This document shows, one piece after another, positions 1-64,000 of a stretch of DNA of 64,000 nt. Source of the DNA: Dicyema japonicum (Eukaryota; Dicyemida; Rhombozoa; Dicyemidae); assembly GCA_011109175.1 (NCBI GenBank), contig RDEW01000027.1, forward strand, positions 818,703-882,702, written 5' to 3'. A program made the position numbers and the translations under genes. The number at the start of each line of letters is the position of its first letter. Positions within the stretch are counted from its first letter, which is position 1. The notes beneath the pieces were generated by a model. The model was given only the letters and a program-made list of their open reading frames with translations, did no database searches and was not told the origin of the DNA.

Positions 1-660
1 CCACGACAGAAAAGAAAAACATACACTGATTTGAACATTATGGAGATTCTTTATCATACAGATTCGTCCTACTATCCTGGGACTGACATTTGACCTTTTG
101 ATGACATTTTCTCAACATGTGAAAAACGTTATGACAAAGAGTCTCAGGAAATTAAATATAATCAAACCGCTCTTAAAGTCCAGGCCGTCACGGAATGCGC
201 TGTCGTCTTGTTCAATCAACTTTTAAAACCGACGGTAGTATCTTGTGCCTCATGGGCCTATGGAGCATCAATATCCAATTCATTCAAGATCAATTCCCTA
301 ATAGGCAAACTGGCACGACTAACAAATCTACCCCGATCTTTCCCCCCAATACTTGACCACGCCGCAATCAAAAATAATGGCTCCGGCTTCATCGTCTGTG
401 TGGCCAAGAAACAAGTCGTTTCTTCCATTCAAGGCTAGGCTCAAATACACGAAATTTGGGGAAAAACCCACCCTCTTCAAACTCTAATGAAAGATGATCG
501 TCGTCTATTCAGGAAAGCCGTGGGTACTCTGGAGGAACATAGGAAAAACCTCTCGATCCTGTTGAGGCGTACCGGGATCACTTAATTAGTTGGTTTACTC
601 CTTCTTTCTTGGTGTTCTTTTCGGGGTTATTAAATAAATCACGTAAGAACTGTATTAGTC
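1..660 (+). mobile_element. LINE 3' fragment (C-terminal end and 3' UTR)
   Basis: Broken reading frames give the C-terminal region found downstream of the reverse transcriptase in the main LINE family of this window. Around 208-438 the frame contains a PTVVSCASWAYG segment, equivalent to the IEPCFSYACASWGP segment of related copies at 11400 and 25800. The frame that ends near 582 finishes with the shared terminal residues RRTGIT. It is followed by the family 3' UTR (GGGATCACTTAATTAG, then a TTCTTGGTGTTC block and TTATTAAATAAA). The copy is 5' truncated or runs off the window edge, and has stops and frameshifts. Confidence 0.7.
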
Positions 661-1080
661 TTAGTAGATATCGAGAAGGCTTTCAATTTAGTGTCCCGTA
701 AGATTCTAGCCGCAGAAATCTTCATGACGTCTATCCATCGCAAACCCAAGTTATATTTGGCTAACTTCATCGACGGTCGACATGCTCCGTACAAGAGACA
801 TTAAACCTAATGGGTCCTTAGTTCTTAAAAAACCGCGAAAAAGTCTTACCAGGTAATTCACGTGCTATGATATTTACCTCTTCACGAAAAGAGACAGAGA
901 TAACGGGAGCTGTAGATTTATATGATTCCCCGATCACCATTAAGAGGACCTTCTCTATCTTAGGAGTCACCATCTTCTTCCTACTATCGTTCACATCAAT
1001 TCCATGTTGAAAAGATTATTTTCCACATTGAATGACATATCATCGTCTCTGTATTGAGTGAAATAGACTTCATAATATAG
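655..1080 (+). mobile_element. LINE reverse transcriptase fragment
   Basis: A short open stretch at about 655-803 reads as RT motif A and the following helix: LVDIEKAFNLVSRKI, then a KLYLANFIDGR segment. The same region in other copies reads DIQKAFDSVPRKL and LWLANFLSGRRGR. The frame then decays. It abuts the 3' tail of the preceding fragment, so it is a separate truncated insertion. No complete RT can be read here. Confidence 0.6.
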
Positions 1081-2247
1081 GATGGCCCAGTGCTGTAGTA
1101 AACACTTCTCGAATTGATGGTATTATAAGTTCTCCCAAATGTGTTCGAGGAAACCTTCCCCTTTGTTAATCAAATAAATTTAAAAAAATTCTGATCAAAG
1201 AAATCTAGGAACGGTAGTTTTGTCCCGTAACCACTAGCAAACAAACAAGTTATTAGTAAAGGAGAGATGTGCGGTTTGTTAACCAAAAATGTATGCTTTT
1301 TACTCCACAAACAGGTGACCTCACATTTTTGGAGCTTCCACATGAAGGGATCATGAGTAAATAATATATTTTTCAACCACTATGAAAATCATTCGAATAT
1401 GAGGGACTTTCGATTGCTCATTATTTCTGATAATGAAACAAGGCCGAAGAACCATAAAGGAAACCAAAAACCTATATTGAAGACTACCACATAATACTTT
1501 TTATATGTTGCTGGTTTAATGACACGTGCCATTACGGTTACACTAAAATAAACGTCACAGTACTTGACCCAATTAAAGACAAAAATTAAAAGTTAGATTT
1601 GCAGGGAAATGGCCTCAATTAGCCAGTTCCTTTCTTTTCAATCATTTTTCATCTTCGCAATGAGTCATCAGATTCTGTTTAACAGGGCACTTAAAAATGC
1701 TTTAAAAATGTTAGATACAACTGCAAGAATAACGGACTTTTAAAATCTACTCCTTTTGACAGGAATTCAAAGCTTACAATAGTCCACTGTAACTTGACCA
1801 TAATCAGCCAACCTTCTAACTACTCAAATCCGCTAAGAACAGACATACTCTTAGGACCTTTAATAACGTCTTTGAACTTTTCCCCACAAAAAAAACAAAA
1901 TCTGGAAGTAACGAATTCACGAATTTCTGCCCCCAGGTGACGAACCATTGTGGACAGCAAAATGCCGAGCTCAGATCTTCTGAGCTCAAGAATGGAATTT
2001 TCTGATTAGGCGTGCATTCATTTTAGAGTGGATCTTTAACCACCAGAAATCCCAATGAACACATAAGATCTCTTGTAATGACCTGACTAGGACTCCCTAC
2101 ATGCGAATTTAGCTCGGGTCACTGACCTAACTATTTCCTCAGTGTACTCTACAAATCTTACTAGACAGAAAATATCTACTAAAACAAATTATAAAAATGA
2201 AAACAAATGAAAGCAATATAATTAACATTTAAAAGTGAATAAATCGA
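1081..2247. other. No gene recognised
   Basis: No open frame with recognisable motifs on either strand. Moderately AT-rich with no clear repeat unit; probably old decayed element sequence plus intergenic DNA. Confidence 0.4.
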
Positions 2248-3357
2248 TCACTGAAAAGACTTGGAGAACGCCATCATCCAAATACAAAGCTGAGCCCGCT
2301 ACCAATAAAACAACTACACAACCATATTACTATCAAAGTCCCCTCTTATTGCTACAACCAGGGACTTGCCAGATCTATCACTCTTCACTTTTATCTCAGT
2401 CTTCGATTCGTCCTCAATTTTGTACAATATTTGATCACTTAACGCTTGATTGGCCGAAATGGGGACAGTCATCTCACTCCAATAAAATTTCTGAAAGGCC
2501 TTCTGTCTCAGCCACTCAAAAATAATAAACTGAGCCTTCCATTGATTCTCCAGAGGTCCTTCAACTGTCAAAAACGGATTCCCCCGTTCGTCAGGAGGTG
2601 AAAGCTAAAAGTCACATAAAGTAATAAAACTTTAATTTGAGCCCCGATCTCTTAAGAATTGCGTCGACAACATCCTGATAGGGGAGACCGACTTTTAAAG
2701 GAAGGATTATTTTGGCAGACACGGAGGAGGAAAGAAGGTATTTCAAATTAGCATTAATCACGTTCTTCGAAGTATTAAGCTGCTTGACTTTATCCGAAAT
2801 CTTCAAAATCAAACCCACGAGGTCAGTCAAGCTTGTGACTGTCACTAAAATGCAGGAATCAGGGCCCACTCTCATTCTAAAGAATAAAAACACCCAGACT
2901 AACCTAATCAGCTTAATTTTTGATCCAACAAAAGGTTCGAGTAGTTTTGGAACATTTTCCATCTTTCCAATGCCTCCCAAAAGTTTGGAGAGAACTTTGT
3001 TGGGAATCAAGACCTTCCCCCAAAACAGAGTCTCTCCGTTTCCAAAAAGGTACTCGAATATACGGATCAGGGTATTTCCACAATTATCTGCTTCACCGAC
3101 AACCTCGACTGACTTAATTTACGAATTATAAACCTACTCTTTCATAGGTGTTGCATTGAGTCAGCATTTTTAGAGAGACATTGTTCGATTCTATCCCCTC
3201 AGCAAAATACTCCCCATCTTGACCTGCAAAACAACTTCCATCAACTGGAAGCACCAGTCTTGAAGTGTTATACTAATTTGTACCTCACGACAATATTCTG
3301 TTCATCCACCGAATTCTGTACTATGGGTCTCTCTTCCTTTTGCCTAAAATTGTTCAT
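2248..3357 (-). CDS. Divergent KH-domain RNA-binding protein, IGF2BP/IMP-like
   Basis: Reading starts at the ATG at 3357-3355 and passes through five GT-AG mini-introns: 3259-3283, 3113-3137, 2877-2903, 2605-2630 and 2299-2322 (25, 25, 27, 26 and 24 nt). It ends at the TGA at 2250-2248, giving about 327 aa. The layout suggests four consecutive KH-like units. GxxG-like loops are visible in the first (GQDG) and second (GGIG). The last two units resemble the KH3-KH4 tandem of IGF2BP in spacing and in segments such as TVEGPLENQWKAQFIIF and WSEMTVPISA, but their GxxG loops are lost. The family binds mRNA in the cytoplasm. The phase across the 2605-2630 intron is off by one base, so either that splice site is misplaced or an indel lies nearby, for example at the G run near 2580. 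The KH assignment is by eye and moderate; the split-gene structure is stronger. Confidence 0.55.
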
Positions 3358-3779
3358 TGATAATCATACACAAGTCGTCTAGTATATGGTAACGCCATTC
3401 AAAGTCAATTAAATAAATTTTATTAAATTATTAAAACATATATTTCGTTTAATTAAATAATTTTTTAATAAATAGTTAACTTGATAAATTTAGTTAACTT
3501 TTTAATTTATTTTTTTCACATCAGACAAGAGACTGACAAACGGACGATCGATTTAAAAACAAAAAATGGTGTTATCCCGTTTCTCATAGATCTTTGGAGT
3601 GATTTTTTGACATGCACATGTCACTCTCACCCATGTTGAAAATTTCATATCAAAATTTGAATAGAAGACTTGTTTGTTGAAATGTATCTCTGCCTCATGG
3701 AAGATCGGAAATCATCTTATTGAATTTTAAATACAACCAATACATCGAACCATCATTTCTTATCATTTAGCGTAGGGCA
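3358..3779. other. AT-rich intergenic sequence
   Basis: Very AT-rich (TTAATTAAATAA-type runs at 3405-3520) with no coding signal. It is the upstream flank of the KH gene on the minus strand. Confidence 0.4.
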
Positions 3780-4055
3780 CATTCATTTCCTGGACAAATG
3801 TTTTGAAGATCTAAGCTACCCAAAAAAAGCCTCTAACATTACGGAACGGTGGAATTCTGGAGAGTCCCAGTCTCCAATGCCTCTGGAATCCCTAATACGT
3901 AAGAACTGAGTAACGTGTCGTTGTGACTACAAAGATTCAGTTATTCGGCCAATACGCGCTTGCGTGGGGTCGAGCGAGGAGCATCGGGCCAAGTTTCAGT
4001 TCTCTGCTAGAGCGTACTGGGATCACGTGATTAGTTAATTTGGTGTTGGCATTGT
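3780..4055 (+). mobile_element. LINE 3' fragment
   Basis: The stretch ends with GTACTGGGATCACGTGATTAGTTAATTTGG at 4016-4043 (only the GGGATCAC and TTAGT core is diagnostic), matching the 3' UTR start of the main LINE family. Upstream frames are decayed but contain the TGGACAAATG segment that follows the SYACASWGPSISWTN region in better copies. It is a 5'-truncated, degenerate insertion. Confidence 0.5.
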
Positions 4056-4355
4056 TATCATTCTAAAGGTCATAAAATTAAAACTAGAATACCGGACTGT
4101 TAAAATCTACCAATGTTTACCATCTACATTGGGATGCGATGATTGCATCATTTCCTCAGAAAGTATCTTAAACAATCGCTTGACTCTGACTTTCCAACCT
4201 TCCCACTACTCCGCTTACCATAGGGACATCCGTATAATTTATACTGACCTCAATTTGACCATAATGCCATTTTTTGTTTTTTTCAGCATAGTTATCTATT
4301 AAAAAAACAATGCACTTTCCGAAGAGCCATATCAGCTATCGGTCCCATATCAGCT

Positions 4356-4545
4356 ACAGAACAAACACTTTATTTTAAGCAAAGAACAGTTATCATAGCT
4401 AATCGATGAGGGAGAATCAAGGAGAGCTCTTCACTTCTTTGTTTTCTTTTCTTGGGTGTATGTCGTATAGACGATCCGGTTCCGCAGTGAAATGTTCACT
4501 GATGACGGCGTCACTCGTCAAGCCAAAGCAGTCAAATGGTGAACT
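4356..4545 (-). mobile_element. tRNA-derived SINE, 5'-truncated copy
   Basis: On the minus strand this matches the middle and 3' part of the SINE at 41534-41860: the GTGACGCCGTCATCAGTGAA block, the CGGAACCGGAT block, the A/G-rich segment (around 4425-4450) and the AACTGTTCTTTGCTTAAAATAAAGTG segment in short matching pieces. The tRNA-like head with A and B boxes is missing. Divergence from the better copies is high, so this is an old insertion. Confidence 0.7.
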
Positions 4546-4833
4546 CCGTAATCTATTAATATTAGTTTAATTTAAAATAATGATTCAACAATCGTATTCT
4601 GCACAGATACGAACGTAACTCCATGAAGTGACCACAACGTAGGCGTCCTAGGTGGACTGAACATTCCTCGGTAAAGAAGCTTTGCTTTCGTCAATAATTG
4701 TTGCAATACGATACAAGGCATCTGACGGCTTTAGTGGATATCCAGAGCATTTATTTTTCAGGTCATCAAATCATGAGAATGACGGGGGATCTTCTATTCA
4801 TTAAATTTTAGTAAAATAATAAATTTCCAATAA

Positions 4834-6510
4834 TTAAAGATTGGTAACAAAGTTGCTAACAACGTTTGAGATTGTATCTGCGTCATGTTCAGTTTTAGCT
4901 TCCGCATAAATTCTAACTACATCCTCTGTCCCGGAAGGTCTAACAAAGCACCGTCCTCCCTCAATGGATTCAACCAAACGATCAATCATGTTCTGGAGTT
5001 CCGGATGAGATGATAGCCGTCTCTCAGCATCGCAGGTCACAAATGCTAGTCTATCCTTTACTTTCACCTAATAATCAGATATGAAGGTCACTTTAGTCAA
5101 TTTTGACGGAAATGCTTCATACTGGGCCAGCCAATCCTCCAATGTCCACTCAAAAAAGTTCAAAGCCATCTCCACAAGAAGCATTGCAGAAATAGCATCA
5201 CCAATAGTAGGATTTACCATATCGAAGGATGCCAACAGGACACGTGCTGTCAATATTGCAGAATCATTCTTAAATTTTTAAAATTACCCTTACTGAAGAA
5301 ATCTTAGCAATGGACTCAACCTTGCGATATAAGCATTCTGAAAAATGGACAGAACCGTGTCCGTTAGCTTCGAAATATATTCCTAAGTCTAATTCCTCAG
5401 CCTTTTTGACGAGATGTTTGACTCCCGTGGGGACAAAAAAGATGGGTACGCCCAGAACCTCTTTAATATATTTAGATGATGCTCCGTTTGAGTAGGCTGT
5501 CTGTACAGCTCCAATTGAGACATCCGGGATGGTGGATTGAACCAAATACCTGCGGATCATAAATTCGGATACTTAAAGTATTTCATTAGAAGACACAGAA
5601 TTCTGTCTCCGTCCATCAGAAGATCTCTTCCATCAGGATTTGGCTGAAAGTATACGACTCTGTCCGCGTCTCCATCGAACGAGAGACACTTTTTATTTTT
5701 CAGGTCGTCAAATCCAAACGGCCTCTGCTCCTTGGTCTTCACAAAATCAGCTCCACAGTTGATGTTAAGACATGTCGGGTCCCCAATATTGTTATTCCTG
5801 AGTTCGAACCTCAGATACTTCAAAGACCTCATCAGTCTGTGGTCAAACATGACAGAAGCTACTCCGTTTGCACAATCAATAAAAGTGGGAGATTCCATTA
5901 ATTTTGACTTTATCAGATCACGTGCTGTCCGATATCCACCAAGTATACGATTTAGGTAGAATTCACTAGAGTTTTCAGCCAACCAGCCAACTTCGTTGTG
6001 AAAACGCACGGAAAAATGCAAACACGGTGTTGTGGTTAATCCAATGTTTATGGGAGTGACAAAGTCAGATAAAATATCGATCCCTTCCCTCAGACAAGAT
6101 AATAACTCGAGGGAGGAATTTCTGCTGTCGTATCCCAGGATGATATTGGGTTTTATCCTATTTTGGTTGTTCCTTATGATTTCTGAGGCAATCAAACAAA
6201 TTTCTTCGCTATCTGAATTTACAAATTGGCTACAGAATTCTTCGGCCTCCTGGGCCATCATTCCGCCATTGGAATCCACTATTTTTATTCCGTTATCTCC
6301 GGGAGGGTTATGGGAAGCGGTGATCATTAGACCAATGTAACTCTCTAATTTAATAGCACGGAGTGAAGCGAAAATTCCGACTTTGAAGAAAAGTTCTCTG
6401 AGAGAATTGGCTGAACCCCTGAACCCAGCGGTTCCATAATTCCAAACTGTTTCGGTTTTGTGTTTTTCGAACTTTTTGTAAATCTCAATGTAACTGTCTT
6501 CAAACCCCAT
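4834..6510 (-). CDS. PGM3: Phosphoacetylglucosamine mutase (PGM3/AGM1)
   Basis: The enzyme converts GlcNAc-6-phosphate to GlcNAc-1-phosphate in UDP-GlcNAc synthesis, in the cytosol. Four exons are joined by mini-introns at 5550-5572 (23 nt), 5269-5293 (25 nt) and 5068-5091 (24 nt), giving 534 aa, close to the roughly 540 aa usual for the family. All four functional loops are visible in order: the phosphoserine loop TASHNPP near residue 64, the metal loop DGDADR, the sugar loop EANGHGS, and the phosphate-binding loop RPSGTEDVVRIYAE near the C-terminus. The N-terminal NYGTAGFRG segment is also typical. The ATG at 6510 gives the expected short N-terminus before it. All introns are GT-AG and phase-consistent, with no frame break, so the gene looks intact. 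Only AT-rich DNA lies immediately upstream. Confidence 0.95.
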
Positions 6511-6639
6511 TTATATCGATGACGGAATTCAAAATTAAAAAATAATTTTAAATCAAATGTTAATTTAATTATTTTATGAACTTTTAGCTTAAATCATTTT
6601 TCCCGCTGCCATTCAGAAAGCTGACCATATTTTTATTCC

Positions 6640-8235
6640 TATATCGTCATACAAGAAGTTTATTCCTACCCTCAGCTCTTATACAATAAGTCTTATAAAA
6701 CAAAGAGACCGGCTGAAGAGATGCCATCTGTTGGACATGAAGTCTTTGACAGCCCTCAGACAAATGAATAAAAGGATCTGTCAGAGCATAAAAGAACACA
6801 AGGACAAGAGATGGCAGCATCTAGTTAACCACCTCGACAGGAAAAGTACATCCCGACATTTCTGGAAAACTCTTAAACAAGTCAAGTCGGAGCTGGATGA
6901 TGCAGACGGAACCGGAAAGTCTTCTCCTGAACACTTATACCACCTACATCCTAACACCCTTATGAAACATTACGCTGGAATTAGCTTCAAACCATTCTCG
7001 AAACACGTGGACATTAAGGTGCGTGCCCATAAACCGAAGAAGGAACCTTACCACGAACTATTCACAGATGACCAAGTCTTGGATGTGATCACCAGATTAA
7101 AGAGCTCACGGGCGTGCGGGCCTGACAAAGTATCTTCTATTCACCTAAAACACCTAAGCCACTTCGCAATCTCACAAACGCACAATCTTGGTTTCTATTG
7201 ACATCAACAAAGCCTTTGACACTGTTTCGAGGAAAATCATGGTTGGAAAAATATTTTCTACTAATATTCGTCAGAATGTGAAATTATGGCTGGCCAACTT
7301 TTTGTCTGGAAGACGTGGAAGAGTTGTCAGTGGTGATCTTAGATCTAGATCACGATTACTACCGAACGGGGTACCCCAGGGGTCTCCACTTTCACCAATT
7401 CTATTCAACCTATTCCTACACGACCTACCTAATGATGGAGACGAAGATTCCCTGCTATTATCCTACGCAGACGATGTAGTCATTGCAATACGGAACCGCT
7501 CGACGCAAGTCGTATCCCTTAAAACTCAGACAAAATTGAACACTTTCCACGATTGGATTGTTGGCAATCGACTAACGATTTCTGCAACCAAGTCTATATG
7601 TTCCACATTCACGTCGGACCGTCGTTCCAAAGGATGAACCGAGTCTTTTTATTGGTCCCACTCGGATTCCAGTGACAAGGTCCCCTTCTGTCCTTGGAGT
7701 CAAGTACGACAGTCTTCTCAATTTCAACTCCCACGCAACAGACATGATTACCAGGGCCTCCAAAAGTTAACGTTTTACGCGCCCTTGTCCGGAGGACCAC
7801 GAAACATGGACTTTTCCGTTTCTACCTCTACCAACAAACAATCGCGCCTGCCATTGAGTATGCCTCCGTTGCATGGAGATTTGCGCTATCAGAGACTATG
7901 GTCCACAGAGTCAACTCAATACACCAGAAAATGCTTTGCCCACGTAATGGATCAACAGTCATGGAAGCTAGATCCGTAGTCGTGGTTCCGGATTTCTTCG
8001 CGTCTGTGAGGAAGATGGAAACCCGCTTCGCCTGATCCTTTCCATGGCAAGAGAAAACCGATTGGATAAGAAATTCCCCTCCCCGATCGGATTCCTCTGC
8101 AAGACCGAGAGGACAATGGAAGATCACAGACGTCGAATGGCACAATTGATTGCGAGGACTGGGATCACCTAACTGTTTGACTCTTTTGTCTTTCTTTCTC
8201 GGTGTTCCCGGGGTTATTAAATTAAATAAATAAAA
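6640..8235 (+). mobile_element. LINE copy with internal RT deletion
   Basis: One frame (about 6655-7200) encodes the region before the RT core, including MKHYAGISFKPF and RLKSSRACGPDKV, and breaks off after HLKHLSHFAIS. The next frame starts directly in RT motif A (VSIDINKAFDTVSRK) at 7190 and continues through NGVPQGSPLSPILFN (motif B region) and SYADDVVIA (motif C, YADD). About 130 residues between the two blocks, present in the copy at 9414-11103, are missing. The C-terminal part to about 8170 has stops but ends with ARTGIT and the family 3' UTR with a TTAAATTAAATAAATAAA tail. A dead element. Confidence 0.9.
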
Positions 8236-8239
8236 AATA

Positions 8240-8580
8240 AATCATTTTTCCCGGTTCGATGAACTCCCGAAGCTTTTGAGGAGGAAAGTTGCATAGAAAA
8301 AACTGGTAGAACGGATAGCAAAGAGCAGAGCACAAGCTGAACACTAAGTATTCATATGCTTATGGGTAACAGGGGAGTTCTTAACTAACTAACTGGTTCT
8401 CTTGTGCCTGCGACGCTGGAATTCTTGAGTCGCCAAGGGAATCTGATTTCTACACGATCAAGACACCTTGTGAGATTTGCTGGTTATTTGATCGAGTCTC
8501 GCTCGCCATCCTGAGGGGGAATAGCCACGCAGTCAGGGAAGCCGCTATATGATCATTTGCTCACTTTCTTTTACTTAAAT
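8240..8580 (+). mobile_element. Two retroelement 3' ends in tandem
   Basis: At 8250-8350 a decayed frame reads like the C-terminus of a second LINE type (KKLVERIAKSRAQAE), matching the minus-strand copy at 25085-25340 (KKLIERTVKSMSQAE). At 8430-8560 another frame reads SLAILRGNSHAVREAA, the conserved C-terminal end of the restriction-like-endonuclease element (compare SLAVVRGNSHSIISAG at 31930). Both are short 3' remnants. Confidence 0.55.
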
Positions 8581-9135
8581 AAAATTTTATTAACACATTT
8601 ATTTTAAACTAAATAACTGATTAATTATTAATAGGCGTTATAAGATCCACATAATTCGAGAGATCTACAGTGCCTGGTTCGCATACAAAAAAATTTACCT
8701 ATCTTCTCTACTCCAGTGAAAAATTCCCATGATGAGGAATATTGATTTACGTGATGTTTGATAAGGATGCGTCACACTCGACTGTGAACACTGTATAAAA
8801 TTATAATAACAAATTTAGAATCATAATTGACTTTCAAAAAACTCTTCAAAATTTCCCCATCGTCAAAAAATTAAACGTGGACCAAAAGAATACACGATTT
8901 TGTCTTATTGATGAGGACAAGATACAGACCTCCTGAGATAAGCGCCTTAAATTTAATTCTCTCAAAAACAATCAGAATAGAACTCACACACCTACGGTGT
9001 GGGCATCACTCATCCATGAGTAGAATAGATATTTATTATATTTTGCTTTCTTTGGACCGGGATCAATCTTTTGGTTCTTCGTCATTGGTAGTTACGTTCT
9101 TGCTAGCCACCAGTTTCCTTCACGTAGGACTGAAG

Positions 9136-9292
9136 GTAATAATAATAATATCAATTTTTTCACGAGAGCCATAATATTTATAGCTCCGCATAGGCAGGAC
9201 ACACACTTTATTTAAGTAAAGAAGAGTTAATTTTAACTAATCGTAGAACCAAGGAATGATCTTCACTTCTTTTTTCTTTTTCTTGTGTGTGT
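9136..9292 (-). mobile_element. SINE, 3' half of a twin-primed copy
   Basis: In minus orientation this runs from the CACACAAG junction at about 9285 through the A/G-rich segment, the GGTTCTACGATTAGTT block, TTACTTAAATAAAGTG and the GGAGCTAT block to the ATT-type tail at 9136-9150. It is the 3' half of the SINE family. It abuts, head-on at about 9292, the 5' half of the same family in plus orientation. Confidence 0.9.
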
Positions 9293-11143
9293 GTAGCCGA
9301 GTGGCATAATGGTTAAGTGTCGGGCTTACTGCTGTTCACCTGGTGGAAGGTTCCACGCATCGACGATGCTAAAAAAGTTTGACGAGTGACGCCGTCATCA
9401 GTGGATACTCACTTATTTATTTATTTAACTCCAAGACCACCAAGAAAGATAGGTCAAAGCTAACTAATTAGGTGATCCTAGCTTCCAGCAACATCCGGAC
9501 TCTCTTCAATTGGTCTTCTGATAATCCAACCGCCTCCGGAAGCGTCTTCTCTTGCTTCTGCAAAAGAATTCGATCGGCGTGCACTTTTTTATTCCCGACC
9601 GAAATTCCTCTGCATGGGTCACCTTTTCCTTGAATGGGTTTCCCAGTTCCTTGCAAAAACGAAGGAAACCCTGGCCATTCTTAAACGTCGCCTCATCAGA
9701 AATGAGGCCGCCAATAGGGATGTCTGTGTGGTGCATAATTCTCCACCTGAGGGAGTTCAAACGGTCCACTCTCGAAAGGGGAATCGCAAACCTCCAGACG
9801 GAGCAGGCATATTCAATGGTCGGTATGATTACTTGTTGATAGACCTTGCTGATGCAGTCGGCCGGGGGGGGGGGGGAAGAGGGCTCTTCTTTATCATCGC
9901 ATTCAGAATGTTCCATTTCTGAAGACCTTTGGCGAGCACCTCCTCCACGTACAACCTTCAATTCTAGGTCTTTTCTGGTCATTGATTAGACCCTTGGCGA
10001 ACGTCAACAGAGAGTCGAAAACAACACCAAGGATCTTCTGGGTCCGCGTAGAAGGGATGAGTATTTCCGATGGATATCTCAGCCCGCCTTTAAACCTTCT
10101 GTCCGTAGTGAATAATGTGAACTGAAACTTGGATGCTGATACGCATAACGTATTTGCTGATAGCAAGTCACAAATTCGGTTTAGGTGTGTCTGAACAATT
10201 GCTACAGCCATGGAAGGAGATTTATTTCTTGCAGCGATAATTAAGTCGTCCGCATAGGACAAAAACATAGTGTCCTGGTCATTGGTAGTAGGTAGGTCAT
10301 GTAGAAATACGTTGAAAAGGAGAGGAGATAAAGGGGAGCCTTGCGAGACTCCATTGGGGTAGTCTTGATTTTGAAGTGGTTTTGTCAATACGGACCCTTC
10401 CGCGTCGTCCAGTTAAGAAGTTTTCCAGACATAGCTTGATGTTTGGGTGTAAGTTCGAGTTAAAAATCTCTTGCGTTAGGAGTTTCCTCGGAACAGAGTC
10501 AAAGGCCTTCTGTATGTCGATGGATACTAAGGCCGTCCGTAAGTGTGTTTTCATGTTGAAGCCGTCAGTAATAAACTGGGAGATAGAACCCAAATGAGTC
10601 GTTGTAGAACAGTCTGCCCTGAAACCATGTTGAAACTCTGGTAGATGTAGAACAGGAGAGATGCGTATTAACACAAGCTTTTCCAGTACTTTTGATAAAA
10701 CACAAGTTATTGAGATGGGGCGGTAAGAAGAGGGAACGTCTTTTAGTTTTCTGGGCTTTAGGATTGGCGTAATCAGGAAGTTTTTCCATATATTAGGTAG
10801 CGAATGGTAGTTGATAGAGTCGTTGTACAGTCTTGATAGTATGGCCCGTGCCTGAGGTCCAAGGTGTTTGAAGTGAATAGTGCAAATACCGTCGGGACCA
10901 CAAGCACGAGTGGGATGTAGCAATTTAATAGCCTTTTCAACATCATCGAGGGTGAAGAAGGTGGAATATAGTTCTTGTTGTGGCCGGCGCCGTTCAACAA
11001 GTGTAGAACGAGAAAAATCTTTATGGCTGATCGATACGTAGTACTTCATAATCTTGTTTGCGAGTTTGCGTGCGAGTTCCGAAGCGTTGCGGGTAACGGC
11101 CTCTGGATACTCACTGCGGAACTGGATTGTCTAGAAAGGACTT
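9293..11143 (+). mobile_element. SINE, inverted 5' half, split by a nested LINE
   Basis: The plus-strand 5' half of the SINE lies at 9293-9413 and resumes at 11104-11143, ending at CTAGAAAGGAC, the base before the block that begins the adjoining inverted 3' half. Between them sits a minus-strand LINE (9414-11103). The sequence TGGATACTCACT occurs on both sides of that LINE (9402-9413 and 11104-11115), so it is the LINE's target-site duplication. The tRNA-like head keeps the A box (AGTGGCATAATGG) but lacks about 36 nt including the B box. Confidence 0.9.
9414..11103 (-). mobile_element. LINE copy (5'-truncated) nested in a SINE
   Basis: This is the best RT of the main LINE family. On the minus strand, from about 11100, it reads YVSISHKDF, then HPTRACGPDGI, SYRPISITCVLSKVLEKLV (RT motif 1-2 region), FQHGFRADCSTTTHL, VSIDIQKAFDSVPRKL (motif A), then after a frameshift near 10350 NGVSQGSPLSPLLFN and SYADDLIIA (motif C), and a C-terminal domain with TIEYACSVWRFAI. 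It ends at about 9475 with MLLEARIT, the 3' UTR and an AAATAAATAAATA tail (9414-9426). The 12-bp target duplication shows it inserted after the host SINE. Frameshifts near 10350, 9960 and 9550 make it non-functional. The APE endonuclease domain is absent. Confidence 0.95.
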
Positions 11144-11369
11144 GGGGTAAATAAATAAATAATAAATAGTTTAATTTTTATAATTGAAAAATAATAAATA
11201 ATAAATTAATTAGTTTATCTCGTTATTCTTTTTTGTTGTTGTTGCACTTACATAGTGCCTCCATTTTGTGATGGTGGTTTCCCAATAGTGCTATAATAAT
11301 GTGTTTCTGTAACGTATACACGACATTAATAAACTATTTTCAATATTTCTAGCTAATAGAATTACAGTT

Positions 11370-11735
11370 CAACCTCCAGTAACTGGTACTCGCCCAGTCT
11401 TGATGAACGTGTACAAACAGTACATCGAGTCATGCTTCTCATTTGCATGCGCCTCGTAGGCACCGTCCATATCTTGGACATATATGAGCGTTGTATTGTG
11501 AAGATCACCGAACCGGACATAAGCCTCTAAAGCCCTTATGAGACTAGACTCCAGATCACGGGAAGGTGGCCCTGAAAATTCAGGCAGCCGTCCTGTACGC
11601 TCATGCGCGGGAAAGAAAGAAGAACACCGGGCAAGGATGATGTCTCTGTTAGAATATCGGTATCACGTGATAATTAGTTTGGTTTTACCGTCGTCTTGGG
11701 TTAAATATAAAAAAGAATCCCCAATTAAACTTTTA
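11370..11735 (+). mobile_element. LINE 3' fragment
   Basis: Reads VLMNVYKQYIESCFSFACAS, then SISWTYM, then LMRLDSRSREGGPENSGS and KKEEHRARMMSLLE, and ends in the family 3' UTR (TATCACGTGATAATTAGTTTGG) with a TTAAATATAAAAAA tail. The copy at 25726-26160 is its closest relative in the window. It is 5' truncated with internal stops. Confidence 0.8.
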
Positions 11736-12170
11736 AAAGGCATTGTCCTAATTTAGTGATCTTTATTTCACTTCTATTTTTTAAATGCATAAGGAGGTGA
11801 ACTACAACCTCACCGCTATTATTGCGCATCTAAAAACAGACAAAGGATCACTTTTAGTTCCACTAAATCTTACGACCTGTCGATTAGACACAAAATACCT
11901 GTCGTAGGCATCCGGTACTCAAACCATTTTAACTTTCAGAAGTATATTTATTCACTGGCTCAGAGTAAGTTAAGTTACTAACTTATTAATTATCAAGTAA
12001 GAGGCGTCAAGTACTGTTTTCTCCCATGGACCGGGCGGGACATCGTCCATTCCGACTTCCTTGAGGGTGAAGACCTTTGTGATATGAGAATTTTAGCGAT
12101 TTTTATGTGTTTGAGTAAAACTAAGATCCAATAACACATAGATAAATTATCGGCAAAACAAACTCATTAC
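11736..12170. other. No gene recognised
   Basis: Mixed-composition spacer between two LINE copies. No open frame with motifs, no SINE blocks. Confidence 0.35.
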
Positions 12171-13985
12171 TACTTAAACAGGGTAAACCGGGAGGAGAAG
12201 CCAAATCAAGAGCCTCAACAACGCAGTTGCACAGAGGTTGAAATCATTTCAAAGGAATGAATGGGAAAGCAGAATCAGAGGTCTTTGCAATCATAAATCT
12301 ACCCATTACATGTGGAAGACCATTAAAAAGCTCGGACTACATACAAAACCCAATAACACAGGCCAACCAAATGTCCAAGAACTAAACAACCTAATGAAGT
12401 TTTATGTCGGAATCAGCCACAAGAAATTCCTGAAAACCAGTCATTCATTTACGTTTACCAAGCCAAAAAGGTCTTCTTCATTATATTGCTTATCACACTC
12501 CGATATTTAAAATAAAATCAAAAATACAAAATCTTCCCTCTCCTGCAGTCCTGATCTGATTCCGACTATTCTGCTCAAACATCTCGGCCCAATTGGAATA
12601 GAAGCGCTCCGGAAAATCTTTAACTTTTCAATAAACCATAACCAAATTCCAGACATTTGGAAAGTCCAACATACGCCAAATTCTCAAGCCGGGGAGGCTG
12701 AAGAACAACCTCTCTTCGTACAGACACATTGCACTATTATGCTCATCCACGAAGCCTCTGGAAAAACTCGTTTTATACATCATTTACCTCGCCCTTCCCC
12801 TTACACAAATCCAACATGGTTACAGGAGAGACCGATCTACATCAACACACCTCACCTCGTTGAACCAGTTCATTATTGAAGGTTTGTCTACAAAACCAGA
12901 TCTAAAATCGGTTTTATGCTGTCTCGAACTACAAAAGGCCTTCGATTCTGTAACCAGAAAACTCCTCACTCAAGAACTATTTAGACTATCATTAACTCGG
13001 ACATAAAATAATAGCTTTCAAATTTCCTCAGCGGAAGAAGAGGGCGTGTATGCTTGGATGGGATTCGAGCAGTCTCAAGATTACTTCCAAATGGTGTTCC
13101 CCAAGGCTCCCCTCTGTCTCCTGCTCTATTCAACTTATAACTTTCCGACATTCCCAACCCAGTTATAGAAGACTCGAAAATTCTCACCTATGCTGATGAC
13201 CTACTAATTATTTCACGTAATAAAGACCTCACGAATGCTTAAAAAAAGTACAAGAAGTCTTGCTTCAAATTCAAACTGGGCTACATCAAAACCGGATGAA
13301 CATATCTCCTGAAAAATCCTCCACCACTCTATTTACCTCGTATAAAAAGCTCGGAAGATGTGCCGTTGATCTATTCCTGGACAACGAAAAAATCCCTTTT
13401 ACAAAGAACCATAAAATTCTGAGGGTCACTTTTAATACGCACATGTTTTTTTTCTGTTTATATTGAGAAGACTATTAGAACTTGTGAGAGGAAATTTGGT
13501 TTAGTCAAAGCCATATTTGGTGGAATAAAAATTTATTCCCTGCTCTTGGTGTTCTCTATAAGCAATTCATCGAGCCAACAATCAGTTACGCCTGTGCAGC
13601 ATGGGGAATTAATCTCTCGTGACCAACCGTCTTAAAGTTGATAACACCATATGTCGAGGGGCAACTACCATAATGCACATCGCAAAGCTGAACAACATTC
13701 CACACAGTCCCTTTGACCACCTTATTGAGCAAAACGGCAAGAGCTTCTTGAGGTTAAATCCTCCAGCAGGACCTGTCGTCGACAGTCCATCTTGTATCAA
13801 GTTTCCAGAAGCACATCACCCCAGTTAGCTTTCTCATAAACACTGTCCCCCGCCCATACCGTGAATGTGTCGGGTCAAAAGTCCAGCATCGGGAGAAGCT
13901 GAGAAAGCCCTTCAGGATTGTCTGGATCACCTAATTAATTTCAACGAGATTAACTATTGGTGTTTTTAGGTTAAAAAAAACCATC
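12171..13985 (+). mobile_element. Decayed LINE copy
   Basis: The 5' part (12238-12507) is open and contains KFYVGISHKKFLKTS, equivalent to KYYVSISHKDFSRST in the copy at 9414-11103. Degenerate frames follow: CSPDLIPTILLKHLGPIG, a KAFDSVTRKL motif A region at about 12940, NGVPQGSPLSPALFNL at about 13090, TYADDLLIISRNK (motif C) near 13190, and the C-terminal domain around 13560-13950. It ends in GGATCACCTAATTAATTT and an A-rich tail near 13980. Many stops and frameshifts. Confidence 0.85.
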
Positions 13986-14479
13986 GAATTTTTATTAGCC
14001 TGATGGGTTTTCTATAATGAAACACCATATGTCTCTATTTCAATTTATTAACCCTTTGTATAAACAAGAGTTGTTTTTTTAATCGGTGTAATAATTTTCC
14101 AGTGGATCTTGTGTACCTCTCATAATTTGGTGGTGTTTTTGCTAAATCGAGTCCATCTTCTAGATCTATTGGGAAGTTCCACGAGAATACTTCCCACTTT
14201 CAAACCATCTTTGGAAGCCATAAATCATGAGTGGTTCTATGCTTGCATTAAAAACACAGAGAAAAATTTTCCTGACTCACATGAAATCGTAAAGGCGATT
14301 TCATATTTTATCCATATGTTCTTGGTGTGATCTTTAAAAGAACTCTTTGAATTCACATACTCGGAGATATTGTAAGTATTCCATAGATTTGATTGCTCCC
14401 GTATTCGCACAAATATTAGACATTTTCCTGTTCCTAACAATCCAAGAAACAGTACGTTTTTCGTGAGATAAACCATTAT

Positions 14480-15515
14480 CTGACCAATTAACCTCTCCCA
14501 TACTCTTTTGTTTCGGAGGTTATCAAAGTATTGCTGTAAAAGCTCCGCGTTAATTTTTGATAGGTCGGCATTGAGATCAACAAATGGGTTTTTCTAGGCT
14601 TTCATCGAAATTTTGGTAATTCTTGTGTAAAATAAGCACACATCTCATAATTGGTAGAGGCCGCAGGATCTGGGAACATGTCTAGAAAGTTTCCAACGAT
14701 CTTCAACGACTGTCTCTGACAATCTTCTGATGTTTTAGAAAGAATACAACCTTCAATTCTAGGTCTTTTCTGGTCATTGATTATCGATGACCACTCGTAA
14801 TTGTTTTCGATTGAAAGAGTAGGTTGCCAAGTTCACTGGCAGATAGTACACGTGTAGGGCATTGTATGCTAAGAAATGGATTATAACTGCATTATAGAAT
14901 TTAAGGCGTGTTGTGATTTCAATAAGTTTTTTACTAGACCAGATGCGTTTGTTGAGGACGATTATGAATAATCTTTTCCTGTTGCCTTAACTCTTCGTCA
15001 CCACCAAACAGTGATTTCCATTGTATTGTAGTTTCTGTTTTTTCATCCAAAAATCTGTTATGCTCTTGATTACAGAGGAGTCTTCAAAAATGAAGTCTAT
15101 CTCATCGGCATATATAATGCCCATGGCAACAGTTTTTTTGTTTTTCTTTGAAATCTCTCAGGGCAGCCTCAGGAGAACGTACAACTACCTCTCCGTCTGT
15201 TAAGGAATTTTTCAATCCAAATTTTTCAATTTTTTGGAATTTCTGAAACAAAGATCATACTTGTAAGTAATTTTATTGGGACTGAGTGAAAAGCCCTTTA
15301 TGTCAATGGAGCATAATTGTTGAGTTCAATCCACGTTGGAGAGATACATCGGGAAGGTAAGGTTTAATCTGATCAAGAATGAGTTTTTCTGGAATTTTGA
15401 GGAGGCATATAGGAGAGATATCGGTATGGACGAGGCCAGTAAGTCCATTGGCCTAACATTCTGGTCGTAACCGATGTTACTGATTATTATTATTAAAGCA
15501 CTCCGAGAAAACACA
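14480..15515 (-). mobile_element. Decayed RT of a second LINE type
   Basis: On the minus strand a SIPISLLYASSKFQKN segment (RT motif 1-2 region) lies near 15400. GIIYADEIDFIFEDSSV lies at about 15060-15120, where YADE stands for the catalytic YADD. Further downstream come NGNHCLVV, and RIWSSKKLIEITTRLKFYNAV, the thumb-type segment seen in L2/RTE-like elements. Frames are interrupted throughout. The minus-strand stretch 15518-15787, ending RGSWSRLTERIIRNTAQGK, looks like the C-terminus of another such copy. Confidence 0.6.
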
Positions 15516-15878
15516 AATTAGTTAAGTTTCCCTTGTGCCGTATTCCTAATTATCCTCTCCGTCAACCTCGACCATGATCCTCTGTTGCGCGCTAGTTCTC
15601 TTAGGTAGTCCAGATCGTCCGCCGAAATTAGTCTCATACCAACCGCCGATAGGTCTTCGTTCAAGATAGTCGGAAGTGTGTTCTTAGTCTTCGCGAAATC
15701 TCTCTCCTGTGTGCGCGAAGTAGTTGACCATTGCGAAATTTGAGGGGACCTGTTTCTGATAAGTTGAGTAAATAATTCTATAAACATTATTCTTATTTTA
15801 AAATTAAATTCAATAAATTATTTTATTATTTTTTTATATAAAATTCTAATTTGCTTTTAATTTTTGTTGAATAATTAG

Positions 15879-18800
15879 ATGGTCGACCTGGTTTGTTTAA
15901 GATTCCACGATTTAGTTAAAATTTTCATAAAAAACCCGCCATTTTCAGAAAATTATAAGTATTGATGTTTCTAACCACTAGAAATGAATTAATTGATCGG
16001 ATCTGCAACTCTATATTCTATTTTCTATTGGATGGACTGAAACTACAGAAGGACTGGGACAACACAAACTCCACAGTATCCCAAAACCATCATTTTAAGT
16101 ACAATAGAACTTTTGGAAGTGTCTTGTGGAAGTCATTCACGTTTCCATCATCTCAGAGATCAATCGTCTTTCCCAGATCTCTACCGATGTGGGCAGATGC
16201 CAGGCTTTTGTCCGTCTCTCTCTCAACGAGCAGACTACAAGCTGTTACATTCGACACATGATGGAAAACCAGATCCTTATGAAGTTTAAATATTTTTGAT
16301 ATTTAGCCGATTTTATATCACTGGGGCTGCTCTGGTTAATCTAGAATATTCTAAAGCCTTTCTTGATTCTTTAACAGGTAATGCTTTCTAGAAAAATTCA
16401 GAACTAAACCAAGTCGGGTTCTATCTTTCTCTCAACGAATCCTTCCTGAATTCATGGAGTGATCCTATACTTGACTATCTCATTGGTGGATCCTTTTATC
16501 TACTGAATTTTGAAATAGCTGGTATGGAGACTGAGCCTAACAGTTTTTTTGTGGGTTATTTGAGGATCGGTTGGATCTTCTCCGGAAGAGTTGACTATAG
16601 TCGGTCGTGAAGGTTTGTTTGGAGTTTAATTTCTCTAGAAATGATCGGTGGAGATGCACACATTGAGGAGGATAAAAGTGAAGAAACTGAAAGCGGGAAA
16701 GTCCAAGGTTTCTTTAGAAATTTAATTACATAAGAGCTATATGCTGGAGACATCTACTGTGAGGAGGGTGATAAAACTGAGGAAATCGAGACCGATGAAA
16801 CTCAAAATTTAACTAATTGTAATTTTGAGCTATTTGACGATTTAGATGGTGATAAAACTGAAAGGAGACATATTCTGGTTTCACAAATCGCCAATTCAGC
16901 TAATTTATGTTCTCAAGTAGAAATCAATTCGGAAATATGCCAGTTATTAACTTCAACCTATATTCTTATAATAAACAATTAAAAGGCAACTTGTCTGAAA
17001 ATGACCCATTTCCTATTTTGAGAGCATATGAAGCTGAAAACAGAGCCAGAGGACGACGAAACTGGTAAAAGTGAACACGAGCCAGTTATTACTTCGGAAG
17101 ACAACGAGGCTGATAAAAGTGAACACGAGCCATTTGTTACTCCGGAAGACAGCGAGGCTGATAAAAGTGAACACGAGCCATTTGTTACTCCGGAAGACAG
17201 CGAGGCTAATAAAAGTGAACACGAGCCATTTGTTATTCCGGAAGACAGCGAGGCTAATAAAAGTGAACACGAGCCATTTGTTACTTTGGAAGACAACGAG
17301 GCTGATAAAAGCGAATATGAACGAGACATTACTTCGGAAGATAATGAAATTGATAAAAGAGATCTTGAGGCTGTCATTTGCAAAGACATTGAAGAGACTG
17401 ATGATGAACGATTAATTGCCACATACGAGGATAAATCTCAGGAAACCGATTATCTTCATTCCGATATTCAGGATGATATAATTGAAGATGAATGTGCATT
17501 TAGTTCATACGTCTCTGAAGTTGATAGACATAAAGTTGTACCAACGTATCCAAATATTCAAGAAACTGATAAGATTGACAACATAATCCTAATTAATCCA
17601 ATTGATGATAAGCAGATTATTGGTTCAGATATTCAAGAAATGGCAACAATGAGGATAAAGTGGTCATTTGTTCAAATATTCAAGAAAGTGGTGTTGTTGA
17701 GTCAAATTTTATTAACCCTGATGTTCTGAGTGAGCAGCATCCTTGTAGTCCAGCCATAGATGAGGTTGAGGAAACTGAAGACGAGCAAATCCTCAATACA
17801 AAAGCCTCAGAAGATAATAAAACACAGACGGGCATGTTCTCGATTCAGAGATCGTGAATATTATTTGACTGAAGATGTTGTTCAGATATTGGTATTAGTG
17901 CAAGACATCCATGGACCTGATGAAAATTGTTGATGAAGGAGTTTTGGCTCAGTACACAAGGTTGATAGAATGGAAGGTGCACTAGTTCCTAATTCGGATA
18001 ATATTGAAGTTGTGAGTACTGGACAAAAATTAACTACTAAAAGTGAGAAATCTGGTGAATTTCTTTGTCCAATCGACTCTCAAATTGAAGGATCTCCGAT
18101 TAATAATGCGAGGGAGAGAATATTCCCATAAATAAAGAAGTTGAGAATGACCATTTATTTGAATCTGATTTGGATGGAAATTTGATAAACATGTCTTCTT
18201 GTCCAGTCGACAAAATTGAGCAGCACGTGAATCTCGATACATCAATTGTAATAATCTGTCTAATCCTAAGGTCATAAGCGAGGACTTTGACTCACTACGC
18301 TTCAGGTTCCCGGACATTGTCAGTTTTGCCGCTCAAAACATGTGCTGTCGTTCCTGTCGGAAATGTTTTAACACAAATCCAAAAAATAACCGAAATCCAT
18401 ACTCAGCTTGTCAGAATTTCACTGTTTGTGCATTTGATGGTCTGTACTACTGTCCTGAATGCATTTCCCCGCGAAAAGCAAGAATTCCTGCTCGAATTGT
18501 GTTCAACTGGGACTTTAACCTTTACATTGGTCAGCAGTCTTATAAATTATAGTGTCGAGATATGCAGGGAAGTATTTGGAAGAAGGAGAGTGTGATCCCG
18601 TGTACAATATTAATGAGCTGAATCCACAGTTATTGAGACACTGCAAGATGATGGAGACTGTGGTGGTATAAGTGATTTGTTTTAGTATAGGAATTGAGAG
18701 TGAGGCTGACGAGTCTGTACAGATGCGTCTCTGTGTGCAATTTGGTGTTGAGTGAGAGGATTGTTGAGTTGATGAAGCCATCGGAGTACTTCCTATACAG

Positions 18801-19166
18801 TCCGTACCTGTTCTCCATGAAGGTTTGGTGGCCTTGATATGTGTAGGACTTTGATTTAGTGAAGACAGGGAAGATTATGAAGAAAATCAAGGATGCTATT
18901 TCTATTGCTTCAGTCCACGTGACTCGGTGTGAGTTGTGTAGTCAAAGGGGATTCATATGTGGAGTTTGTTTGAATGGGAGAGAACGAATCATGTTAACAA
19001 TGGGACAGGAGACTCAGGTTTACTGTTAGAAGCATTGCAGTGCAAGAATTGTCATCAGCCTGTTCATCTTTATTGTAGTAGAAGTGGAAAGGCCTGTAAG
19101 TGCAGCATGGAACGGACCAGTCATTTGACCAGTTTCGCTGAGTATATTATGAAGGATAATGATTGA
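15879..19166 (+). CDS. PLEKHM1: RUN-domain and Rubicon-homology zinc-finger protein (PLEKHM1-like)
   Basis: PLEKHM1-type adaptors bind Rab7 and act in late endosome/lysosome and autophagosome fusion. The RUN domain is assembled across mini-introns 15959-15981, 16076-16107, 16284-16306 and 16378-16401; its hallmark STDVGRCQAFVRLSLNE is at about 16176-16226. Intron candidates at 16522-16564, 16613-16638 and 16709-16735 keep the frame going into a long acidic region with 48-bp repeats. The C-terminal part (introns 18248-18270, 18530-18552, 18666-18690, 18823-18846, 19018-19040) carries GLYYCPECISPRKARIPARI, NWDFNLY, VYNINELNPQLLRH, SPYLFSM, CELCSQRGFICGVC and CKNCHQPVHLYC, the order of the DUF4206/Rubicon-homology zinc domain. 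No PH domain is visible. Frame breaks near 17000, 17645 and 18107 in the acidic middle are unresolved, so the central exons are approximate. The start ATG at 15879 is tentative. Confidence 0.85.
17060..17345 (+). repeat. 48-bp coding tandem repeat
   Basis: About five and a half units of 48 bp encode the 16-residue acidic unit SEHEPFVTPEDSEADK. The middle three units are nearly identical; the outer ones are diverged. It lies inside the disordered acidic linker of the PLEKHM1-like gene. Confidence 0.95.
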
Positions 19167-19690
19167 TTGTGGGTTATTTACATTAAATTATTTATACTAA
19201 TTTACTATAGTGGATTCTTAGTTATTTTAGTACATCTAAGATTCAATCAAATAATAACCATATTCGGTCGATTGGCAGTCCTAGGAAATTAGCTAAAAAA
19301 TGAAAACAAGTTAAATTCCGCTCATTGAGAGCGCTAGTGATTAATCGGAGCTTGAGAGAGATTGACGTATAAATTTTTGTCTTTTACTGCAAATGGGATA
19401 TGGTCGCAGTGGCATGTATGTTTACGTAAGATAAAAATTTTGTTAGAAGAGTACGGGTAAAAAGGATTTAATATTTACAGACGTTTCGTCTTCTTTGAGA
19501 ATTGGCTTTTTGCCTTCTTTATTAATTCAACAATATTGGGTATATAAATTGGTCTGTAGTTCATTATTATGAATTGCTTCTAACATTGCGATTAAAATTT
19601 TATTTTTATCAAATTCGTAAATTTGTACTATAATAATCTCTGTTGATCCAACCCGTATGTTGATCTTTACGAATTTCGTCACCACGTATT
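19167..19690. other. No gene recognised
   Basis: 3' flank of the PLEKHM1-like gene. AT-rich, no open frame with motifs, no SINE or LINE block recognised. Confidence 0.35.
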
Positions 19691-21290
19691 CAACATGAAA
19701 TGAATTATTTCAAATACCAAGGATAAAACCAAACTAATTAATCATGTGGTCATGACGCGTTCCAATAAAGTGATTCAGAGGACATATTCCAGAATGCTGA
19801 GGTCGCCAGGGAGCGAAATTTTTTCCGACGTAACGAAGAGATGGATCCTTTTGAATGCCGGTCAGGAATTTGTGTCTCCAGAGTTAGGCAGATGGAGCCA
19901 CTGCCTTTAATTGAATTGAAAAAAGAGTTGTGACATTTATCAGGACTGGTCGCAAGGTTGTTCTTCAATAACGAATCTTTCAGAAGTCTAGGATTTGTTG
20001 TAATTTTAATGTGGCAGTTTAAATTATCGTAATTTTAAGTGAGAAGGATATGATTTTCGGTTTCCAGTGTAGGTGGGACACCAGATAAAACGAGATAATA
20101 GAAGTCTTTGAAGAACACCATTAGGAAAATGACGAATAATATACTGACTTTCAAAGGCAAACACGTCCAACGGCTAAGGAGGTTAGCAAGCCGATTTTTT
20201 AGCTTTCCAAGGAGGACGTTATGTAGGACTACGTTCAATAAAATTTGTGACTAAAAAATCAATATTTTTTGACTTTATTGACCTAAAAAATTAATTTTTG
20301 ACCAAATTTCACACTAAGATTTTTTTTACTTTTTTGATTTTTTACTATTATTTAAATAATATTTTGGCTACAAAATAAATTTTTAGAAGTTTTGAACGAT
20401 TCTATTTCCCTCGCAATCCTTAGAGAAAATAGCCATCCAGTCAGGGCCGCAGCATATAAATCTTACAATTTTTGTTTGTCAATAAAATTATTTTAAGCGA
20501 AAATATTAAAAAATATGATTTTTTCACTTTATTGATAAAAATCGCTTTAATTGATACCATTTAATTTTGAGTGAGTTGTCTGACTTATCGCCCGGAGTTA
20601 AAAAGATCCGGGTCCTTTATTAACAACTGCTGAACCGTGTCGAAATCATGTAGTCACTTAGGTTTGGCTTTTGATCCTGGTCTATTGCGGACAAGCCGAT
20701 GAACCATGCATCTTTACTCCAACGGATTTATTTAAATCATGGATAAATCTCTATAAAGGAAAAAATTTCATATCTCGGACAAAATTCAAGGTGATGTTCT
20801 GAAGTTGACTTTCATCCTAGCGTGATGTTCTGGAGAACTCCCCATTTTAAGAAAATTTTAAGTGACTCATAATCGGTTCGACAGCAACAGTGAGGTAAAT
20901 GTTGGGAGTCTCAATAAGACATCGTGGTAACAGTTCTGTAGCATGTCTAATTTGCTCTAAACTAATATCTAAGGCGAGGTGATCAAGAGGTTGATGGATG
21001 GTTTGTTTTGGTTCAAAATTTCGTGAATCAGGGATCCTCTGGGTTTAATATTTGGGTTATTTCGCAAACGGTCCCAGGAGTTTTAATTGAGGAATAGAGA
21101 TTTATCTCATCTACGAGACAACGAGTTTTTTATATTTCCCATGATGGTCAGGACATTTGACTTTTTTGCAGGTTTGTGTCTTCGGAACTAGCTTTATGGG
21201 AAATTTTTATAAAGATTTTGGCATCTTTCGTGTTGAAGTCTGGAAAAAAAATTTATTCAGCCTTTTATCGACTTCCTTAATTAAATGGAA
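19690..21290 (-). mobile_element. Decayed LINE copy with an embedded foreign 3' end
   Basis: The minus-strand 3' end at about 19690-19760 shows ATTAATTAGTTTGGTTTTAT and a C-terminal frame. Upstream (20040-20240) are a decayed LANLLSRW segment, equivalent to LANFLSGRR, and a GVPPTLETEN segment. At 21150-21250 an IFIKISHKASSED segment corresponds to the YVSISHKDF block of the family. Within it, on the plus strand at 20395-20470, SISLAILRENSHPVRAAA is the C-terminal end of the restriction-like-endonuclease element. Boundaries are approximate. Confidence 0.5.
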
Positions 21291-21399
21291 GACGAGTTAA
21301 TTTGACTTTTCTCAGCACGGTTTCCGATCGTTCTTCGTTTTTTCCTATTTTCTTGGTTGATTTCTGAAATCTTAGTTATTTCAATTGACAGCTTGTTGA

Positions 21400-22025
21400 A
21401 GTTCTTTGATCTCTTCGTTGTATGAGTGACCGTATATCTTTGTCAGACGAGTGTGAAAGTATCGAGGAGTCCATCCATCTCCTGGACAAATGCCAAAAAG
21501 ATCATGAAACAGTGGATCACTGGAAAGAAACGATTGCAACCAAACGCTCTGGAAACCCTAATTTTCCTGAACGGTAGAAAGTACCTGTTACACTGCGACT
21601 GTGCAATTCTCCCTCCATCACAGGCTGTGTGGGCTTAATGAAGGATCACCATGTCTAGGTTGAGGGCTCTGTTGGACATGTAGGGAAAATTATGCACCAC
21701 ACGATATCTCCATTGGCGGCCTCGTTCTGATGAGGCGACGTTTAAGAATGGCCAGGGTTTCTTACGTTTCTGCAAGGAACTGTGAAACCCATTCAAGGAA
21801 AAGGTGGCCCATGTAGAAGAATTTCGGTCGGTTATAAATAAGTGCACGCTGACTGAATTCCTTTGCAGAAGGAAGAGAAGGCCCTTCCGGAATGCGGTTG
21901 GGTCATCAGAAGATCAGACGAAGAGAGTTCGGATGTTGTTGGAGGTTGGGATCACCTAATTAGTTAGTTTTGACCTATCTTTCTTGGTGGTCTTGGAGTT
22001 AAATTAATAAAATAAAAAAAAATAA
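21400..22025 (+). mobile_element. LINE 3' fragments
   Basis: At 21426-21640 a frame reads SPSISWTNAKK and ALETLI, like the fragments at 11400 and 30400. From about 21660 the sequence matches the C-terminal coding part of the LINE at 9414-11103 and ends with RVRMLLEVGIT, GGGATCACCTAATTAG and a TTAAATTAATAAAATAAA tail at about 22010. Frames are broken. Confidence 0.75.
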
Positions 22026-22029
22026 AAAT

Positions 22030-22840
22030 GTAGGGACCACATAGTTATCTAGTTCAGATCTTTGCTTGCGGTCTTTTGAAATAAATTCATTCACTTACTA
22101 AGATTATGGCTCTCATCGTTTCCGAATGTCTAAATGACGAACCTCACGAAAGTTTAGGTTTCAAATTTCGCCTGACAAACTTTGAGAAAAAAAGACGCAG
22201 TGAAAAAACAACAGAATGTCAGTTTCTAAAGGGAACAAGATAGTTATCGCTAGTATCATTAATTCTCAAACTGTGCTTTTAACGACAGAAAATTAATGCA
22301 AATTAAGGGCATGTGCATGCATTTAACAATTCATTTATTTGTATAAATTTTGATTAAATAAACCAAGTGGAATAGTTATAATAAAAACTCAACTTTTATG
22401 AACTAATATGAATTTTTAAATATTTATTGATAAGCATGACGCAAAAATACGTTGATCATGTATATTTGATCGAAAGCTAGATGAAATTTTGTAGCAATTT
22501 GATCATCTTATTTTCAGCCTCTAACATAAGATCCTGCAAGTTCTTCGAATTTTTGACTGGACAAGATTTGAATTTTTTATATAATATATGGGTTTCTGGT
22601 GTCTCCTCTATCCATCATTTCGTCATGATGAGATAAGCAAGTTATTATAAAGTCAACACTAAGGAAACTAAGTAAGACGAAACGGTAGGGCTATCCAAAA
22701 AGGAAGAGAATTACATGATGAAACAAAAGAATTTTTTGGTAAAAATGGAAGATTATTTTTCATTGCTGGAAAAAATTTTTTTGAAATATAAATTATCATA
22801 ATTGATTTTATGCTTTTTTAAGTGAAACATTTATTTAAGA
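22030..22840. other. AT-rich intergenic sequence
   Basis: No open frame with motifs; AT-rich with no recognised element. Confidence 0.4.
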
Positions 22841-23180
22841 TTAATGCCTATTCTGCCTTCCATGATCTGCAAGTCTGCCGATTGTTTCAATCAACTCCAT
22901 AATACTAGGACCAAACACTAAGACTTCACAGAAATCGGTTGGCAGAAAGTCAGCCATCCATTTACCTTAACTAAAAATTCTAATTTTTTATTTCGTCGAC
23001 ACGGGGTCACCTCTCCCAATAACCATCGAAATTAACTGGAAGAGCCATTGGATTTTCCGACGTCATGACTTCTGAGCGTTACCAGACATACCATGTTCTT
23101 GAAGAGAACAAGGGCTTTCAGCTTATCTCTTCAGTATCTCAACAGCAGTCACACGGAACGTTAATCAGCCCAGAAACCAT
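22841..23180 (-). CDS. Small gene, unidentified, with mini-introns
   Basis: From the ATG at 23180 the minus strand reads MVSGLINVPCDC. After candidate introns 23122-23143 (22 nt) and 23072-23091 (20 nt) it continues through EVMTSENPMALPVNFDGYWE. A further coding-looking block, WMADFLPTDFCEVLVFG to the TAA at 22843-22841, follows. I could not find a clean GT-AG junction for 22985-23030: the best options leave an in-frame TAA. I do not recognise the family. It lies directly downstream of EB1 on the same strand. Confidence 0.35.
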
Positions 23181-23402
23181 TGTTATTACTTCTCTTTAGT
23201 TCTGCAGCGAATAGCTTCTCTTCAGCTTACACAATCAATGAAAATAAAGACTCCAATCAATAAAAAATCTTAACCTATCAAACGTCAAAAATAATGTCTC
23301 TAAGGATACTCTCAGACAGCAATAAATTTAGCTAAATTAAGTTATCAAAAATATCGATATTTGTATTGATTTAATCTATGATATCAACCAAAGTCTATTA
23401 AA

Positions 23403-24279
23403 TTAAGACACCTTCGCAGGGGTCGTCTCTGTTGGAATAAAGAATCCTTCCTAAAATAGATAGAAACTGTCAACTTGAGTTTCATATAGAATATCTGTAA
23501 TCTCCTTGGTGATTGAGTCAACGTTCTGGTTTTGCTGGCATAATATTTCAATTTTCCTCAATTTTTCGAAATAAAAATCTCGTTCTTTCTTGACACATAA
23601 AAAGTCAGACTAAAATAAATTCAGTTCCCCACATTTTCACGGGGAAATTCAGGATCTTGAGATCCTCCCTCTTTAATACGATTGGTCACATTTTCTCATA
23701 TAAACTCACCAAATACCTGTTGCGACTGTTTTTGACTTGTTTAGATTTTTAGAAAGTGAGAGACGATGATTTGATTTATCAGAAGACTTCAAAACTGGTT
23801 TACTTGTGGAGAACGGACTAATTGGTTGCCCCAATCTAGCCAGGGAGCTTCGTAATTTTCGGTCTTTAAATTTGTTTGGTACAAATTTTGATAGAACCAT
23901 CGAAGAAAGTCAAAGTTGTCTTGAAATCGCCCCAAAATTAATTTTTCAACAGGGATCACCTGAAAATCTTTAAAACGAAAACTTTCTTGATTTTTAGTCG
24001 TTTAAAGGCTTCTTCTAAAAGCTTAAAATTGTGCGCGAAATCCAATTCATTCCTCACTTGAAATTTCACTTTTTTCAGTGGAACCGAGCCTAAATGTTAA
24101 AATTATGTCTTACCGGGAAAGATCATATCAAGAAGCTGACAATATCCAGCTCCTGAAAATGGTATAACTTATTTACCTGTGCACATATCCTCGACTTTTG
24201 TAAAATTAATCTCAAGGCTATAGTTGACCCAAAGGATTAAATCACGGCGACTTAGAGAATCCGAAGTTGTTTTTACCAT
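23403..24279 (-). CDS. MAPRE1: Microtubule plus-end-binding protein EB1 (MAPRE family)
   Basis: EB1 tracks growing microtubule plus ends and recruits other +TIP proteins. Mini-introns at 24153-24176, 24090-24113, 23960-23982, 23695-23716, 23610-23632 and 23451-23474 (24, 24, 23, 22, 23 and 24 nt) join seven exons into about 245 aa. The N-terminal calponin-homology domain is clear: LSRRDLILWVN, GAGYCQLLDMIFPGSVPLKK, KLLEEAFKRL, then VIPVEKL and GRFQDNFDFLRWF. The C-terminal EB-homology domain is also clear: KKERDFYFEKLRKIEILCQ and EITDILYET, then EGFFIPTE. The basic linker has one frame break near 23850 (APWLDWG in one frame, SLARLGQ in the other). The protein ends TPAKVS, without the C-terminal EEY/EEF that binds CAP-Gly partners in other EB proteins. 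Confidence 0.92.
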
Positions 24280-25080
24280 GAGTATGCTATATTTTTTATT
24301 TTATTTATTTCAAATTATTTCAAATTGGGTTTTGATTTAATAATATAATTTATATTAAATAAAATTATTTTTAATTCTAAAAACAATATTTTTTAGTCTT
24401 TTTAGATAAAAAATTAATTTTCAAAAACTTTGGGATATAATGAAATTTTTTGACACTTTTTGACAATTTTTAAATGTTAATTTCGGTGTCTTAACATTTC
24501 CTTTTTGATGTCATTAATTTAGTCATAACATGTAATACCTGCGGAAATTCTCTTATCGATTAGATAATTCGATTAGCTTATTTAAGAAATAACAGCTGAT
24601 TTTCCAAATCTCTTAAGATTTGTGGAGAAATTTAGATTAACGATATTTGTTAAAATTCAATTTATGTAGTTAACATTACTTAAACATATATTGAGACAAT
24701 TTAAATAAATTTTCTGAATCGACTTTGGTGTCAGATTTCTGCGCGTTCGGGGAACTTCATGAAAGCCACTGGTTGTTCGAACTAGTTTCACTTCCAATTT
24801 GAGAGGGAATAGCCATTCGGTTCGATTTTTCATTCACTTAATTATAGGAACTTTAAATTGATGCCTATAATTTGAATAAGTTACAACAAATTTTATCCGA
24901 TTATTAATAGAATGTCGAATAATTTATTTTTTCGTTATTTTTGTTCCTTTCAACATCAAAAATATTTTTGGGCAAAATTAAAAATTTTATCCTACCACGA
25001 TTTGGGTAATTAATTTTCTTAATCACATGGAAGTAATGAATTATCAAAGAAGTTATTCATCCCAAAATTACCACGAAGAA
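24280..25080. other. AT-rich spacer with a possible element remnant
   Basis: Very AT-rich (24290-24700). At 24785-24835, FTSNLRGNSHSV resembles the C-terminus of the restriction-like-endonuclease element (compare LRGNSHAV at 8500), so a short 3' remnant may be present on the plus strand. Nothing else seen. Confidence 0.35.
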
Positions 25081-25084
25081 GCTG

Positions 25085-25340
25085 TTATGCTAACTTATTA
25101 AGAGTTCTAGTTTCTAGAATCCCCATACTCTCTTTTTTGTATGCATGCCGTGTTATCCATAAACATAAGAATAAGTAGGTTTCGGCTTGTGACATGCTCT
25201 TCACTGTCCGTTCTATCAGTTTTTTCCATGTAACTTTCCTCCTCGCACGTCTCCGCAGTTCATTAGGTCGTCTGTGGGGTAGAATAGACAGACTGAGAGT
25301 ACGATAAAACACAGACATTATTAGATAGGTGTCAACCAAT
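25085..25340 (-). mobile_element. LINE C-terminal fragment (second type)
   Basis: Minus-strand frame with RRPNELRRRARRKVTWKKL and IERTVKSMSQAE, matching the decayed fragment at 8250-8350. It has the look of the basic C-terminal end after an RT domain. No RT motifs are attached. Confidence 0.45.
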
Positions 25341-25725
25341 CAACCAAAACGTATCTTTTAATTTAATTTTATTTAATTTATAGAAAAAGTGCTATAAATT
25401 AATAAACAGCTATAATGATTGTCACAGTCAGCACGTGGAACTCCGGCTACGTGGAACTCCATCTGATTTTTTTTCGCATTTTTATGACATTTTTTCTGAC
25501 TATATTAATTTTATTTATTCAAATATACCAATTTTTAATGGCTCTGATGTCTGGTCATAATTAAAAAAATATGATAAATTCTAAACATGAGCAAAAATTA
25601 CTAATATCTTAAAATCTGATAAAAATTAAAAAAAAACTAAATTAAAATTAAATTTTTGATATAAAAATTAGTATATTTTTAACCCCACCCATTTCAAATT
25701 ATAATCCCACCATTCCAAATTCTAT

Positions 25726-26160
25726 TGAAATGCGAGAAGAAACTGAACGTATTGAAAAGTTTATCGAATTATGGAAGAGTGGTGCTCACCCAGTCTTGAT
25801 GAACGTGTACAGACAGTACATCGAGCCATGTTTCTCATATGCATGCGCCTCGTGGGGACCGTCCATATCTTGGACAAATATGAGGAAAATTGAGGAAATG
25901 CAAGAGGGCTTACAGAGTAACGGAACGTTGGATTTGTGAAAATCACCGAACCGGACCTACGCCTCTGGAGGCCCTTATGAGATTAGAGTCCAATACACGG
26001 GAAGGTGGCCCTGATAAGTCAGGCAGTTATCCTGTACGTTCATGCGCGGCCACGAAGGAAGAACACCGAGCAAAGATGAAGTCTCTGTTAGAATCCATCG
26101 GGATCACGTGATAATTAGTTAGGTTTTATCGTGGTCTTGGGTTAAATAAAAAAAATTAAC
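25726..26160 (+). mobile_element. LINE 3' fragment
   Basis: Two overlapping frames read VLMNVYRQYIEPCFSYACAS, WGPSISWTNMRKIEEMQ, then LMRLESNTREGGPDKSGS and a terminal LLESIGIT, followed by GGGATCACGTGATAATTAG and a TTAAATAAAAAAA tail. One frameshift separates the frames near 25900. Closest relative: 11370-11735. Confidence 0.85.
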
Positions 26161-26409
26161 AACCCAAGACCACCATCATAAGAGCATCTAAATCCTAACT
26201 TATCCCCTACGCTCAACTTTATTCCTAACCTTAAAACCTACCATAAACCCAATCCCATAACCATGCCTAAGTCTAATCTCTTGCCTTAGATTAAGATCAA
26301 CCTTAATTAATACCTAATCTCAATCCTAATCAATAACTATTATCAATCCTAATCAATACCTAAATCTAATCTCCACATTAAGCCAAAGAGATCAAAAATT
26401 CTTCCGAAA

Positions 26410-26706
26410 ATGGACAGTCATTTAAAACAATCTTTTTATTTTGCTTTGGTGGACTATCATGTTTTGTGAGTTACTACTATCTATGTGTACCATATGCTCT
26501 TTTATGTCCACTACTTTATAAATTGTAGTGTCCAAGTACTCAAAAAACAACCTATTCTCTTTGACGGATACGATCCCTCCCAATATGAGCAAAATTATGT
26601 TACTCTGCTAATTAATAAACAAAAATACTATAATCAATCGTTGTTTAAATTCTGTTTATTCCTCAAAAAATCGCTGAAAGAGATTATATCCCAAATCTTA
26701 TTATAA
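26410..26706 (+). CDS. Small single-pass membrane protein, unidentified
   Basis: From the ATG at 26410, removing introns 26449-26470 (22 nt) and 26506-26528 (23 nt) gives an 83-residue frame ending at the TAA at 26704-26706. It starts MDSHLKQSFYFALLLLSMCT, a short N-terminus followed by one hydrophobic helix, then VQVLKKQPILFDGYDP and a basic, lysine-rich C-terminal half. The two introns have the local size and GT-AG ends and keep the frame, which supports a real gene. I do not recognise the family. It may be incomplete. Confidence 0.5.
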
Positions 26707-27050
26707 TCGAATTACTCTGTAATAGATTTTATCATCCTCGAAAGCTAGAAATGATGAAGTCACCAAATACCCAAGGGAAAAGCCATCGACATTGTAAATT
26801 GTCACCACCATTGGACGTTAATACTACTAAAAACGTCTAAAGATAGATTCTTGACAAAGGTTTAGTTGACATCAGTCCATTAAAGAAAACAAACTTCAAA
26901 ACAGCACAAACGTATCCAATTATTTTGAAGATCATTTTATTTATTTTAGGAACTCTTGGGTCACAGAGAAAGACAAAAATTTCAAACTATCAAGGTACCA
27001 CAATCCTCTATCGTGCCCAGTAAAGATCGGAAACGTCTCCTCTCGAACTT
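26707..27050. other. No gene recognised
   Basis: Spacer between the small membrane-protein gene and a decayed minus-strand LINE. No motifs. Confidence 0.35.
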
Positions 27051-28560
27051 GTAAAGGAAATCAACCAGGACACAGGATTTCTGAGCCAATCGATTTTCTT
27101 TCACATGAAATACAATAAGACAATGTGTATTTTCATCTTCTCAAACACGGAGAAAACTGGTTCCATCACTGCTGGTTGAACCTTCCTAAGTAAAGGTTGG
27201 ATAGGTATTCCTGCTTGAGAGCTCAGTATACGGAAATCTCCAAGCGGCTGAGGCATTCTACACTGTCGGAGCAATAGTCTGTCGGTAAAGTCTTGTGTGG
27301 ATTTATCCAAATGTAACAAACTCATGTGGGCGCATATGGTGTTCAGTTTCTGAAGTCCCTTCGTGAAAGTCTTTTTTGTGTGGTTGGTGAATCAGCTTGT
27401 TATCTAACTCCCAGAATCGTGGGAAAGCGTGTGACGGGTATTTATACGGATTTAATTAAGATTTTGGTTTCTTCCTTGCTCCCCCAGCCAGAGTGAACAG
27501 AGTGAACATTGACTGGGGCCTAATATTACAAGACGGTTGAGAGTGGTTAACCCTAAGGCGCTCCGTTTGATAGTAATCTCGATCTTGATTTGAGGTTACC
27601 GTAGGTAAATCTTCCATGCCGTCCCGAAAGAAAGTTTGTGTGACAACGTTATTATATGCGTTGTTGTCGATCTTCCAGAACGAAATCAGTGTTGAGATTT
27701 CTTTGTCGGAGTAACGAAGTAATCATCAAAAGTAGTAGTTTTTCAAGTACTTTAGAGGGTGTGATAGTCACTGAGATCGGATAGGAGGTGGGATCTCCCT
27801 TCGGCTTTCCAGATTTCAGAATTTGCGTGATGAATTGGTTTTTCTAAAATTTGGGGTTTAAGCTGCTAATTCGTTGTGAAGCCGGCCCATCCGCCTTTTT
27901 ATGTTTATCTAATCTTTTTTTCCTTATTCTATATGTGGACTGGTAGAAATCCACTTAGACATAATAGGATTTGCTAGTGGTCGCTTAAAAAACCAAATTC
28001 ACTTTACGTGTTTTTGCTAGTGACGAGGAACACATGGTCATGTTCTGAGATGTGAATGTGTCATTTCTCCTTGGTGGGGTAGTACTATCGATATCGGGGT
28101 CATTCAGGAAGACCTAGTTCTCGAGGACGCTATCAATGTGGTCCCACGGTTGTTAGTTGATTTTTCATTTAGGTAGTCGATAGATAACTAATTTTTTTCA
28201 ATTTCGAGAATCAAGATAATTTTTTGTTGTATGCAAGGGGACAGGATCCTTGAGGAGGTATATATAAATTGGCCAAAATAATCCAAATCGAGGAGTGAAT
28301 TGCAGCTTGATTGTGGTTCAATCGTTAATAGAGCCTAGGTTCAACAGCTCTGAAATCATGAACTAATTTCTACGAAGGATACACGAAGACCATGGTTGGT
28401 TTCAACGTCTCCACGAATCATAAGTAGAACAGTTAGGCAAAGTAATAAGTGACTGGCAGTGGTGAGGCAAAGAGAATCGGCGGCACAGAGGTCGAGGGAT
28501 TTATCCCATGTGGTAATCCAATCGAATGGGAAGAATTTGTTGGCTCTTTTTGATCATTTT
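27050..28560 (-). mobile_element. Decayed LINE copy
   Basis: On the minus strand there are remnants of the main LINE family: an ITPSKVLEKLLLL segment (RT motif 1-2 region) near 27760, a SRSRLLSNGAP segment near 27600 (motif B region), PTILGVR near 27420, and the C-terminal LHLDKSTQDFTDRLLLRQC segment at about 27260-27300. Deletions remove motifs A and C. Confidence 0.55.
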
Positions 28561-28744
28561 TGGGTTTGGTCAGTAGGTGACAAATGACACAGCGTTAAAA
28601 TTTTTGTAAAGATCAAATTTTAATAATTAATGTACAAAGATTATTAACAAATTTTATTGAGAGTTATTAATTTAAAAATATATACTGGTTAACCTAAATA
28701 AATAAATAATAATAGATTCACGTGATTATAATGTTCGTGTGACA

Positions 28745-29090
28745 TATTATTTTTATATGTGTGTTTTCTTGCATATGATGATATCAATTGATGAGTCACC
28801 ATGATTGTCTAAACTCAGCTCTGATGCTTTATTAACTCTAAATTTATCATTATCTTTTGACTATCTATTACTAGCATATTTGTGCGTATGTTTTCTTGCA
28901 TGTGATGATCTTTTACAATGAGTCACCATGATTGTCTAAACTCAGCTCTGATGCTTTTATTAACTCTAAATTTATCATTATCTTTTGATTATGTATTACT
29001 AGCATATTTGTGCTTATGTTTTCTTGCATGTGATGACCTTTTACAATGAGTTACCATGATTGTCTAAACTCAGCTCTGATGCCATAGCTA
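28745..29090 (+). repeat. Three tandem copies of a 127-128 bp unit, each with C/D-box-like motifs
   Basis: Three consecutive units share almost all of their sequence, including TTTCTTGCAT, CACCATGATTGTCTAAACTC and AGCTCTGATGC. The spacing is 127 and 128 bp (first marker at 28775, 28902 and 29030). In each unit a C-box-like (A/G)TGATGA (28775-28781, 28902-28908, 29030-29036) is preceded by GCA(T). A D-box-like CTGA (28821, 28948, 29076) is followed by TGC, giving a short terminal pairing 5' GCA / 3' TGC about 50 nt apart. That arrangement fits a small C/D snoRNA repeated in tandem. I could not match a guide to rRNA, so the RNA call is speculative; the repeat itself is certain. Confidence 0.8.
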
Positions 29091-30250
29091 ATTTTTATTT
29101 CGATTCTGTTGCTGATAGTTTACTTGGTTTCACAGTTTGAAACTCTGTAGTACATATAATCGTATGTCTTTATCGCTGACGATTTTGTTACTGTTTTCGG
29201 TAATATAAGCCCTACAAGGCTATGATCTCTTTCATGGCCAACATTATGATGGAAAGAAGCCGGATGACGTAACAACCATGCCATGGAGCAGATTGTGGTG
29301 TCTTGCTCGACATCCAACGTGCAAGGACACTTTCTCTAATGGTACTGGTGCATTATAGTACCCCAAAATCAGTTATGCCCTCTAAGTAATTATCTTTATA
29401 AGTGTTTGATTTAATAATTTTTTAACGCTAATAGGTTTGTTTAAGTGCTAGAATCAACTTGCTCCAAGAAGATCAAGAACAGATGCGCAAAGCAGAGGGC
29501 GATGGAGACGCCTAGTGAAGCAGATTGTGAAACATGTGGCGCAATCGGGACATTAGTTAATATAACGCCCTTTGGTTTTGTGAAAGTGCTTTTTAATAAT
29601 AATAACTTGCTCCACTGATCTCTCTAAATCACCGTGAGACTGGCATTGCAAGGGACAAAAATGGCGACCTTGACATCGGTCTCCCCTCCCTTTACGGAGG
29701 AAAACGAAATTTTTAATTTTGTCTTAAAACGTGATTGGCGTGCTTTTTTTTAAATTTCATTTTTCTTCCGAAAGGGTCATTATTGGAGATGTCAAAGTCA
29801 TCGTTGACTGAAGTTTTGATACCCTAAAATTACAGTTCCATCATTTGGTCCAATCCCACCAGAAATTTTGAAGGCGACTGACGCAAAAAGGAAATGGTCA
29901 GACAAGGCTGGGTATTTATCAACTTGTTCAGTACAGCATTTAGGCAATATGAAAATTATTTGATGGAAATAAATTATTAATGGTTAAATCACCAATGGAA
30001 ATGTTTTCTGTTTGCAAAGAGCAGGTCACTCGTATGGGACACCAAAACGTTGTCAGGAGTGCGGTAAACACATCATACGCTACAAAACATGAGAAGTCTG
30101 AAGAAAAGTACAAAATTTTCCTCCACCAATTCACGTTCAGGGCTATTAAAACAACTGGAGATATGAGCAAGAATTTACCGTCTTTTTTACGCCTTATTGT
30201 TCGGTACAGCAACTGAAATTTTTATTACTGTGTCCAATTTTATCAAAAAT
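29091..30250. other. Decayed element sequence, low certainty
   Basis: Short uninformative frames on both strands. At about 29940-30230 on the minus strand a frame ends ISIGDLTINNLFPSNNFHIA and has the feel of an APE-type endonuclease remnant, but catalytic motifs are not visible. At 29470-29600 a cysteine-containing stretch precedes an (AAT)n-like run. No gene can be supported. Confidence 0.3.
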
Positions 30251-30339
30251 TTTGCATCCTCAACAATAGACTGCATTTTATGAGTCCACAACTTTCTGGA
30301 ATGTGATATTCCATATTTGTTGCACGAAAGTAGACCTCG

Positions 30340-30690
30340 CAACCTAATTATGTTTTCATGTGTGGTTTAGCATACTGCCGCACTGACATCAGTCTGCAGA
30401 AAAGCCTCTTAAGAATATGGAAGATCGGAAAACATTATATCCTAGGAACGCTAACAAAAAGATTACATCAAATGTGCAGTTTTACTCATGAAACTTTTGG
30501 GTCCATACATCTCTTGGACAAATACCATGAAGCTTACCAGAGAAGTAAGTGCAGTGACGGAATAAAAAAACGACTGTCACCAAACACTTTAGAAACTCTA
30601 ATTTGTCCGAACGTAGTTGTGAAAGTTAATAAAGATTCCTTTTTTAGGAGTTGGTGATCTCCCTTTGTTAGTTTTAGTGACTAATTTCCT
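30340..30690 (+). mobile_element. LINE 3' fragment
   Basis: A single frame (30358-30654) reads SFTHETFGSIHLLDKYHEAY and SPNTLETLICPNVV. It corresponds to the ACASWGPSISWTN and ALETLI regions of the fragments at 11400 and 21430. No clear family 3' UTR follows. Confidence 0.5.
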
Positions 30691-31063
30691 TCCTGGGAGT
30701 CAAATGTTACACATGTCCAAGGAGACGCCTAGTGTTTGACCGAACACAGAAAGAATCTCTCTTTTCCTATTCCATTGGCGGGGTTCCCTAAATGGCGGAT
30801 ATGATTGGACTTGATGCATGGAGATGCGCATCACCGTGGGAGTTAAAAGCAATTAGTCAATTGAGGACTCTCATTTTAACCCGGTGATCAAAGGGCAATA
30901 AATAATTTCCTTTCTGAAATCAAAAAATAATAAATTACATTCTTTTAGTCTAATTACATGGATGTGACATTTCCTTCCACATTTGTACGTGTCTCCACGA
31001 CTTCCTAAATTCCTTATAAAGAAACATTAAGTCGATAAAAAGAAATTTCGAACTTGTGAGTAA

Positions 31064-31757
31064 ATGAAGCGGGAATTATTTGATAAAGCAATAACAGTCA
31101 TTAACTCTGCAATAATTATGGTTTAATATTATTCAATATTTCAAGTCTATTGGGGTTTACATCACGTCGGTTGTATCCCTGATCACACATTTTATTGGAA
31201 CTCCAAAGACACTCATTCGTGGACCTATTTCAGCACAATCCTATTTTTGTTCATTTACGCGGCTTTTATGACTCTTTCAGGACTTTTGTGGATTCATCCA
31301 TGTGAGGGTATCAAACAAATTTATAAAATTACTGGTATCTTGGTATTTGATTGTCAGGTAGGTCTGAGCTTACTCACAGTCTTTGCAGGATCCCTTCTTT
31401 ATTTGACAGTGCAAATAAACGACATGCAGGTACGGTCTTTGTACTAATAGAAGATGAGGGGTATCATAACAAACACGTTTCAGGATGCCTCAGAGGAATA
31501 TCTCCACAAGGGAAGCATAATTGTCGACTTTATTAAATCAAAGGTTTGACTGTATGAAAATGTCAGTTCAACTGCAGTTCTGACTCACGTTCCCGGTTGT
31601 TGTCCTCCGTCTCCATGCAGTTTGGAGGATAAAAGAGTACACATTTACGTTATTTTAGGGCTGTGGGAGAATTATAAGTGCAGAAATGAATCAATCCTTT
31701 ACAGCTGTCAAAATAATTTCTATAGTCGCATTATTCTCTTCTGTAATAATTATTTAA
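31064..31757 (+). CDS. Tetraspanin family membrane protein
   Basis: Four-helix plasma-membrane organiser. From the ATG at 31064 the frame runs through introns at 31121-31145 (25 nt), about 31335-31361, 31430-31453 (24 nt), 31544-31566 (23 nt) and 31637-31658 (22 nt) to the TAA at 31755-31757. Visible in order are a first hydrophobic helix (AITVINSAIIM), a short first loop, a second helix (FSTILFLFIYAAFMTLSGLL), a third (LLTVFAGSLLYLTV), and a large loop with FNCSS in the usual CCG position. VPGCCPPSPC and a final GCGRII follow (the cysteine pattern of the large loop), then a fourth helix (ISIVALFSSVIII). Two one-base phase problems remain, at the first intron (near 31121) and in the large loop (near 31582). 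They could be consensus errors or signs of decay. Confidence 0.75.
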
Positions 31758-31917
31758 TATTTGTAGAGTGTCGGACTCGTACAGATCATTAACTCTTTTA
31801 AACAATAAAATGAAAATCAACCAACTGAACAATGTTTTAAAAATATTATAATTATATTATATATAGTGAATTTTAATTTTTTTTTGAAATATAAACATTT
31901 ATTATTAGGAAACATGA

Positions 31918-32160
31918 GTAGTTAATTACTGAGTCCAGCGGATATGATCGAGTGGCTGTTACCTCTGACTACTGCCAGGGATATCCTTTGGAAAAGCCAC
32001 TCGGTTTTCCGACGCTCCCCCGAGGCTTTGGTCAATAGACACCCAAGTGCTCTAAGGAAAGAGACCGTCTTGGGGCCAAAGACTCCGCTCGTCTCGACGA
32101 CCACTGGCTGTACATGGAAACGGTTTATGTAATTGCTGTTGTGGTGGTGTGGTGTAATTG
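31918..32160 (-). mobile_element. 3' end of a restriction-like-endonuclease retroelement
   Basis: The minus-strand frame from about 32135 reads FHVQPVVVETSGVFGPK, FLRALGCLL and QRISLAVVRGNSHSI, and ends SAGLSN at 31923. This is the C-terminal end of the endonuclease domain of R2/NeSL-type elements. A short 3' UTR leads to AATAATAAATG. It abuts, head-on, the 5' part of the same element type on the plus strand. Confidence 0.8.
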
Positions 32161-32164
32161 AGAA

Positions 32165-34830
32165 AAAGTAACCAGAAGCGATATGCACAAGATCGACACA
32201 AGAGAAGAGCTTTGTGAATTTTGCAATAAAATTAACAAAAGAAAGCGGCTGATATGTTGTGTCGTTTGTTCGTCGGTTTTTCACATGTCATGTGTTGGAA
32301 TGATCAAAAAAACTATTACCACCATTACCAACTGGTGTTGCCAGGCATGCCTCCTTCCTGGAACGAAAGCACCATCGACTCCACCTAATTCACCTGAATG
32401 AATACCAATAGATTACCAGAAAACCCTTGAATCAATTGCAAACCTGGCATCTAAACGAAGGATCATGATCAAAATTCCAAAAGCTGCCCGTGTTCCTGCC
32501 GCCGACTGTTTACACGATTGTATTGAAAGGGCAATTTCTTCGACTGACCCAGTGGATTGGACACGATTATTCTACTTTGCACCATACACGCTATGTATGC
32601 CCTGTCAGAAGAGGAAAGATCAGGAATCGCTCACGTCTATTGTAAAGGAAAATATTTGCTTGTTTTCTTCTGGAAATTTGTTCAGTGACTCCCGAGAATA
32701 TACCTTCAAGCCCTCAAACCACGAGAACCATGCCTCAGAAACACAAAGATTGGAAGAGCGATACATCGCAAACTATCTGAAGGTGGAGTCCGGGCCGCCG
32801 TGAGGACTCTAGAAGAGCATAACCGTCTAATTGAGCCAACTGAACACTCCTACGATGCACTGGTTGAACGACATCCTGGTCCGCCAGTGGACGAGCAGAT
32901 CCCTACTTGCTCTGGAGAATTACCTAGTCTGATTATTTCTGAGGGGGACGTGAAAGATGCGATCCTCTCATTCGCCCCAAGCAGCAGTGGGGACTGACGG
33001 ACTCCGTCCAGGACACCTAAAAGACTTAATTGATCAGAATACGGGGAACTCTGGTGTTCGGCTATTATCGGCTATAACGAGGTTAATCAACAGAATGCTT
33101 TCCGGAAGATTACCAGAAGCAATCCGTCATATTATGTTTTCCGCCAAGTTAATTGCCTTTGATAAATGTGGAGGAGGAATTCGTCCTATTGCTGTTGGGT
33201 TTGTTTTTCGTCGACTGGCTTCTAAACTTGCTAGCAGAGCAATCCTTCCGATGCTTGTCAAACAACTGCGACCAACCCAAGTAGGGGTCGGTACTCCTGG
33301 TGGATGTGAGGCGGCGGTTCATGCCGTTCGGATGTTTACTGGAAACAGAACGAACATGCCTTGTGTGGTCCTCAAGATTGACATAAAAAACGCCTTCAAT
33401 ACCATACGGCGCGATGTAATTTTGGAAGATTGTCTTACCCATTACCCGTCTATATATAATTATGTTCATTGTTCGTATGGAAAACCGTCCAGTCTTGTAC
33501 ATGGGAAATACTTCATTCCCTCGTCGTGTGGGGTTCACAAGGAGACCCACTAGGACCGGCATTGTTCTGCCTCGGTGTCGACCGTGTCATGAGATGCCTT
33601 ACTACTCCGCTGAACGTGTGGTATTTGGATGATTGCACCCTGGGAGGTCATCCTAACAATGTATATGACTGTCTACAGAGATTACTAACCAATTGGATAC
33701 GCTTGGTTTAAAGCTAAACGCATCCAAATGCGAAATTGTTAATTATGGATTCTCCCGATATGAATGGAATCGGATCCTATTAATGTTTCGGGGGATTATT
33801 CCTAAAATATCGGAAATCGAGCCGGATCATTTGGAAATACTTGGATGCCCTCTGGCTGAAACTGGAATTAACGACACTCTGTTGGCTAAAGAACAGCAAC
33901 TAAGAAAAACTTTTTTACGCCTTGGGATGCTGGATGCACATACCTCTCTTTTTCTCATGAAAAACGCTTTATCCACGCAGAAATTAAATTACGTCCTTCG
34001 AGGAGCTCCATGTTACCTGAAAATGCAACAACTCGGGGCGATTGACTCCCTATTCCGGTCTACGACCGAACGTATTACTAATGTCGAATTCGACGAACAA
34101 GGATGGGAACAAGCAACCTTGCCCGTTCGCTTTGGTGGACTCGGAATTCTCTCACCATCTGATTTAGCACACCCGGCATATCAATCCTCATTGGACTCCA
34201 ATCAGAATTTGATCATGATGATTCTCCAGCTCCCATCAGAGTCGTCAAAGATCGAAGATTTGGTACACCCTAAAGTCAAACAACTCGGGCAGAGAGACCT
34301 TTATGAGTCTTCTGCGAGGATAAATACGAGAGGCTTTTGAAAATATCTAACCAACACCGACGAGTCTGTCTTTTAACTGCAAGATGCGAGTGGAGCGGGG
34401 CTTGGATCAATGCCCTACCCATTGGAAACGTGGGAACTCACCTAGACGATGAAACGGTCCGCACCGGAGTCTCCATCAGACTTGGATTGAAAGTTTGTCA
34501 ACCCCATGAGTGCCGATGCGGCCGGAAGGTCGACTGCTATGGACATCATGCCCTTGTCGAAAAAGCGCAGGTCGATTCGCTAGACACAAGGCTATAAATG
34601 AAGTGGTGAAGCGCGCCCTCGAGTTGGCGGGATTCCCATCCATTCTAGAGCCAACGGGCTTGAGTAGGGATGATGGGAAGCGACCCGATGGAATTACTGT
34701 CTTCCCCTTCTCTCGGGGCAAATGCTTAATTTGGGATGCTGCCTGTACTGACAGCTTTTCCCAGTCGAAACTTTTGAGGTCGGCAATGAAAGCGGGAGAG
34801 GCCGCAGTTCATCAGAACTATTCTTAACTA
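32165..34830 (+). mobile_element. Retroelement with PHD-like finger, RT and restriction-like endonuclease
   Basis: At 32183 the frame starts with a zinc finger of pattern CxxC-x9-CxxC-x4-HxxC...WCxxC, typical of PHD. After a linker (32465-32990), the RT occupies 32957-33800: VGTDGLRPGHLKDL, GGIRPIAVGFVFRRL, TQVGVGTPGGCEAA, VLKIDIKNAFNTIRR (motif A), SQGDPLGPALFCLG (motif B region) and WYLDDCTLGG (motif C with YLDD), then KLNASKCEIVNYG. From about 34450 a cysteine-rich segment ([20 protein letters not shown]) precedes the PD-(D/E)XK-type endonuclease core: [26 protein letters not shown]. The order RT, cysteine knuckle, endonuclease is that of the R2/NeSL/CRE group. At least five frame changes (near 32800, 32990, 33540, 33700, 34340 and 34590) show it is dead. 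Confidence 0.9.
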
Positions 34831-35500
34831 AGCTAGTCCTAGGTGTGTCTCCCACCCAAATTCGAGAACTTCAAAGGACTCAATTGTTGGCTTACAACCG
34901 GTTGTAACATGAGTACACCAGTAGACCGCCTACATTATGAATCTTGTATCCTTTCAATGGAAGATCACTTATGCATCCGACGACTTAACGAATCCTGTAA
35001 TCTCTGAAACGACCTAACCGAAACAAGAAACCTCAAATATCCTTTCAAAGGAAATAAAACACTGATTTTAAGTTAAGATGAAGTTATTACGTTTTGGACT
35101 TCCAACCAACTTCTAACCAGAATGTTCTCAGAAATTGCTCAACTAATTATCTAAGAAGATAAGTCCCAGATACTCTTATGCCGTTATTGAAACGTCGAAT
35201 AAGATTCTTGCACATTCTCATAATTTATCATGTTTTAAAGAAATTTTTGAGAATTGAACCCCTGTTTTTAAGTCGCACCATCCTTCAAAATCGTATAACA
35301 TTCCAGGAAGAATCGCGAAGTTGAAAAAGCAAAACAGGTTGAGCTTTAATTTCCTCACAGAGAACTGACCGCTCGTGGCTTTTTCTTGTGTGTTTTACCC
35401 ATGTTTCATAAAATTACCTTTCTCGCCAATATGGAGGCCAAGGGATTTCATAGTCTTCTTTATGTCTTTTAACGAGCTCTGTAGGACTAAATCTCAACTT
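34831..35500. other. No gene recognised
   Basis: Spacer between two retroelement bodies. No family motif recognised. Confidence 0.35.
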
Positions 35501-35504
35501 TGGC

Positions 35505-35740
35505 AGGATACACACTTTATTTTATATGGAAAAAAACAGTTATGCTAATTAACCGTAGGAGAGGAGCAAGGGATCAAGAATGCTCTTAACTTCTTTTCAA
35601 ATTAAACATATGAATGAGTCTTGTTGATAATCCGGTTGCGCAGTGTGGTATCACTAATGACGGAGTCAAGTCAGGTATCGGTATACGCATGGAACCTTCA
35701 GCCAAAATGGGCGGCAACGAGATTCGAATCGGGAAAAATC
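35505..35740 (-). mobile_element. tRNA-derived SINE, diverged copy
   Basis: The minus strand shows the SINE blocks TTCGAATCTCG (B box, near 35725), GGTTCCATGCGT, GACTCCGTCATTAGTG, CGCAACCGGAT and the 3' segment ending in AAGTGTGTATCCTGCC at 35505-35520. More diverged than the copies at 41534 and 48617. Confidence 0.75.
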
Positions 35741-35799
35741 TGAATTTTGTCAGGTATCTATCCACATAAGCTATATTTATGTACCAAAAATAAAAACGT

Positions 35800-37500
35800 G
35801 TTCTTGTGGTACTTGCTTTAACGCAAAATCATTCAATGACGGTGGATAGTGCTCATGTTATTCTGCATAAGGGAACTTGTCCAATCTGCCAACGGAGTAA
35901 TGATGAAAGTTCCGAGTCATTTGAGACACTTGTCGACGAAAAGACCATTTCTCTTGTGCCAAGACAAGTAAAAAAGTTGCAAGAGTTTGAGAAGGTGGAT
36001 ATGTGTTTGTTGCCTGTTGGAATCTTCTCCAGAGTGTAATATGCCGTCCTCTGCATATATAACTCTGTGTTCCAATTTAGCCCAATGAATTGTTCTCCTG
36101 AGATAGTTTCTCTTCTGAAAGAAAAAATTCTCTTATTCCAGACGATTTTTATATACTTGCCTATCCCAACCCTTTTCTAGAAGATGTTTCTTCTGAGATC
36201 TTCATAATTTCCTCCAATCATTCCGAAGGGATGGTAGTGGATGAGTTGATGGGCTTAAGCCAAAAGATCTCGTGGATTTTTTTATCTGGACAGTCTGGTA
36301 CATTTCCATCTTGGAGAATTCTGGATCTTGTGAACGCATTGCTTTCTCGAAATATAAAGTTTTCGGCCAATTTTCGGAACGATTGCTCGTCGATCGATAA
36401 TTAAGAATATTTCGGTCGACCTGTGGACTGGGTGTGGGGTCAGATGCGGAAGCAAAGTGTGTGGCGTTAAGTGTTTTCTGAAGCTGAGGAGTACTTTTTT
36501 TTAATTTGATCAGCGCAAAGCCTTCAACTCTGTCAGAAAGACATCCTACTTTTAGCTACAGAAGAACGCCGAAAATCTATCCTTGTCAACCTATCTATTC
36601 GAATTGTTTCCCCTCTTTTATAAAACGAAATCATTCCACCTGATCTCATACTTTTTTCCTTGGCGATCGACAAGATATTTCTAATCTCTTCAATTTATGG
36701 CACCTTGACGATTACAGCCTTGATAATGATTTTCGAAAATTGATTGCACTTCAAGTCAACAAAAAGAAGTTTGAAGTGGTTAAATTGACCATGGATGTGG
36801 AATCTTTTATTTTCTTGAAAAAAACAAATGGAGAATACTGTCCCAGATATTCGGATTACAGACTTCCGCTCTCTGGACTTTCCTCTTGAGAGCTCTGGGG
36901 GTGCAAGAAGACTTGTCTGCATCAATCAACTGGTGTTTGGTTAAATACTTATTCATGTGTTGAAATTGGCAACCTGAAGACGATGATACAGTGAGGATAG
37001 CCATATCGCCTTTTCTTAATCTTAAAGTGTGTGCTGAACAAAAATGTCAATGTGGACGTTGGATCGATTGGTTATCATCCCATATGAGTGTCTACTGTTC
37101 CCCCGGCATGTCTGTCTCAGCATGACGCTAGAATGAGCTTTGCTACGCTAACCACGATCTATTTTTGAAACCCACTGTTCTCTCCTGAAGAGATGACACA
37201 CATCCCGATGGGATGACGATTTCCCCTTTCACAAATGGACGAACTCTGGTTTGAGATGCTACGTGTATTGACACGTGCTCTCAGAAAAAATTTGACTCAG
37301 GCATGCTTCTAAGCAAGTCGAGGATCAAAAGAATAAGAAATACTGAAGTATTTCGAAAATCATTTGTTTGTCCCATTCGCTGTTGAGACGTCAGGAATCC
37401 TTGGGCAACAAACGGACGACGACATTTAATGATGCAAAAAGTCACCAAGAATCTACATGAGACTGAATGATATCAAAAGAGTATCTCGATAATCCAATAG
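35800..37500 (+). mobile_element. Decayed second copy of the endonuclease-type retroelement
   Basis: Frames are interrupted throughout but landmarks follow the order of the 32165-34830 copy. NLWHLDDYSLDNDF at about 36690-36730 equals NVWYLDDCTLGGHP, SIGYHPI near 37070 lies in the cysteine-rich region, and the C-terminal ENHLFVPFAVETSGILGQQ at about 37357-37410 equals VQPVVVETSGVFGPK. The most open stretch, 35806-36039, contains CPICQRSND. Confidence 0.65.
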
Positions 37501-37660
37501 CCTGACTATACAAGCTACACATAGTCGAATTTAAATAAATTAATAAAAACATATGATCTTTTTTTAAATGTTTGGTTATTAAACAAATAATTAATATTTT
37601 TTTAAACTATTTAATAAGCTAAATAAATATATAAAAGATTAATATTAATTTATTCCACAG

Positions 37661-38882
37661 ATGCGTGTTTTCTTAGACGGATGGTATTTCTATGTATAAT
37701 GTGAAGTTTTGACCTGATCCACTACGGACATGCGAATGCCTTGTATAAAGTATTTATTTTTTATATATTCTGGCCAAATGTTTTGGCCATGATTTAGTCG
37801 TAGGGGTTCACTCTGATGGTACTATTTAAGACTAATCCTTTAAGAGGACATTGCTCAAGTGAAGGCACAGCCTGTGTTTCCCTTGGAAGAACGACTGAAG
37901 ATCATGGAATCATTCCGTTGGATCATTCAAGTTACGACATTTTCTTATCACGAGGTTATATCGAGCTCTCCTTACGTCATACAGCTTGAGAATTTGGACG
38001 AGTATAACTGTGATTTTTGTGCCCACGCCGGTTTCTTTGTTTATAAATCATTTTAGATGATATAACACGTGACTCGAACAACGAGGACTGCTACAGGTTT
38101 ATCAAAGCGAGTAGGCGATATTTGTAGGCCAAGGACTAACTCATAGGGAATACAAGAGGACCGTTGGGATTTCAGCCACAGATTTAATTGATAGGTCGGT
38201 CGATGTTAGTAAATTTTGCAGAATTTTAAAATATGGAATTTCTCAGATTGAACGACCATTTGACAGCAGTCTCTATCCTTCGGCTAGAGTAATTGGAAAT
38301 TTTATCGGGCCTGCCAAACCAAGAACTAAAAACTCAACAGTCGTTTATGTAGACGGGACGTTTGATATTTATCGTTGATAGTTTTCTGGATTTTTAGACG
38401 TGGGGATCGTCTCCTTTATTGAGAAGGCAAAGGAGCTCGGGGACTACCTCATTGTTGGATTGTACTCTGATCAGAGAGTCCGTCAGTTAAAGGGAAACTA
38501 TCCTATTTGCTCGATTCATGAGAGAATGATGGTCCTCTTGGCCAACAAAAATATCGACGATTTGATCGTTGATGCTCCCTTTGAGGTTAACGAGGAATTC
38601 GTCAATTATCTTGAGGTTTGAAGCCGACTAATATTATTAGATTGACTTGGTGTGTTACGGAAGGACCAAGTTCACTTCTCAACCTGAAGTCGATCCATAC
38701 AAGGTTGATCTATTTTATGTACTTAAGTACCCCAGAGAAAAGGGAATTTTGAAAGAGGTCGATTCTGGCAGTGATGTGACTACTGAGACGATTATACAAA
38801 GGGTACAATCGAAAAGGTGTCGTTTTTGATTGTTTGTAGTGAACTTTACGAAGAGAGGAATGAAAAAAAGAAAAATAACTAA
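37661..38882 (+). CDS. PCYT2: Ethanolamine-phosphate cytidylyltransferase
   Basis: The enzyme makes CDP-ethanolamine from CTP and phosphoethanolamine, the rate-controlling step of the Kennedy pathway to phosphatidylethanolamine. Ten introns of 23-26 nt (37684-37706, 37750-37772, 37819-37844, 37931-37954, 38031-38056, 38124-38146, 38374-38397, 38616-38640, 38704-38727, 38817-38839) are removed to give an unbroken 326-aa frame. The first cytidylyltransferase fold has VFLDGCFDLIHYGH with an intact HxGH, HSDEDIAQVKAQPVF, SSPYVIQLENLDEYNCDFC and KRTVGISATDL. The second has VVYVDGTFDIYHVGIVSF, GNYPICSIHERM, IDLVCYGRTKF and KEVDSGSDVTTETIIQR. In the second fold HxGH reads HVGI. The second intron ends TG instead of AG. 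The tail SELYEERNEKKKNN matches the charged C-terminus of the family. Confidence 0.95.
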
Positions 38883-39579
38883 TTTAACAATTTAAGAAAA
38901 TACACTAATTTTTTTAATAGGACAGAAATATAGATTTAATTTTGTGGTATTGATTATTTTTGTGGTATACATTTAATCATTAAATTCAAAATTATTCGAA
39001 ATCAAGCATTTAAACGACAGTTTTAGTATTTTGAGCAGCCGGCATAGTTGTCAGTTCTGTTGCTCTGTCATGATTAGTTGTGGGTTGGATTTCTACACCG
39101 CTACCTGGTCGAAAGATTTAGTTCTGCTCTCTGTCTTCTTAAATTGTTATGAGGTGTCATGTGATCCACCTGTCTTAAAAGACTCACAATGTTGGCCGGT
39201 CTCCAAAATGATACATCTTCCCTACTTCGCTGGAGGGGTTCTAAAATGACGGATATGAATGGACAGGATGCATTTCATCCTGGCCGTGGAAACTGGTAGA
39301 CGTTAAATGACTCTTGACCTCCTTCCGTTATATCCTGAGTTATTATATAAAGAAATATTTGAGCTGGAGTTAATATTAAAATTTTATCCCCCATGAGCTT
39401 CTGTAGACGGAAGGGAGAATACCGAGCTAAGGTTATGGCTCTGTAGGGATCACATAGAATAAATTCATTCTACCACGATCCACGAAAATGTCAACTGTTC
39501 AATTTTGAATTCTTTTACTTCGAATCAAGACCAGACGTTCAGAGGAATAAAATGACTTAAGAAAATATCAACTACTATG
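38883..39579. other. Intergenic sequence with possible element remnant
   Basis: 3' flank of PCYT2. At 39235-39310, TAAAATGACGGATATGAATGGACAGGATGCAT resembles 30785-30830 (AAATGGCGGATATGATTGGAC), a short shared block of unknown origin. No gene. Confidence 0.35.
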
Positions 39580-39895
39580 TTTTTTAAATTGGAGGTATAT
39601 TTTTAAGGCATAAGATAATAAACGGAACCGTAAAGCGTGATCTGAACTCTGCTGGATACCCCAGCATATTGGAATCGGTCGTCCTGGATAGAGGGACGGA
39701 AAACTTTCGGACATAATTATAATCTTCTCGCTTGAGGAGGGAAGCCATTTGTATGAATTTTACGTGAGATTCCATTTTGAGATTGACGAGAAGCTTGAAA
39801 AAATAATTGAAGGTATAGTCCAGAGCATCTATAGCAAAATGATTCTAAGACGGAATAGCCAAGCAGTCAGGGCGGCCGTTATAAAACTATTTCTT
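39580..39895 (+). mobile_element. 3' end of the endonuclease-type retroelement
   Basis: Reads RHKIINGTVKRDLNSAGYPS, then ILESVVLDRGTENF (endonuclease region, equal to [20 protein letters not shown] in the 32165 copy), then MILRRNSQAVRAAVIK, the C-terminal end. The 3' end lies about 70 bp from the 3' end of the oppositely oriented tRNA-Ser gene. This end, with the tRNA, is duplicated at 44825-45030. Confidence 0.7.
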
Positions 39896-39966
39896 AATTC
39901 TATTTTATAAATTCGTTAACTTAAAATGGCCTAAATAAAGTAGTTATATTTAAGAAATATTAAAAA

Positions 39967-40047
39967 CGCATTGGCAGGATTCGAACCTGCGCGGGCGAAC
40001 CCCAGCAGCTTTCTAGGCTGCCGCCTTAACCGCTCGGCCACCAATGC
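39967..40047 (-). tRNA. tRNA-Ser(AGA)
   Basis: The minus strand folds as a class II tRNA: acceptor stem GCATTGG / CCAATGC, A box TGGCCGAGCGG, anticodon stem GCAGC / GCTGC with loop CTAGAAA (anticodon AGA, reading UCU), a long variable arm (TGGGGTTCGCCCGCG region), and B box GGTTCGAATCC. The discriminator base is G, as usual for tRNA-Ser. A run of five T follows at 39966-39962 as a Pol III terminator. No intron. All stems pair, so it looks functional. Confidence 0.97.
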
Positions 40048-40439
40048 ATTATCCATTCAATTATCATTTTAAAACCATTACTTATATTATTTTTAGACAA
40101 TATTTAAATCGTTTTATAATTTATAAACTATTCTACTTAGAATTTAATCCTTAATTAATATATTAAACAAAATTGAGTTGTTTGTACATTCTTTAATCTC
40201 ATATTCTATTTAATTCAATTGATGTGCTCTCATATAATTTCAACAAATTTCTTCTCCTCGAAATTAAATTTTAAGGGTGCATTTCAGGCTTTGGGCTGTT
40301 TCTCAATAGTGAGAGCTCATCTTGATAAAAAAAGACATGCTATGAAAAGAAACAACTTCTGACACAATCTCACCAATCTCCTATCTTTTCGAGCAATCGT
40401 CGACTAATTTGAAGTTAGAGACAAAGTTGGACGTCTGAA

Positions 40440-41838
40440 GTGGACCAAGCTACTCGAGCATAATTCATAAAATATCTCGTGGTGAATTCCCTTAGATCCT
40501 CTACTAAGAACGATTTGTGATTCTTTCAAATGACCCTCCTGCGAATTTTTATTATATTTCTGACATTATTTAAGCTGGACAATGAACATACGAAACTCTC
40601 ATATTTCTCTCGGAAGAATAGCGATTGAACAGAATACATGTAAGTCAAACTGGCTAAGTTTAAGAAGCAGCTCAAAGAAACAATAGTACCTGCCAAACAG
40701 AAATGAAAATAACAGGTTTGACGATGATACGATGGATACATTTCGCCAATGTGGATATCGAAAGGCAAAGAAGGGTGAATTTGGGCGAATCCTGCTTGTA
40801 TTCAGAATGAGAAAAAAATTTGAACCCACAGATCTAGAAAAACCCCAGAAAAAAATTGATGAATATAAAGTTGCAGCCAATGACTCTATTGGCAGCTTCC
40901 TGGATTGCGGACAGTTTTAGGAGAGAAGATCTGGAAATAGTCATTGACCACGACTCATTTACGTATGTCAATGCCGGTTGTGCAAATTGCGATCATCGCA
41001 AGATAATACGTGGAAATTAAACTCCAAATGTTCCACATTGGGATCGCATATCTGGATGTGTGCCATACCCCATAGACCTTGAGGAAAATTGCATGCTCAA
41101 TTAATACAAGTCGGTTACAAATTGTATGAACAGAAAATTGACAGACTATATTGAGGCATACAGTCTGATCAGCGACAGTCAATTAAGAACTCGAGAATGC
41201 GTCAAGGGGCTAAGGTACAGGCAACAATTGACCAGTGAATTAACCAGCAGAATTGAAATAATTTAAAAATTGTGTGGATGGATGTAAAGAAAGCTTTTAA
41301 CTTGGTTGATCGTGATTTTCTGTATAGGTTTCTCGACAATTTGAATTTCCTTACTGGATCGTGAATTTCGTGAAAAACTTTGTCACAAAGTGGAAAATTA
41401 AGTTGAATTTACGTTCAAAGAAATTTGGAAAATTAAAATGATGGGAAGATACTCCAAGGTGACTTTTGTCACCGTAGATATTCGTGATAGACCCATTGAA
41501 CAGGATATTAAATGCAACATACCCCAAAGTGTGGCTTAGTGGTTAGGTGTCGGGCTTAAGTGGCTTAGGCTACGGGTTCGAATCTCGCTGCTGTTCACCT
41601 GCTGGAAGGTTCCACGCATCTACGATGCAGTAATGGTTTGACGAGTGACGCCGTCATCAGTGAATACTCACTGCGGAACTGGATTTGTCTAGAAAGGACA
41701 CTCACACAAGAAAAAGAAAAAAGAAGTGAAGATCATTCCTTGGTTCTACGATTAGTTAAATTAACTGTTCTTTACTTAAATAAAGTGTGTGTCCTGCCTA
41801 TGCGGAGCTATAAAATACTATGGCTCTCGTGAAATGGC

Positions 41839-41871
<33 letters not shown>

Positions 41872-42490
41872 CCCCAAAGTGGCTATAGATAACCACGACT
41901 ATAGATCTATTCCGCAACAAACCACCAACCTTTTATGGACAACCTAAAAATATTTTCCCAAAGGTAAGCCATAGGAATGAGGATTATAAATTGGGGTTAA
42001 TACTTCCTTTATGGCGCTGGAGTTGGATGAAATGCCGAAAAGTCTTCTACTAATGTCCAAGAGTTGGGGTCTGAAGCTAGTTTGCTTGATGGAATGAGTT
42101 GATATAGATTTCATGGAAAATTAGAGGACAAAAAACAACGTCTTAAAAACGTTCAAATTAATCTTCGATGTGGTAAAAATGAGGATAGGCAACATGGTAG
42201 ACGACTTTTTTTTCGACTGTTTGATGAGATCACTTCAACATTGTCGAATTATCCCTATTATTATCGAACATGGATAACTCTCTAAAATCTGAAGGAATCC
42301 TATGTTTTACATACGACCATAATTTATTCTTCAACAATTTGGGGAAAAGTGCAGCTTCTGTAATTCTGCAAAGAAAAGTGTTTTCCACTTTGGAAGCAAG
42401 GTGTGGTAAAATGATGAACATTGATTTTCGATGACATAATAAAGTAGTGAGATGCATACATCTGCATCTATGTGGCAATATGGAATAAAA
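40440..42490 (+). mobile_element. Decayed LINE (other family) containing a SINE
   Basis: At about 41270-41370 the plus strand reads VWMDVKKAFNLVDRDFLYRF, an RT motif A region unlike that of the main family. Upstream (40732-40917) an open stretch is lysine-rich without motifs. Downstream, at 42230-42480, decayed C-terminal sequence (SLLLSNMDNSLK, NKVVRCIHLHLC) resembles the region after RT in R4/Dong or L1-like elements. The SINE at 41534-41870 is inserted in it with a target duplication. Confidence 0.5.
41534..41870 (+). mobile_element. tRNA-derived SINE, full-length copy
   Basis: The tRNA-like head has an A box (TGGCTTAGTGG) and B box (GGTTCGAATCT). The body has GACGAGTGACGCCGTCATCA and CACTGCGGAACTGGAT blocks, and an A/G-rich segment (ACAAGAAAAAGAAAAAAGAA). 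The 3' part has TTACTTAAATAAAGTGTGTG and GCGGAGCTATAAAATAC, ending in an (ATT)n tail of about ten units. The sequence ATACCCCAAAGTG flanks it on both sides (41519-41531 and 41869-41881), a target-site duplication of about 13 bp. A good reference copy for the family. Confidence 0.95.
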
Positions 42491-42499
42491 CAGTCAAAG

Positions 42500-43425
42500 A
42501 GTTTGAAAAATCACCACGTGCAATCCACAGTCGCTATGAGGCTGTATTGATTCTAGTAGATACGACAGTAAGTACCGATATCGATGGTTCTGATCGAAAT
42601 TGAGGCGCCTTGCAATATTTATTGAAAAAGTAGAAGTGTTTTTTTTTTAATTTTTTTCTTAGAAAAATTGAATAATTTTTGAATGAGAAAGAGTTTTAGG
42701 CGATTGAAATTGAGGTTTTATTGCCTAAAATATTTCTGATATTATCTGATGAAAATGGAAATCAGTTATTTTCCCAATGAAGCATACTTGAAGTTTTTAA
42801 TGCAAAAAATAGGCGAATTGTTTATCGTTGCAATGGTAATTGCGTTTGATAGACAGAATCTGGTACCATTGGTCAACTTACAAAGCATCCCCCTCTACGA
42901 AATTTTTTAAAATACTTAGAAATCACCAGATATATGAGAAGATTCCGAGCCCGTTATAGATGGTGGTTCATGATGCTCGTCCTTGTCGATTCAGCCCCCC
43001 TTGTTGGCCTGGAATCATTTAGATGGGACATTCTTAACCAAGTAGTCCTGCAGCAATAATTCCTGGTGGAACTAAATACGATATCGCCTTTTGGAATTAG
43101 AAATTACAGGAGGCAACTTCAACATATAAAGGGTTACTCAAAGATGGGATGAGACTACCAGGGGCGAGATTAACGACTTCTCGGACACGTTTGGGATTCT
43201 CAATTGGACTTGCAGATATAACGTCCGAATGGGCTGGCAGGCTGCCACCGGACACTTTGCAAGACATTGTAATGGAGCAAGAAGGTCCCTTCGCCGTGAA
43301 GGAAGTAAAGTCCTGCGGAATGCCAGGAACAAACCAACGGAAGATTATTTATCAACCCGATGGTCAACCAGCAACGGAGTGAGCTATAGTGGCTGCCCGG
43401 TGACTAGGAAAGCTGGGCCTCTGTG
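42500..43425. other. Unassigned sequence
   Basis: AT-rich 42600-43080. At 43140-43420 both strands have short open frames of higher GC (for example GLADITSEWAGRLPPDTLQD on the plus strand) that I cannot assign; they may be remnants of an element coding region. Confidence 0.3.
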
Positions 43426-43429
43426 AGAA

Positions 43430-43625
43430 GATCAGATGATTATTGAGCGAAACACGAAAGGCAGAATTCCTCCTACCCACGAAACACAAGTCATTATTAT
43501 TAACCTCAGGCTTACATTCTTTTGTAAGTCCAGCACAGTCATAACTAATTAATCCAAGGAAAAAACCCAAGGAGAACATCTGCTTTGCCGACCAAATCCA
43601 TCTTCCAATAGTACATTACAGGCTT
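43430..43625 (-). repeat. Dispersed repeat, copy 1 (family with 57990-58185)
   Basis: The minus strand shares GATTTGGTCGGCA, TCCTTGGATTAATTAGTT, TGTGCTGG (TGTGTTGG in the partner) and TAAGCCTG(A/G)GGTTA(A/G)TAATAAT with the plus strand at 58050-58170. The partner is joined directly to an RT fragment, so it may be a piece of a LINE coding region. No function recognised. Confidence 0.7.
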
Positions 43626-44135
43626 CCGCTTCAGAAGAAGGTAGAGAAGTAGATCCGCCTTTTTCCATTTTCATCGCACCTCCTAACGTCGCGGACATCA
43701 CTTCATTCTTCGGCGGAATGGTTTCCATAATGTAATCTTCACCAGAGGATTTAGTCTTCTCCCTGACTAAACCAGAGGTCGACTAAAAATATACTGATAT
43801 TTACTTGATTTAATTAAATAATTTTTTTAATACAAAAGAAAAACGTAAAAACTAGCAGTAAGCAACTTCTGGCAGCTCTCATTAAAAAATTCACATTTTA
43901 TAAGCGCAATTAGATATTTAAAATATTTTCTTATTCAAAAAACAGTGTCTAACGCATTGACTATGATTTTTTATACTTGGTCTAAAAAAATCCACTTATT
44001 CTTCCCAATCTAAAAAGATTGCCTTTCCTGGAAGGTCGCCTTTCTGATCTACCTCACCCGAGTTGATGGAAGTTCGACTGATGCTCTCCTGTAACATAAA
44101 ACCAAACTTTGGACCATCGAAGCCCTTGTCAAATT
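43626..44135. other. AT-rich spacer
   Basis: No gene or element block recognised. Confidence 0.35.
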
Positions 44136-44139
44136 AACA

Positions 44140-44610
44140 TAAACGAAAAAAGTAAAGGTCCTTGAACTCAGGAACCTTTTGAAAAAACCAGGAGGCTGAC
44201 AAATGCATACTTCAAGATACAAGACTGTCTACCTCCACTCACACCCCGTCTTCTATGGTTATAACATTACCCGACGTGAGCGCCCATCTTGTCACGATGG
44301 CGGAGTCATCACACTAATCAGAAAAAAATTGCCAACGCAGATATAGAATATGTTCACTTTCCCCCTTCTGTGGAGTACATCATCATTTCAATTTCAACAA
44401 ACGTTGGCAACATCACCATATTAAACATGTACTGAGCGCTGAGATATTCCCTTCTCTCCATTCTAAAATATCGAAGACGCTGGATTTACTTGCCTTCTTG
44501 AATCCGTTGGTAATGGTGAACGACCGTGGTGGTGAACCAAGAGAGGTGTTTTGGTTGCGATTCAACGTGCACAGATACTATCGCAAACACATCAAGTCAT
44601 CGTTGTGCTC
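44140..44610 (+). mobile_element. APE-type endonuclease fragment of a LINE
   Basis: The plus strand reads SHPVFYGYNITRRERPS, GGVITLIRKKLP, and then YIIISISTNVGNITILNMY. These are the landmarks of the N-terminal apurinic-like endonuclease domain of LINEs (the GY..RR.R....GGV block, then the middle strand with N-Y). Frames are broken and the N- and C-terminal motifs are not readable. It is the only clear APE domain in the window. Confidence 0.6.
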
Positions 44611-44824
44611 GGGTTCAGTATCTAGTACTGCTAAAGATTTGAAAAAGAGGAAGTACCGTGGCAATGGTGATTGACTAGCCATCCAGCATAGTACCAACAA
44701 TGACACGATGCCTCTTAAGATTCATTTGAGTTAATAAGGGGATCAACAGAAGAAATTGGGGTCTCAAGTCGTTGCTCTTGACTGTGAGCAGACGTCCCAA
44801 CATTTAGTTTATTTTTTTAAAAAA

Positions 44825-45030
44825 ATTTATTCAGTCAGGGCCGGCCGTTATAAAACTATTTCTTAATTTTATTTTTATAAATTCGTTAACTTAACTTAAA
44901 AATGGGTTAAATAAAAGTAGTTATATTTAAGAAATATTAAAAACGCATTGGACAGGATTCCTACCTGCGCGGGGCGAACCCCAGCAGCTTTCTAGGCTGC
45001 CGACTTAACCACTCAGCCACCAATCCTTTT
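44825..45030. repeat. Diverged duplicate of the 39860-40050 segment
   Basis: Matches 39860-40048 from CAGTCAGGGC (C-terminal codons of the endonuclease-type element) through its 3' tail, the TTAAGAAATATTAAAAACG spacer and the tRNA-Ser. Small indels and substitutions are spread along its length. Outside these limits the two loci do not match. Confidence 0.95.
44945..45026 (-). pseudogene. tRNA-Ser(AGA) pseudogene
   Basis: Diverged copy of the tRNA at 39967-40047. The anticodon arm (AGA) is intact, but the B box reads GGTAGGAATCC instead of GGTTCGAATCC, destroying the T-loop. The acceptor stem no longer pairs fully (5' GGATTGG against 3' CCAATGC), and an extra base lies in both the variable and T arms. 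Confidence 0.9.
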
Positions 45031-45499
45031 ATATTGCTAATATTCTTCTTATAATCATTTCTATCATTTTAATTGTTTTTGTTGAATTTTTTGTTAATGA
45101 TCTTTGTTTCAGGCTCTTTTTGCTAATTGTTCCTTTTTGTTACAATCATTTATGGACAAGCAATTAAAAGGGAATAAGAATGACATAGCTGATTGTGTAG
45201 AGTTGCAAAATGGTGTAAAATTGGAACTTTAAGAAATTGTCTAGAAAAAATTAAGTTCCAAAATAAGGAAATTTAGTCTTTCTTTTACTTCTTTTTGAGA
45301 ATCTTCACCAGCAATCAACCTGACTTCTCTCTCTGACTGTGGGTTCGCCGGGTAGAAAATCCCTTTCCATTTTTTCGGATAAGGTCTTCAAGTTATGAGG
45401 GAATTAGTTTTTCTAGTTTTCCTAGATTATAATAGTAGTGGCTGTTAAGGCCTGAATGTCCCGATTCTTTGTTAGTTCGTCCAGGACAGGTTGATTCAG

Positions 45500-46440
45500 G
45501 CATAGCTGACAGATGGCTCAATGAATTGTTTGTACAACAATTTCAAAGCTGAGAAAGGGGTTTTAATGCACCGAAGATAGTTTTGATTATCCTTAGCTTT
45601 TTGAGCAGCTTCCAGAGACAGCGTCGACGTGAGATGAAAAGGAATGTGTGTGTCGAAGGTGATCCCCAAGATTTTCAGTTTTTCGTGAAAGGTATTTTTG
45701 TCTGATTGATAAATATATCCACTGTCATTTGTCCAAGTCGTTTGTCTGAGGTAAATAAAGGCGAAGAAGATTTTTCAGTAGATATATCAAGTCTGTTATA
45801 ATTTAGCCAAATTTGAATCTTGTGAAGGAATTCTTGTAGTCTTTCTGATGCCTTTGGGATATCTTGATCGCGGGATCCGATTAATAGTCATCAGCATATG
45901 ATAGAAATCGTCTTTATTATCGTGTTGTGGTAAATCGGACATGTATAAGTTAAATAAGGCGGGTGATAAAGGGGAACCTTGTGGGACACCATTGGGTAGC
46001 AATCTTGAAACTGATTTGGTCCCATCCATGTATACCCGGGACCTTCTTCCATTGATGAAGTTGGCTAGCCAGAGTTTTATATTGGAGTTGACGGAGATGC
46101 AAACAATTTCTGGGTTAGGATTTTCCTGAGACAGACTCGAAGGCCTTTTGTAAATCGATCGAGCAAACGACAGTTTTGAGGTGGCAAGGATTTATATTAA
46201 AGTCTTCAAGGTTAAATTGGTTGAGGGAAGTTAGGTGGGTAGAAGTTGAATAACCCCTTCTGAATCCATGTTGTAGGATGAAAAAAGGAAAGGAAGGGGT
46301 TATAAGATTAAGAATCAGTTTTTCCAATAATTTTGATAAGGTGCATAGTAAAGAGATTGATCGAAATGATGCAGGACTGTCCTTAGGCTTCCCAGGCTTA
46401 AGGATTGGGCGTATATGGACAGTTTCCAGATAGTTGGAAT
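45500..46440 (-). mobile_element. Decayed LINE RT copy
   Basis: On the minus strand, from about 46400: a decayed SFRSISLLCTLSKLLEKLI region, FILQHGFRRGYSTSTHLTSL, SIDLQKAFESVSGK (motif A), SRLLPNGVPQGSPLSPALFN (motif B region) and a damaged motif C region near 45890. It belongs to the main LINE family; the copy at 12171-13985 reads SPALFNL in the same place. No 3' UTR is seen. Confidence 0.85.
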
Positions 46441-46495
46441 TGTATTCATGTTTATTGAATAATTGAAAATCACTGTGATTGCATCAATTGAATCT

Positions 46496-46581
46496 GCTGA
46501 TAGTTGATTGACTCATTGGATTTCCAGTTTCCCACACACTAATCGGCTGATAGTTGATTGACTCATTGGATTTCCAGTTTC
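46496..46581. repeat. 36-bp direct repeat, 50-bp spacing
   Basis: GCTGATAGTTGATTGACTCA begins a 36-bp sequence present at 46496-46531 and again at 46546-46581 without change. No transposon lies between the copies. A simple local duplication. Confidence 0.95.
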
Positions 46582-47139
46582 TTAGTCTCGTTCCGAGTTA
46601 ATTTTGACTGAATCATTTTTTTCAATAAAAATTATTTTTGGAATTTTAAATATTTCACCAAATTAAAAAAATAATAGGAAGCTAGAAGATACTTGTTCGC
46701 GCTCCGTGTGCACATGGTCTATCTCAGCGCTTCCGATTCGTTTTGAGTTCCTACCCTCAAAAATTTTAAAAACCAATCTCCCGATTTTAAATCTAATAGA
46801 ATTTGAATTTTATTCAAAAATTAATTAGCTAGCTCTTTGAGACTTTTTCTGCCTTTTAGTTTTAATTAATTTTTTCGAAACGTGGTTTTTTGTTCGTTAG
46901 TGCAATTCTGAAATCGTTTTCACGGTTAGGACCGATTCGGTACTTAGTTTTTATATATAGTAGAGGTGAAAATCCAGATTCACGTTGTTTCAAATTTCAC
47001 CAGAACTTGCAGTGCTCTTTTCGCATGGGTCTGAAGCCTAACTTGCGAACCGCAGTAAAAAACCTCCAAAGAATTAGTCGTGCAACATTTTCAGTGATGT
47101 ACATGCTTGACTAAAATCAAATTGTCTTTATCCTCATCT

Positions 47140-47700
47140 TTATCAATATGATTTATCCGGCACTCGACACTGCGTTAGAATGACAAAAAACTCCACATCT
47201 TGCTTATTTGAGTTTTGAAATAATCTAAAATCTTAAGAAAATCTCTTCAAAGTCTTTATCATTCTGCCCTCACTTGTTTATGGATGTGAAGGATAGTTCT
47301 TTATTCCGAGGACAAAGGGGTCATTCTGCTATAGAAAATTCAAGGAGAATGGCTATCAAATTTGTTCTCCAATTAATGCCTAATATAAAACTGAGTACGG
47401 ATCATGGAATATTGAAAACTGTTAGAGTGTGGAGAAGAGGATTATATCTTTCCGTAAGAATTCATGTGGTTTGCCTTCAAATATCCAGATCATTGTAGAT
47501 AAAACCAGTTGGGGAGGAACTACGGTGAAGACTCTAGACCCCTCAAGACAGAACCCATGTTATCAGAAAAGTCACTCAACTATGACCTAACTATCCGTAA
47601 AAATAATTAACTAAGAGACCAGTGTGTTCACATGGCGGCTCTTCGCTTACAAGATTTATTAGCAAAATTGGACTGGAAGAGATTTAAACTCTGATCTTAT
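47140..47700 (+). mobile_element. Possible LINE C-terminal remnant
   Basis: Short frames around 47270-47520 (SAIENSRRMAIKFVLQLMP) have the feel of the region after RT. No diagnostic motif, so the call is weak. Confidence 0.3.
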
Positions 47701-48600
47701 GTCCACCTGACGATTTCTTGTTCAAAACTTCGGGTTTCCAATATTTCATGTGTCCTTCACCTCATCCATGCTCACGAGAACAAAAAAATAAGAGTTTTCA
47801 TTCATCACAAAGCTAAGTAGACATTCCATGCGACACAGGTACATCACCTCAACCTTCCAACCAATTGACCACTTATTGGTCCTAAAAGATAAAAATTTTG
47901 CTATCTTAACATTACCGAACTAAACATTTAAGAACTCTGGATATAGCGGGAAGAAGTTAAGAGTTAACTCTAATAAAGGTGTATCCAAATTCCACGGTCG
48001 GTGTGAGATGTATCCTTTCAAGCATCACGTCTATTCATGTCCACCCATGACAGAGCCTTTCCACTAGAGTAAGGTAGAAACACTGCATCAATCAAATCTT
48101 TTTTCCGAGACCACCGTTAAAACGAAAAAAACAAACTAAGTGATCTGACAAATTTAATTCAGACTCTCAGCTTTGCTCGATGCTCTTGCCTCGATTCTAC
48201 ACAAGCTGGTCGGAGTCGGGTTTTCTTCTGATCACGTTTAATCAGGTCTCCCTCACGACTCTTTCGGATTAGGATCTCCAAGGGTGTGACATCATGTTCT
48301 TTTTGTTCATAGACCACTTCTCAGTCTTTTTGTGTAACCACGCCCTTTTATGTGTAACCGCTATTTTCTGTGCATTAATCCAAGAGATGTAAGGTCCTCA
48401 CGAAGCACATGCATAGGGAAGGCACGGCTCAATGTACTGAGAGTAATTTGCTTTTAGTATGGTTGGTCTCTGTTATGTTTTTTAGTAGTTTTATTTTTCT
48501 CACATTGTTTAACACATTTGCAACGCGTCACGAGAAGCACATATGCATATCACAGACCACTCCCAGGCTTCTTTGCCATTTCTTAACTGTCGGTGGAGAT
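47700..48600. other. No gene recognised
   Basis: No open frame with motifs on either strand, no recognised repeat. Confidence 0.35.
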
Positions 48601-48616
48601 CAATAGCTAAATTATA

Positions 48617-48949
48617 ATAATAATAATAATAAAGCCTTTTCACGAGAGCCATAGTATTTTATAGCTCCGCATAGGCAGGACACACACTTTATTTAAGTAA
48701 AGAACAGTTAATTTTAACTAATCGTAGAACCAAGGAATGATCTTCACTTCTTTTTTCTTTTTCTTGTGTGAGTGTCCTTTCTAGACAAATCCAGTTCCGC
48801 AGTGAGTATTCACTGATGACGGCGTCACTCGTCAAACCATTTCCTGCATCGTAGATGCGTGGAACCTTCCACCAGGTGAACAGCAGCGAGATTCGAACCC
48901 GTAGCCTAAGCCACTTAAGCCCGACACCTAACCACTAAGCCACCCGGCC
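48617..48949 (-). mobile_element. tRNA-derived SINE, full-length copy
   Basis: Minus-strand copy of the 41534-41870 SINE with head GGCCGGGTGGCTTAGTGG, the B box, all body blocks and a (TTA)n/(TAA)n tail. GCTAAATTATA is found at both ends (48606-48616 and 48950-48960), an 11-bp target-site duplication. Very similar to the 41534 copy, so relatively recent. Confidence 0.95.
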
Positions 48950-49238
48950 GCTAAATTATATTATCTAAAAAGTGAAATGAAGAAAAAATTTAATTAAAAA
49001 GAATCAATTTACAGTCAATAAATATGGTAAACGTTACGGTAGTATAAATTGTTACGTTTTACCCGGCAAACAGCGTAAATACAGTCAAAATGCACCACAA
49101 ACGAAACTGATAAACATTGGAGACTCAGATTGAAAAGAACATATTCCACAGTAATTTTTGAAAGGTCAAATTCATTGGAAATAGATGGGTCGATGGACAT
49201 CACCTGCATGAGCACACCATTAGTAAACACGGGGCTCT

Positions 49239-50240
49239 TCAAACTATTGATATCTCTAAATTCTCCCCATAGTTTGCATCAATGATATGTTCCGATCTTG
49301 GGATGCCGACGACTAGCCCCAAAATGTGCTCTGATATCTGTTGGTTCTGTATTGGATAGAATATCAGATTGGAAAAAACTGGTAGTGGAATTCGTTGGGT
49401 CACAACGACTCCTTCCTTCCAATCAAAGGTCATCACTCCGATGAAAGGGTATTCAAAGGACCGCATGTTTTCGTAGAAGATTGGAAAGACCACAACTTTG
49501 CTCTCGTTGACCACATAGTGTGCCGTAGAATAGCAAGGACTATCGGTTGTCCGCAATTCCGCGAAATGGGATAATTTCACATCAAAAGTGTAAAGATAAG
49601 TTTTCACGGATCCGTCAAGCTCGGTGAGAATTCCATGAAACACAATTTTATGGCCGACAAAAAACGTGGTGTAAGAATTGAGGTTCCTTAGTTCAGGGAA
49701 CTCAAATCTTGTCCATATCCTTTCTTTTATTCGGTAAAAAAAGACTAGGCCATTGAGGGAGTACATAATCTCAAGAAGGTACTGAGAAATGGGTCGAATA
49801 ACATCGCTAGTGAGAACAAGGATGGGGTCCAATCCATCCATACAAAATGGCACCAGATGAGCCTTCGACGTTGGAGGTGGTCGAATGTGTCCCTGAACAT
49901 CCACACAGGACCATGCTCGGTCTCCAAATAAAGAAAATTGTTCAAAGCGGTTTGAGTACCGATGATGATGGCATCCTCCAAAACGGTAAAGAGTGTCCCC
50001 CATAATACAGAGTTTTTGCTCGTCGACTATTTCAGAATTAATATATTCTTCAGAAATACAGTCAGCCTTTAACGTCGAAAGGTTTTTGATCTTCTTCAAG
50101 AACTCCATCCTTCGTTTAGTTAGCATGTTCTGTATTAGGAAATTCCAGCTGCGACATACGAGCCTGAGGGAAATCAGCTGTGGAGAGGGAATGTATTGAA
50201 GGATTAGATTCTGATGGTTCAAATTTATGTCGTCACACAT
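49239..50240 (-). CDS. F-box protein, probably with kelch-like repeats
   Basis: An uninterrupted 333-aa frame from the ATG at 50240. The N-terminal 40 residues fit an F-box (NLILQYIPSPQLISLRLVCR, then SWNFLIQNML), which would dock to Skp1 in SCF ubiquitin ligases. From residue 80 a segment LYRFGGCHHH, followed by a spaced W, and then PPPTSKAHLVPF is like a kelch blade of FBXO42 (FGG, W, PP..R/K..H). Further strands follow but later blades are weak. No intron interrupts it, unlike its neighbours. Another frame continues to 49015 (SPVFTNGVLMQVM...), so the C-terminus may be longer after a splice or frame change near 49240. The substrate-binding role is inferred. Confidence 0.7.
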   Translation of the reverse strand: MCDDINLNHQNLILQYIPSPQLISLRLVCRSWNFLIQNMLTKRRMEFLKKIKNLSTLKADCISEEYINSEIVDEQKLCIMGDTLYRFGGCHHHRYSNRFEQFSLFGDRAWSCVDVQGHIRPPPTSKAHLVPFCMDGLDPILVLTSDVIRPISQYLLEIMYSLNGLVFFYRIKERIWTRFEFPELRNLNSYTTFFVGHKIVFHGILTELDGSVKTYLYTFDVKLSHFAELRTTDSPCYSTAHYVVNESKVVVFPIFYENMRSFEYPFIGVMTFDWKEGVVVTQRIPLPVFSNLIFYPIQNQQISEHILGLVVGIPRSEHIIDANYGENLEISIV

Positions 50241-50344
50241 AGAACAACATAAAACAAAATTTAAATTAAATAAATAATATTTAATTATTAAGAATAAAAT
50301 GAATGTTTAATTTCCTGTTACTTTTTGAATATAATAAATTTCAC

Positions 50345-50915
50345 ACAGGCCCTTATCCAGAACACTCCAGTGAATATAAATGAAGCAATCGGAACCACAT
50401 ACCGCCAGACAATCGCGTTGGCCGTGGAATATGCCTCTGCTACGTAGAGATTCGCGGTATCAGAGGCCACTATCCAAAGACTAAACTTACTGCAAAGGAA
50501 AACAATACGTATGCTGGGACCACAATGTGGAACAAAAATACCTCCCCGGTTGACGGAAACTACAACTCGTAGATGTGGTTCCGGATCTCTTCGCATTTGC
50601 AAGGAAGATGGACACCCACTACGCCTCTCACTGTTCCACGCAAAAGAAAATCAGTTGGCTAAGAATTTTCCGTCCGCAAATTCCTAAGATCAAATATGGT
50701 CCGCATATCCAATTTCTCTGGGAAAAAGCCCACGCCTCTCCAAATTCTCATGAAAGAGGAACATCGTGGATTCAGAAAAACTGTGTGTACTATGGAAGAT
50801 CACAGCAAAAGCTCTCGATCCTGTTGAGGTCAACCGGGATCACTTAATTAGTTGGTTTAACTCCTATCTTGGTATTCCCTTTTTCAGGGTTAGATAATAA
50901 TAATAAAAAAGGCAG
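50345..50915 (+). mobile_element. LINE 3' fragment
   Basis: Reads TIALAVEYASATWRFAVSEA (the conserved C-terminal segment, compare TIEYACSVWRFAI), GSLRICKEDGHP, and ends LLRSTGIT, followed by GGGATCACTTAATTAGTTGG and a TTAGATAATAATAATAAAA tail. 5' truncated, two frames. Confidence 0.85.
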
Positions 50916-51244
50916 AAAGGGGAAAGCGACTAAGCCGATAATCATCTTGTTCGCTTTCACTTATAAAAACTAAATTTGAATGACTAACTCCAAATGACTT
51001 TTAAACACTCAGTAGATCGCCACCGCGAAAGAGAATTGTTTTTAAAAAACACAATATTAGTGATTTAATCAAATTGTCAATGAGAAATCGATTTAAGTCA
51101 ATTCTCAATTACGCATTTAGAATTGCGAATAATTATGCAACTATCGTTCACGACAATGACCTCTTTTTCTTGGCAGATGAAGCATGATTTGTTATTAATG
51201 TCTTTGATTCTGTTTATGACTAAAACCACAAATTGGCACAATAA

Positions 51245-51480
51245 AGGCTTAAAAAATAAGGGGAAATAAATAGTAATTTAGGCAGCATAAATGGCTGTTT
51301 CCTCTGACAATAGATATCGAAATACGCGTCCGAAGCCATCTAGGCTCGAATTGATCATTGGTGACTTTTTGGATCATTGAGTCGATCCGACGGACTAAAT
51401 CGCCCGGTTGTGAGCTAAGGATTCCTGACGTTTCAATACCAAAGGGGACAAACAAATGGTCCTTCAAAATACTTTAGTAC
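51245..51480 (-). mobile_element. 3' end of the endonuclease-type retroelement
   Basis: Minus-strand frame HLFVPFGIETSGILSSQ, RRIDSMIQKVTN, RISISIVRGNSH: the same C-terminal block as 31918-32160 and 37357-37410. Truncated copy. Confidence 0.75.
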
Positions 51481-52068
51481 TTCTTTCTTATGTGATCCTC
51501 TACTTGCTTAGAAGAATAGCCAAGGTCTGATGGGGAGGCTTAAATGAACCTCATTTTTTTGAAATAAAGTACCTTCAATAATAGAATGATATTCCATTTA
51601 TAGAGACTCTACAGCCCCGATCGTCCGTCTCTGAATTCCTTAGTTTTATTTCTTTTCTTCGACTTCTCCTAGTCTTCAGACTCTGTTAACCTTCGACAGA
51701 TCACTGATAAGTACTGACAGAATGTTAATGACCAGAGGAATATCACTTATCCCTAATTGCTAAAGTCGCCTAGTATATATCATTGAAAACGCTTTCGTAT
51801 GCGTTTTTAGATATTCCGGCATAATATTAACAATTACTACAACCACAGGTGCAGTTTCTGAGATATATCAAAAACCAACAACAAGCATCAACAAATTAAA
51901 AATATATGAAATTTTAAAATTAATAAATTTTATATAAAACTTATTTAATCTTAGAATCAAAAATTTAGTAGAAATATTAATTAAAATATATAATCGATTA
52001 ATTTTCGAGTTACTATGGAAATATATTGTTATTTTTGATTTTATAATTATACATTACATGAACTGCGA
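51481..52068. other. AT-rich intergenic sequence
   Basis: 5' flank of the phosphatase gene. Strongly AT-rich from 51890; no element block seen. Confidence 0.4.
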
Positions 52069-53676
52069 ATGAAAAGTACCAATTGCGGATTAAAATTTAA
52101 GGAGATTTTAGCAAGGACAAAAAGCCCAACTTCTCTCATGCTAAATCTGAAAAAACACGTTCAAATCTCATGAAAGAAAAGATTTCTGATCATAAAGAAA
52201 CCACTAAAGAAGAAGAAAACCGCAACAATCTTGGAAAGGAAAAAACCGCAGAGAAAGAACTGGAAAATAATGAAGATGAAGATAAAGAATTCACCTCAAA
52301 CAGTTATGAGCCATATGGAAGGATCCATCAGCGAATCAAAAGTAGTAGTTTGCGAAATAAGCATTCATCAGTGTTGTTCCCAATCAAAACCAACTGGGCC
52401 CGTCTAAAGTTTTCGTATAACTGATCGTAGAAGGGAAAAAACCGATTGGAACAGTCTACTCAGGTTTTTTCCTGACAAAAAGCTCAATTTTTACTTTGGT
52501 ACGTGGAACATGAATGACCAAAAAGTATACATTACATAAATTCTAAGACTCTTCCAGAGAGGCTGATGGAGTTTATTCTACCGCTAGAAATTGAATGGCT
52601 GGGGGACATTTATATAATAACAACCCAGGAAAGCACATCCATGATGTATTTTGCGATTGTGTGAGAATAGTCATAAATGGGTGGTGGCAATTCAACGGAT
52701 CCTCGGAATTTACTACTATATGCTCACTCACTCCCAGTTCGGCAGTCTGAGTACTCTCATATTTGTTCGAAGGGACATTCTGTGGTACTGTGCCGGTTTT
52801 CGTTTTATCTTATCGCTTGACAGTTCAGTCCGTTCATCAGATCTCTACACGTGCTGGTTCCAAGATAAAGACCAAAGGGGGATTGGCTGTCAAACTAATT
52901 GTTTTTGGGACTCCGTTTATCATAGTCAACTCCCATCTGACATGTAGCTTTTTTATTCTAACAAAAGCTGGGGATGAAGAGGTTGAGGCTCGCATAAACG
53001 ACTACAACAAGATCTTTGCCTTCGTCAAAGAAAATTTTCAAATAAACCCGGAAATAGACAACATCTTCTGGTTGGGAGACTTGAACTTTCGTTTAAACGG
53101 AGATCTGAAGGATATTAGACCAATATTGTCGTCTTCAGCCATGGAAGAAAAAGATAAAATAACTGAAATGATCAAATTTGATTCCCTCAAAACTTTGATT
53201 GAGTCAAGTTTTATGGAAATTTTCAAATTTTAGAAAAAATCTTTGAAAACTTCATCGAGCCTTCCATAAAATTTCTGCCCACTTATAAGGTAGACCTGAG
53301 CACGAATCAATACGTCTATAATCGAAGGATACCAGCGTATACTGTGAGGGATTTCAATGATATCTAGGACAGAATTTTGTACTGTCTGAGTCAGAATATG
53401 AAAATATCCTGTCTTCATTACAACAGTGCTGTGCTGTACACGTCAGATCACAGGCCAGTCTATGCATTTTTCGAGATTTTTATGGAAGAAAATAACTCTG
53501 ACAAACTGTACGCTAACTGTTGAACTTTAGCTGCGGCTCAGCCCCAGGAGGATACGCTAGAAAAGTTTATAAAAAGGGTAAGATATTAAAAATTATGTTT
53601 AGTTGTTCCTCAAGAACGAAAGTCAAGTCGTTTTACGCAAAAAGTGAAGACCACTTCTTATTGCTCAATTCTGTGA
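52069..53676 (+). CDS. INPP5E: Inositol polyphosphate 5-phosphatase, INPP5E-like, with CaaX end
   Basis: Removes the 5-phosphate of phosphoinositides; INPP5E acts in cilia. Ten introns (52076-52101, 52409-52430, 52525-52547, 52646-52670, 52796-52823, 52944-52967, 53208-53233, 53344-53367, 53508-53530, 53578-53602; 22-28 nt) give an unbroken 453-aa frame. A lysine/glutamate-rich N-terminus leads into the catalytic core: FFPDKKLNFYFGTWNM, TQES, FVRRDILWYC, SKIKTKGGLAVK, VNSHLTSGDEEVEAR, FWLGDLNFRL, KFLPTYK, PAYTDRILY and TSDHRPVYAFFEI. Each is a 5-phosphatase motif, and PAYTDR (not PAWCDR) fits INPP5E. The last two introns are needed to reach the end YCSIL, a CaaX-type prenylation signal where INPP5E also has one. 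The first intron and start at 52069 are tentative; 52170 is the alternative ATG. Confidence 0.95.
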
Positions 53677-53749
53677 GTCCAATAGATTTCTAATTTTTAT
53701 AATAAAGATGATTTTATTGAAATGGTTGTGTTTTTTAGATACTAACTAT

Positions 53750-54060
53750 TTATTATTAGTGGTTGAGGTATTCTATTTGGGCCACGTGCTGCTATGCGGC
53801 TACCTTCACTCTGGTGGCGTCATCGGATCCACCTCACTCAGAAGTCGTTCAATGTCTGGCCGGCATTCAAAAGGATCCATCTATTTATTTCACCGGGAGA
53901 CAATTTCACTCCCTGTAGACGAGTTATGGAATCAACCTTATTTCCTCGGACAACGCTCTCTGGATCACTGTGCTTTGGTGAAGGTTCTGCTGGAACGCGT
54001 TAGGGTCAGGGAATTTGTCACTTAGTTTTACCCTTGGTCTTTGGAATAATTTAATTAGTT
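53750..54060 (+). mobile_element. LINE 3' fragment
   Basis: Frames at 53708-54025 end VREFVT, followed by CTTAGTTTTACCCTTGGTC, a diverged version of the family 3' UTR (compare the minus-strand end near 19700). It begins about 75 bp downstream of the phosphatase stop codon. Confidence 0.5.
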
Positions 54061-54164
54061 ATTAGTGTTTAAGGTGGTGACGTGGCTCTCTTGTACAAGT
54101 GTCTTTCTATCTACCAGCCTGTTCTCTCTTGGCACCCTGCATGCCAGAGGACTCAATCCTATGT

Positions 54165-54360
54165 ATAAAAAAACTCGAATTCTGTTTCAATCCTATGCTC
54201 AATGCCAAAACTATTGGAAAAACTAGTCCTTTTAAAAATTAAGGACGTTCTGCCGGAGATGTCATTTTGCACGGATTCAACAATCCATGAAGGACATCCT
54301 ATTGTAGGAGTGCTGTTTGCTAGAGGAAAACTCAACCCATGACGGTCCAAACTTTTTACT
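54165..54360 (+). mobile_element. LINE RT fragment
   Basis: Reads MPKLLEKLVLLKIKDVLPE, the RT motif 1-2 segment (compare LSKVLEKLVLIRISPVLHLP at 10700), then breaks. Short remnant. Confidence 0.6.
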
Positions 54361-54419
54361 ATGAAGAGCCTGAAAATGTGGGTGGACCTGGTTCAAAGAG
54401 GAGACTAATTAATTGAGAC

Positions 54420-55760
54420 AGATCTTATTTATTTAAAACTCCCAAGACCACAAAGAAAGGTTAAACCCATTAATTAGGTGATCTCAGCCTCCAATAGCTT
54501 GAGAACTCTTCTTGAGCGTTCCAGCGACCCAACGTCGCTTCTACTGAAAGGAGACTGGCGATGAATGTGCTGTCGAATTCCATAGGCCATATGGCTTTCC
54601 GCCTGAAAGAGTTTATATGCTCGATCCTTTAAGAGGAAAGGGCAAATTTCCAAGCGGAACAAGCATATTTAGCTGTCGAAGCAATAACCCGAAGATATAA
54701 ATTATTTATATAACCTTCAGGTGGGAGGAGGTTCTTCTTTATGATAGTATCCGAAATAATTAGGTTATCCCGGTGCCCCTTTTCACCCTCGCCAATTTCA
54801 TTCTATGCTCATCGAGGGACTCAACCGTTTCCAGAAAATGTATGCGCTTGCGGCTAAATAGGAAGTTTATGGGGGACGGATGTCTGAGGAAGGATCGCCC
54901 ATTTTCAGATCGTGTCACGGATGAACATAGTGAAATCCATTGTTATTGGCAGAACCAGAGGAATCAACGGTCATTCCTTCGTATTGAAAATTCCGACAGT
55001 GGAGTGACGAGGGTAGGATTCGTTCGACTATCGAACGCTAATTACTTTATTGTCTAAATTTAAATAAATATCATTAAAAGATTTATATTATATTTTTTTC
55101 GAAATTATTTTTGACTTTTAAAATCATAATTATTAACTTTTTTAACAAAAATATGTTTTTTGAGTTTTCTGTAAATTAGAAATTTTTTTACAAAAATTCA
55201 CTACCAATTTGAGAATTGAGTTTCTTTACATTGGAATCTGGAAGTCTGAAAGCCGTCCTCTTCGTCCTTTAAGTAAATTACCAATCCATAACTTTATTTT
55301 AGGGTTAGTCCATGTCTCTATTAACTTCTTAGTCAATATGCTTCTCAACACTGAGTCGAAGGCTTTTTGGATGTCCAACTTAAGTACAAAATCCGAAGAT
55401 GACTACTGGGCGTGTTAAATCCCTCGGTAATAGAATGACTTAAAAAAGACAAATGGGTAGTGGCGGACCGATACGTTTTAAAACCATGATGGAAGCTGGG
55501 TCAGGAAGGATCTTCAACAAAAAGTTTCTCTATGAGGCATGAGAGACTACGCGTCACATATATTGGAAGATATGAAGCTGAGGAATGATCTTGTATACCA
55601 GGCTCTGGAACAAGTATAATGATCGAGTTTCATCCATTTATTCGGAATCCAGTCACACGCACGATAAGGCTTCACGATTCCAATAGCGTTCTTGACAATT
55701 CCTGGCAATAATACACCAGAATGTGGGATTAGGTCTGGGCCGACACAGACCTAACGTATA
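54420..55760 (-). mobile_element. Decayed LINE copy
   Basis: The minus-strand 3' end at 54420-54490 has the tail (TTTATTTA complement), TTAATGGGTTT and AGGTGATC blocks of the family. A C-terminal frame (54474-54662) ends VLKLLEAEIT. At 55240-55400 RT sequence VLKLDIQKAFDSVLRSI (motif A) and KLWIGNLLKGRRGRL is readable, and near 55700 a GVLLPGIVKNAIG segment. The middle (54780-55200) is not readable as this family and may be a deletion or another insertion. Confidence 0.7.
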
Positions 55761-56335
55761 TGGCCTTGAGAAGTCGTTGTGACTGACCTTGGCCTAGTGG
55801 GATATTAGATTATTTAGTTTTATGGTTTAAGTCTATTCTGGATTGTTACTAAGATTTTTTCAATCGGCGGAAACTTTTTCCCAATTAAGCAAACAAAATA
55901 ACTTTTCCTGTTGAGTCGACAAATGTTCAGCAAAGTATAAATCTTGAGTGAGTTTCTTTTCTTTATGAAACGACAGGTATCTGAATCAATGGCCGGGTTT
56001 ATAGACTAGTAGGTTGCTTGATACACGAACTGCCTCTCAGCCAATAGAAATCTTAATAATTTTACATCCGCGTGGATAGAAGTGAATAAAAAATTAAAAT
56101 CCATAAGGTTCCAGTAGTTTAACAACTTGAAATCATATCAATCAGCCTTTTTGAATTCTGAAGGTTAGGTTTTTTTATGAGGGGTGTCTAAAGTTCTTGA
56201 GTTTAAGAGAATAGAAACACCTCATGAAATTGTAGACAAAATTCTGGGTGAGCATATTGATAGATCTGTGGTTGGGTGGCTGGTAAGGTAATTCAAAGTC
56301 ACCAGTTATTGAAAGGAGCTAAAAAATGTAACACA
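55761..56335. other. No gene recognised
   Basis: No motif-bearing frame on either strand. Confidence 0.35.
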
Positions 56336-56339
56336 AAAA

Positions 56340-56680
56340 ACGTGTACAAGAAAGTGGGTTGCTCCACAATTATGCTTGAAATCACAAGAGCACAACGGTG
56401 GATCTTTGGACATGTATTGAGAATGGACTTAAATCAAAAATAATGTGCCAATTCTCCCCCTACGCTGGCCGATCCTTGGACGACCAAAGACTACCCTAAC
56501 GACGGTTCTGGATGGGACCTCCAAAAGATTGGGAAGTTTCTCATAAACGGAGAATACTTAGAAGGACTATTTTAGCCTTCTCGCGACAGGAAAAGTGGAG
56601 AAAGTGGACATGATTGCCATCCTAGTGAAAAACGAGACCAGATAATTAGAAAAATGGATTCAGACGCGTAAGCTGGTTAA
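56340..56680 (+). mobile_element. RTE/L1-like C-terminal remnant
   Basis: Plus-strand frame RAQRWIFGHVLRMDLN, then ADPWTTKDYPNDG, resembles the RW.GHVLRM...GRP..TW end of RTE- or L1-type elements. Stops interrupt it. Confidence 0.5.
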
Positions 56681-56729
56681 TTTAATAAAAATTATTTAAA
56701 AAGTAAATATAAACAATCTGGTGATGAGT

Positions 56730-57724
56730 CTATCCAACTGTCCACTCAGAACGCAACAACAAAGCAGTCAACCTCGATTTAGCATAGAACTGCATTTATC
56801 AAATAGCTTACCTCCTTCATTGGAGCAGATCGTCCAGAAGCGCTCCACACGCGCACAAATCTGTCCAACGACGCCGTAACAATATGTTCACCAATATGAC
56901 CAATCGCTCGAATGGATCCTCGACCTCCTCGGTACTTTAACAAATTCTCTGAAAATTATAAAAACCAGACAAACTAGGCTTCCGAATATCGACGACCACC
57001 AAATCACCAGTAATATCACCAAAAGCCACAGTATTTTGATTAGTGAGAATATTGAGTGATGAGAGTCCCTTGGAAAGTTGGAAATTGATATGAGGAGACT
57101 GTCCACTGTGTCGAATATCAAAACCGGACACCTCACCGGACTGAGTAGCAACAAGAACCAAGGAAGAATCCTCGAATATGTCCAGACCAGTAATGTTTAC
57201 TAACACCGGAAGGTTCAGCCAATCATTTGAAGGTCTCTTTGCAGAAAACACCTGCTTTTGATTCTCAATGTCGATAACTCGTAGCTGTGACTCCATACCT
57301 CCATAGGCAACAGCAGAATCCCCCACCTTCTTCAAAACATCACATCTCCCCTTTAATGAAAAGTCATCTTTCTGCATAATAATAAAATGGATCATACCCG
57401 TGAGCCAGTGAGGGTATAAATGTGGAGTCTGTGAGATTCACTCACGATTATGGAGTTTTCCGTACAATTCTGCATTCCTGTGAGAAACTGAGAAGTATCC
57501 ACCTGAAATTCTTTCTCAATTGAGGACGTTAATGGATTCATACTGCTGATTGTACCAGATTTATTAGCATATATTATATTATCATTGTTCCATATCATGG
57601 AACATATTTCACGTTCTCTGTTTAACTTAGAAATGTCCGTATATGTTGTTCCAAGTGATTCATGAAGGTTATGTCCTTTTAAAAGTCCAGTATCACCTCC
57701 AACAAAAATATCGTTGATGACCAT
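56730..57724 (-). CDS. WDR74: WD-repeat ribosome-biogenesis factor WDR74/Nsa1
   Basis: WDR74/Nsa1 is a nucleolar pre-60S assembly factor with one WD40 propeller. From the ATG at 57724, introns at 57372-57397 (26 nt), 56949-56974 (26 nt) and 56790-56811 (22 nt) leave a 306-aa frame to the TAG at 56732-56730. Family landmarks in order: VINDIFVGGDTGLLKGHNL at the N-terminus, LRVIDIENQKQVFSAKR, NDWLNLPV (the conserved NDWL motif), ITGLDIFEDSS, VSGFDIRHSGQSPH, VVDIRKP, GGRGSIRAIGHIGEHIVTAS, LDRFVRVW, and FYAKSRLTALLLRSEW at the end. It is shorter than vertebrate WDR74 (about 385 aa) because it lacks the basic C-terminal tail. A 17-nt alternative to the second intron also keeps the frame; 26 nt fits local sizes better. 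Confidence 0.92.
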
Positions 57725-57989
57725 TGCACCACAAGAAAAATTAAATATCACGTTTATTTTTAAAAAAAAAATCAAATAAATAAATTTCATAATTATTTTA
57801 ATTAATAGAATAAAAGTTTTTAACTTGCATCTTGTCTATAGTACTTGAAAAACTCGTCCTCTTGGTGATTACGCCTTTTCTTTTGCAGTTTTAATGCAAC
57901 TCTACCTCATATGTGAACACTGTTGTCTCTATGAAAACTATTCTGCCGAAGAATGAAATGATATCCGGTACAATAGAACGTGCGACAAA
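57725..57989. other. Intergenic spacer
   Basis: AT-rich 5' flank of WDR74; nothing recognised. Confidence 0.35.
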
Positions 57990-58185
57990 AATGGAATAGG
58001 GTGGACTCACTTCCCCATCTCTTTTCGGAAGCGGAAGCCTGTAATGGAGTATTGAAAGATGGATTTGGTCGGCACAAGCAGGTGCTCTCATTGGGTTCCT
58101 TCCTTGGATTAATTAGTTGTGACTGTTTGTGTTGGGCTACCAAAGATGGTAAGCCTGGGGTTAGTAATAATAACTGTTGTCTCTA
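57990..58185 (+). repeat. Dispersed repeat, copy 2 (family with 43430-43625)
   Basis: Shares GATTTGGTCGGCA, TCCTTGGATTAATTAGTT and TAAGCCTGGGGTTAGTAATAA with the minus strand at 43430-43625. It runs directly into a LINE RT fragment at 58186. Confidence 0.7.
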
Positions 58186-58400
58186 CTTATATTAACAAAG
58201 CCTTCGACACAGTACCTAAGAAACATCTCATTGGAAAAATCTACTCATCATACATTCGTTCATCCAAACTTAAACTTGTGGTTCGCCAACATTCTTACAG
58301 GACGATATGGGAAACCTCAGGTCATACATAGCTTTACTAAAAACAGATTTCCCTAGGTTTCTGATAGCAAAATTACAGATTGTTGTTCGAAAAATTTAAG
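58186..58400 (+). mobile_element. LINE RT fragment
   Basis: Reads VSTYINKAFDTVPKKHL (motif A), GKIYSSYIRSS, KLKLVVRQHSYR, then decays. Main LINE family. Confidence 0.65.
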
Positions 58401-58449
58401 ACCCTATTTAGATTAACTATACAAAATTAAAAAAATGCCATATTAGCTA

Positions 58450-58690
58450 TAACTTCACCCAGGCAGGACAAACTTAATTTAAGTAAAGAACAGTTATTAT
58501 AAGTAATCGTAGAGGGAGAACCAAGGAGTGCTCTTCATTTCTTTTTGTTGGATGTATTGAAATGTTTACGATGACGGCGTCACATGTCAAGCCGAAGCAT
58601 CGAGATGCGGGGAACCTTCAACCGAAATGTACAGCATCAAGATTCGAACTAAAGACCTTCAGGTATCTTGCTCGGCACCGGCATATCATC
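58450..58690 (-). mobile_element. tRNA-derived SINE, diverged copy
   Basis: Minus-strand blocks: TTCGAATCTTG (B box, about 58645), GGTTCCCCGCAT, GACATGTGACGCCGTCATCG, an A-rich segment, TAACTGTTCTTTACTTAAAT and TTGTCCTGCC near 58456. The A box is not clear. Confidence 0.8.
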
Positions 58691-58851
58691 AGACTTAACG
58701 ACCTATTCAAGCTGAGACTGTCTGCCATTTGGAGGCGTCCATTGACAGTGATGTTTGTACATAAAAGGGAAAGACAGGGCGTCATTATGCATGAAGACAA
58801 AAAATAAAATCAAGTATTTTTCCAATAAAAATATTTACATAAATCATAAAC

Positions 58852-59682
58852 TCAATAGAGAAGCGCTTGAATCTGCTCATCAGTGATTATTGTGTAACAC
58901 ATAAATCCCTTATCCACCTGATATCCATTTACTTCACATGAATTCAAATCTCCAAAAACAGATTGAGTACACCTATCCATCACTTCCACTTGCGGCTTTA
59001 CTTCAAAAGAAATAAAATCCCCAAAATCCGATTGGGTAGATCTATCCATCACTGATTTCAGTTCAAGGGAATTCAAATCCGATTGTATATCCACATCAAC
59101 CATTTTCACCGGTTCTTTTACTTCATAACTGGGGGAATCTTCAAACTGAGTGCTTTTATTGACCCTCTCCAGTTTCACAGTCTGAATTTTGACGTCATTT
59201 GTCTTTTTAGGTGGAGCCTCGCTCATGGAAGGTGTCCTAGAAGACGCCTTAGACTTCTTGCTACTCGGAATAATTTGTTCTACAGGAGTAACAGCTTCAA
59301 CTAGAACTTTAAAAGGTTAAATAAACCCACTAAGTTGTCGAGTGCATCAGTTTGACATTCTACGTTGCGTGTCTTGAGGTAGGAAGAATCTAAAGAGTGA
59401 ACAATGTGAGTACTTTTGAAGTAGTCCTCGAAGGATTCCTGGCCTTCAGAGGTGAATAAAGAAAAGATCCTCTTCATATAGTTTCCCTGTTGGTCAAGGA
59501 TGAATTTTGGGATGTCTCCTTCGTTGGAGTCTTCAAGTGAAGTTCGAAAAAATACCGAAGGCAATGTAACCATCGCACTTAAATTCAGCCAACTTGGAGT
59601 CGACCCAGGAAATAAAATTGGGGAACAGTTCGGGAGGGACTGACTTAACAAGGTTCATAAACGGGACTGTGTACTTTTTCAT
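58852..59682 (-). CDS. Unidentified protein with repeated LC8-type TQT motifs
   Basis: From the ATG at 59682, introns 59531-59555 (25 nt) and 59307-59326 (20 nt) give an unbroken 261-aa frame. Residues 1-95 look folded (NFISWVDSKLAEF, KFILDQQGNYMKRIFSLF) and match no family I know. From residue 98 the sequence is low in hydrophobics and carries six short motifs of the LC8 (dynein light chain) binding type: VECQTD (99-104), VKIQTV (149-154), KSTQFED (161-167), VDIQSD (182-187), RSTQSD (199-204) and RCTQSV (222-227). The later ones sit in a degenerate repeat of about 20 residues (for example SDFGDFISFEVK). By analogy with ASCIZ and other LC8 partners it could be a scaffold tied together by LC8 dimers. 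That function is inference. Confidence 0.75.
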
Positions 59683-60175
59683 GCACAACGAAACAGATTA
59701 AGGTGTGAAGCCTTTTAATAATAATAATAATTTATTTCGTTTTCAAAATTGTGAATTTAAATTTCAGTTTCATTAAAATTATCCCATTTTTAATCTCCCT
59801 TGGAAACACAGTTTTTGTTTTGGTTGAGCTGGTGACGGTGACTCTTGAAAACTATGTCTGGAAAACAAGGAAATTCAAGAACTAGGCTATCCCTCTTTAA
59901 GTTCATTGACCGAGAGCTTAACGACAGTATTTGGTATGAACTTTGAGGAGATTGAAGACTTTTATACTGATCTCTCAGTTTTCTACTCTGAACATGCAGA
60001 ATCAACATTAATAATGAATGTGGGGGACCTAACGAAAAAGTGAAAATAACCCACAAGAAGTGAATATATCAAGCTCTAAATGTAAAATAACAAAATTACA
60101 GGCCCAACGGTCATAATGCGAATTCTTTAAATAAGTAACTCAGAAGCTGTATGAAAGCATTGTCGGATTTTAAAT
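59683..60175. other. Unresolved, possibly coding
   Basis: After a short (TAA)n run, the plus strand has open coding-like stretches (MSGKQGNSRTRLSLFKFIDR at 59853 and MNFEEIEDFYTDLSVFY at 59937), but I could not join them with a convincing mini-intron or assign a family. Confidence 0.25.
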
Positions 60176-60179
60176 GAAA

Positions 60180-61145
60180 TATATAGAAGCCGCAGCTACC
60201 TGTTGCTAGGAGAGGGGACCCTGATACCCGTTCGGAAGGTTTATAAACCAAGGGCTCACAAGTGGAGGTACGCAAAGGTCCAAAGATTCAAAGTGATAAT
60301 AACTATCCGGATTGACAGTCAGATTGACTAGGACTTGTCATTTATCTTGAAGGAGCTCCCCGGGATCCGAAGACGCTCCTCGAAGGATAAACGAGCATAT
60401 TAGAGAACGTAGATGGTGTTGATTTAATTTCAAATGGTAAAGAACCACTTTATTTGAGAAAGTACCAGGGAAGCTGGCTGAATGGTTTCTAACGGTAATC
60501 CTGACAAAACCGAAATTACTGAACTCAAAGGAGAGGAAGCGAAGACAAAGAAGTACCTGCGCAAAGCCAAATAGTCGCATTCCCTCCTCGGAGACAACGA
60601 GGACATACAAGAGGAAAAACAGTAGTAAATGTCACAAGAAAACCTGTTTCATCCGTATAGGGTTTAGCCTGGATATAAGAGTCAGTCTCTATGATACACT
60701 TGCAAAACCCATGCTCATATACAAAACAGGTTCTTGGACCTGCACAAAAAAGGAACTTGGAAGTTTAACTCTTTTCAAAGAGATCACTTTCGACGTATCC
60801 TGTCCTCCTGAAACCACTCCAGATTTCCGTCCAACATTCTTTAAAAGAGAACAATGAGCATCTTCTCTTCCACCTTTCTTTCTCTTTTCTCCATCACTCT
60901 ATTGGAGTAGTTCCCACGACTGCAAAGGCTGAATGGGTTTTCTCTTTTCCATTGGTTCTGAATGAATTTGTATGTCATATCGAAAAGATTCTGCTTCTGG
61001 GAACCGGTTGCATATATTAACCTCTTTCTCGGTGTATCCAGGTTTAATAAAAATGCGTTGCTTCACTTTCCTCCCCCGTCGGGCCCTTTGTTTATGCTGT
61101 CAAGTGCAAGTGGTTCCAGTTTTACTGGATATCAGCGACTTTAAC
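60180..61145 (+). mobile_element. Decayed LINE (L1-like) remnant
   Basis: Broken plus-strand frames include NPDKTEITELKGEE near 60500 (position of the N.KT block after motif C in L1-like RTs) and YDTLAKPMLIYKTGSWTC near 60690 (the thumb segment ending YG.E.W). No intact motif C. Confidence 0.5.
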
Positions 61146-61514
61146 TTTCCAAGTTGATGTTAGACTTGAACATTATTTTTTGAAATCATATTGAAAATCA
61201 ATAACAAAATATTTAGAAACAAAGATCAAGAATATCATAAGTTCATTTAAACTTAAAAGTGATACCTCACATTACGATTTGTACTCAAAAGAAATATATA
61301 ACCCGAAATAAAATACATTAGTTTGGTTAATCACCTAATGGACCTTGAAATCCACATAATTTATACACAAAAAATTACTATGAAAGTAACTTTACAAATA
61401 AATTTTGTGGGCTCTTGCATCGTTTACTTTAAATGTGAAAGTGGCCCTTCAAGGCACAGCGTTATAAGTTTCAGGCCGTTCCAGTTAGAGGATCTCGACA
61501 TTTACTATGCTCAC

Positions 61515-61690
61515 TGTCCTGACGAGTGACGCCATAATCAATGAGACTTCACTGAGTTACTGGATTCTCCACAATGACTTACATACAACCAAAAAGAAGC
61601 CAAGAATATTATTGCCTCAATTCCTATTCTTTCCTTCTTAAAATAAGGTGTGTGCCCTCCAAAGTGGAGGCTTAAGTACTGGAAAAATTA
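61515..61690 (+). mobile_element. tRNA-derived SINE, truncated diverged copy
   Basis: Starts at CCTGACGAGTGACGCCATAA and continues through CACTGAGTTACTGGATT, ACAACCAAAAAGAAG and AAAATAAGGTGTGTGCCCTC to GGAGGCTTAAGTACTGG. No tRNA head. Old copy. Confidence 0.75.
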
Positions 61691-61978
61691 AACTACTCCA
61701 ATTTCATCGGTTTTTATCAGTCTTCTAAATAAACAGTGAACCCTTGTTGAACGGCTACATGGATTCAAATGAACACATTCATGAAATTCCCTAGGAATGC
61801 ATTCAGTCACGGTAAATTAAATAAAATTTAGCGGTTATGAGGATGAATGAATAACAACAAATCAAAATAAATAGACCAAATAAGAGGAAAAAACCTCATT
61901 TTTAGAAAAATAACCGCCTAAAGGAAGGTTATCGCTAAATCAAGGATAAATTTATTACGTCATAATTCATACTAGTCC
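61691..61978. other. Intergenic spacer
   Basis: AT-rich 3' flank of the ILRUN-like gene; nothing recognised. Confidence 0.35.
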
Positions 61979-62632
61979 TCACATGACGTAAGAGGGTTGC
62001 GAACTAGAATCTTCTACAACAAAAACAATCCAAAAGCAATCTAGAATAAAATAAACTCAAACCTGATATGGAAAGTCCATTGTTGAGACAAATTCTCAGT
62101 CGGCTATAGAAACTTCCAACAGAGGGATGACAGTTAAACACAAAGTTTAACTCGAACGTTGTCTTTGGATCCAACGGAGGGACCGCGGTTAAAGGAAATA
62201 TCTCGGTTCCTTCAACAAACTCAAATCTGCTTCCTTCTGGAACAGCTGTTTCGCCTGAGATATTAGTGTTACTTAAAACCAGAGTTTCCAAGGATTAATG
62301 ACTTGCAGATCACCAAAGGTTGGTTGCATGGCCAGGACGAAAAGTCTTGAGCTACAACTGTGGGTTGGTCAGGATGAGGATCGACAACTTCCAAGTGGGG
62401 AAGAGTAAAGCTGTCGCAGTATAAATCGTAGTAACAGCCGATGGCTTTTGGAATAGAACTGACATTAGAGGTAAGAAAACCCGTCAGACATTTCGAGAAG
62501 ATAAAGGCTTTGTTCCATGGTGATCTCGTAGTTAGTAATCTCCTGTAATTTTATGGCCTTGTTTTCGGTTCTATTTACATCCAATGAACGCATCTGCTTC
62601 ATTAAGAGTTCGTCAATATCTTCTTCGGACAT
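61979..62632 (-). CDS. ILRUN: ILRUN (C6orf106)-like protein with UBA-like and FW/NBR1-like domains
   Basis: In animals ILRUN dampens antiviral and inflammatory transcription through p300 and IRF3. From the ATG at 62632, introns 62459-62480 (22 nt), 62255-62279 (25 nt) and 62041-62062 (22 nt) leave a 194-aa frame to the TGA at 61981-61979. The N-terminal 55 residues match the UBA-like domain in length and pattern (EITNYEITMEQSLYLLEMSD, IPKAIGCYYD). The rest follows the FW (NBR1-like) domain: the QNSG position reads LGNSGETAVPEGSRF, then FPLTAVPPLDPKTTFEL, HPSVGSFYSRLRICLNNG (the G.Y...R block) and DCFWIVFVVE at the last strand. It ends right after the FW domain and lacks the long disordered tail of vertebrate ILRUN. 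The tryptophans that name the FW domain are only partly kept. Confidence 0.8.
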
Positions 62633-63050
62633 TGTAACAAAAAGTAGAGTAAATTTAAAATATTTTTAAATATAATCAAATAAAAAATTAATAATTAGTA
62701 AATAAAATTTCTAAATACGTGCGTTAATTATAATAACTAAAATCCTCATATGCGGAACCGTATTTTTCCGCATTTTTGGATAATGATGAAACCTGCTGTC
62801 TTGTGAAAAGGAAAGTAGGTTGACCCAGAAATTCTTTTTTCAAGTCGAATTTTTTTGCAAGCCAAAAAGAGGCCTTTCAATAACTACGGACCTAAGATGA
62901 TGAATTCATTTAACTGCTTGATTGCGTTTGTCTTTCTCAGTGAATCTGGGATTTTAAAAAAATAATTCACTTTTTAGGCACGTGTGTCAGTTGCTGTTAT
63001 AAATGAGTTAAAAGTCGAATAAGAAACATTTTATAAAGTAAAAGTAATTA
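62633..63050. other. Intergenic spacer
   Basis: AT-rich 5' flank of the ILRUN-like gene; no element block recognised. Confidence 0.35.
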
Positions 63051-63054
63051 TTTT

Positions 63055-64000
63055 ACAACGCCCGTCTAACTCAATATTTTCTTCATTGTGCCAACCTCTA
63101 TTGCTTGTAGAGACAACCCTAGGTTGACATTCCATACCGTCTTCCTCCATCACCAGACATCAATATTCCATGTCCCTCCTCAGCTTGCATACTCTCCAAA
63201 GTCTTCCGTAGAATAGCATTTGTATATAAGCTTTGACCGACTCCTCCACTTTGAGGGCATCTAGGTGGCCCTTAAACAATCTCGAGACAATTCCATCCCA
63301 GGTGATGACCGGAGAGATTATTTTCACCTTTGCGCGATGGATAATCTCAAGTTCGTTTCGCCAGTAGGTCAACCTGTGGAACTTTTCTACCTTCCACCTG
63401 CTTGAGGCAGTTTTGCCAAGTGAGCCCAATTTCAACTAGAGTAATCCTATTTTTTGTCTTATCATTAACGAAAATGTCGGGTTTGTCATTCGTTACAGGC
63501 ATATCCGTACTGATTGTCGTTTCTACACGAATCTCCACAAATTTATTTTCGACAACAGATTGTACTCAATGGGTCTTTAGATTCTTAGTTTTTCTTATTT
63601 CATGTTGACGGAAAAGATGTAGGTGTAAGCATCTGACAACTTAGTTGTGCCTAAGATACGATCTATTCAGAATTCTCCCACACCTAGTTGCAGGTGATCG
63701 ACGGTCTTGTCAAGTCCTTTACATTTTTAATGTTGTACTTTCGGGAGATGAGTTCAACTACAGTGGTGTGTTTTCATTGAATTAATGACCCGTAGAATTC
63801 CCACTCTTCTTAGGCAGTAATTTGTTTCATGTTCCAAGTCACCATAAAATCTGAGGAGCATTCGTTCTGCTTTGTTACTGACAGGCTCGAAACGTCTTCC
63901 AAATTTATTTCTTATAAAGTGAGAGTGCCACTCGTTCATCGACCTAAACAGGTTTACTTAGTTTAAACCCGTCTTCGTCAAAAGTTTGATCCGCTTAGAT
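63055..64000 (-). mobile_element. LINE C-terminal region (L1/R4-like), runs off the window
   Basis: The minus strand reads MNEWHSHFIRNKFGRR near 63930, VETTISTDMPVTNDKPDIFV at about 63465-63525, RITLVEIGLTWQNCLKQVEG, then IIHRAKVKIISPVITWDGIV near 63310. The block NKPDI..D......L.EI....NC..... followed by V.I.P.VI...G is the conserved C-terminal domain after RT in a LINE group different from the main family here. Frameshifts near 63430 and 63740. The RT itself would lie beyond the right edge. Confidence 0.6.

Follow-up and report, generated by a model that had tools for sequence, protein, structure and literature searches.

Tiny U2-type introns of Dicyema japonicum and a putative branch adenosine that seems to be marked by position

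The window analysed here, a stretch of 64,000 nucleotides from the genome of Dicyema japonicum, one of the dicyemids, minute animals that live in octopus kidneys, contains on its plus strand the gene for ethanolamine-phosphate cytidylyltransferase (PCYT2), which extends from start to stop codon at positions 37661..38882. Removal of 11 segments of 23–27 nt from this gene leaves a protein of 317 aa whose match is human PCYT2 (PDB 3elb, E 2.2e-81). The introns, all on the plus strand, are located at 37684..37706 (intron 1, 23 nt), 37750..37772 (intron 2, 23 nt, A at +16), 37819..37844 (intron 3, 26 nt, CTAAT, A at +17), 37931..37954 (intron 4, 24 nt, a multiple of three in phase 0), 38031..38056 (intron 5, 26 nt), 38124..38146 (intron 6, 23 nt, CTAAC, A at +16), 38195..38221 (intron 7, 27 nt), 38374..38397 (intron 8, 24 nt), 38616..38640 (intron 9, 25 nt, CTAAT, A at +16), 38704..38727 (intron 10, 24 nt, a multiple of three without in-frame stop) and 38817..38839 (intron 11, 23 nt). 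Intron 2 runs GT...TG with a non-AG acceptor and was accepted because its removal is needed to keep PCYT2 in frame and in agreement with the human protein. An earlier note on this DNA had listed ten introns in PCYT2; the short introns and the restored family protein stand, and the count is 11, one of them being the GT...TG intron.

On the minus strand, spliced alignment to Lycorma PGM3 places the gene for phosphoacetylglucosamine mutase (PGM3) at approximately 4852..6510, and its long first frame matches PDB 2dka (E 9.4e-44). The three introns claimed for this gene are borne out by the alignment, at 5550..5572 (intron 1, 23 nt), 5269..5293 (intron 2, 25 nt) and 5068..5091 (intron 3, 24 nt); the ab initio finder agrees on introns 2 and 3 and put intron 1 at 5572–5594. 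An INPP5E-like inositol polyphosphate 5-phosphatase gene is located on the plus strand at 52069..53676 (limits of the earlier note), and its joined exons match PDB 2xsw (E 1.5e-50). Ten introns had been proposed for the whole gene; six of 23–28 nt were rebuilt within the scope of the catalytic domain, at 52525..52547 (23 nt), 52646..52670 (25 nt), 52796..52823 (28 nt), 52944..52967 (24 nt, a multiple of three, CTAAC, A at +18), 53208..53233 (26 nt) and 53344..53367 (24 nt), all on the plus strand. Two further candidate introns lie on the minus strand, one at 62255..62279 in a gene named ILRUN by the earlier note (25 nt, GT...AG, CTAAT, A at +17) and one at 2877..2903 (27 nt, GT...AG); around the latter, the protein predicted ab initio retains the segment and has no Pfam match. 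All seven segments previously listed with coordinates run GT...AG on the coding strand and measure 23–27 nt. For the WDR74 region, where three introns had been claimed, the ab initio finder predicted two or one, depending on the run, and the resulting protein matches WD40-type families below cut-off only. An EB1 gene was not found in the window when one set of search expressions served as probe. A protein search with the intronless frame at 49239–50306 scored none of 876 candidates, and a tblastn search of plasmids with a retroelement frame gave no match.

Outside the window, the PRP8 gene of the same genome displays the pattern on a larger scale. Spliced alignment with Lingula PRP8 requires 36 introns, 35 of which measure 20–26 nt as found, and 1929 of 2282 residues of the spliced protein are the same as in Lingula; a stitched query of 1343 aa shares 87% identity with fish and Lingula PRP8, which marks it as an animal PRP8. 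In a 4-kb stretch covering half of this gene, GT-AG ranks first among all 256 dinucleotide pairs, with a score of 5070 versus 4773 for the next best pair, a median of 3889 for all 256 and 1736 without introns. The GT-AG score is still 5070 when introns in this stretch are restricted to 20–28 nt, and length bands of 15–19, 29–45 and 46–80 nt reach 2775, 4011 and 3830. Scans of the raw window for GT...TAAY...AG by length (four patterns, three of them limited to GTA/GTG donors, and 49 lengths) gave no convincing peak; the largest excess, CTAAY at 23 nt with 9 versus 2.9, concerns one of the 49 lengths. The intron signal is therefore unreadable without gene models. Judged by the homology of the rebuilt genes, the tiny introns are genuine introns.

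Three collections of introns were used for statistics. Set H comprises 68 homology-anchored introns, exclusive of the GT...TG intron of PCYT2. Set A comprises 61 ab initio introns from 12 hand-picked predicted genes out of 71 segments; eight of the 12 have a Pfam match above cut-off (for two of these the first 400 residues were scanned), a ninth is RED, and the other three are L023 coiled-coil, L025:2944 and L025:5129. A third, unfiltered and noisier collection (set B, 70 introns) may include false introns, some from retroelement frames. An initial version of the ab initio finder, for which PRP8 supplied most of the training data, returned few genes, and a version with open ends and retraining did better. 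Two calls adjoining an apparent one-base frame slip were corrected by hand before counting, from 38 to 24 nt in PRP8 and from 15 to 22 nt in DNAH6; a further DNAH6 call, of 38 nt and likewise beside an apparent slip, was removed, and a 68-nt intron of U2AF2 was excluded from motif counts. Median length is 23.5 nt in set H (n=68, with the DNAH6 call still at 15 nt) and 23 nt in set A (n=61), and 67 of 68 and 59 of 61 introns, respectively, do not exceed 28 nt. Since an AT-aware intron model and a length prior are built into the finder, neither the lengths nor the AT content of set A can count as independent evidence.

For comparison, 469 GT-AG segments of 20–28 nt in the exons of the same 11 genes that supplied 100 introns served as decoys. 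Introns differ from these in AT content (0.83 versus 0.60), T content (0.50 versus 0.29), T at −3 (0.63 versus 0.14) and G immediately 5′ of the intron (0.55 versus 0.16). Splice sites, AT content and length together separate introns from decoys with a cross-validated AUC of 0.951; adding branch words gives no gain in this discrimination (0.952), nor does the use of all features (0.948). Introns that are a multiple of three and lack in-frame stops do exist as claimed, for example at 38704–38727 in PCYT2. In-frame stops occur in 23 of 30 introns of length 3n and in 52 of 98 others (one-sided Fisher p 0.017; set H alone p 0.22, set A alone p 0.045). Selection for stops in 3n introns was considered and dropped: permuting the letters within introns already gives 21.0 ± 1.9 (3n) and 48.6 ± 4.4 (others) with stops, close to the observed counts, and hence there is no good evidence of such selection.

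The genome assembly (64.67 Mb; GC 0.374 in 200 kb sampled) contains several components of a spliceosome. U2 snRNA has 25 matches, 22 of them above cut-off, and U6 snRNA has 10, nine of them above cut-off. U1 snRNA has 11 matches at E<=0.001 and none above cut-off, the best one reaching 69.0 bits versus 69.5 and having an intact ACUUACCU 5′ end. PRP8, U2AF2, SF1 and RED are present, and so are U12 (85.4 bits, cut-off 53) and U6atac (37.0 bits, cut-off 33). Homology, the controls on dinucleotides and length, and the finding of U2, U6, PRP8, U2AF2, SF1 and the near-cut-off U1 all support a spliceosomal, U2-type nature of the 20–28 nt introns.

A branch-site motif had been described as visible, with CTAAC or CTAAT in many introns. 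As a sequence word it appears in a minority only, since CTAAY is carried by 6 of 128 introns where 3.4 are expected; the general signal is positional. An adenosine is nearly fixed at about +16 to +18, leaving 6–8 nt to the exon, and its UnAY context is weak. The five CTAAY examples singled out in the earlier note are apt, with their A at +16, +16, +17, +17 and +18, and this A coincides with the position-locked A of introns that lack the word. Of ten CTAAY words eight have their A within +15..+18; five of the ten are the examples just mentioned, and among the other five the count is three. The spacing between 5′ splice site and branch, formerly put at roughly 10 nt, would accordingly be revised to 15–17 nt.

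For introns of 22, 23, 24 and 25 nt the A peak lies at −7, −8, −7 and −9. The summed peak amounts to 67 of 106 introns versus 46.9 ± 2.9 after permutation and is reached by none of 2000 permutations, in a test devised after the base-frequency table had been inspected; the same test gives P values of 0.068, 0.87 and 0.78 for T, G and C. Positions of the A learned on PRP8 transfer to other genes (41 of 72, background 0.27, p 1.2e-7), and those learned on set H transfer to set A (26 of 47, p 1e-4) and to the noisier third set (23 of 52, p 0.005). Transfer from the remaining genes to PRP8 is weak (19 of 34, p 0.045), and exonic GT-AG decoys display no positional A (64 of 195, p 0.47). The best position varies somewhat by set, introns of 24 nt having it at −7 in PRP8 and at −8 elsewhere, and the 25-nt introns of the noisy set peak at −7 and −11. 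Anchoring the A at the 3′ end describes the data better than anchoring it at the 5′ end (log-likelihood −101.0 versus −107.5). An EM search that fixed only an A found U at −2 (0.71) and Y at +1 (0.82). In the main set its mass at +15..+18 was 0.71 versus 0.32 ± 0.06 in 25 permuted sets (maximum 0.43), none of which reached its likelihood; the U at −2 was equalled by one of the 25, and the noisy set alone gave a mass of 0.56. From these data we infer that the A locked in position acts as branch nucleotide; location, not a sequence word, seems to mark the branch point.

Together, these data make it likely that we are dealing with U2-type introns of a dicyemid animal, in a narrow band of 22–26 nt, with a branch A nearly fixed at about +16 to +18 in degenerate UnAY. 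A different reading, the view of Irimia and Roy, would be that tiny U2-type introns have no true branch signal, that any A in the U-rich body can serve, and that other constraints near the 3′ end produce the positional A as a side effect. The near-chance levels of CTAAY, TAAY and U2 complementarity in the 128 introns are in favor of it, the branch region showing no excess of pairing with U2 over Markov-simulated interiors (−0.85 versus −0.92 ± 0.14 kcal/mol), as is a report of 41 Dicyema introns without a branch signature (PMC2483917). However, the A peak shifts with intron length (22 nt: −7, 23 nt: −8, 25 nt: −9), is flanked by U at −2 and Y at +1, transfers to held-out genes and beats permutation, and we regard this reading as rather unlikely.

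It is extremely improbable that the segments are assembly errors, pseudogene damage or germline segments excised at the DNA level, like ciliate IESs: some ciliates do cut out DNA elements of like size, and the assembly appears to hold a few homopolymer frame slips (PRP8, DNAH6), but PRP8 has 35 of its 36 segments in one narrow size and matches Lingula over most of its residues, GT-AG leads all dinucleotide pairs, and an AG/GT consensus, U-rich bodies and spliceosomal RNAs are present. The presence of U12 and U6atac above cut-off would allow for introns of the minor, U12-type spliceosome, a reading to which we assign next to no weight, as the donors of 126 introns read GT followed by A or T without an RTATCCTTT extension. 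A search for the consensus [AG]TATCCTT[TC] in the window and in the loci retrieved gave 27 sites (overlapping loci counted repeatedly), two of them with a downstream U12-like branch word, and nothing convincing as a U12-type donor.

For the U2-type introns with a near-fixed branch A, we hypothesize recognition by intron definition from minimal cues. Besides a narrow length range, these would be a 5′ site weighted towards the exon (A-2 G-1 / GT followed by A or T), an intron body rich in U, and TAG at the 3′ end. Branching would use a single adenosine at about +16 to +18, 6–8 nt before the next exon in UnAY context, with the textbook word CTAAY at this position in few introns only. The spliceosome may measure back from the AG by means of U2AF, SF1 and U2, not by strong U2 pairing, and RED with its partner SMU1 may aid activation at a distance of 15–17 nt between 5′ splice site and branch. 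In the geometry of the human B complex, the extended helices of U6 with the 5′ splice site and of U2 with the branch cannot coexist at this distance, and therefore shortened or sequential helices would be needed. We lean slightly towards the broader proposal that an animal spliceosome of largely ordinary parts sets the branch by distance, using one A 16–18 nt into an intron of 22–26 nt with such helices, and that positional coding has arisen twice (compare Stentor).

The lower limit of intron length bears on the structure of the spliceosome. An animal with U2, U6, U2AF2, SF1, RED, U12 and U6atac that apparently works at 15–17 nt is a closer test of the spacing limit than ciliates or nucleomorphs, and the positional A converts the absence of a branch signature into a precise and checkable prediction. 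If branch choice by distance is true, a positional coding like that of Stentor would have evolved twice. In practice, most of the multi-exon gene models presented here would be broken up by gene finders whose minimum intron length is 30 nt or more.

Tiny dicyemid introns as such are already published and not new; the position-locked A seems to be the element added here. Ogino 2010 (Gene) is reportedly among the dicyemid intron literature. Such introns have been in print since 2007 (PMC2222250), with a reported mean of 26.2 nt (n=16) and median of 27 nt (Aruga 2007 PMC2222250, PMC6543705, Lu 2019 PMC6736024). They are likewise animal, spliceosomal and tiny, and the published D. japonicum genome (67.5 Mb with 4.1% gaps, 36.7% GC; dicyemid genome literature) agrees in size and GC with the one analysed here. 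The median of 23–24 nt over 129 introns is slightly lower than the 26–27 nt reported for Dicyema. The Dicyema survey, which credits this animal with the weakest known 5′ boundary score (PMC2483917), describes its 41 introns as lacking a branch signature, whereas a position-locked A is found here. Orthonectid introns have a published median of 57 nt, which sets them apart from the 23.5 nt found here. Human short introns are reported to need SMU1/RED, and RED is present here as well; human extracts are described as requiring about 50 nt between 5′ splice site and branch, in contrast to the 15–17 nt proposed for Dicyema (PMC6692369). Paramecium introns of about 25 nt, for which intron definition is considered likely (PMC12862383, PMC5014332), resemble those described here, whereas the ciliates covered in PMC12862383 are reported without U11/U12 snRNP and this genome retains U12 and U6atac. 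Stentor coeruleus (PMC9505925) likewise is described with no strong branch consensus, a U-enriched branch region and conserved U2 and U6. Its ciliate introns measure 15–16 nt, with an almost invariant branch A at the 10th nucleotide of 15-nt introns, while the introns of the animal studied here measure 22–26 nt and have their A at about +16 to +18.

In the window, all seven short segments for which the earlier note gave coordinates begin with GT and end with AG on the coding strand, with lengths of 23-27 nt. Excision of 11 segments (23-27 nt) from PCYT2 yields a 317-aa protein, which matches human PCYT2 (3elb) at E 2.2e-81 with both cytidylyltransferase domains covered. Ten of these segments have GT-AG ends, in agreement with the ten introns proposed for this gene; an eleventh, GT...TG (37750-37772), is needed as well and is counted as an intron despite its TG end because the reading frame requires its removal. 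This intron 2 carries an A at +16 (counted from the 5' end), as other introns do, and may be a genuine non-AG intron, a variant or a base error. Three introns were likewise recovered in PGM3, as claimed, and six, including 52944-52967, in the rebuilt catalytic domain of INPP5E, for which ten were claimed across the whole gene.

Other features of the window include reverse-transcriptase-like frames or fragments, LINE-type by eye (9506-11130, 6593-8032, 12187-13463 and 32954-34340), and an acidic frame at 17022-17729 in which a unit of about 16 residues (DKSEHEPFVTPEDSEA) recurs in tandem. An intronless 355-aa frame on the minus strand (49239-50306), F-box/kelch-like by eye, gave no homologue at E<=0.001 in a protein search. 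Two tRNA-Ser(AGA) genes are found at 39965-40049 and 44944-45026 (minus strand), the second being weak (31.1 bits, cut-off 29).

PRP8, present in the same genome outside the window, served as a control. Spliced alignment to Lingula PRP8 by dynamic programming gives 36 introns, 35 of them of 20-26 nt as found; the remaining 38-nt call is read as a 24-nt intron with an adjacent one-base frame slip at a T run. Identity at 1929 of 2282 aligned residues marks the genome as that of an animal. Over the first 4 kb, GT-AG scores 5070, the highest of the 256 possible donor/acceptor dinucleotide pairs (runner-up 4773, median 3889), against 1736 without introns; restriction of introns to 20-28 nt gives the same full score. 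Apparent one-base frame slips at homopolymers in PRP8 and DNAH6 (loci L037 and L040), genes otherwise well conserved, are most likely assembly errors. A 394-bp sequence, 100% identical between L037:1-394 (contig C87) and L038:5812-6205 (contig C114), contains part of a NAD kinase gene and adjoins a single N; it may be a duplication or an assembly artefact.

The homology-anchored introns (set H) number 68, from PRP8, PCYT2, PGM3, INPP5E, DNAH6 and U2AF2, with a median length of 23.5 nt. As first listed, 66 of the 68 fall within 20-28 nt, the exceptions being 15 nt (corrected to 22) and 68 nt. U2AF2 (L038, ~4400-4475) holds one 68-nt intron among others of 22-23 nt, so longer introns exist. A further 61 introns (set A) come from 12 ab initio gene models on a 200-kb part of the same contig plus the surroundings of U2AF2 and RED; eight of these models have Pfam matches above cut-off, one is RED, and three lay outside the Pfam scan. 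Lengths are read from set H, since the finder's prior shapes the length spread of set A. Motif analyses used 128 introns of 18-34 nt (67 from H, 61 from A).

Exons preceding introns end in A at -2 (0.59) and G at -1 (0.52). Introns start with GT followed by A or T, with G at +5 in just 0.16, and have T at -3 from their 3' end in 0.61. Compared with 469 exonic GT-AG decoys of 20-28 nt from the same 11 genes, 100 introns are richer in T (0.50 vs 0.29) and in AT (0.83 vs 0.60). Sites, AT and length together discriminate introns from decoys with AUC 0.951 (0.952 with branch words added). The AT-aware finder behind set A favours these contrasts; in PRP8 and PCYT2 only (45 introns, 159 decoys), AT alone gives 0.93.

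The CTAAY-type branch motif of the earlier note holds in part. CTAAC is over-represented in the 128 introns (4 vs 0.5 expected, P 0.002), but CTAAY itself is found in only 6, where 3.4 are expected (P 0.14), and 44 contain TAAY (41.7 expected). CTNAY is mildly over-represented (20 vs 11.7, P 0.02), as is YTNAY with its A at -6 to -9 (38 vs 26.7, P 0.007; 12 tests of this type were run). Complementarity of introns to U2 shows no excess over simulation.

Position is more informative than the word. In the pooled base frequencies A peaks close to the 3' end, and this peak sharpens once introns are split by length: -7 in 22 nt (0.69), -8 in 23 nt (0.58), -7 in 24 nt (0.64) and -9 in 25 nt (0.63), over a background of 0.32. 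The summed peak (67/106 vs 46.9 +/- 2.9 permuted) exceeds all 2000 within-intron permutations, and the same statistic is not significant for T, G or C. Positions learned on PRP8 predict the rest (41/72, p 1.2e-7) and, more weakly, the reverse (19/34, p 0.045); transfer also succeeds from H to A (26/47, p 1e-4) and from A to H (31/59, p 0.002). Learned positions hold as well in a noisier, unfiltered set B of 70 introns (23/52, p 0.005); applied to exonic decoys, they yield 64/195 (p 0.47).

An EM model with the A alone fixed recovers U at -2 (0.71) and Y at +1 (0.82) relative to it, the shape of yUnAy, the degenerate animal branch consensus. Its mass at +15 to +18 is 0.71, mostly 6-7 nt from the exon (0.32 +/- 0.06 in 25 permuted sets; 0.56 on set B alone). 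No permuted set of the 25 reaches the likelihoods for H+A or H+A+B; U at -2 is matched by 1/25 and 0/25, respectively. Among CTAAY words in 192 introns plus the previously proposed ILRUN candidate, 8 of 10 place their A at +15 to +18 (5/5 of those listed earlier, 3/5 of the remainder).

The same genome encodes PRP8, SF1 and RED, together with U6 snRNA with intact ACAGAG. U2 snRNA has an intact GUAGUA and an extra A before GUGUAGUA. The best U1 match lies just below cut-off (69.0 vs 69.5 bits), with ACUUACCU intact. The U2AF2 family model stays below cut-off exon by exon; once joined, its exons give a match to human U2AF65 (E 8e-56). U2 itself has 25 matches at 25 places, 22 above cut-off, ranging from near-identical to degraded; in all three copies scanned the match runs the full length, and both copies aligned carry the extra A. 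Genes for U12 (contig C68:163471-163599, minus strand, 85.4 bits) and U6atac (L043:1501-1598, minus strand, 37.0 bits) were also detected; judged by these matches, the minor spliceosome seems to be retained in a genome with 23-nt introns. On the minor spliceosome in dicyemids, a search of the open-access literature yielded only PMC2483917.

Intron length, sites, U-richness, the positional A and the spliceosome parts list are direct observations. The spliceosome would operate by intron definition: U2AF bound to the U-rich sequence and TAG may set a ruler, U2 would pick the A leaving 6-8 nt before the exon, with weak pairing, and RED, together with SMU1, might facilitate activation. The positional A, as putative branch nucleotide, implies 15-17 nt between 5' splice site and branch, rather than the roughly 10 nt suggested before. 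The extended helices that U6 forms with the 5'SS, and U2 with the branch, in human B complexes call for at least ~52 nt (PMC6692369); at 15-17 nt, these helices must be shorter or sequential.

Tiny introns in dicyemids are already known. The source assembly (64.67 Mb, 191 contigs, GC 0.374) may be set beside the reported D. japonicum genome (67.5 Mb, 4.1% gaps, 36.7% GC, mean intron 38.2; PMC6736024), a median intron of 27 in Dicyema sp. (PMC6543705) and a mean of 26.2 in D. acuticephalum (PMC2222250). No description of a branch A set by position in this kind of animal turned up in the open-access literature searched. Irimia and Roy describe the branch signature as absent in 41 Dicyema introns (PMC2483917), with which the near-chance branch words observed here agree. 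Orthonectid introns, in contrast, have a reported median of 57 (PMC6543705), vs ~23 nt here. Judged by size, GC, intron length and the animal PRP8, the genome is very probably that of a dicyemid. Stentor has a comparable positional solution, with the branch at nt 10 of 15 (PMC9505925).
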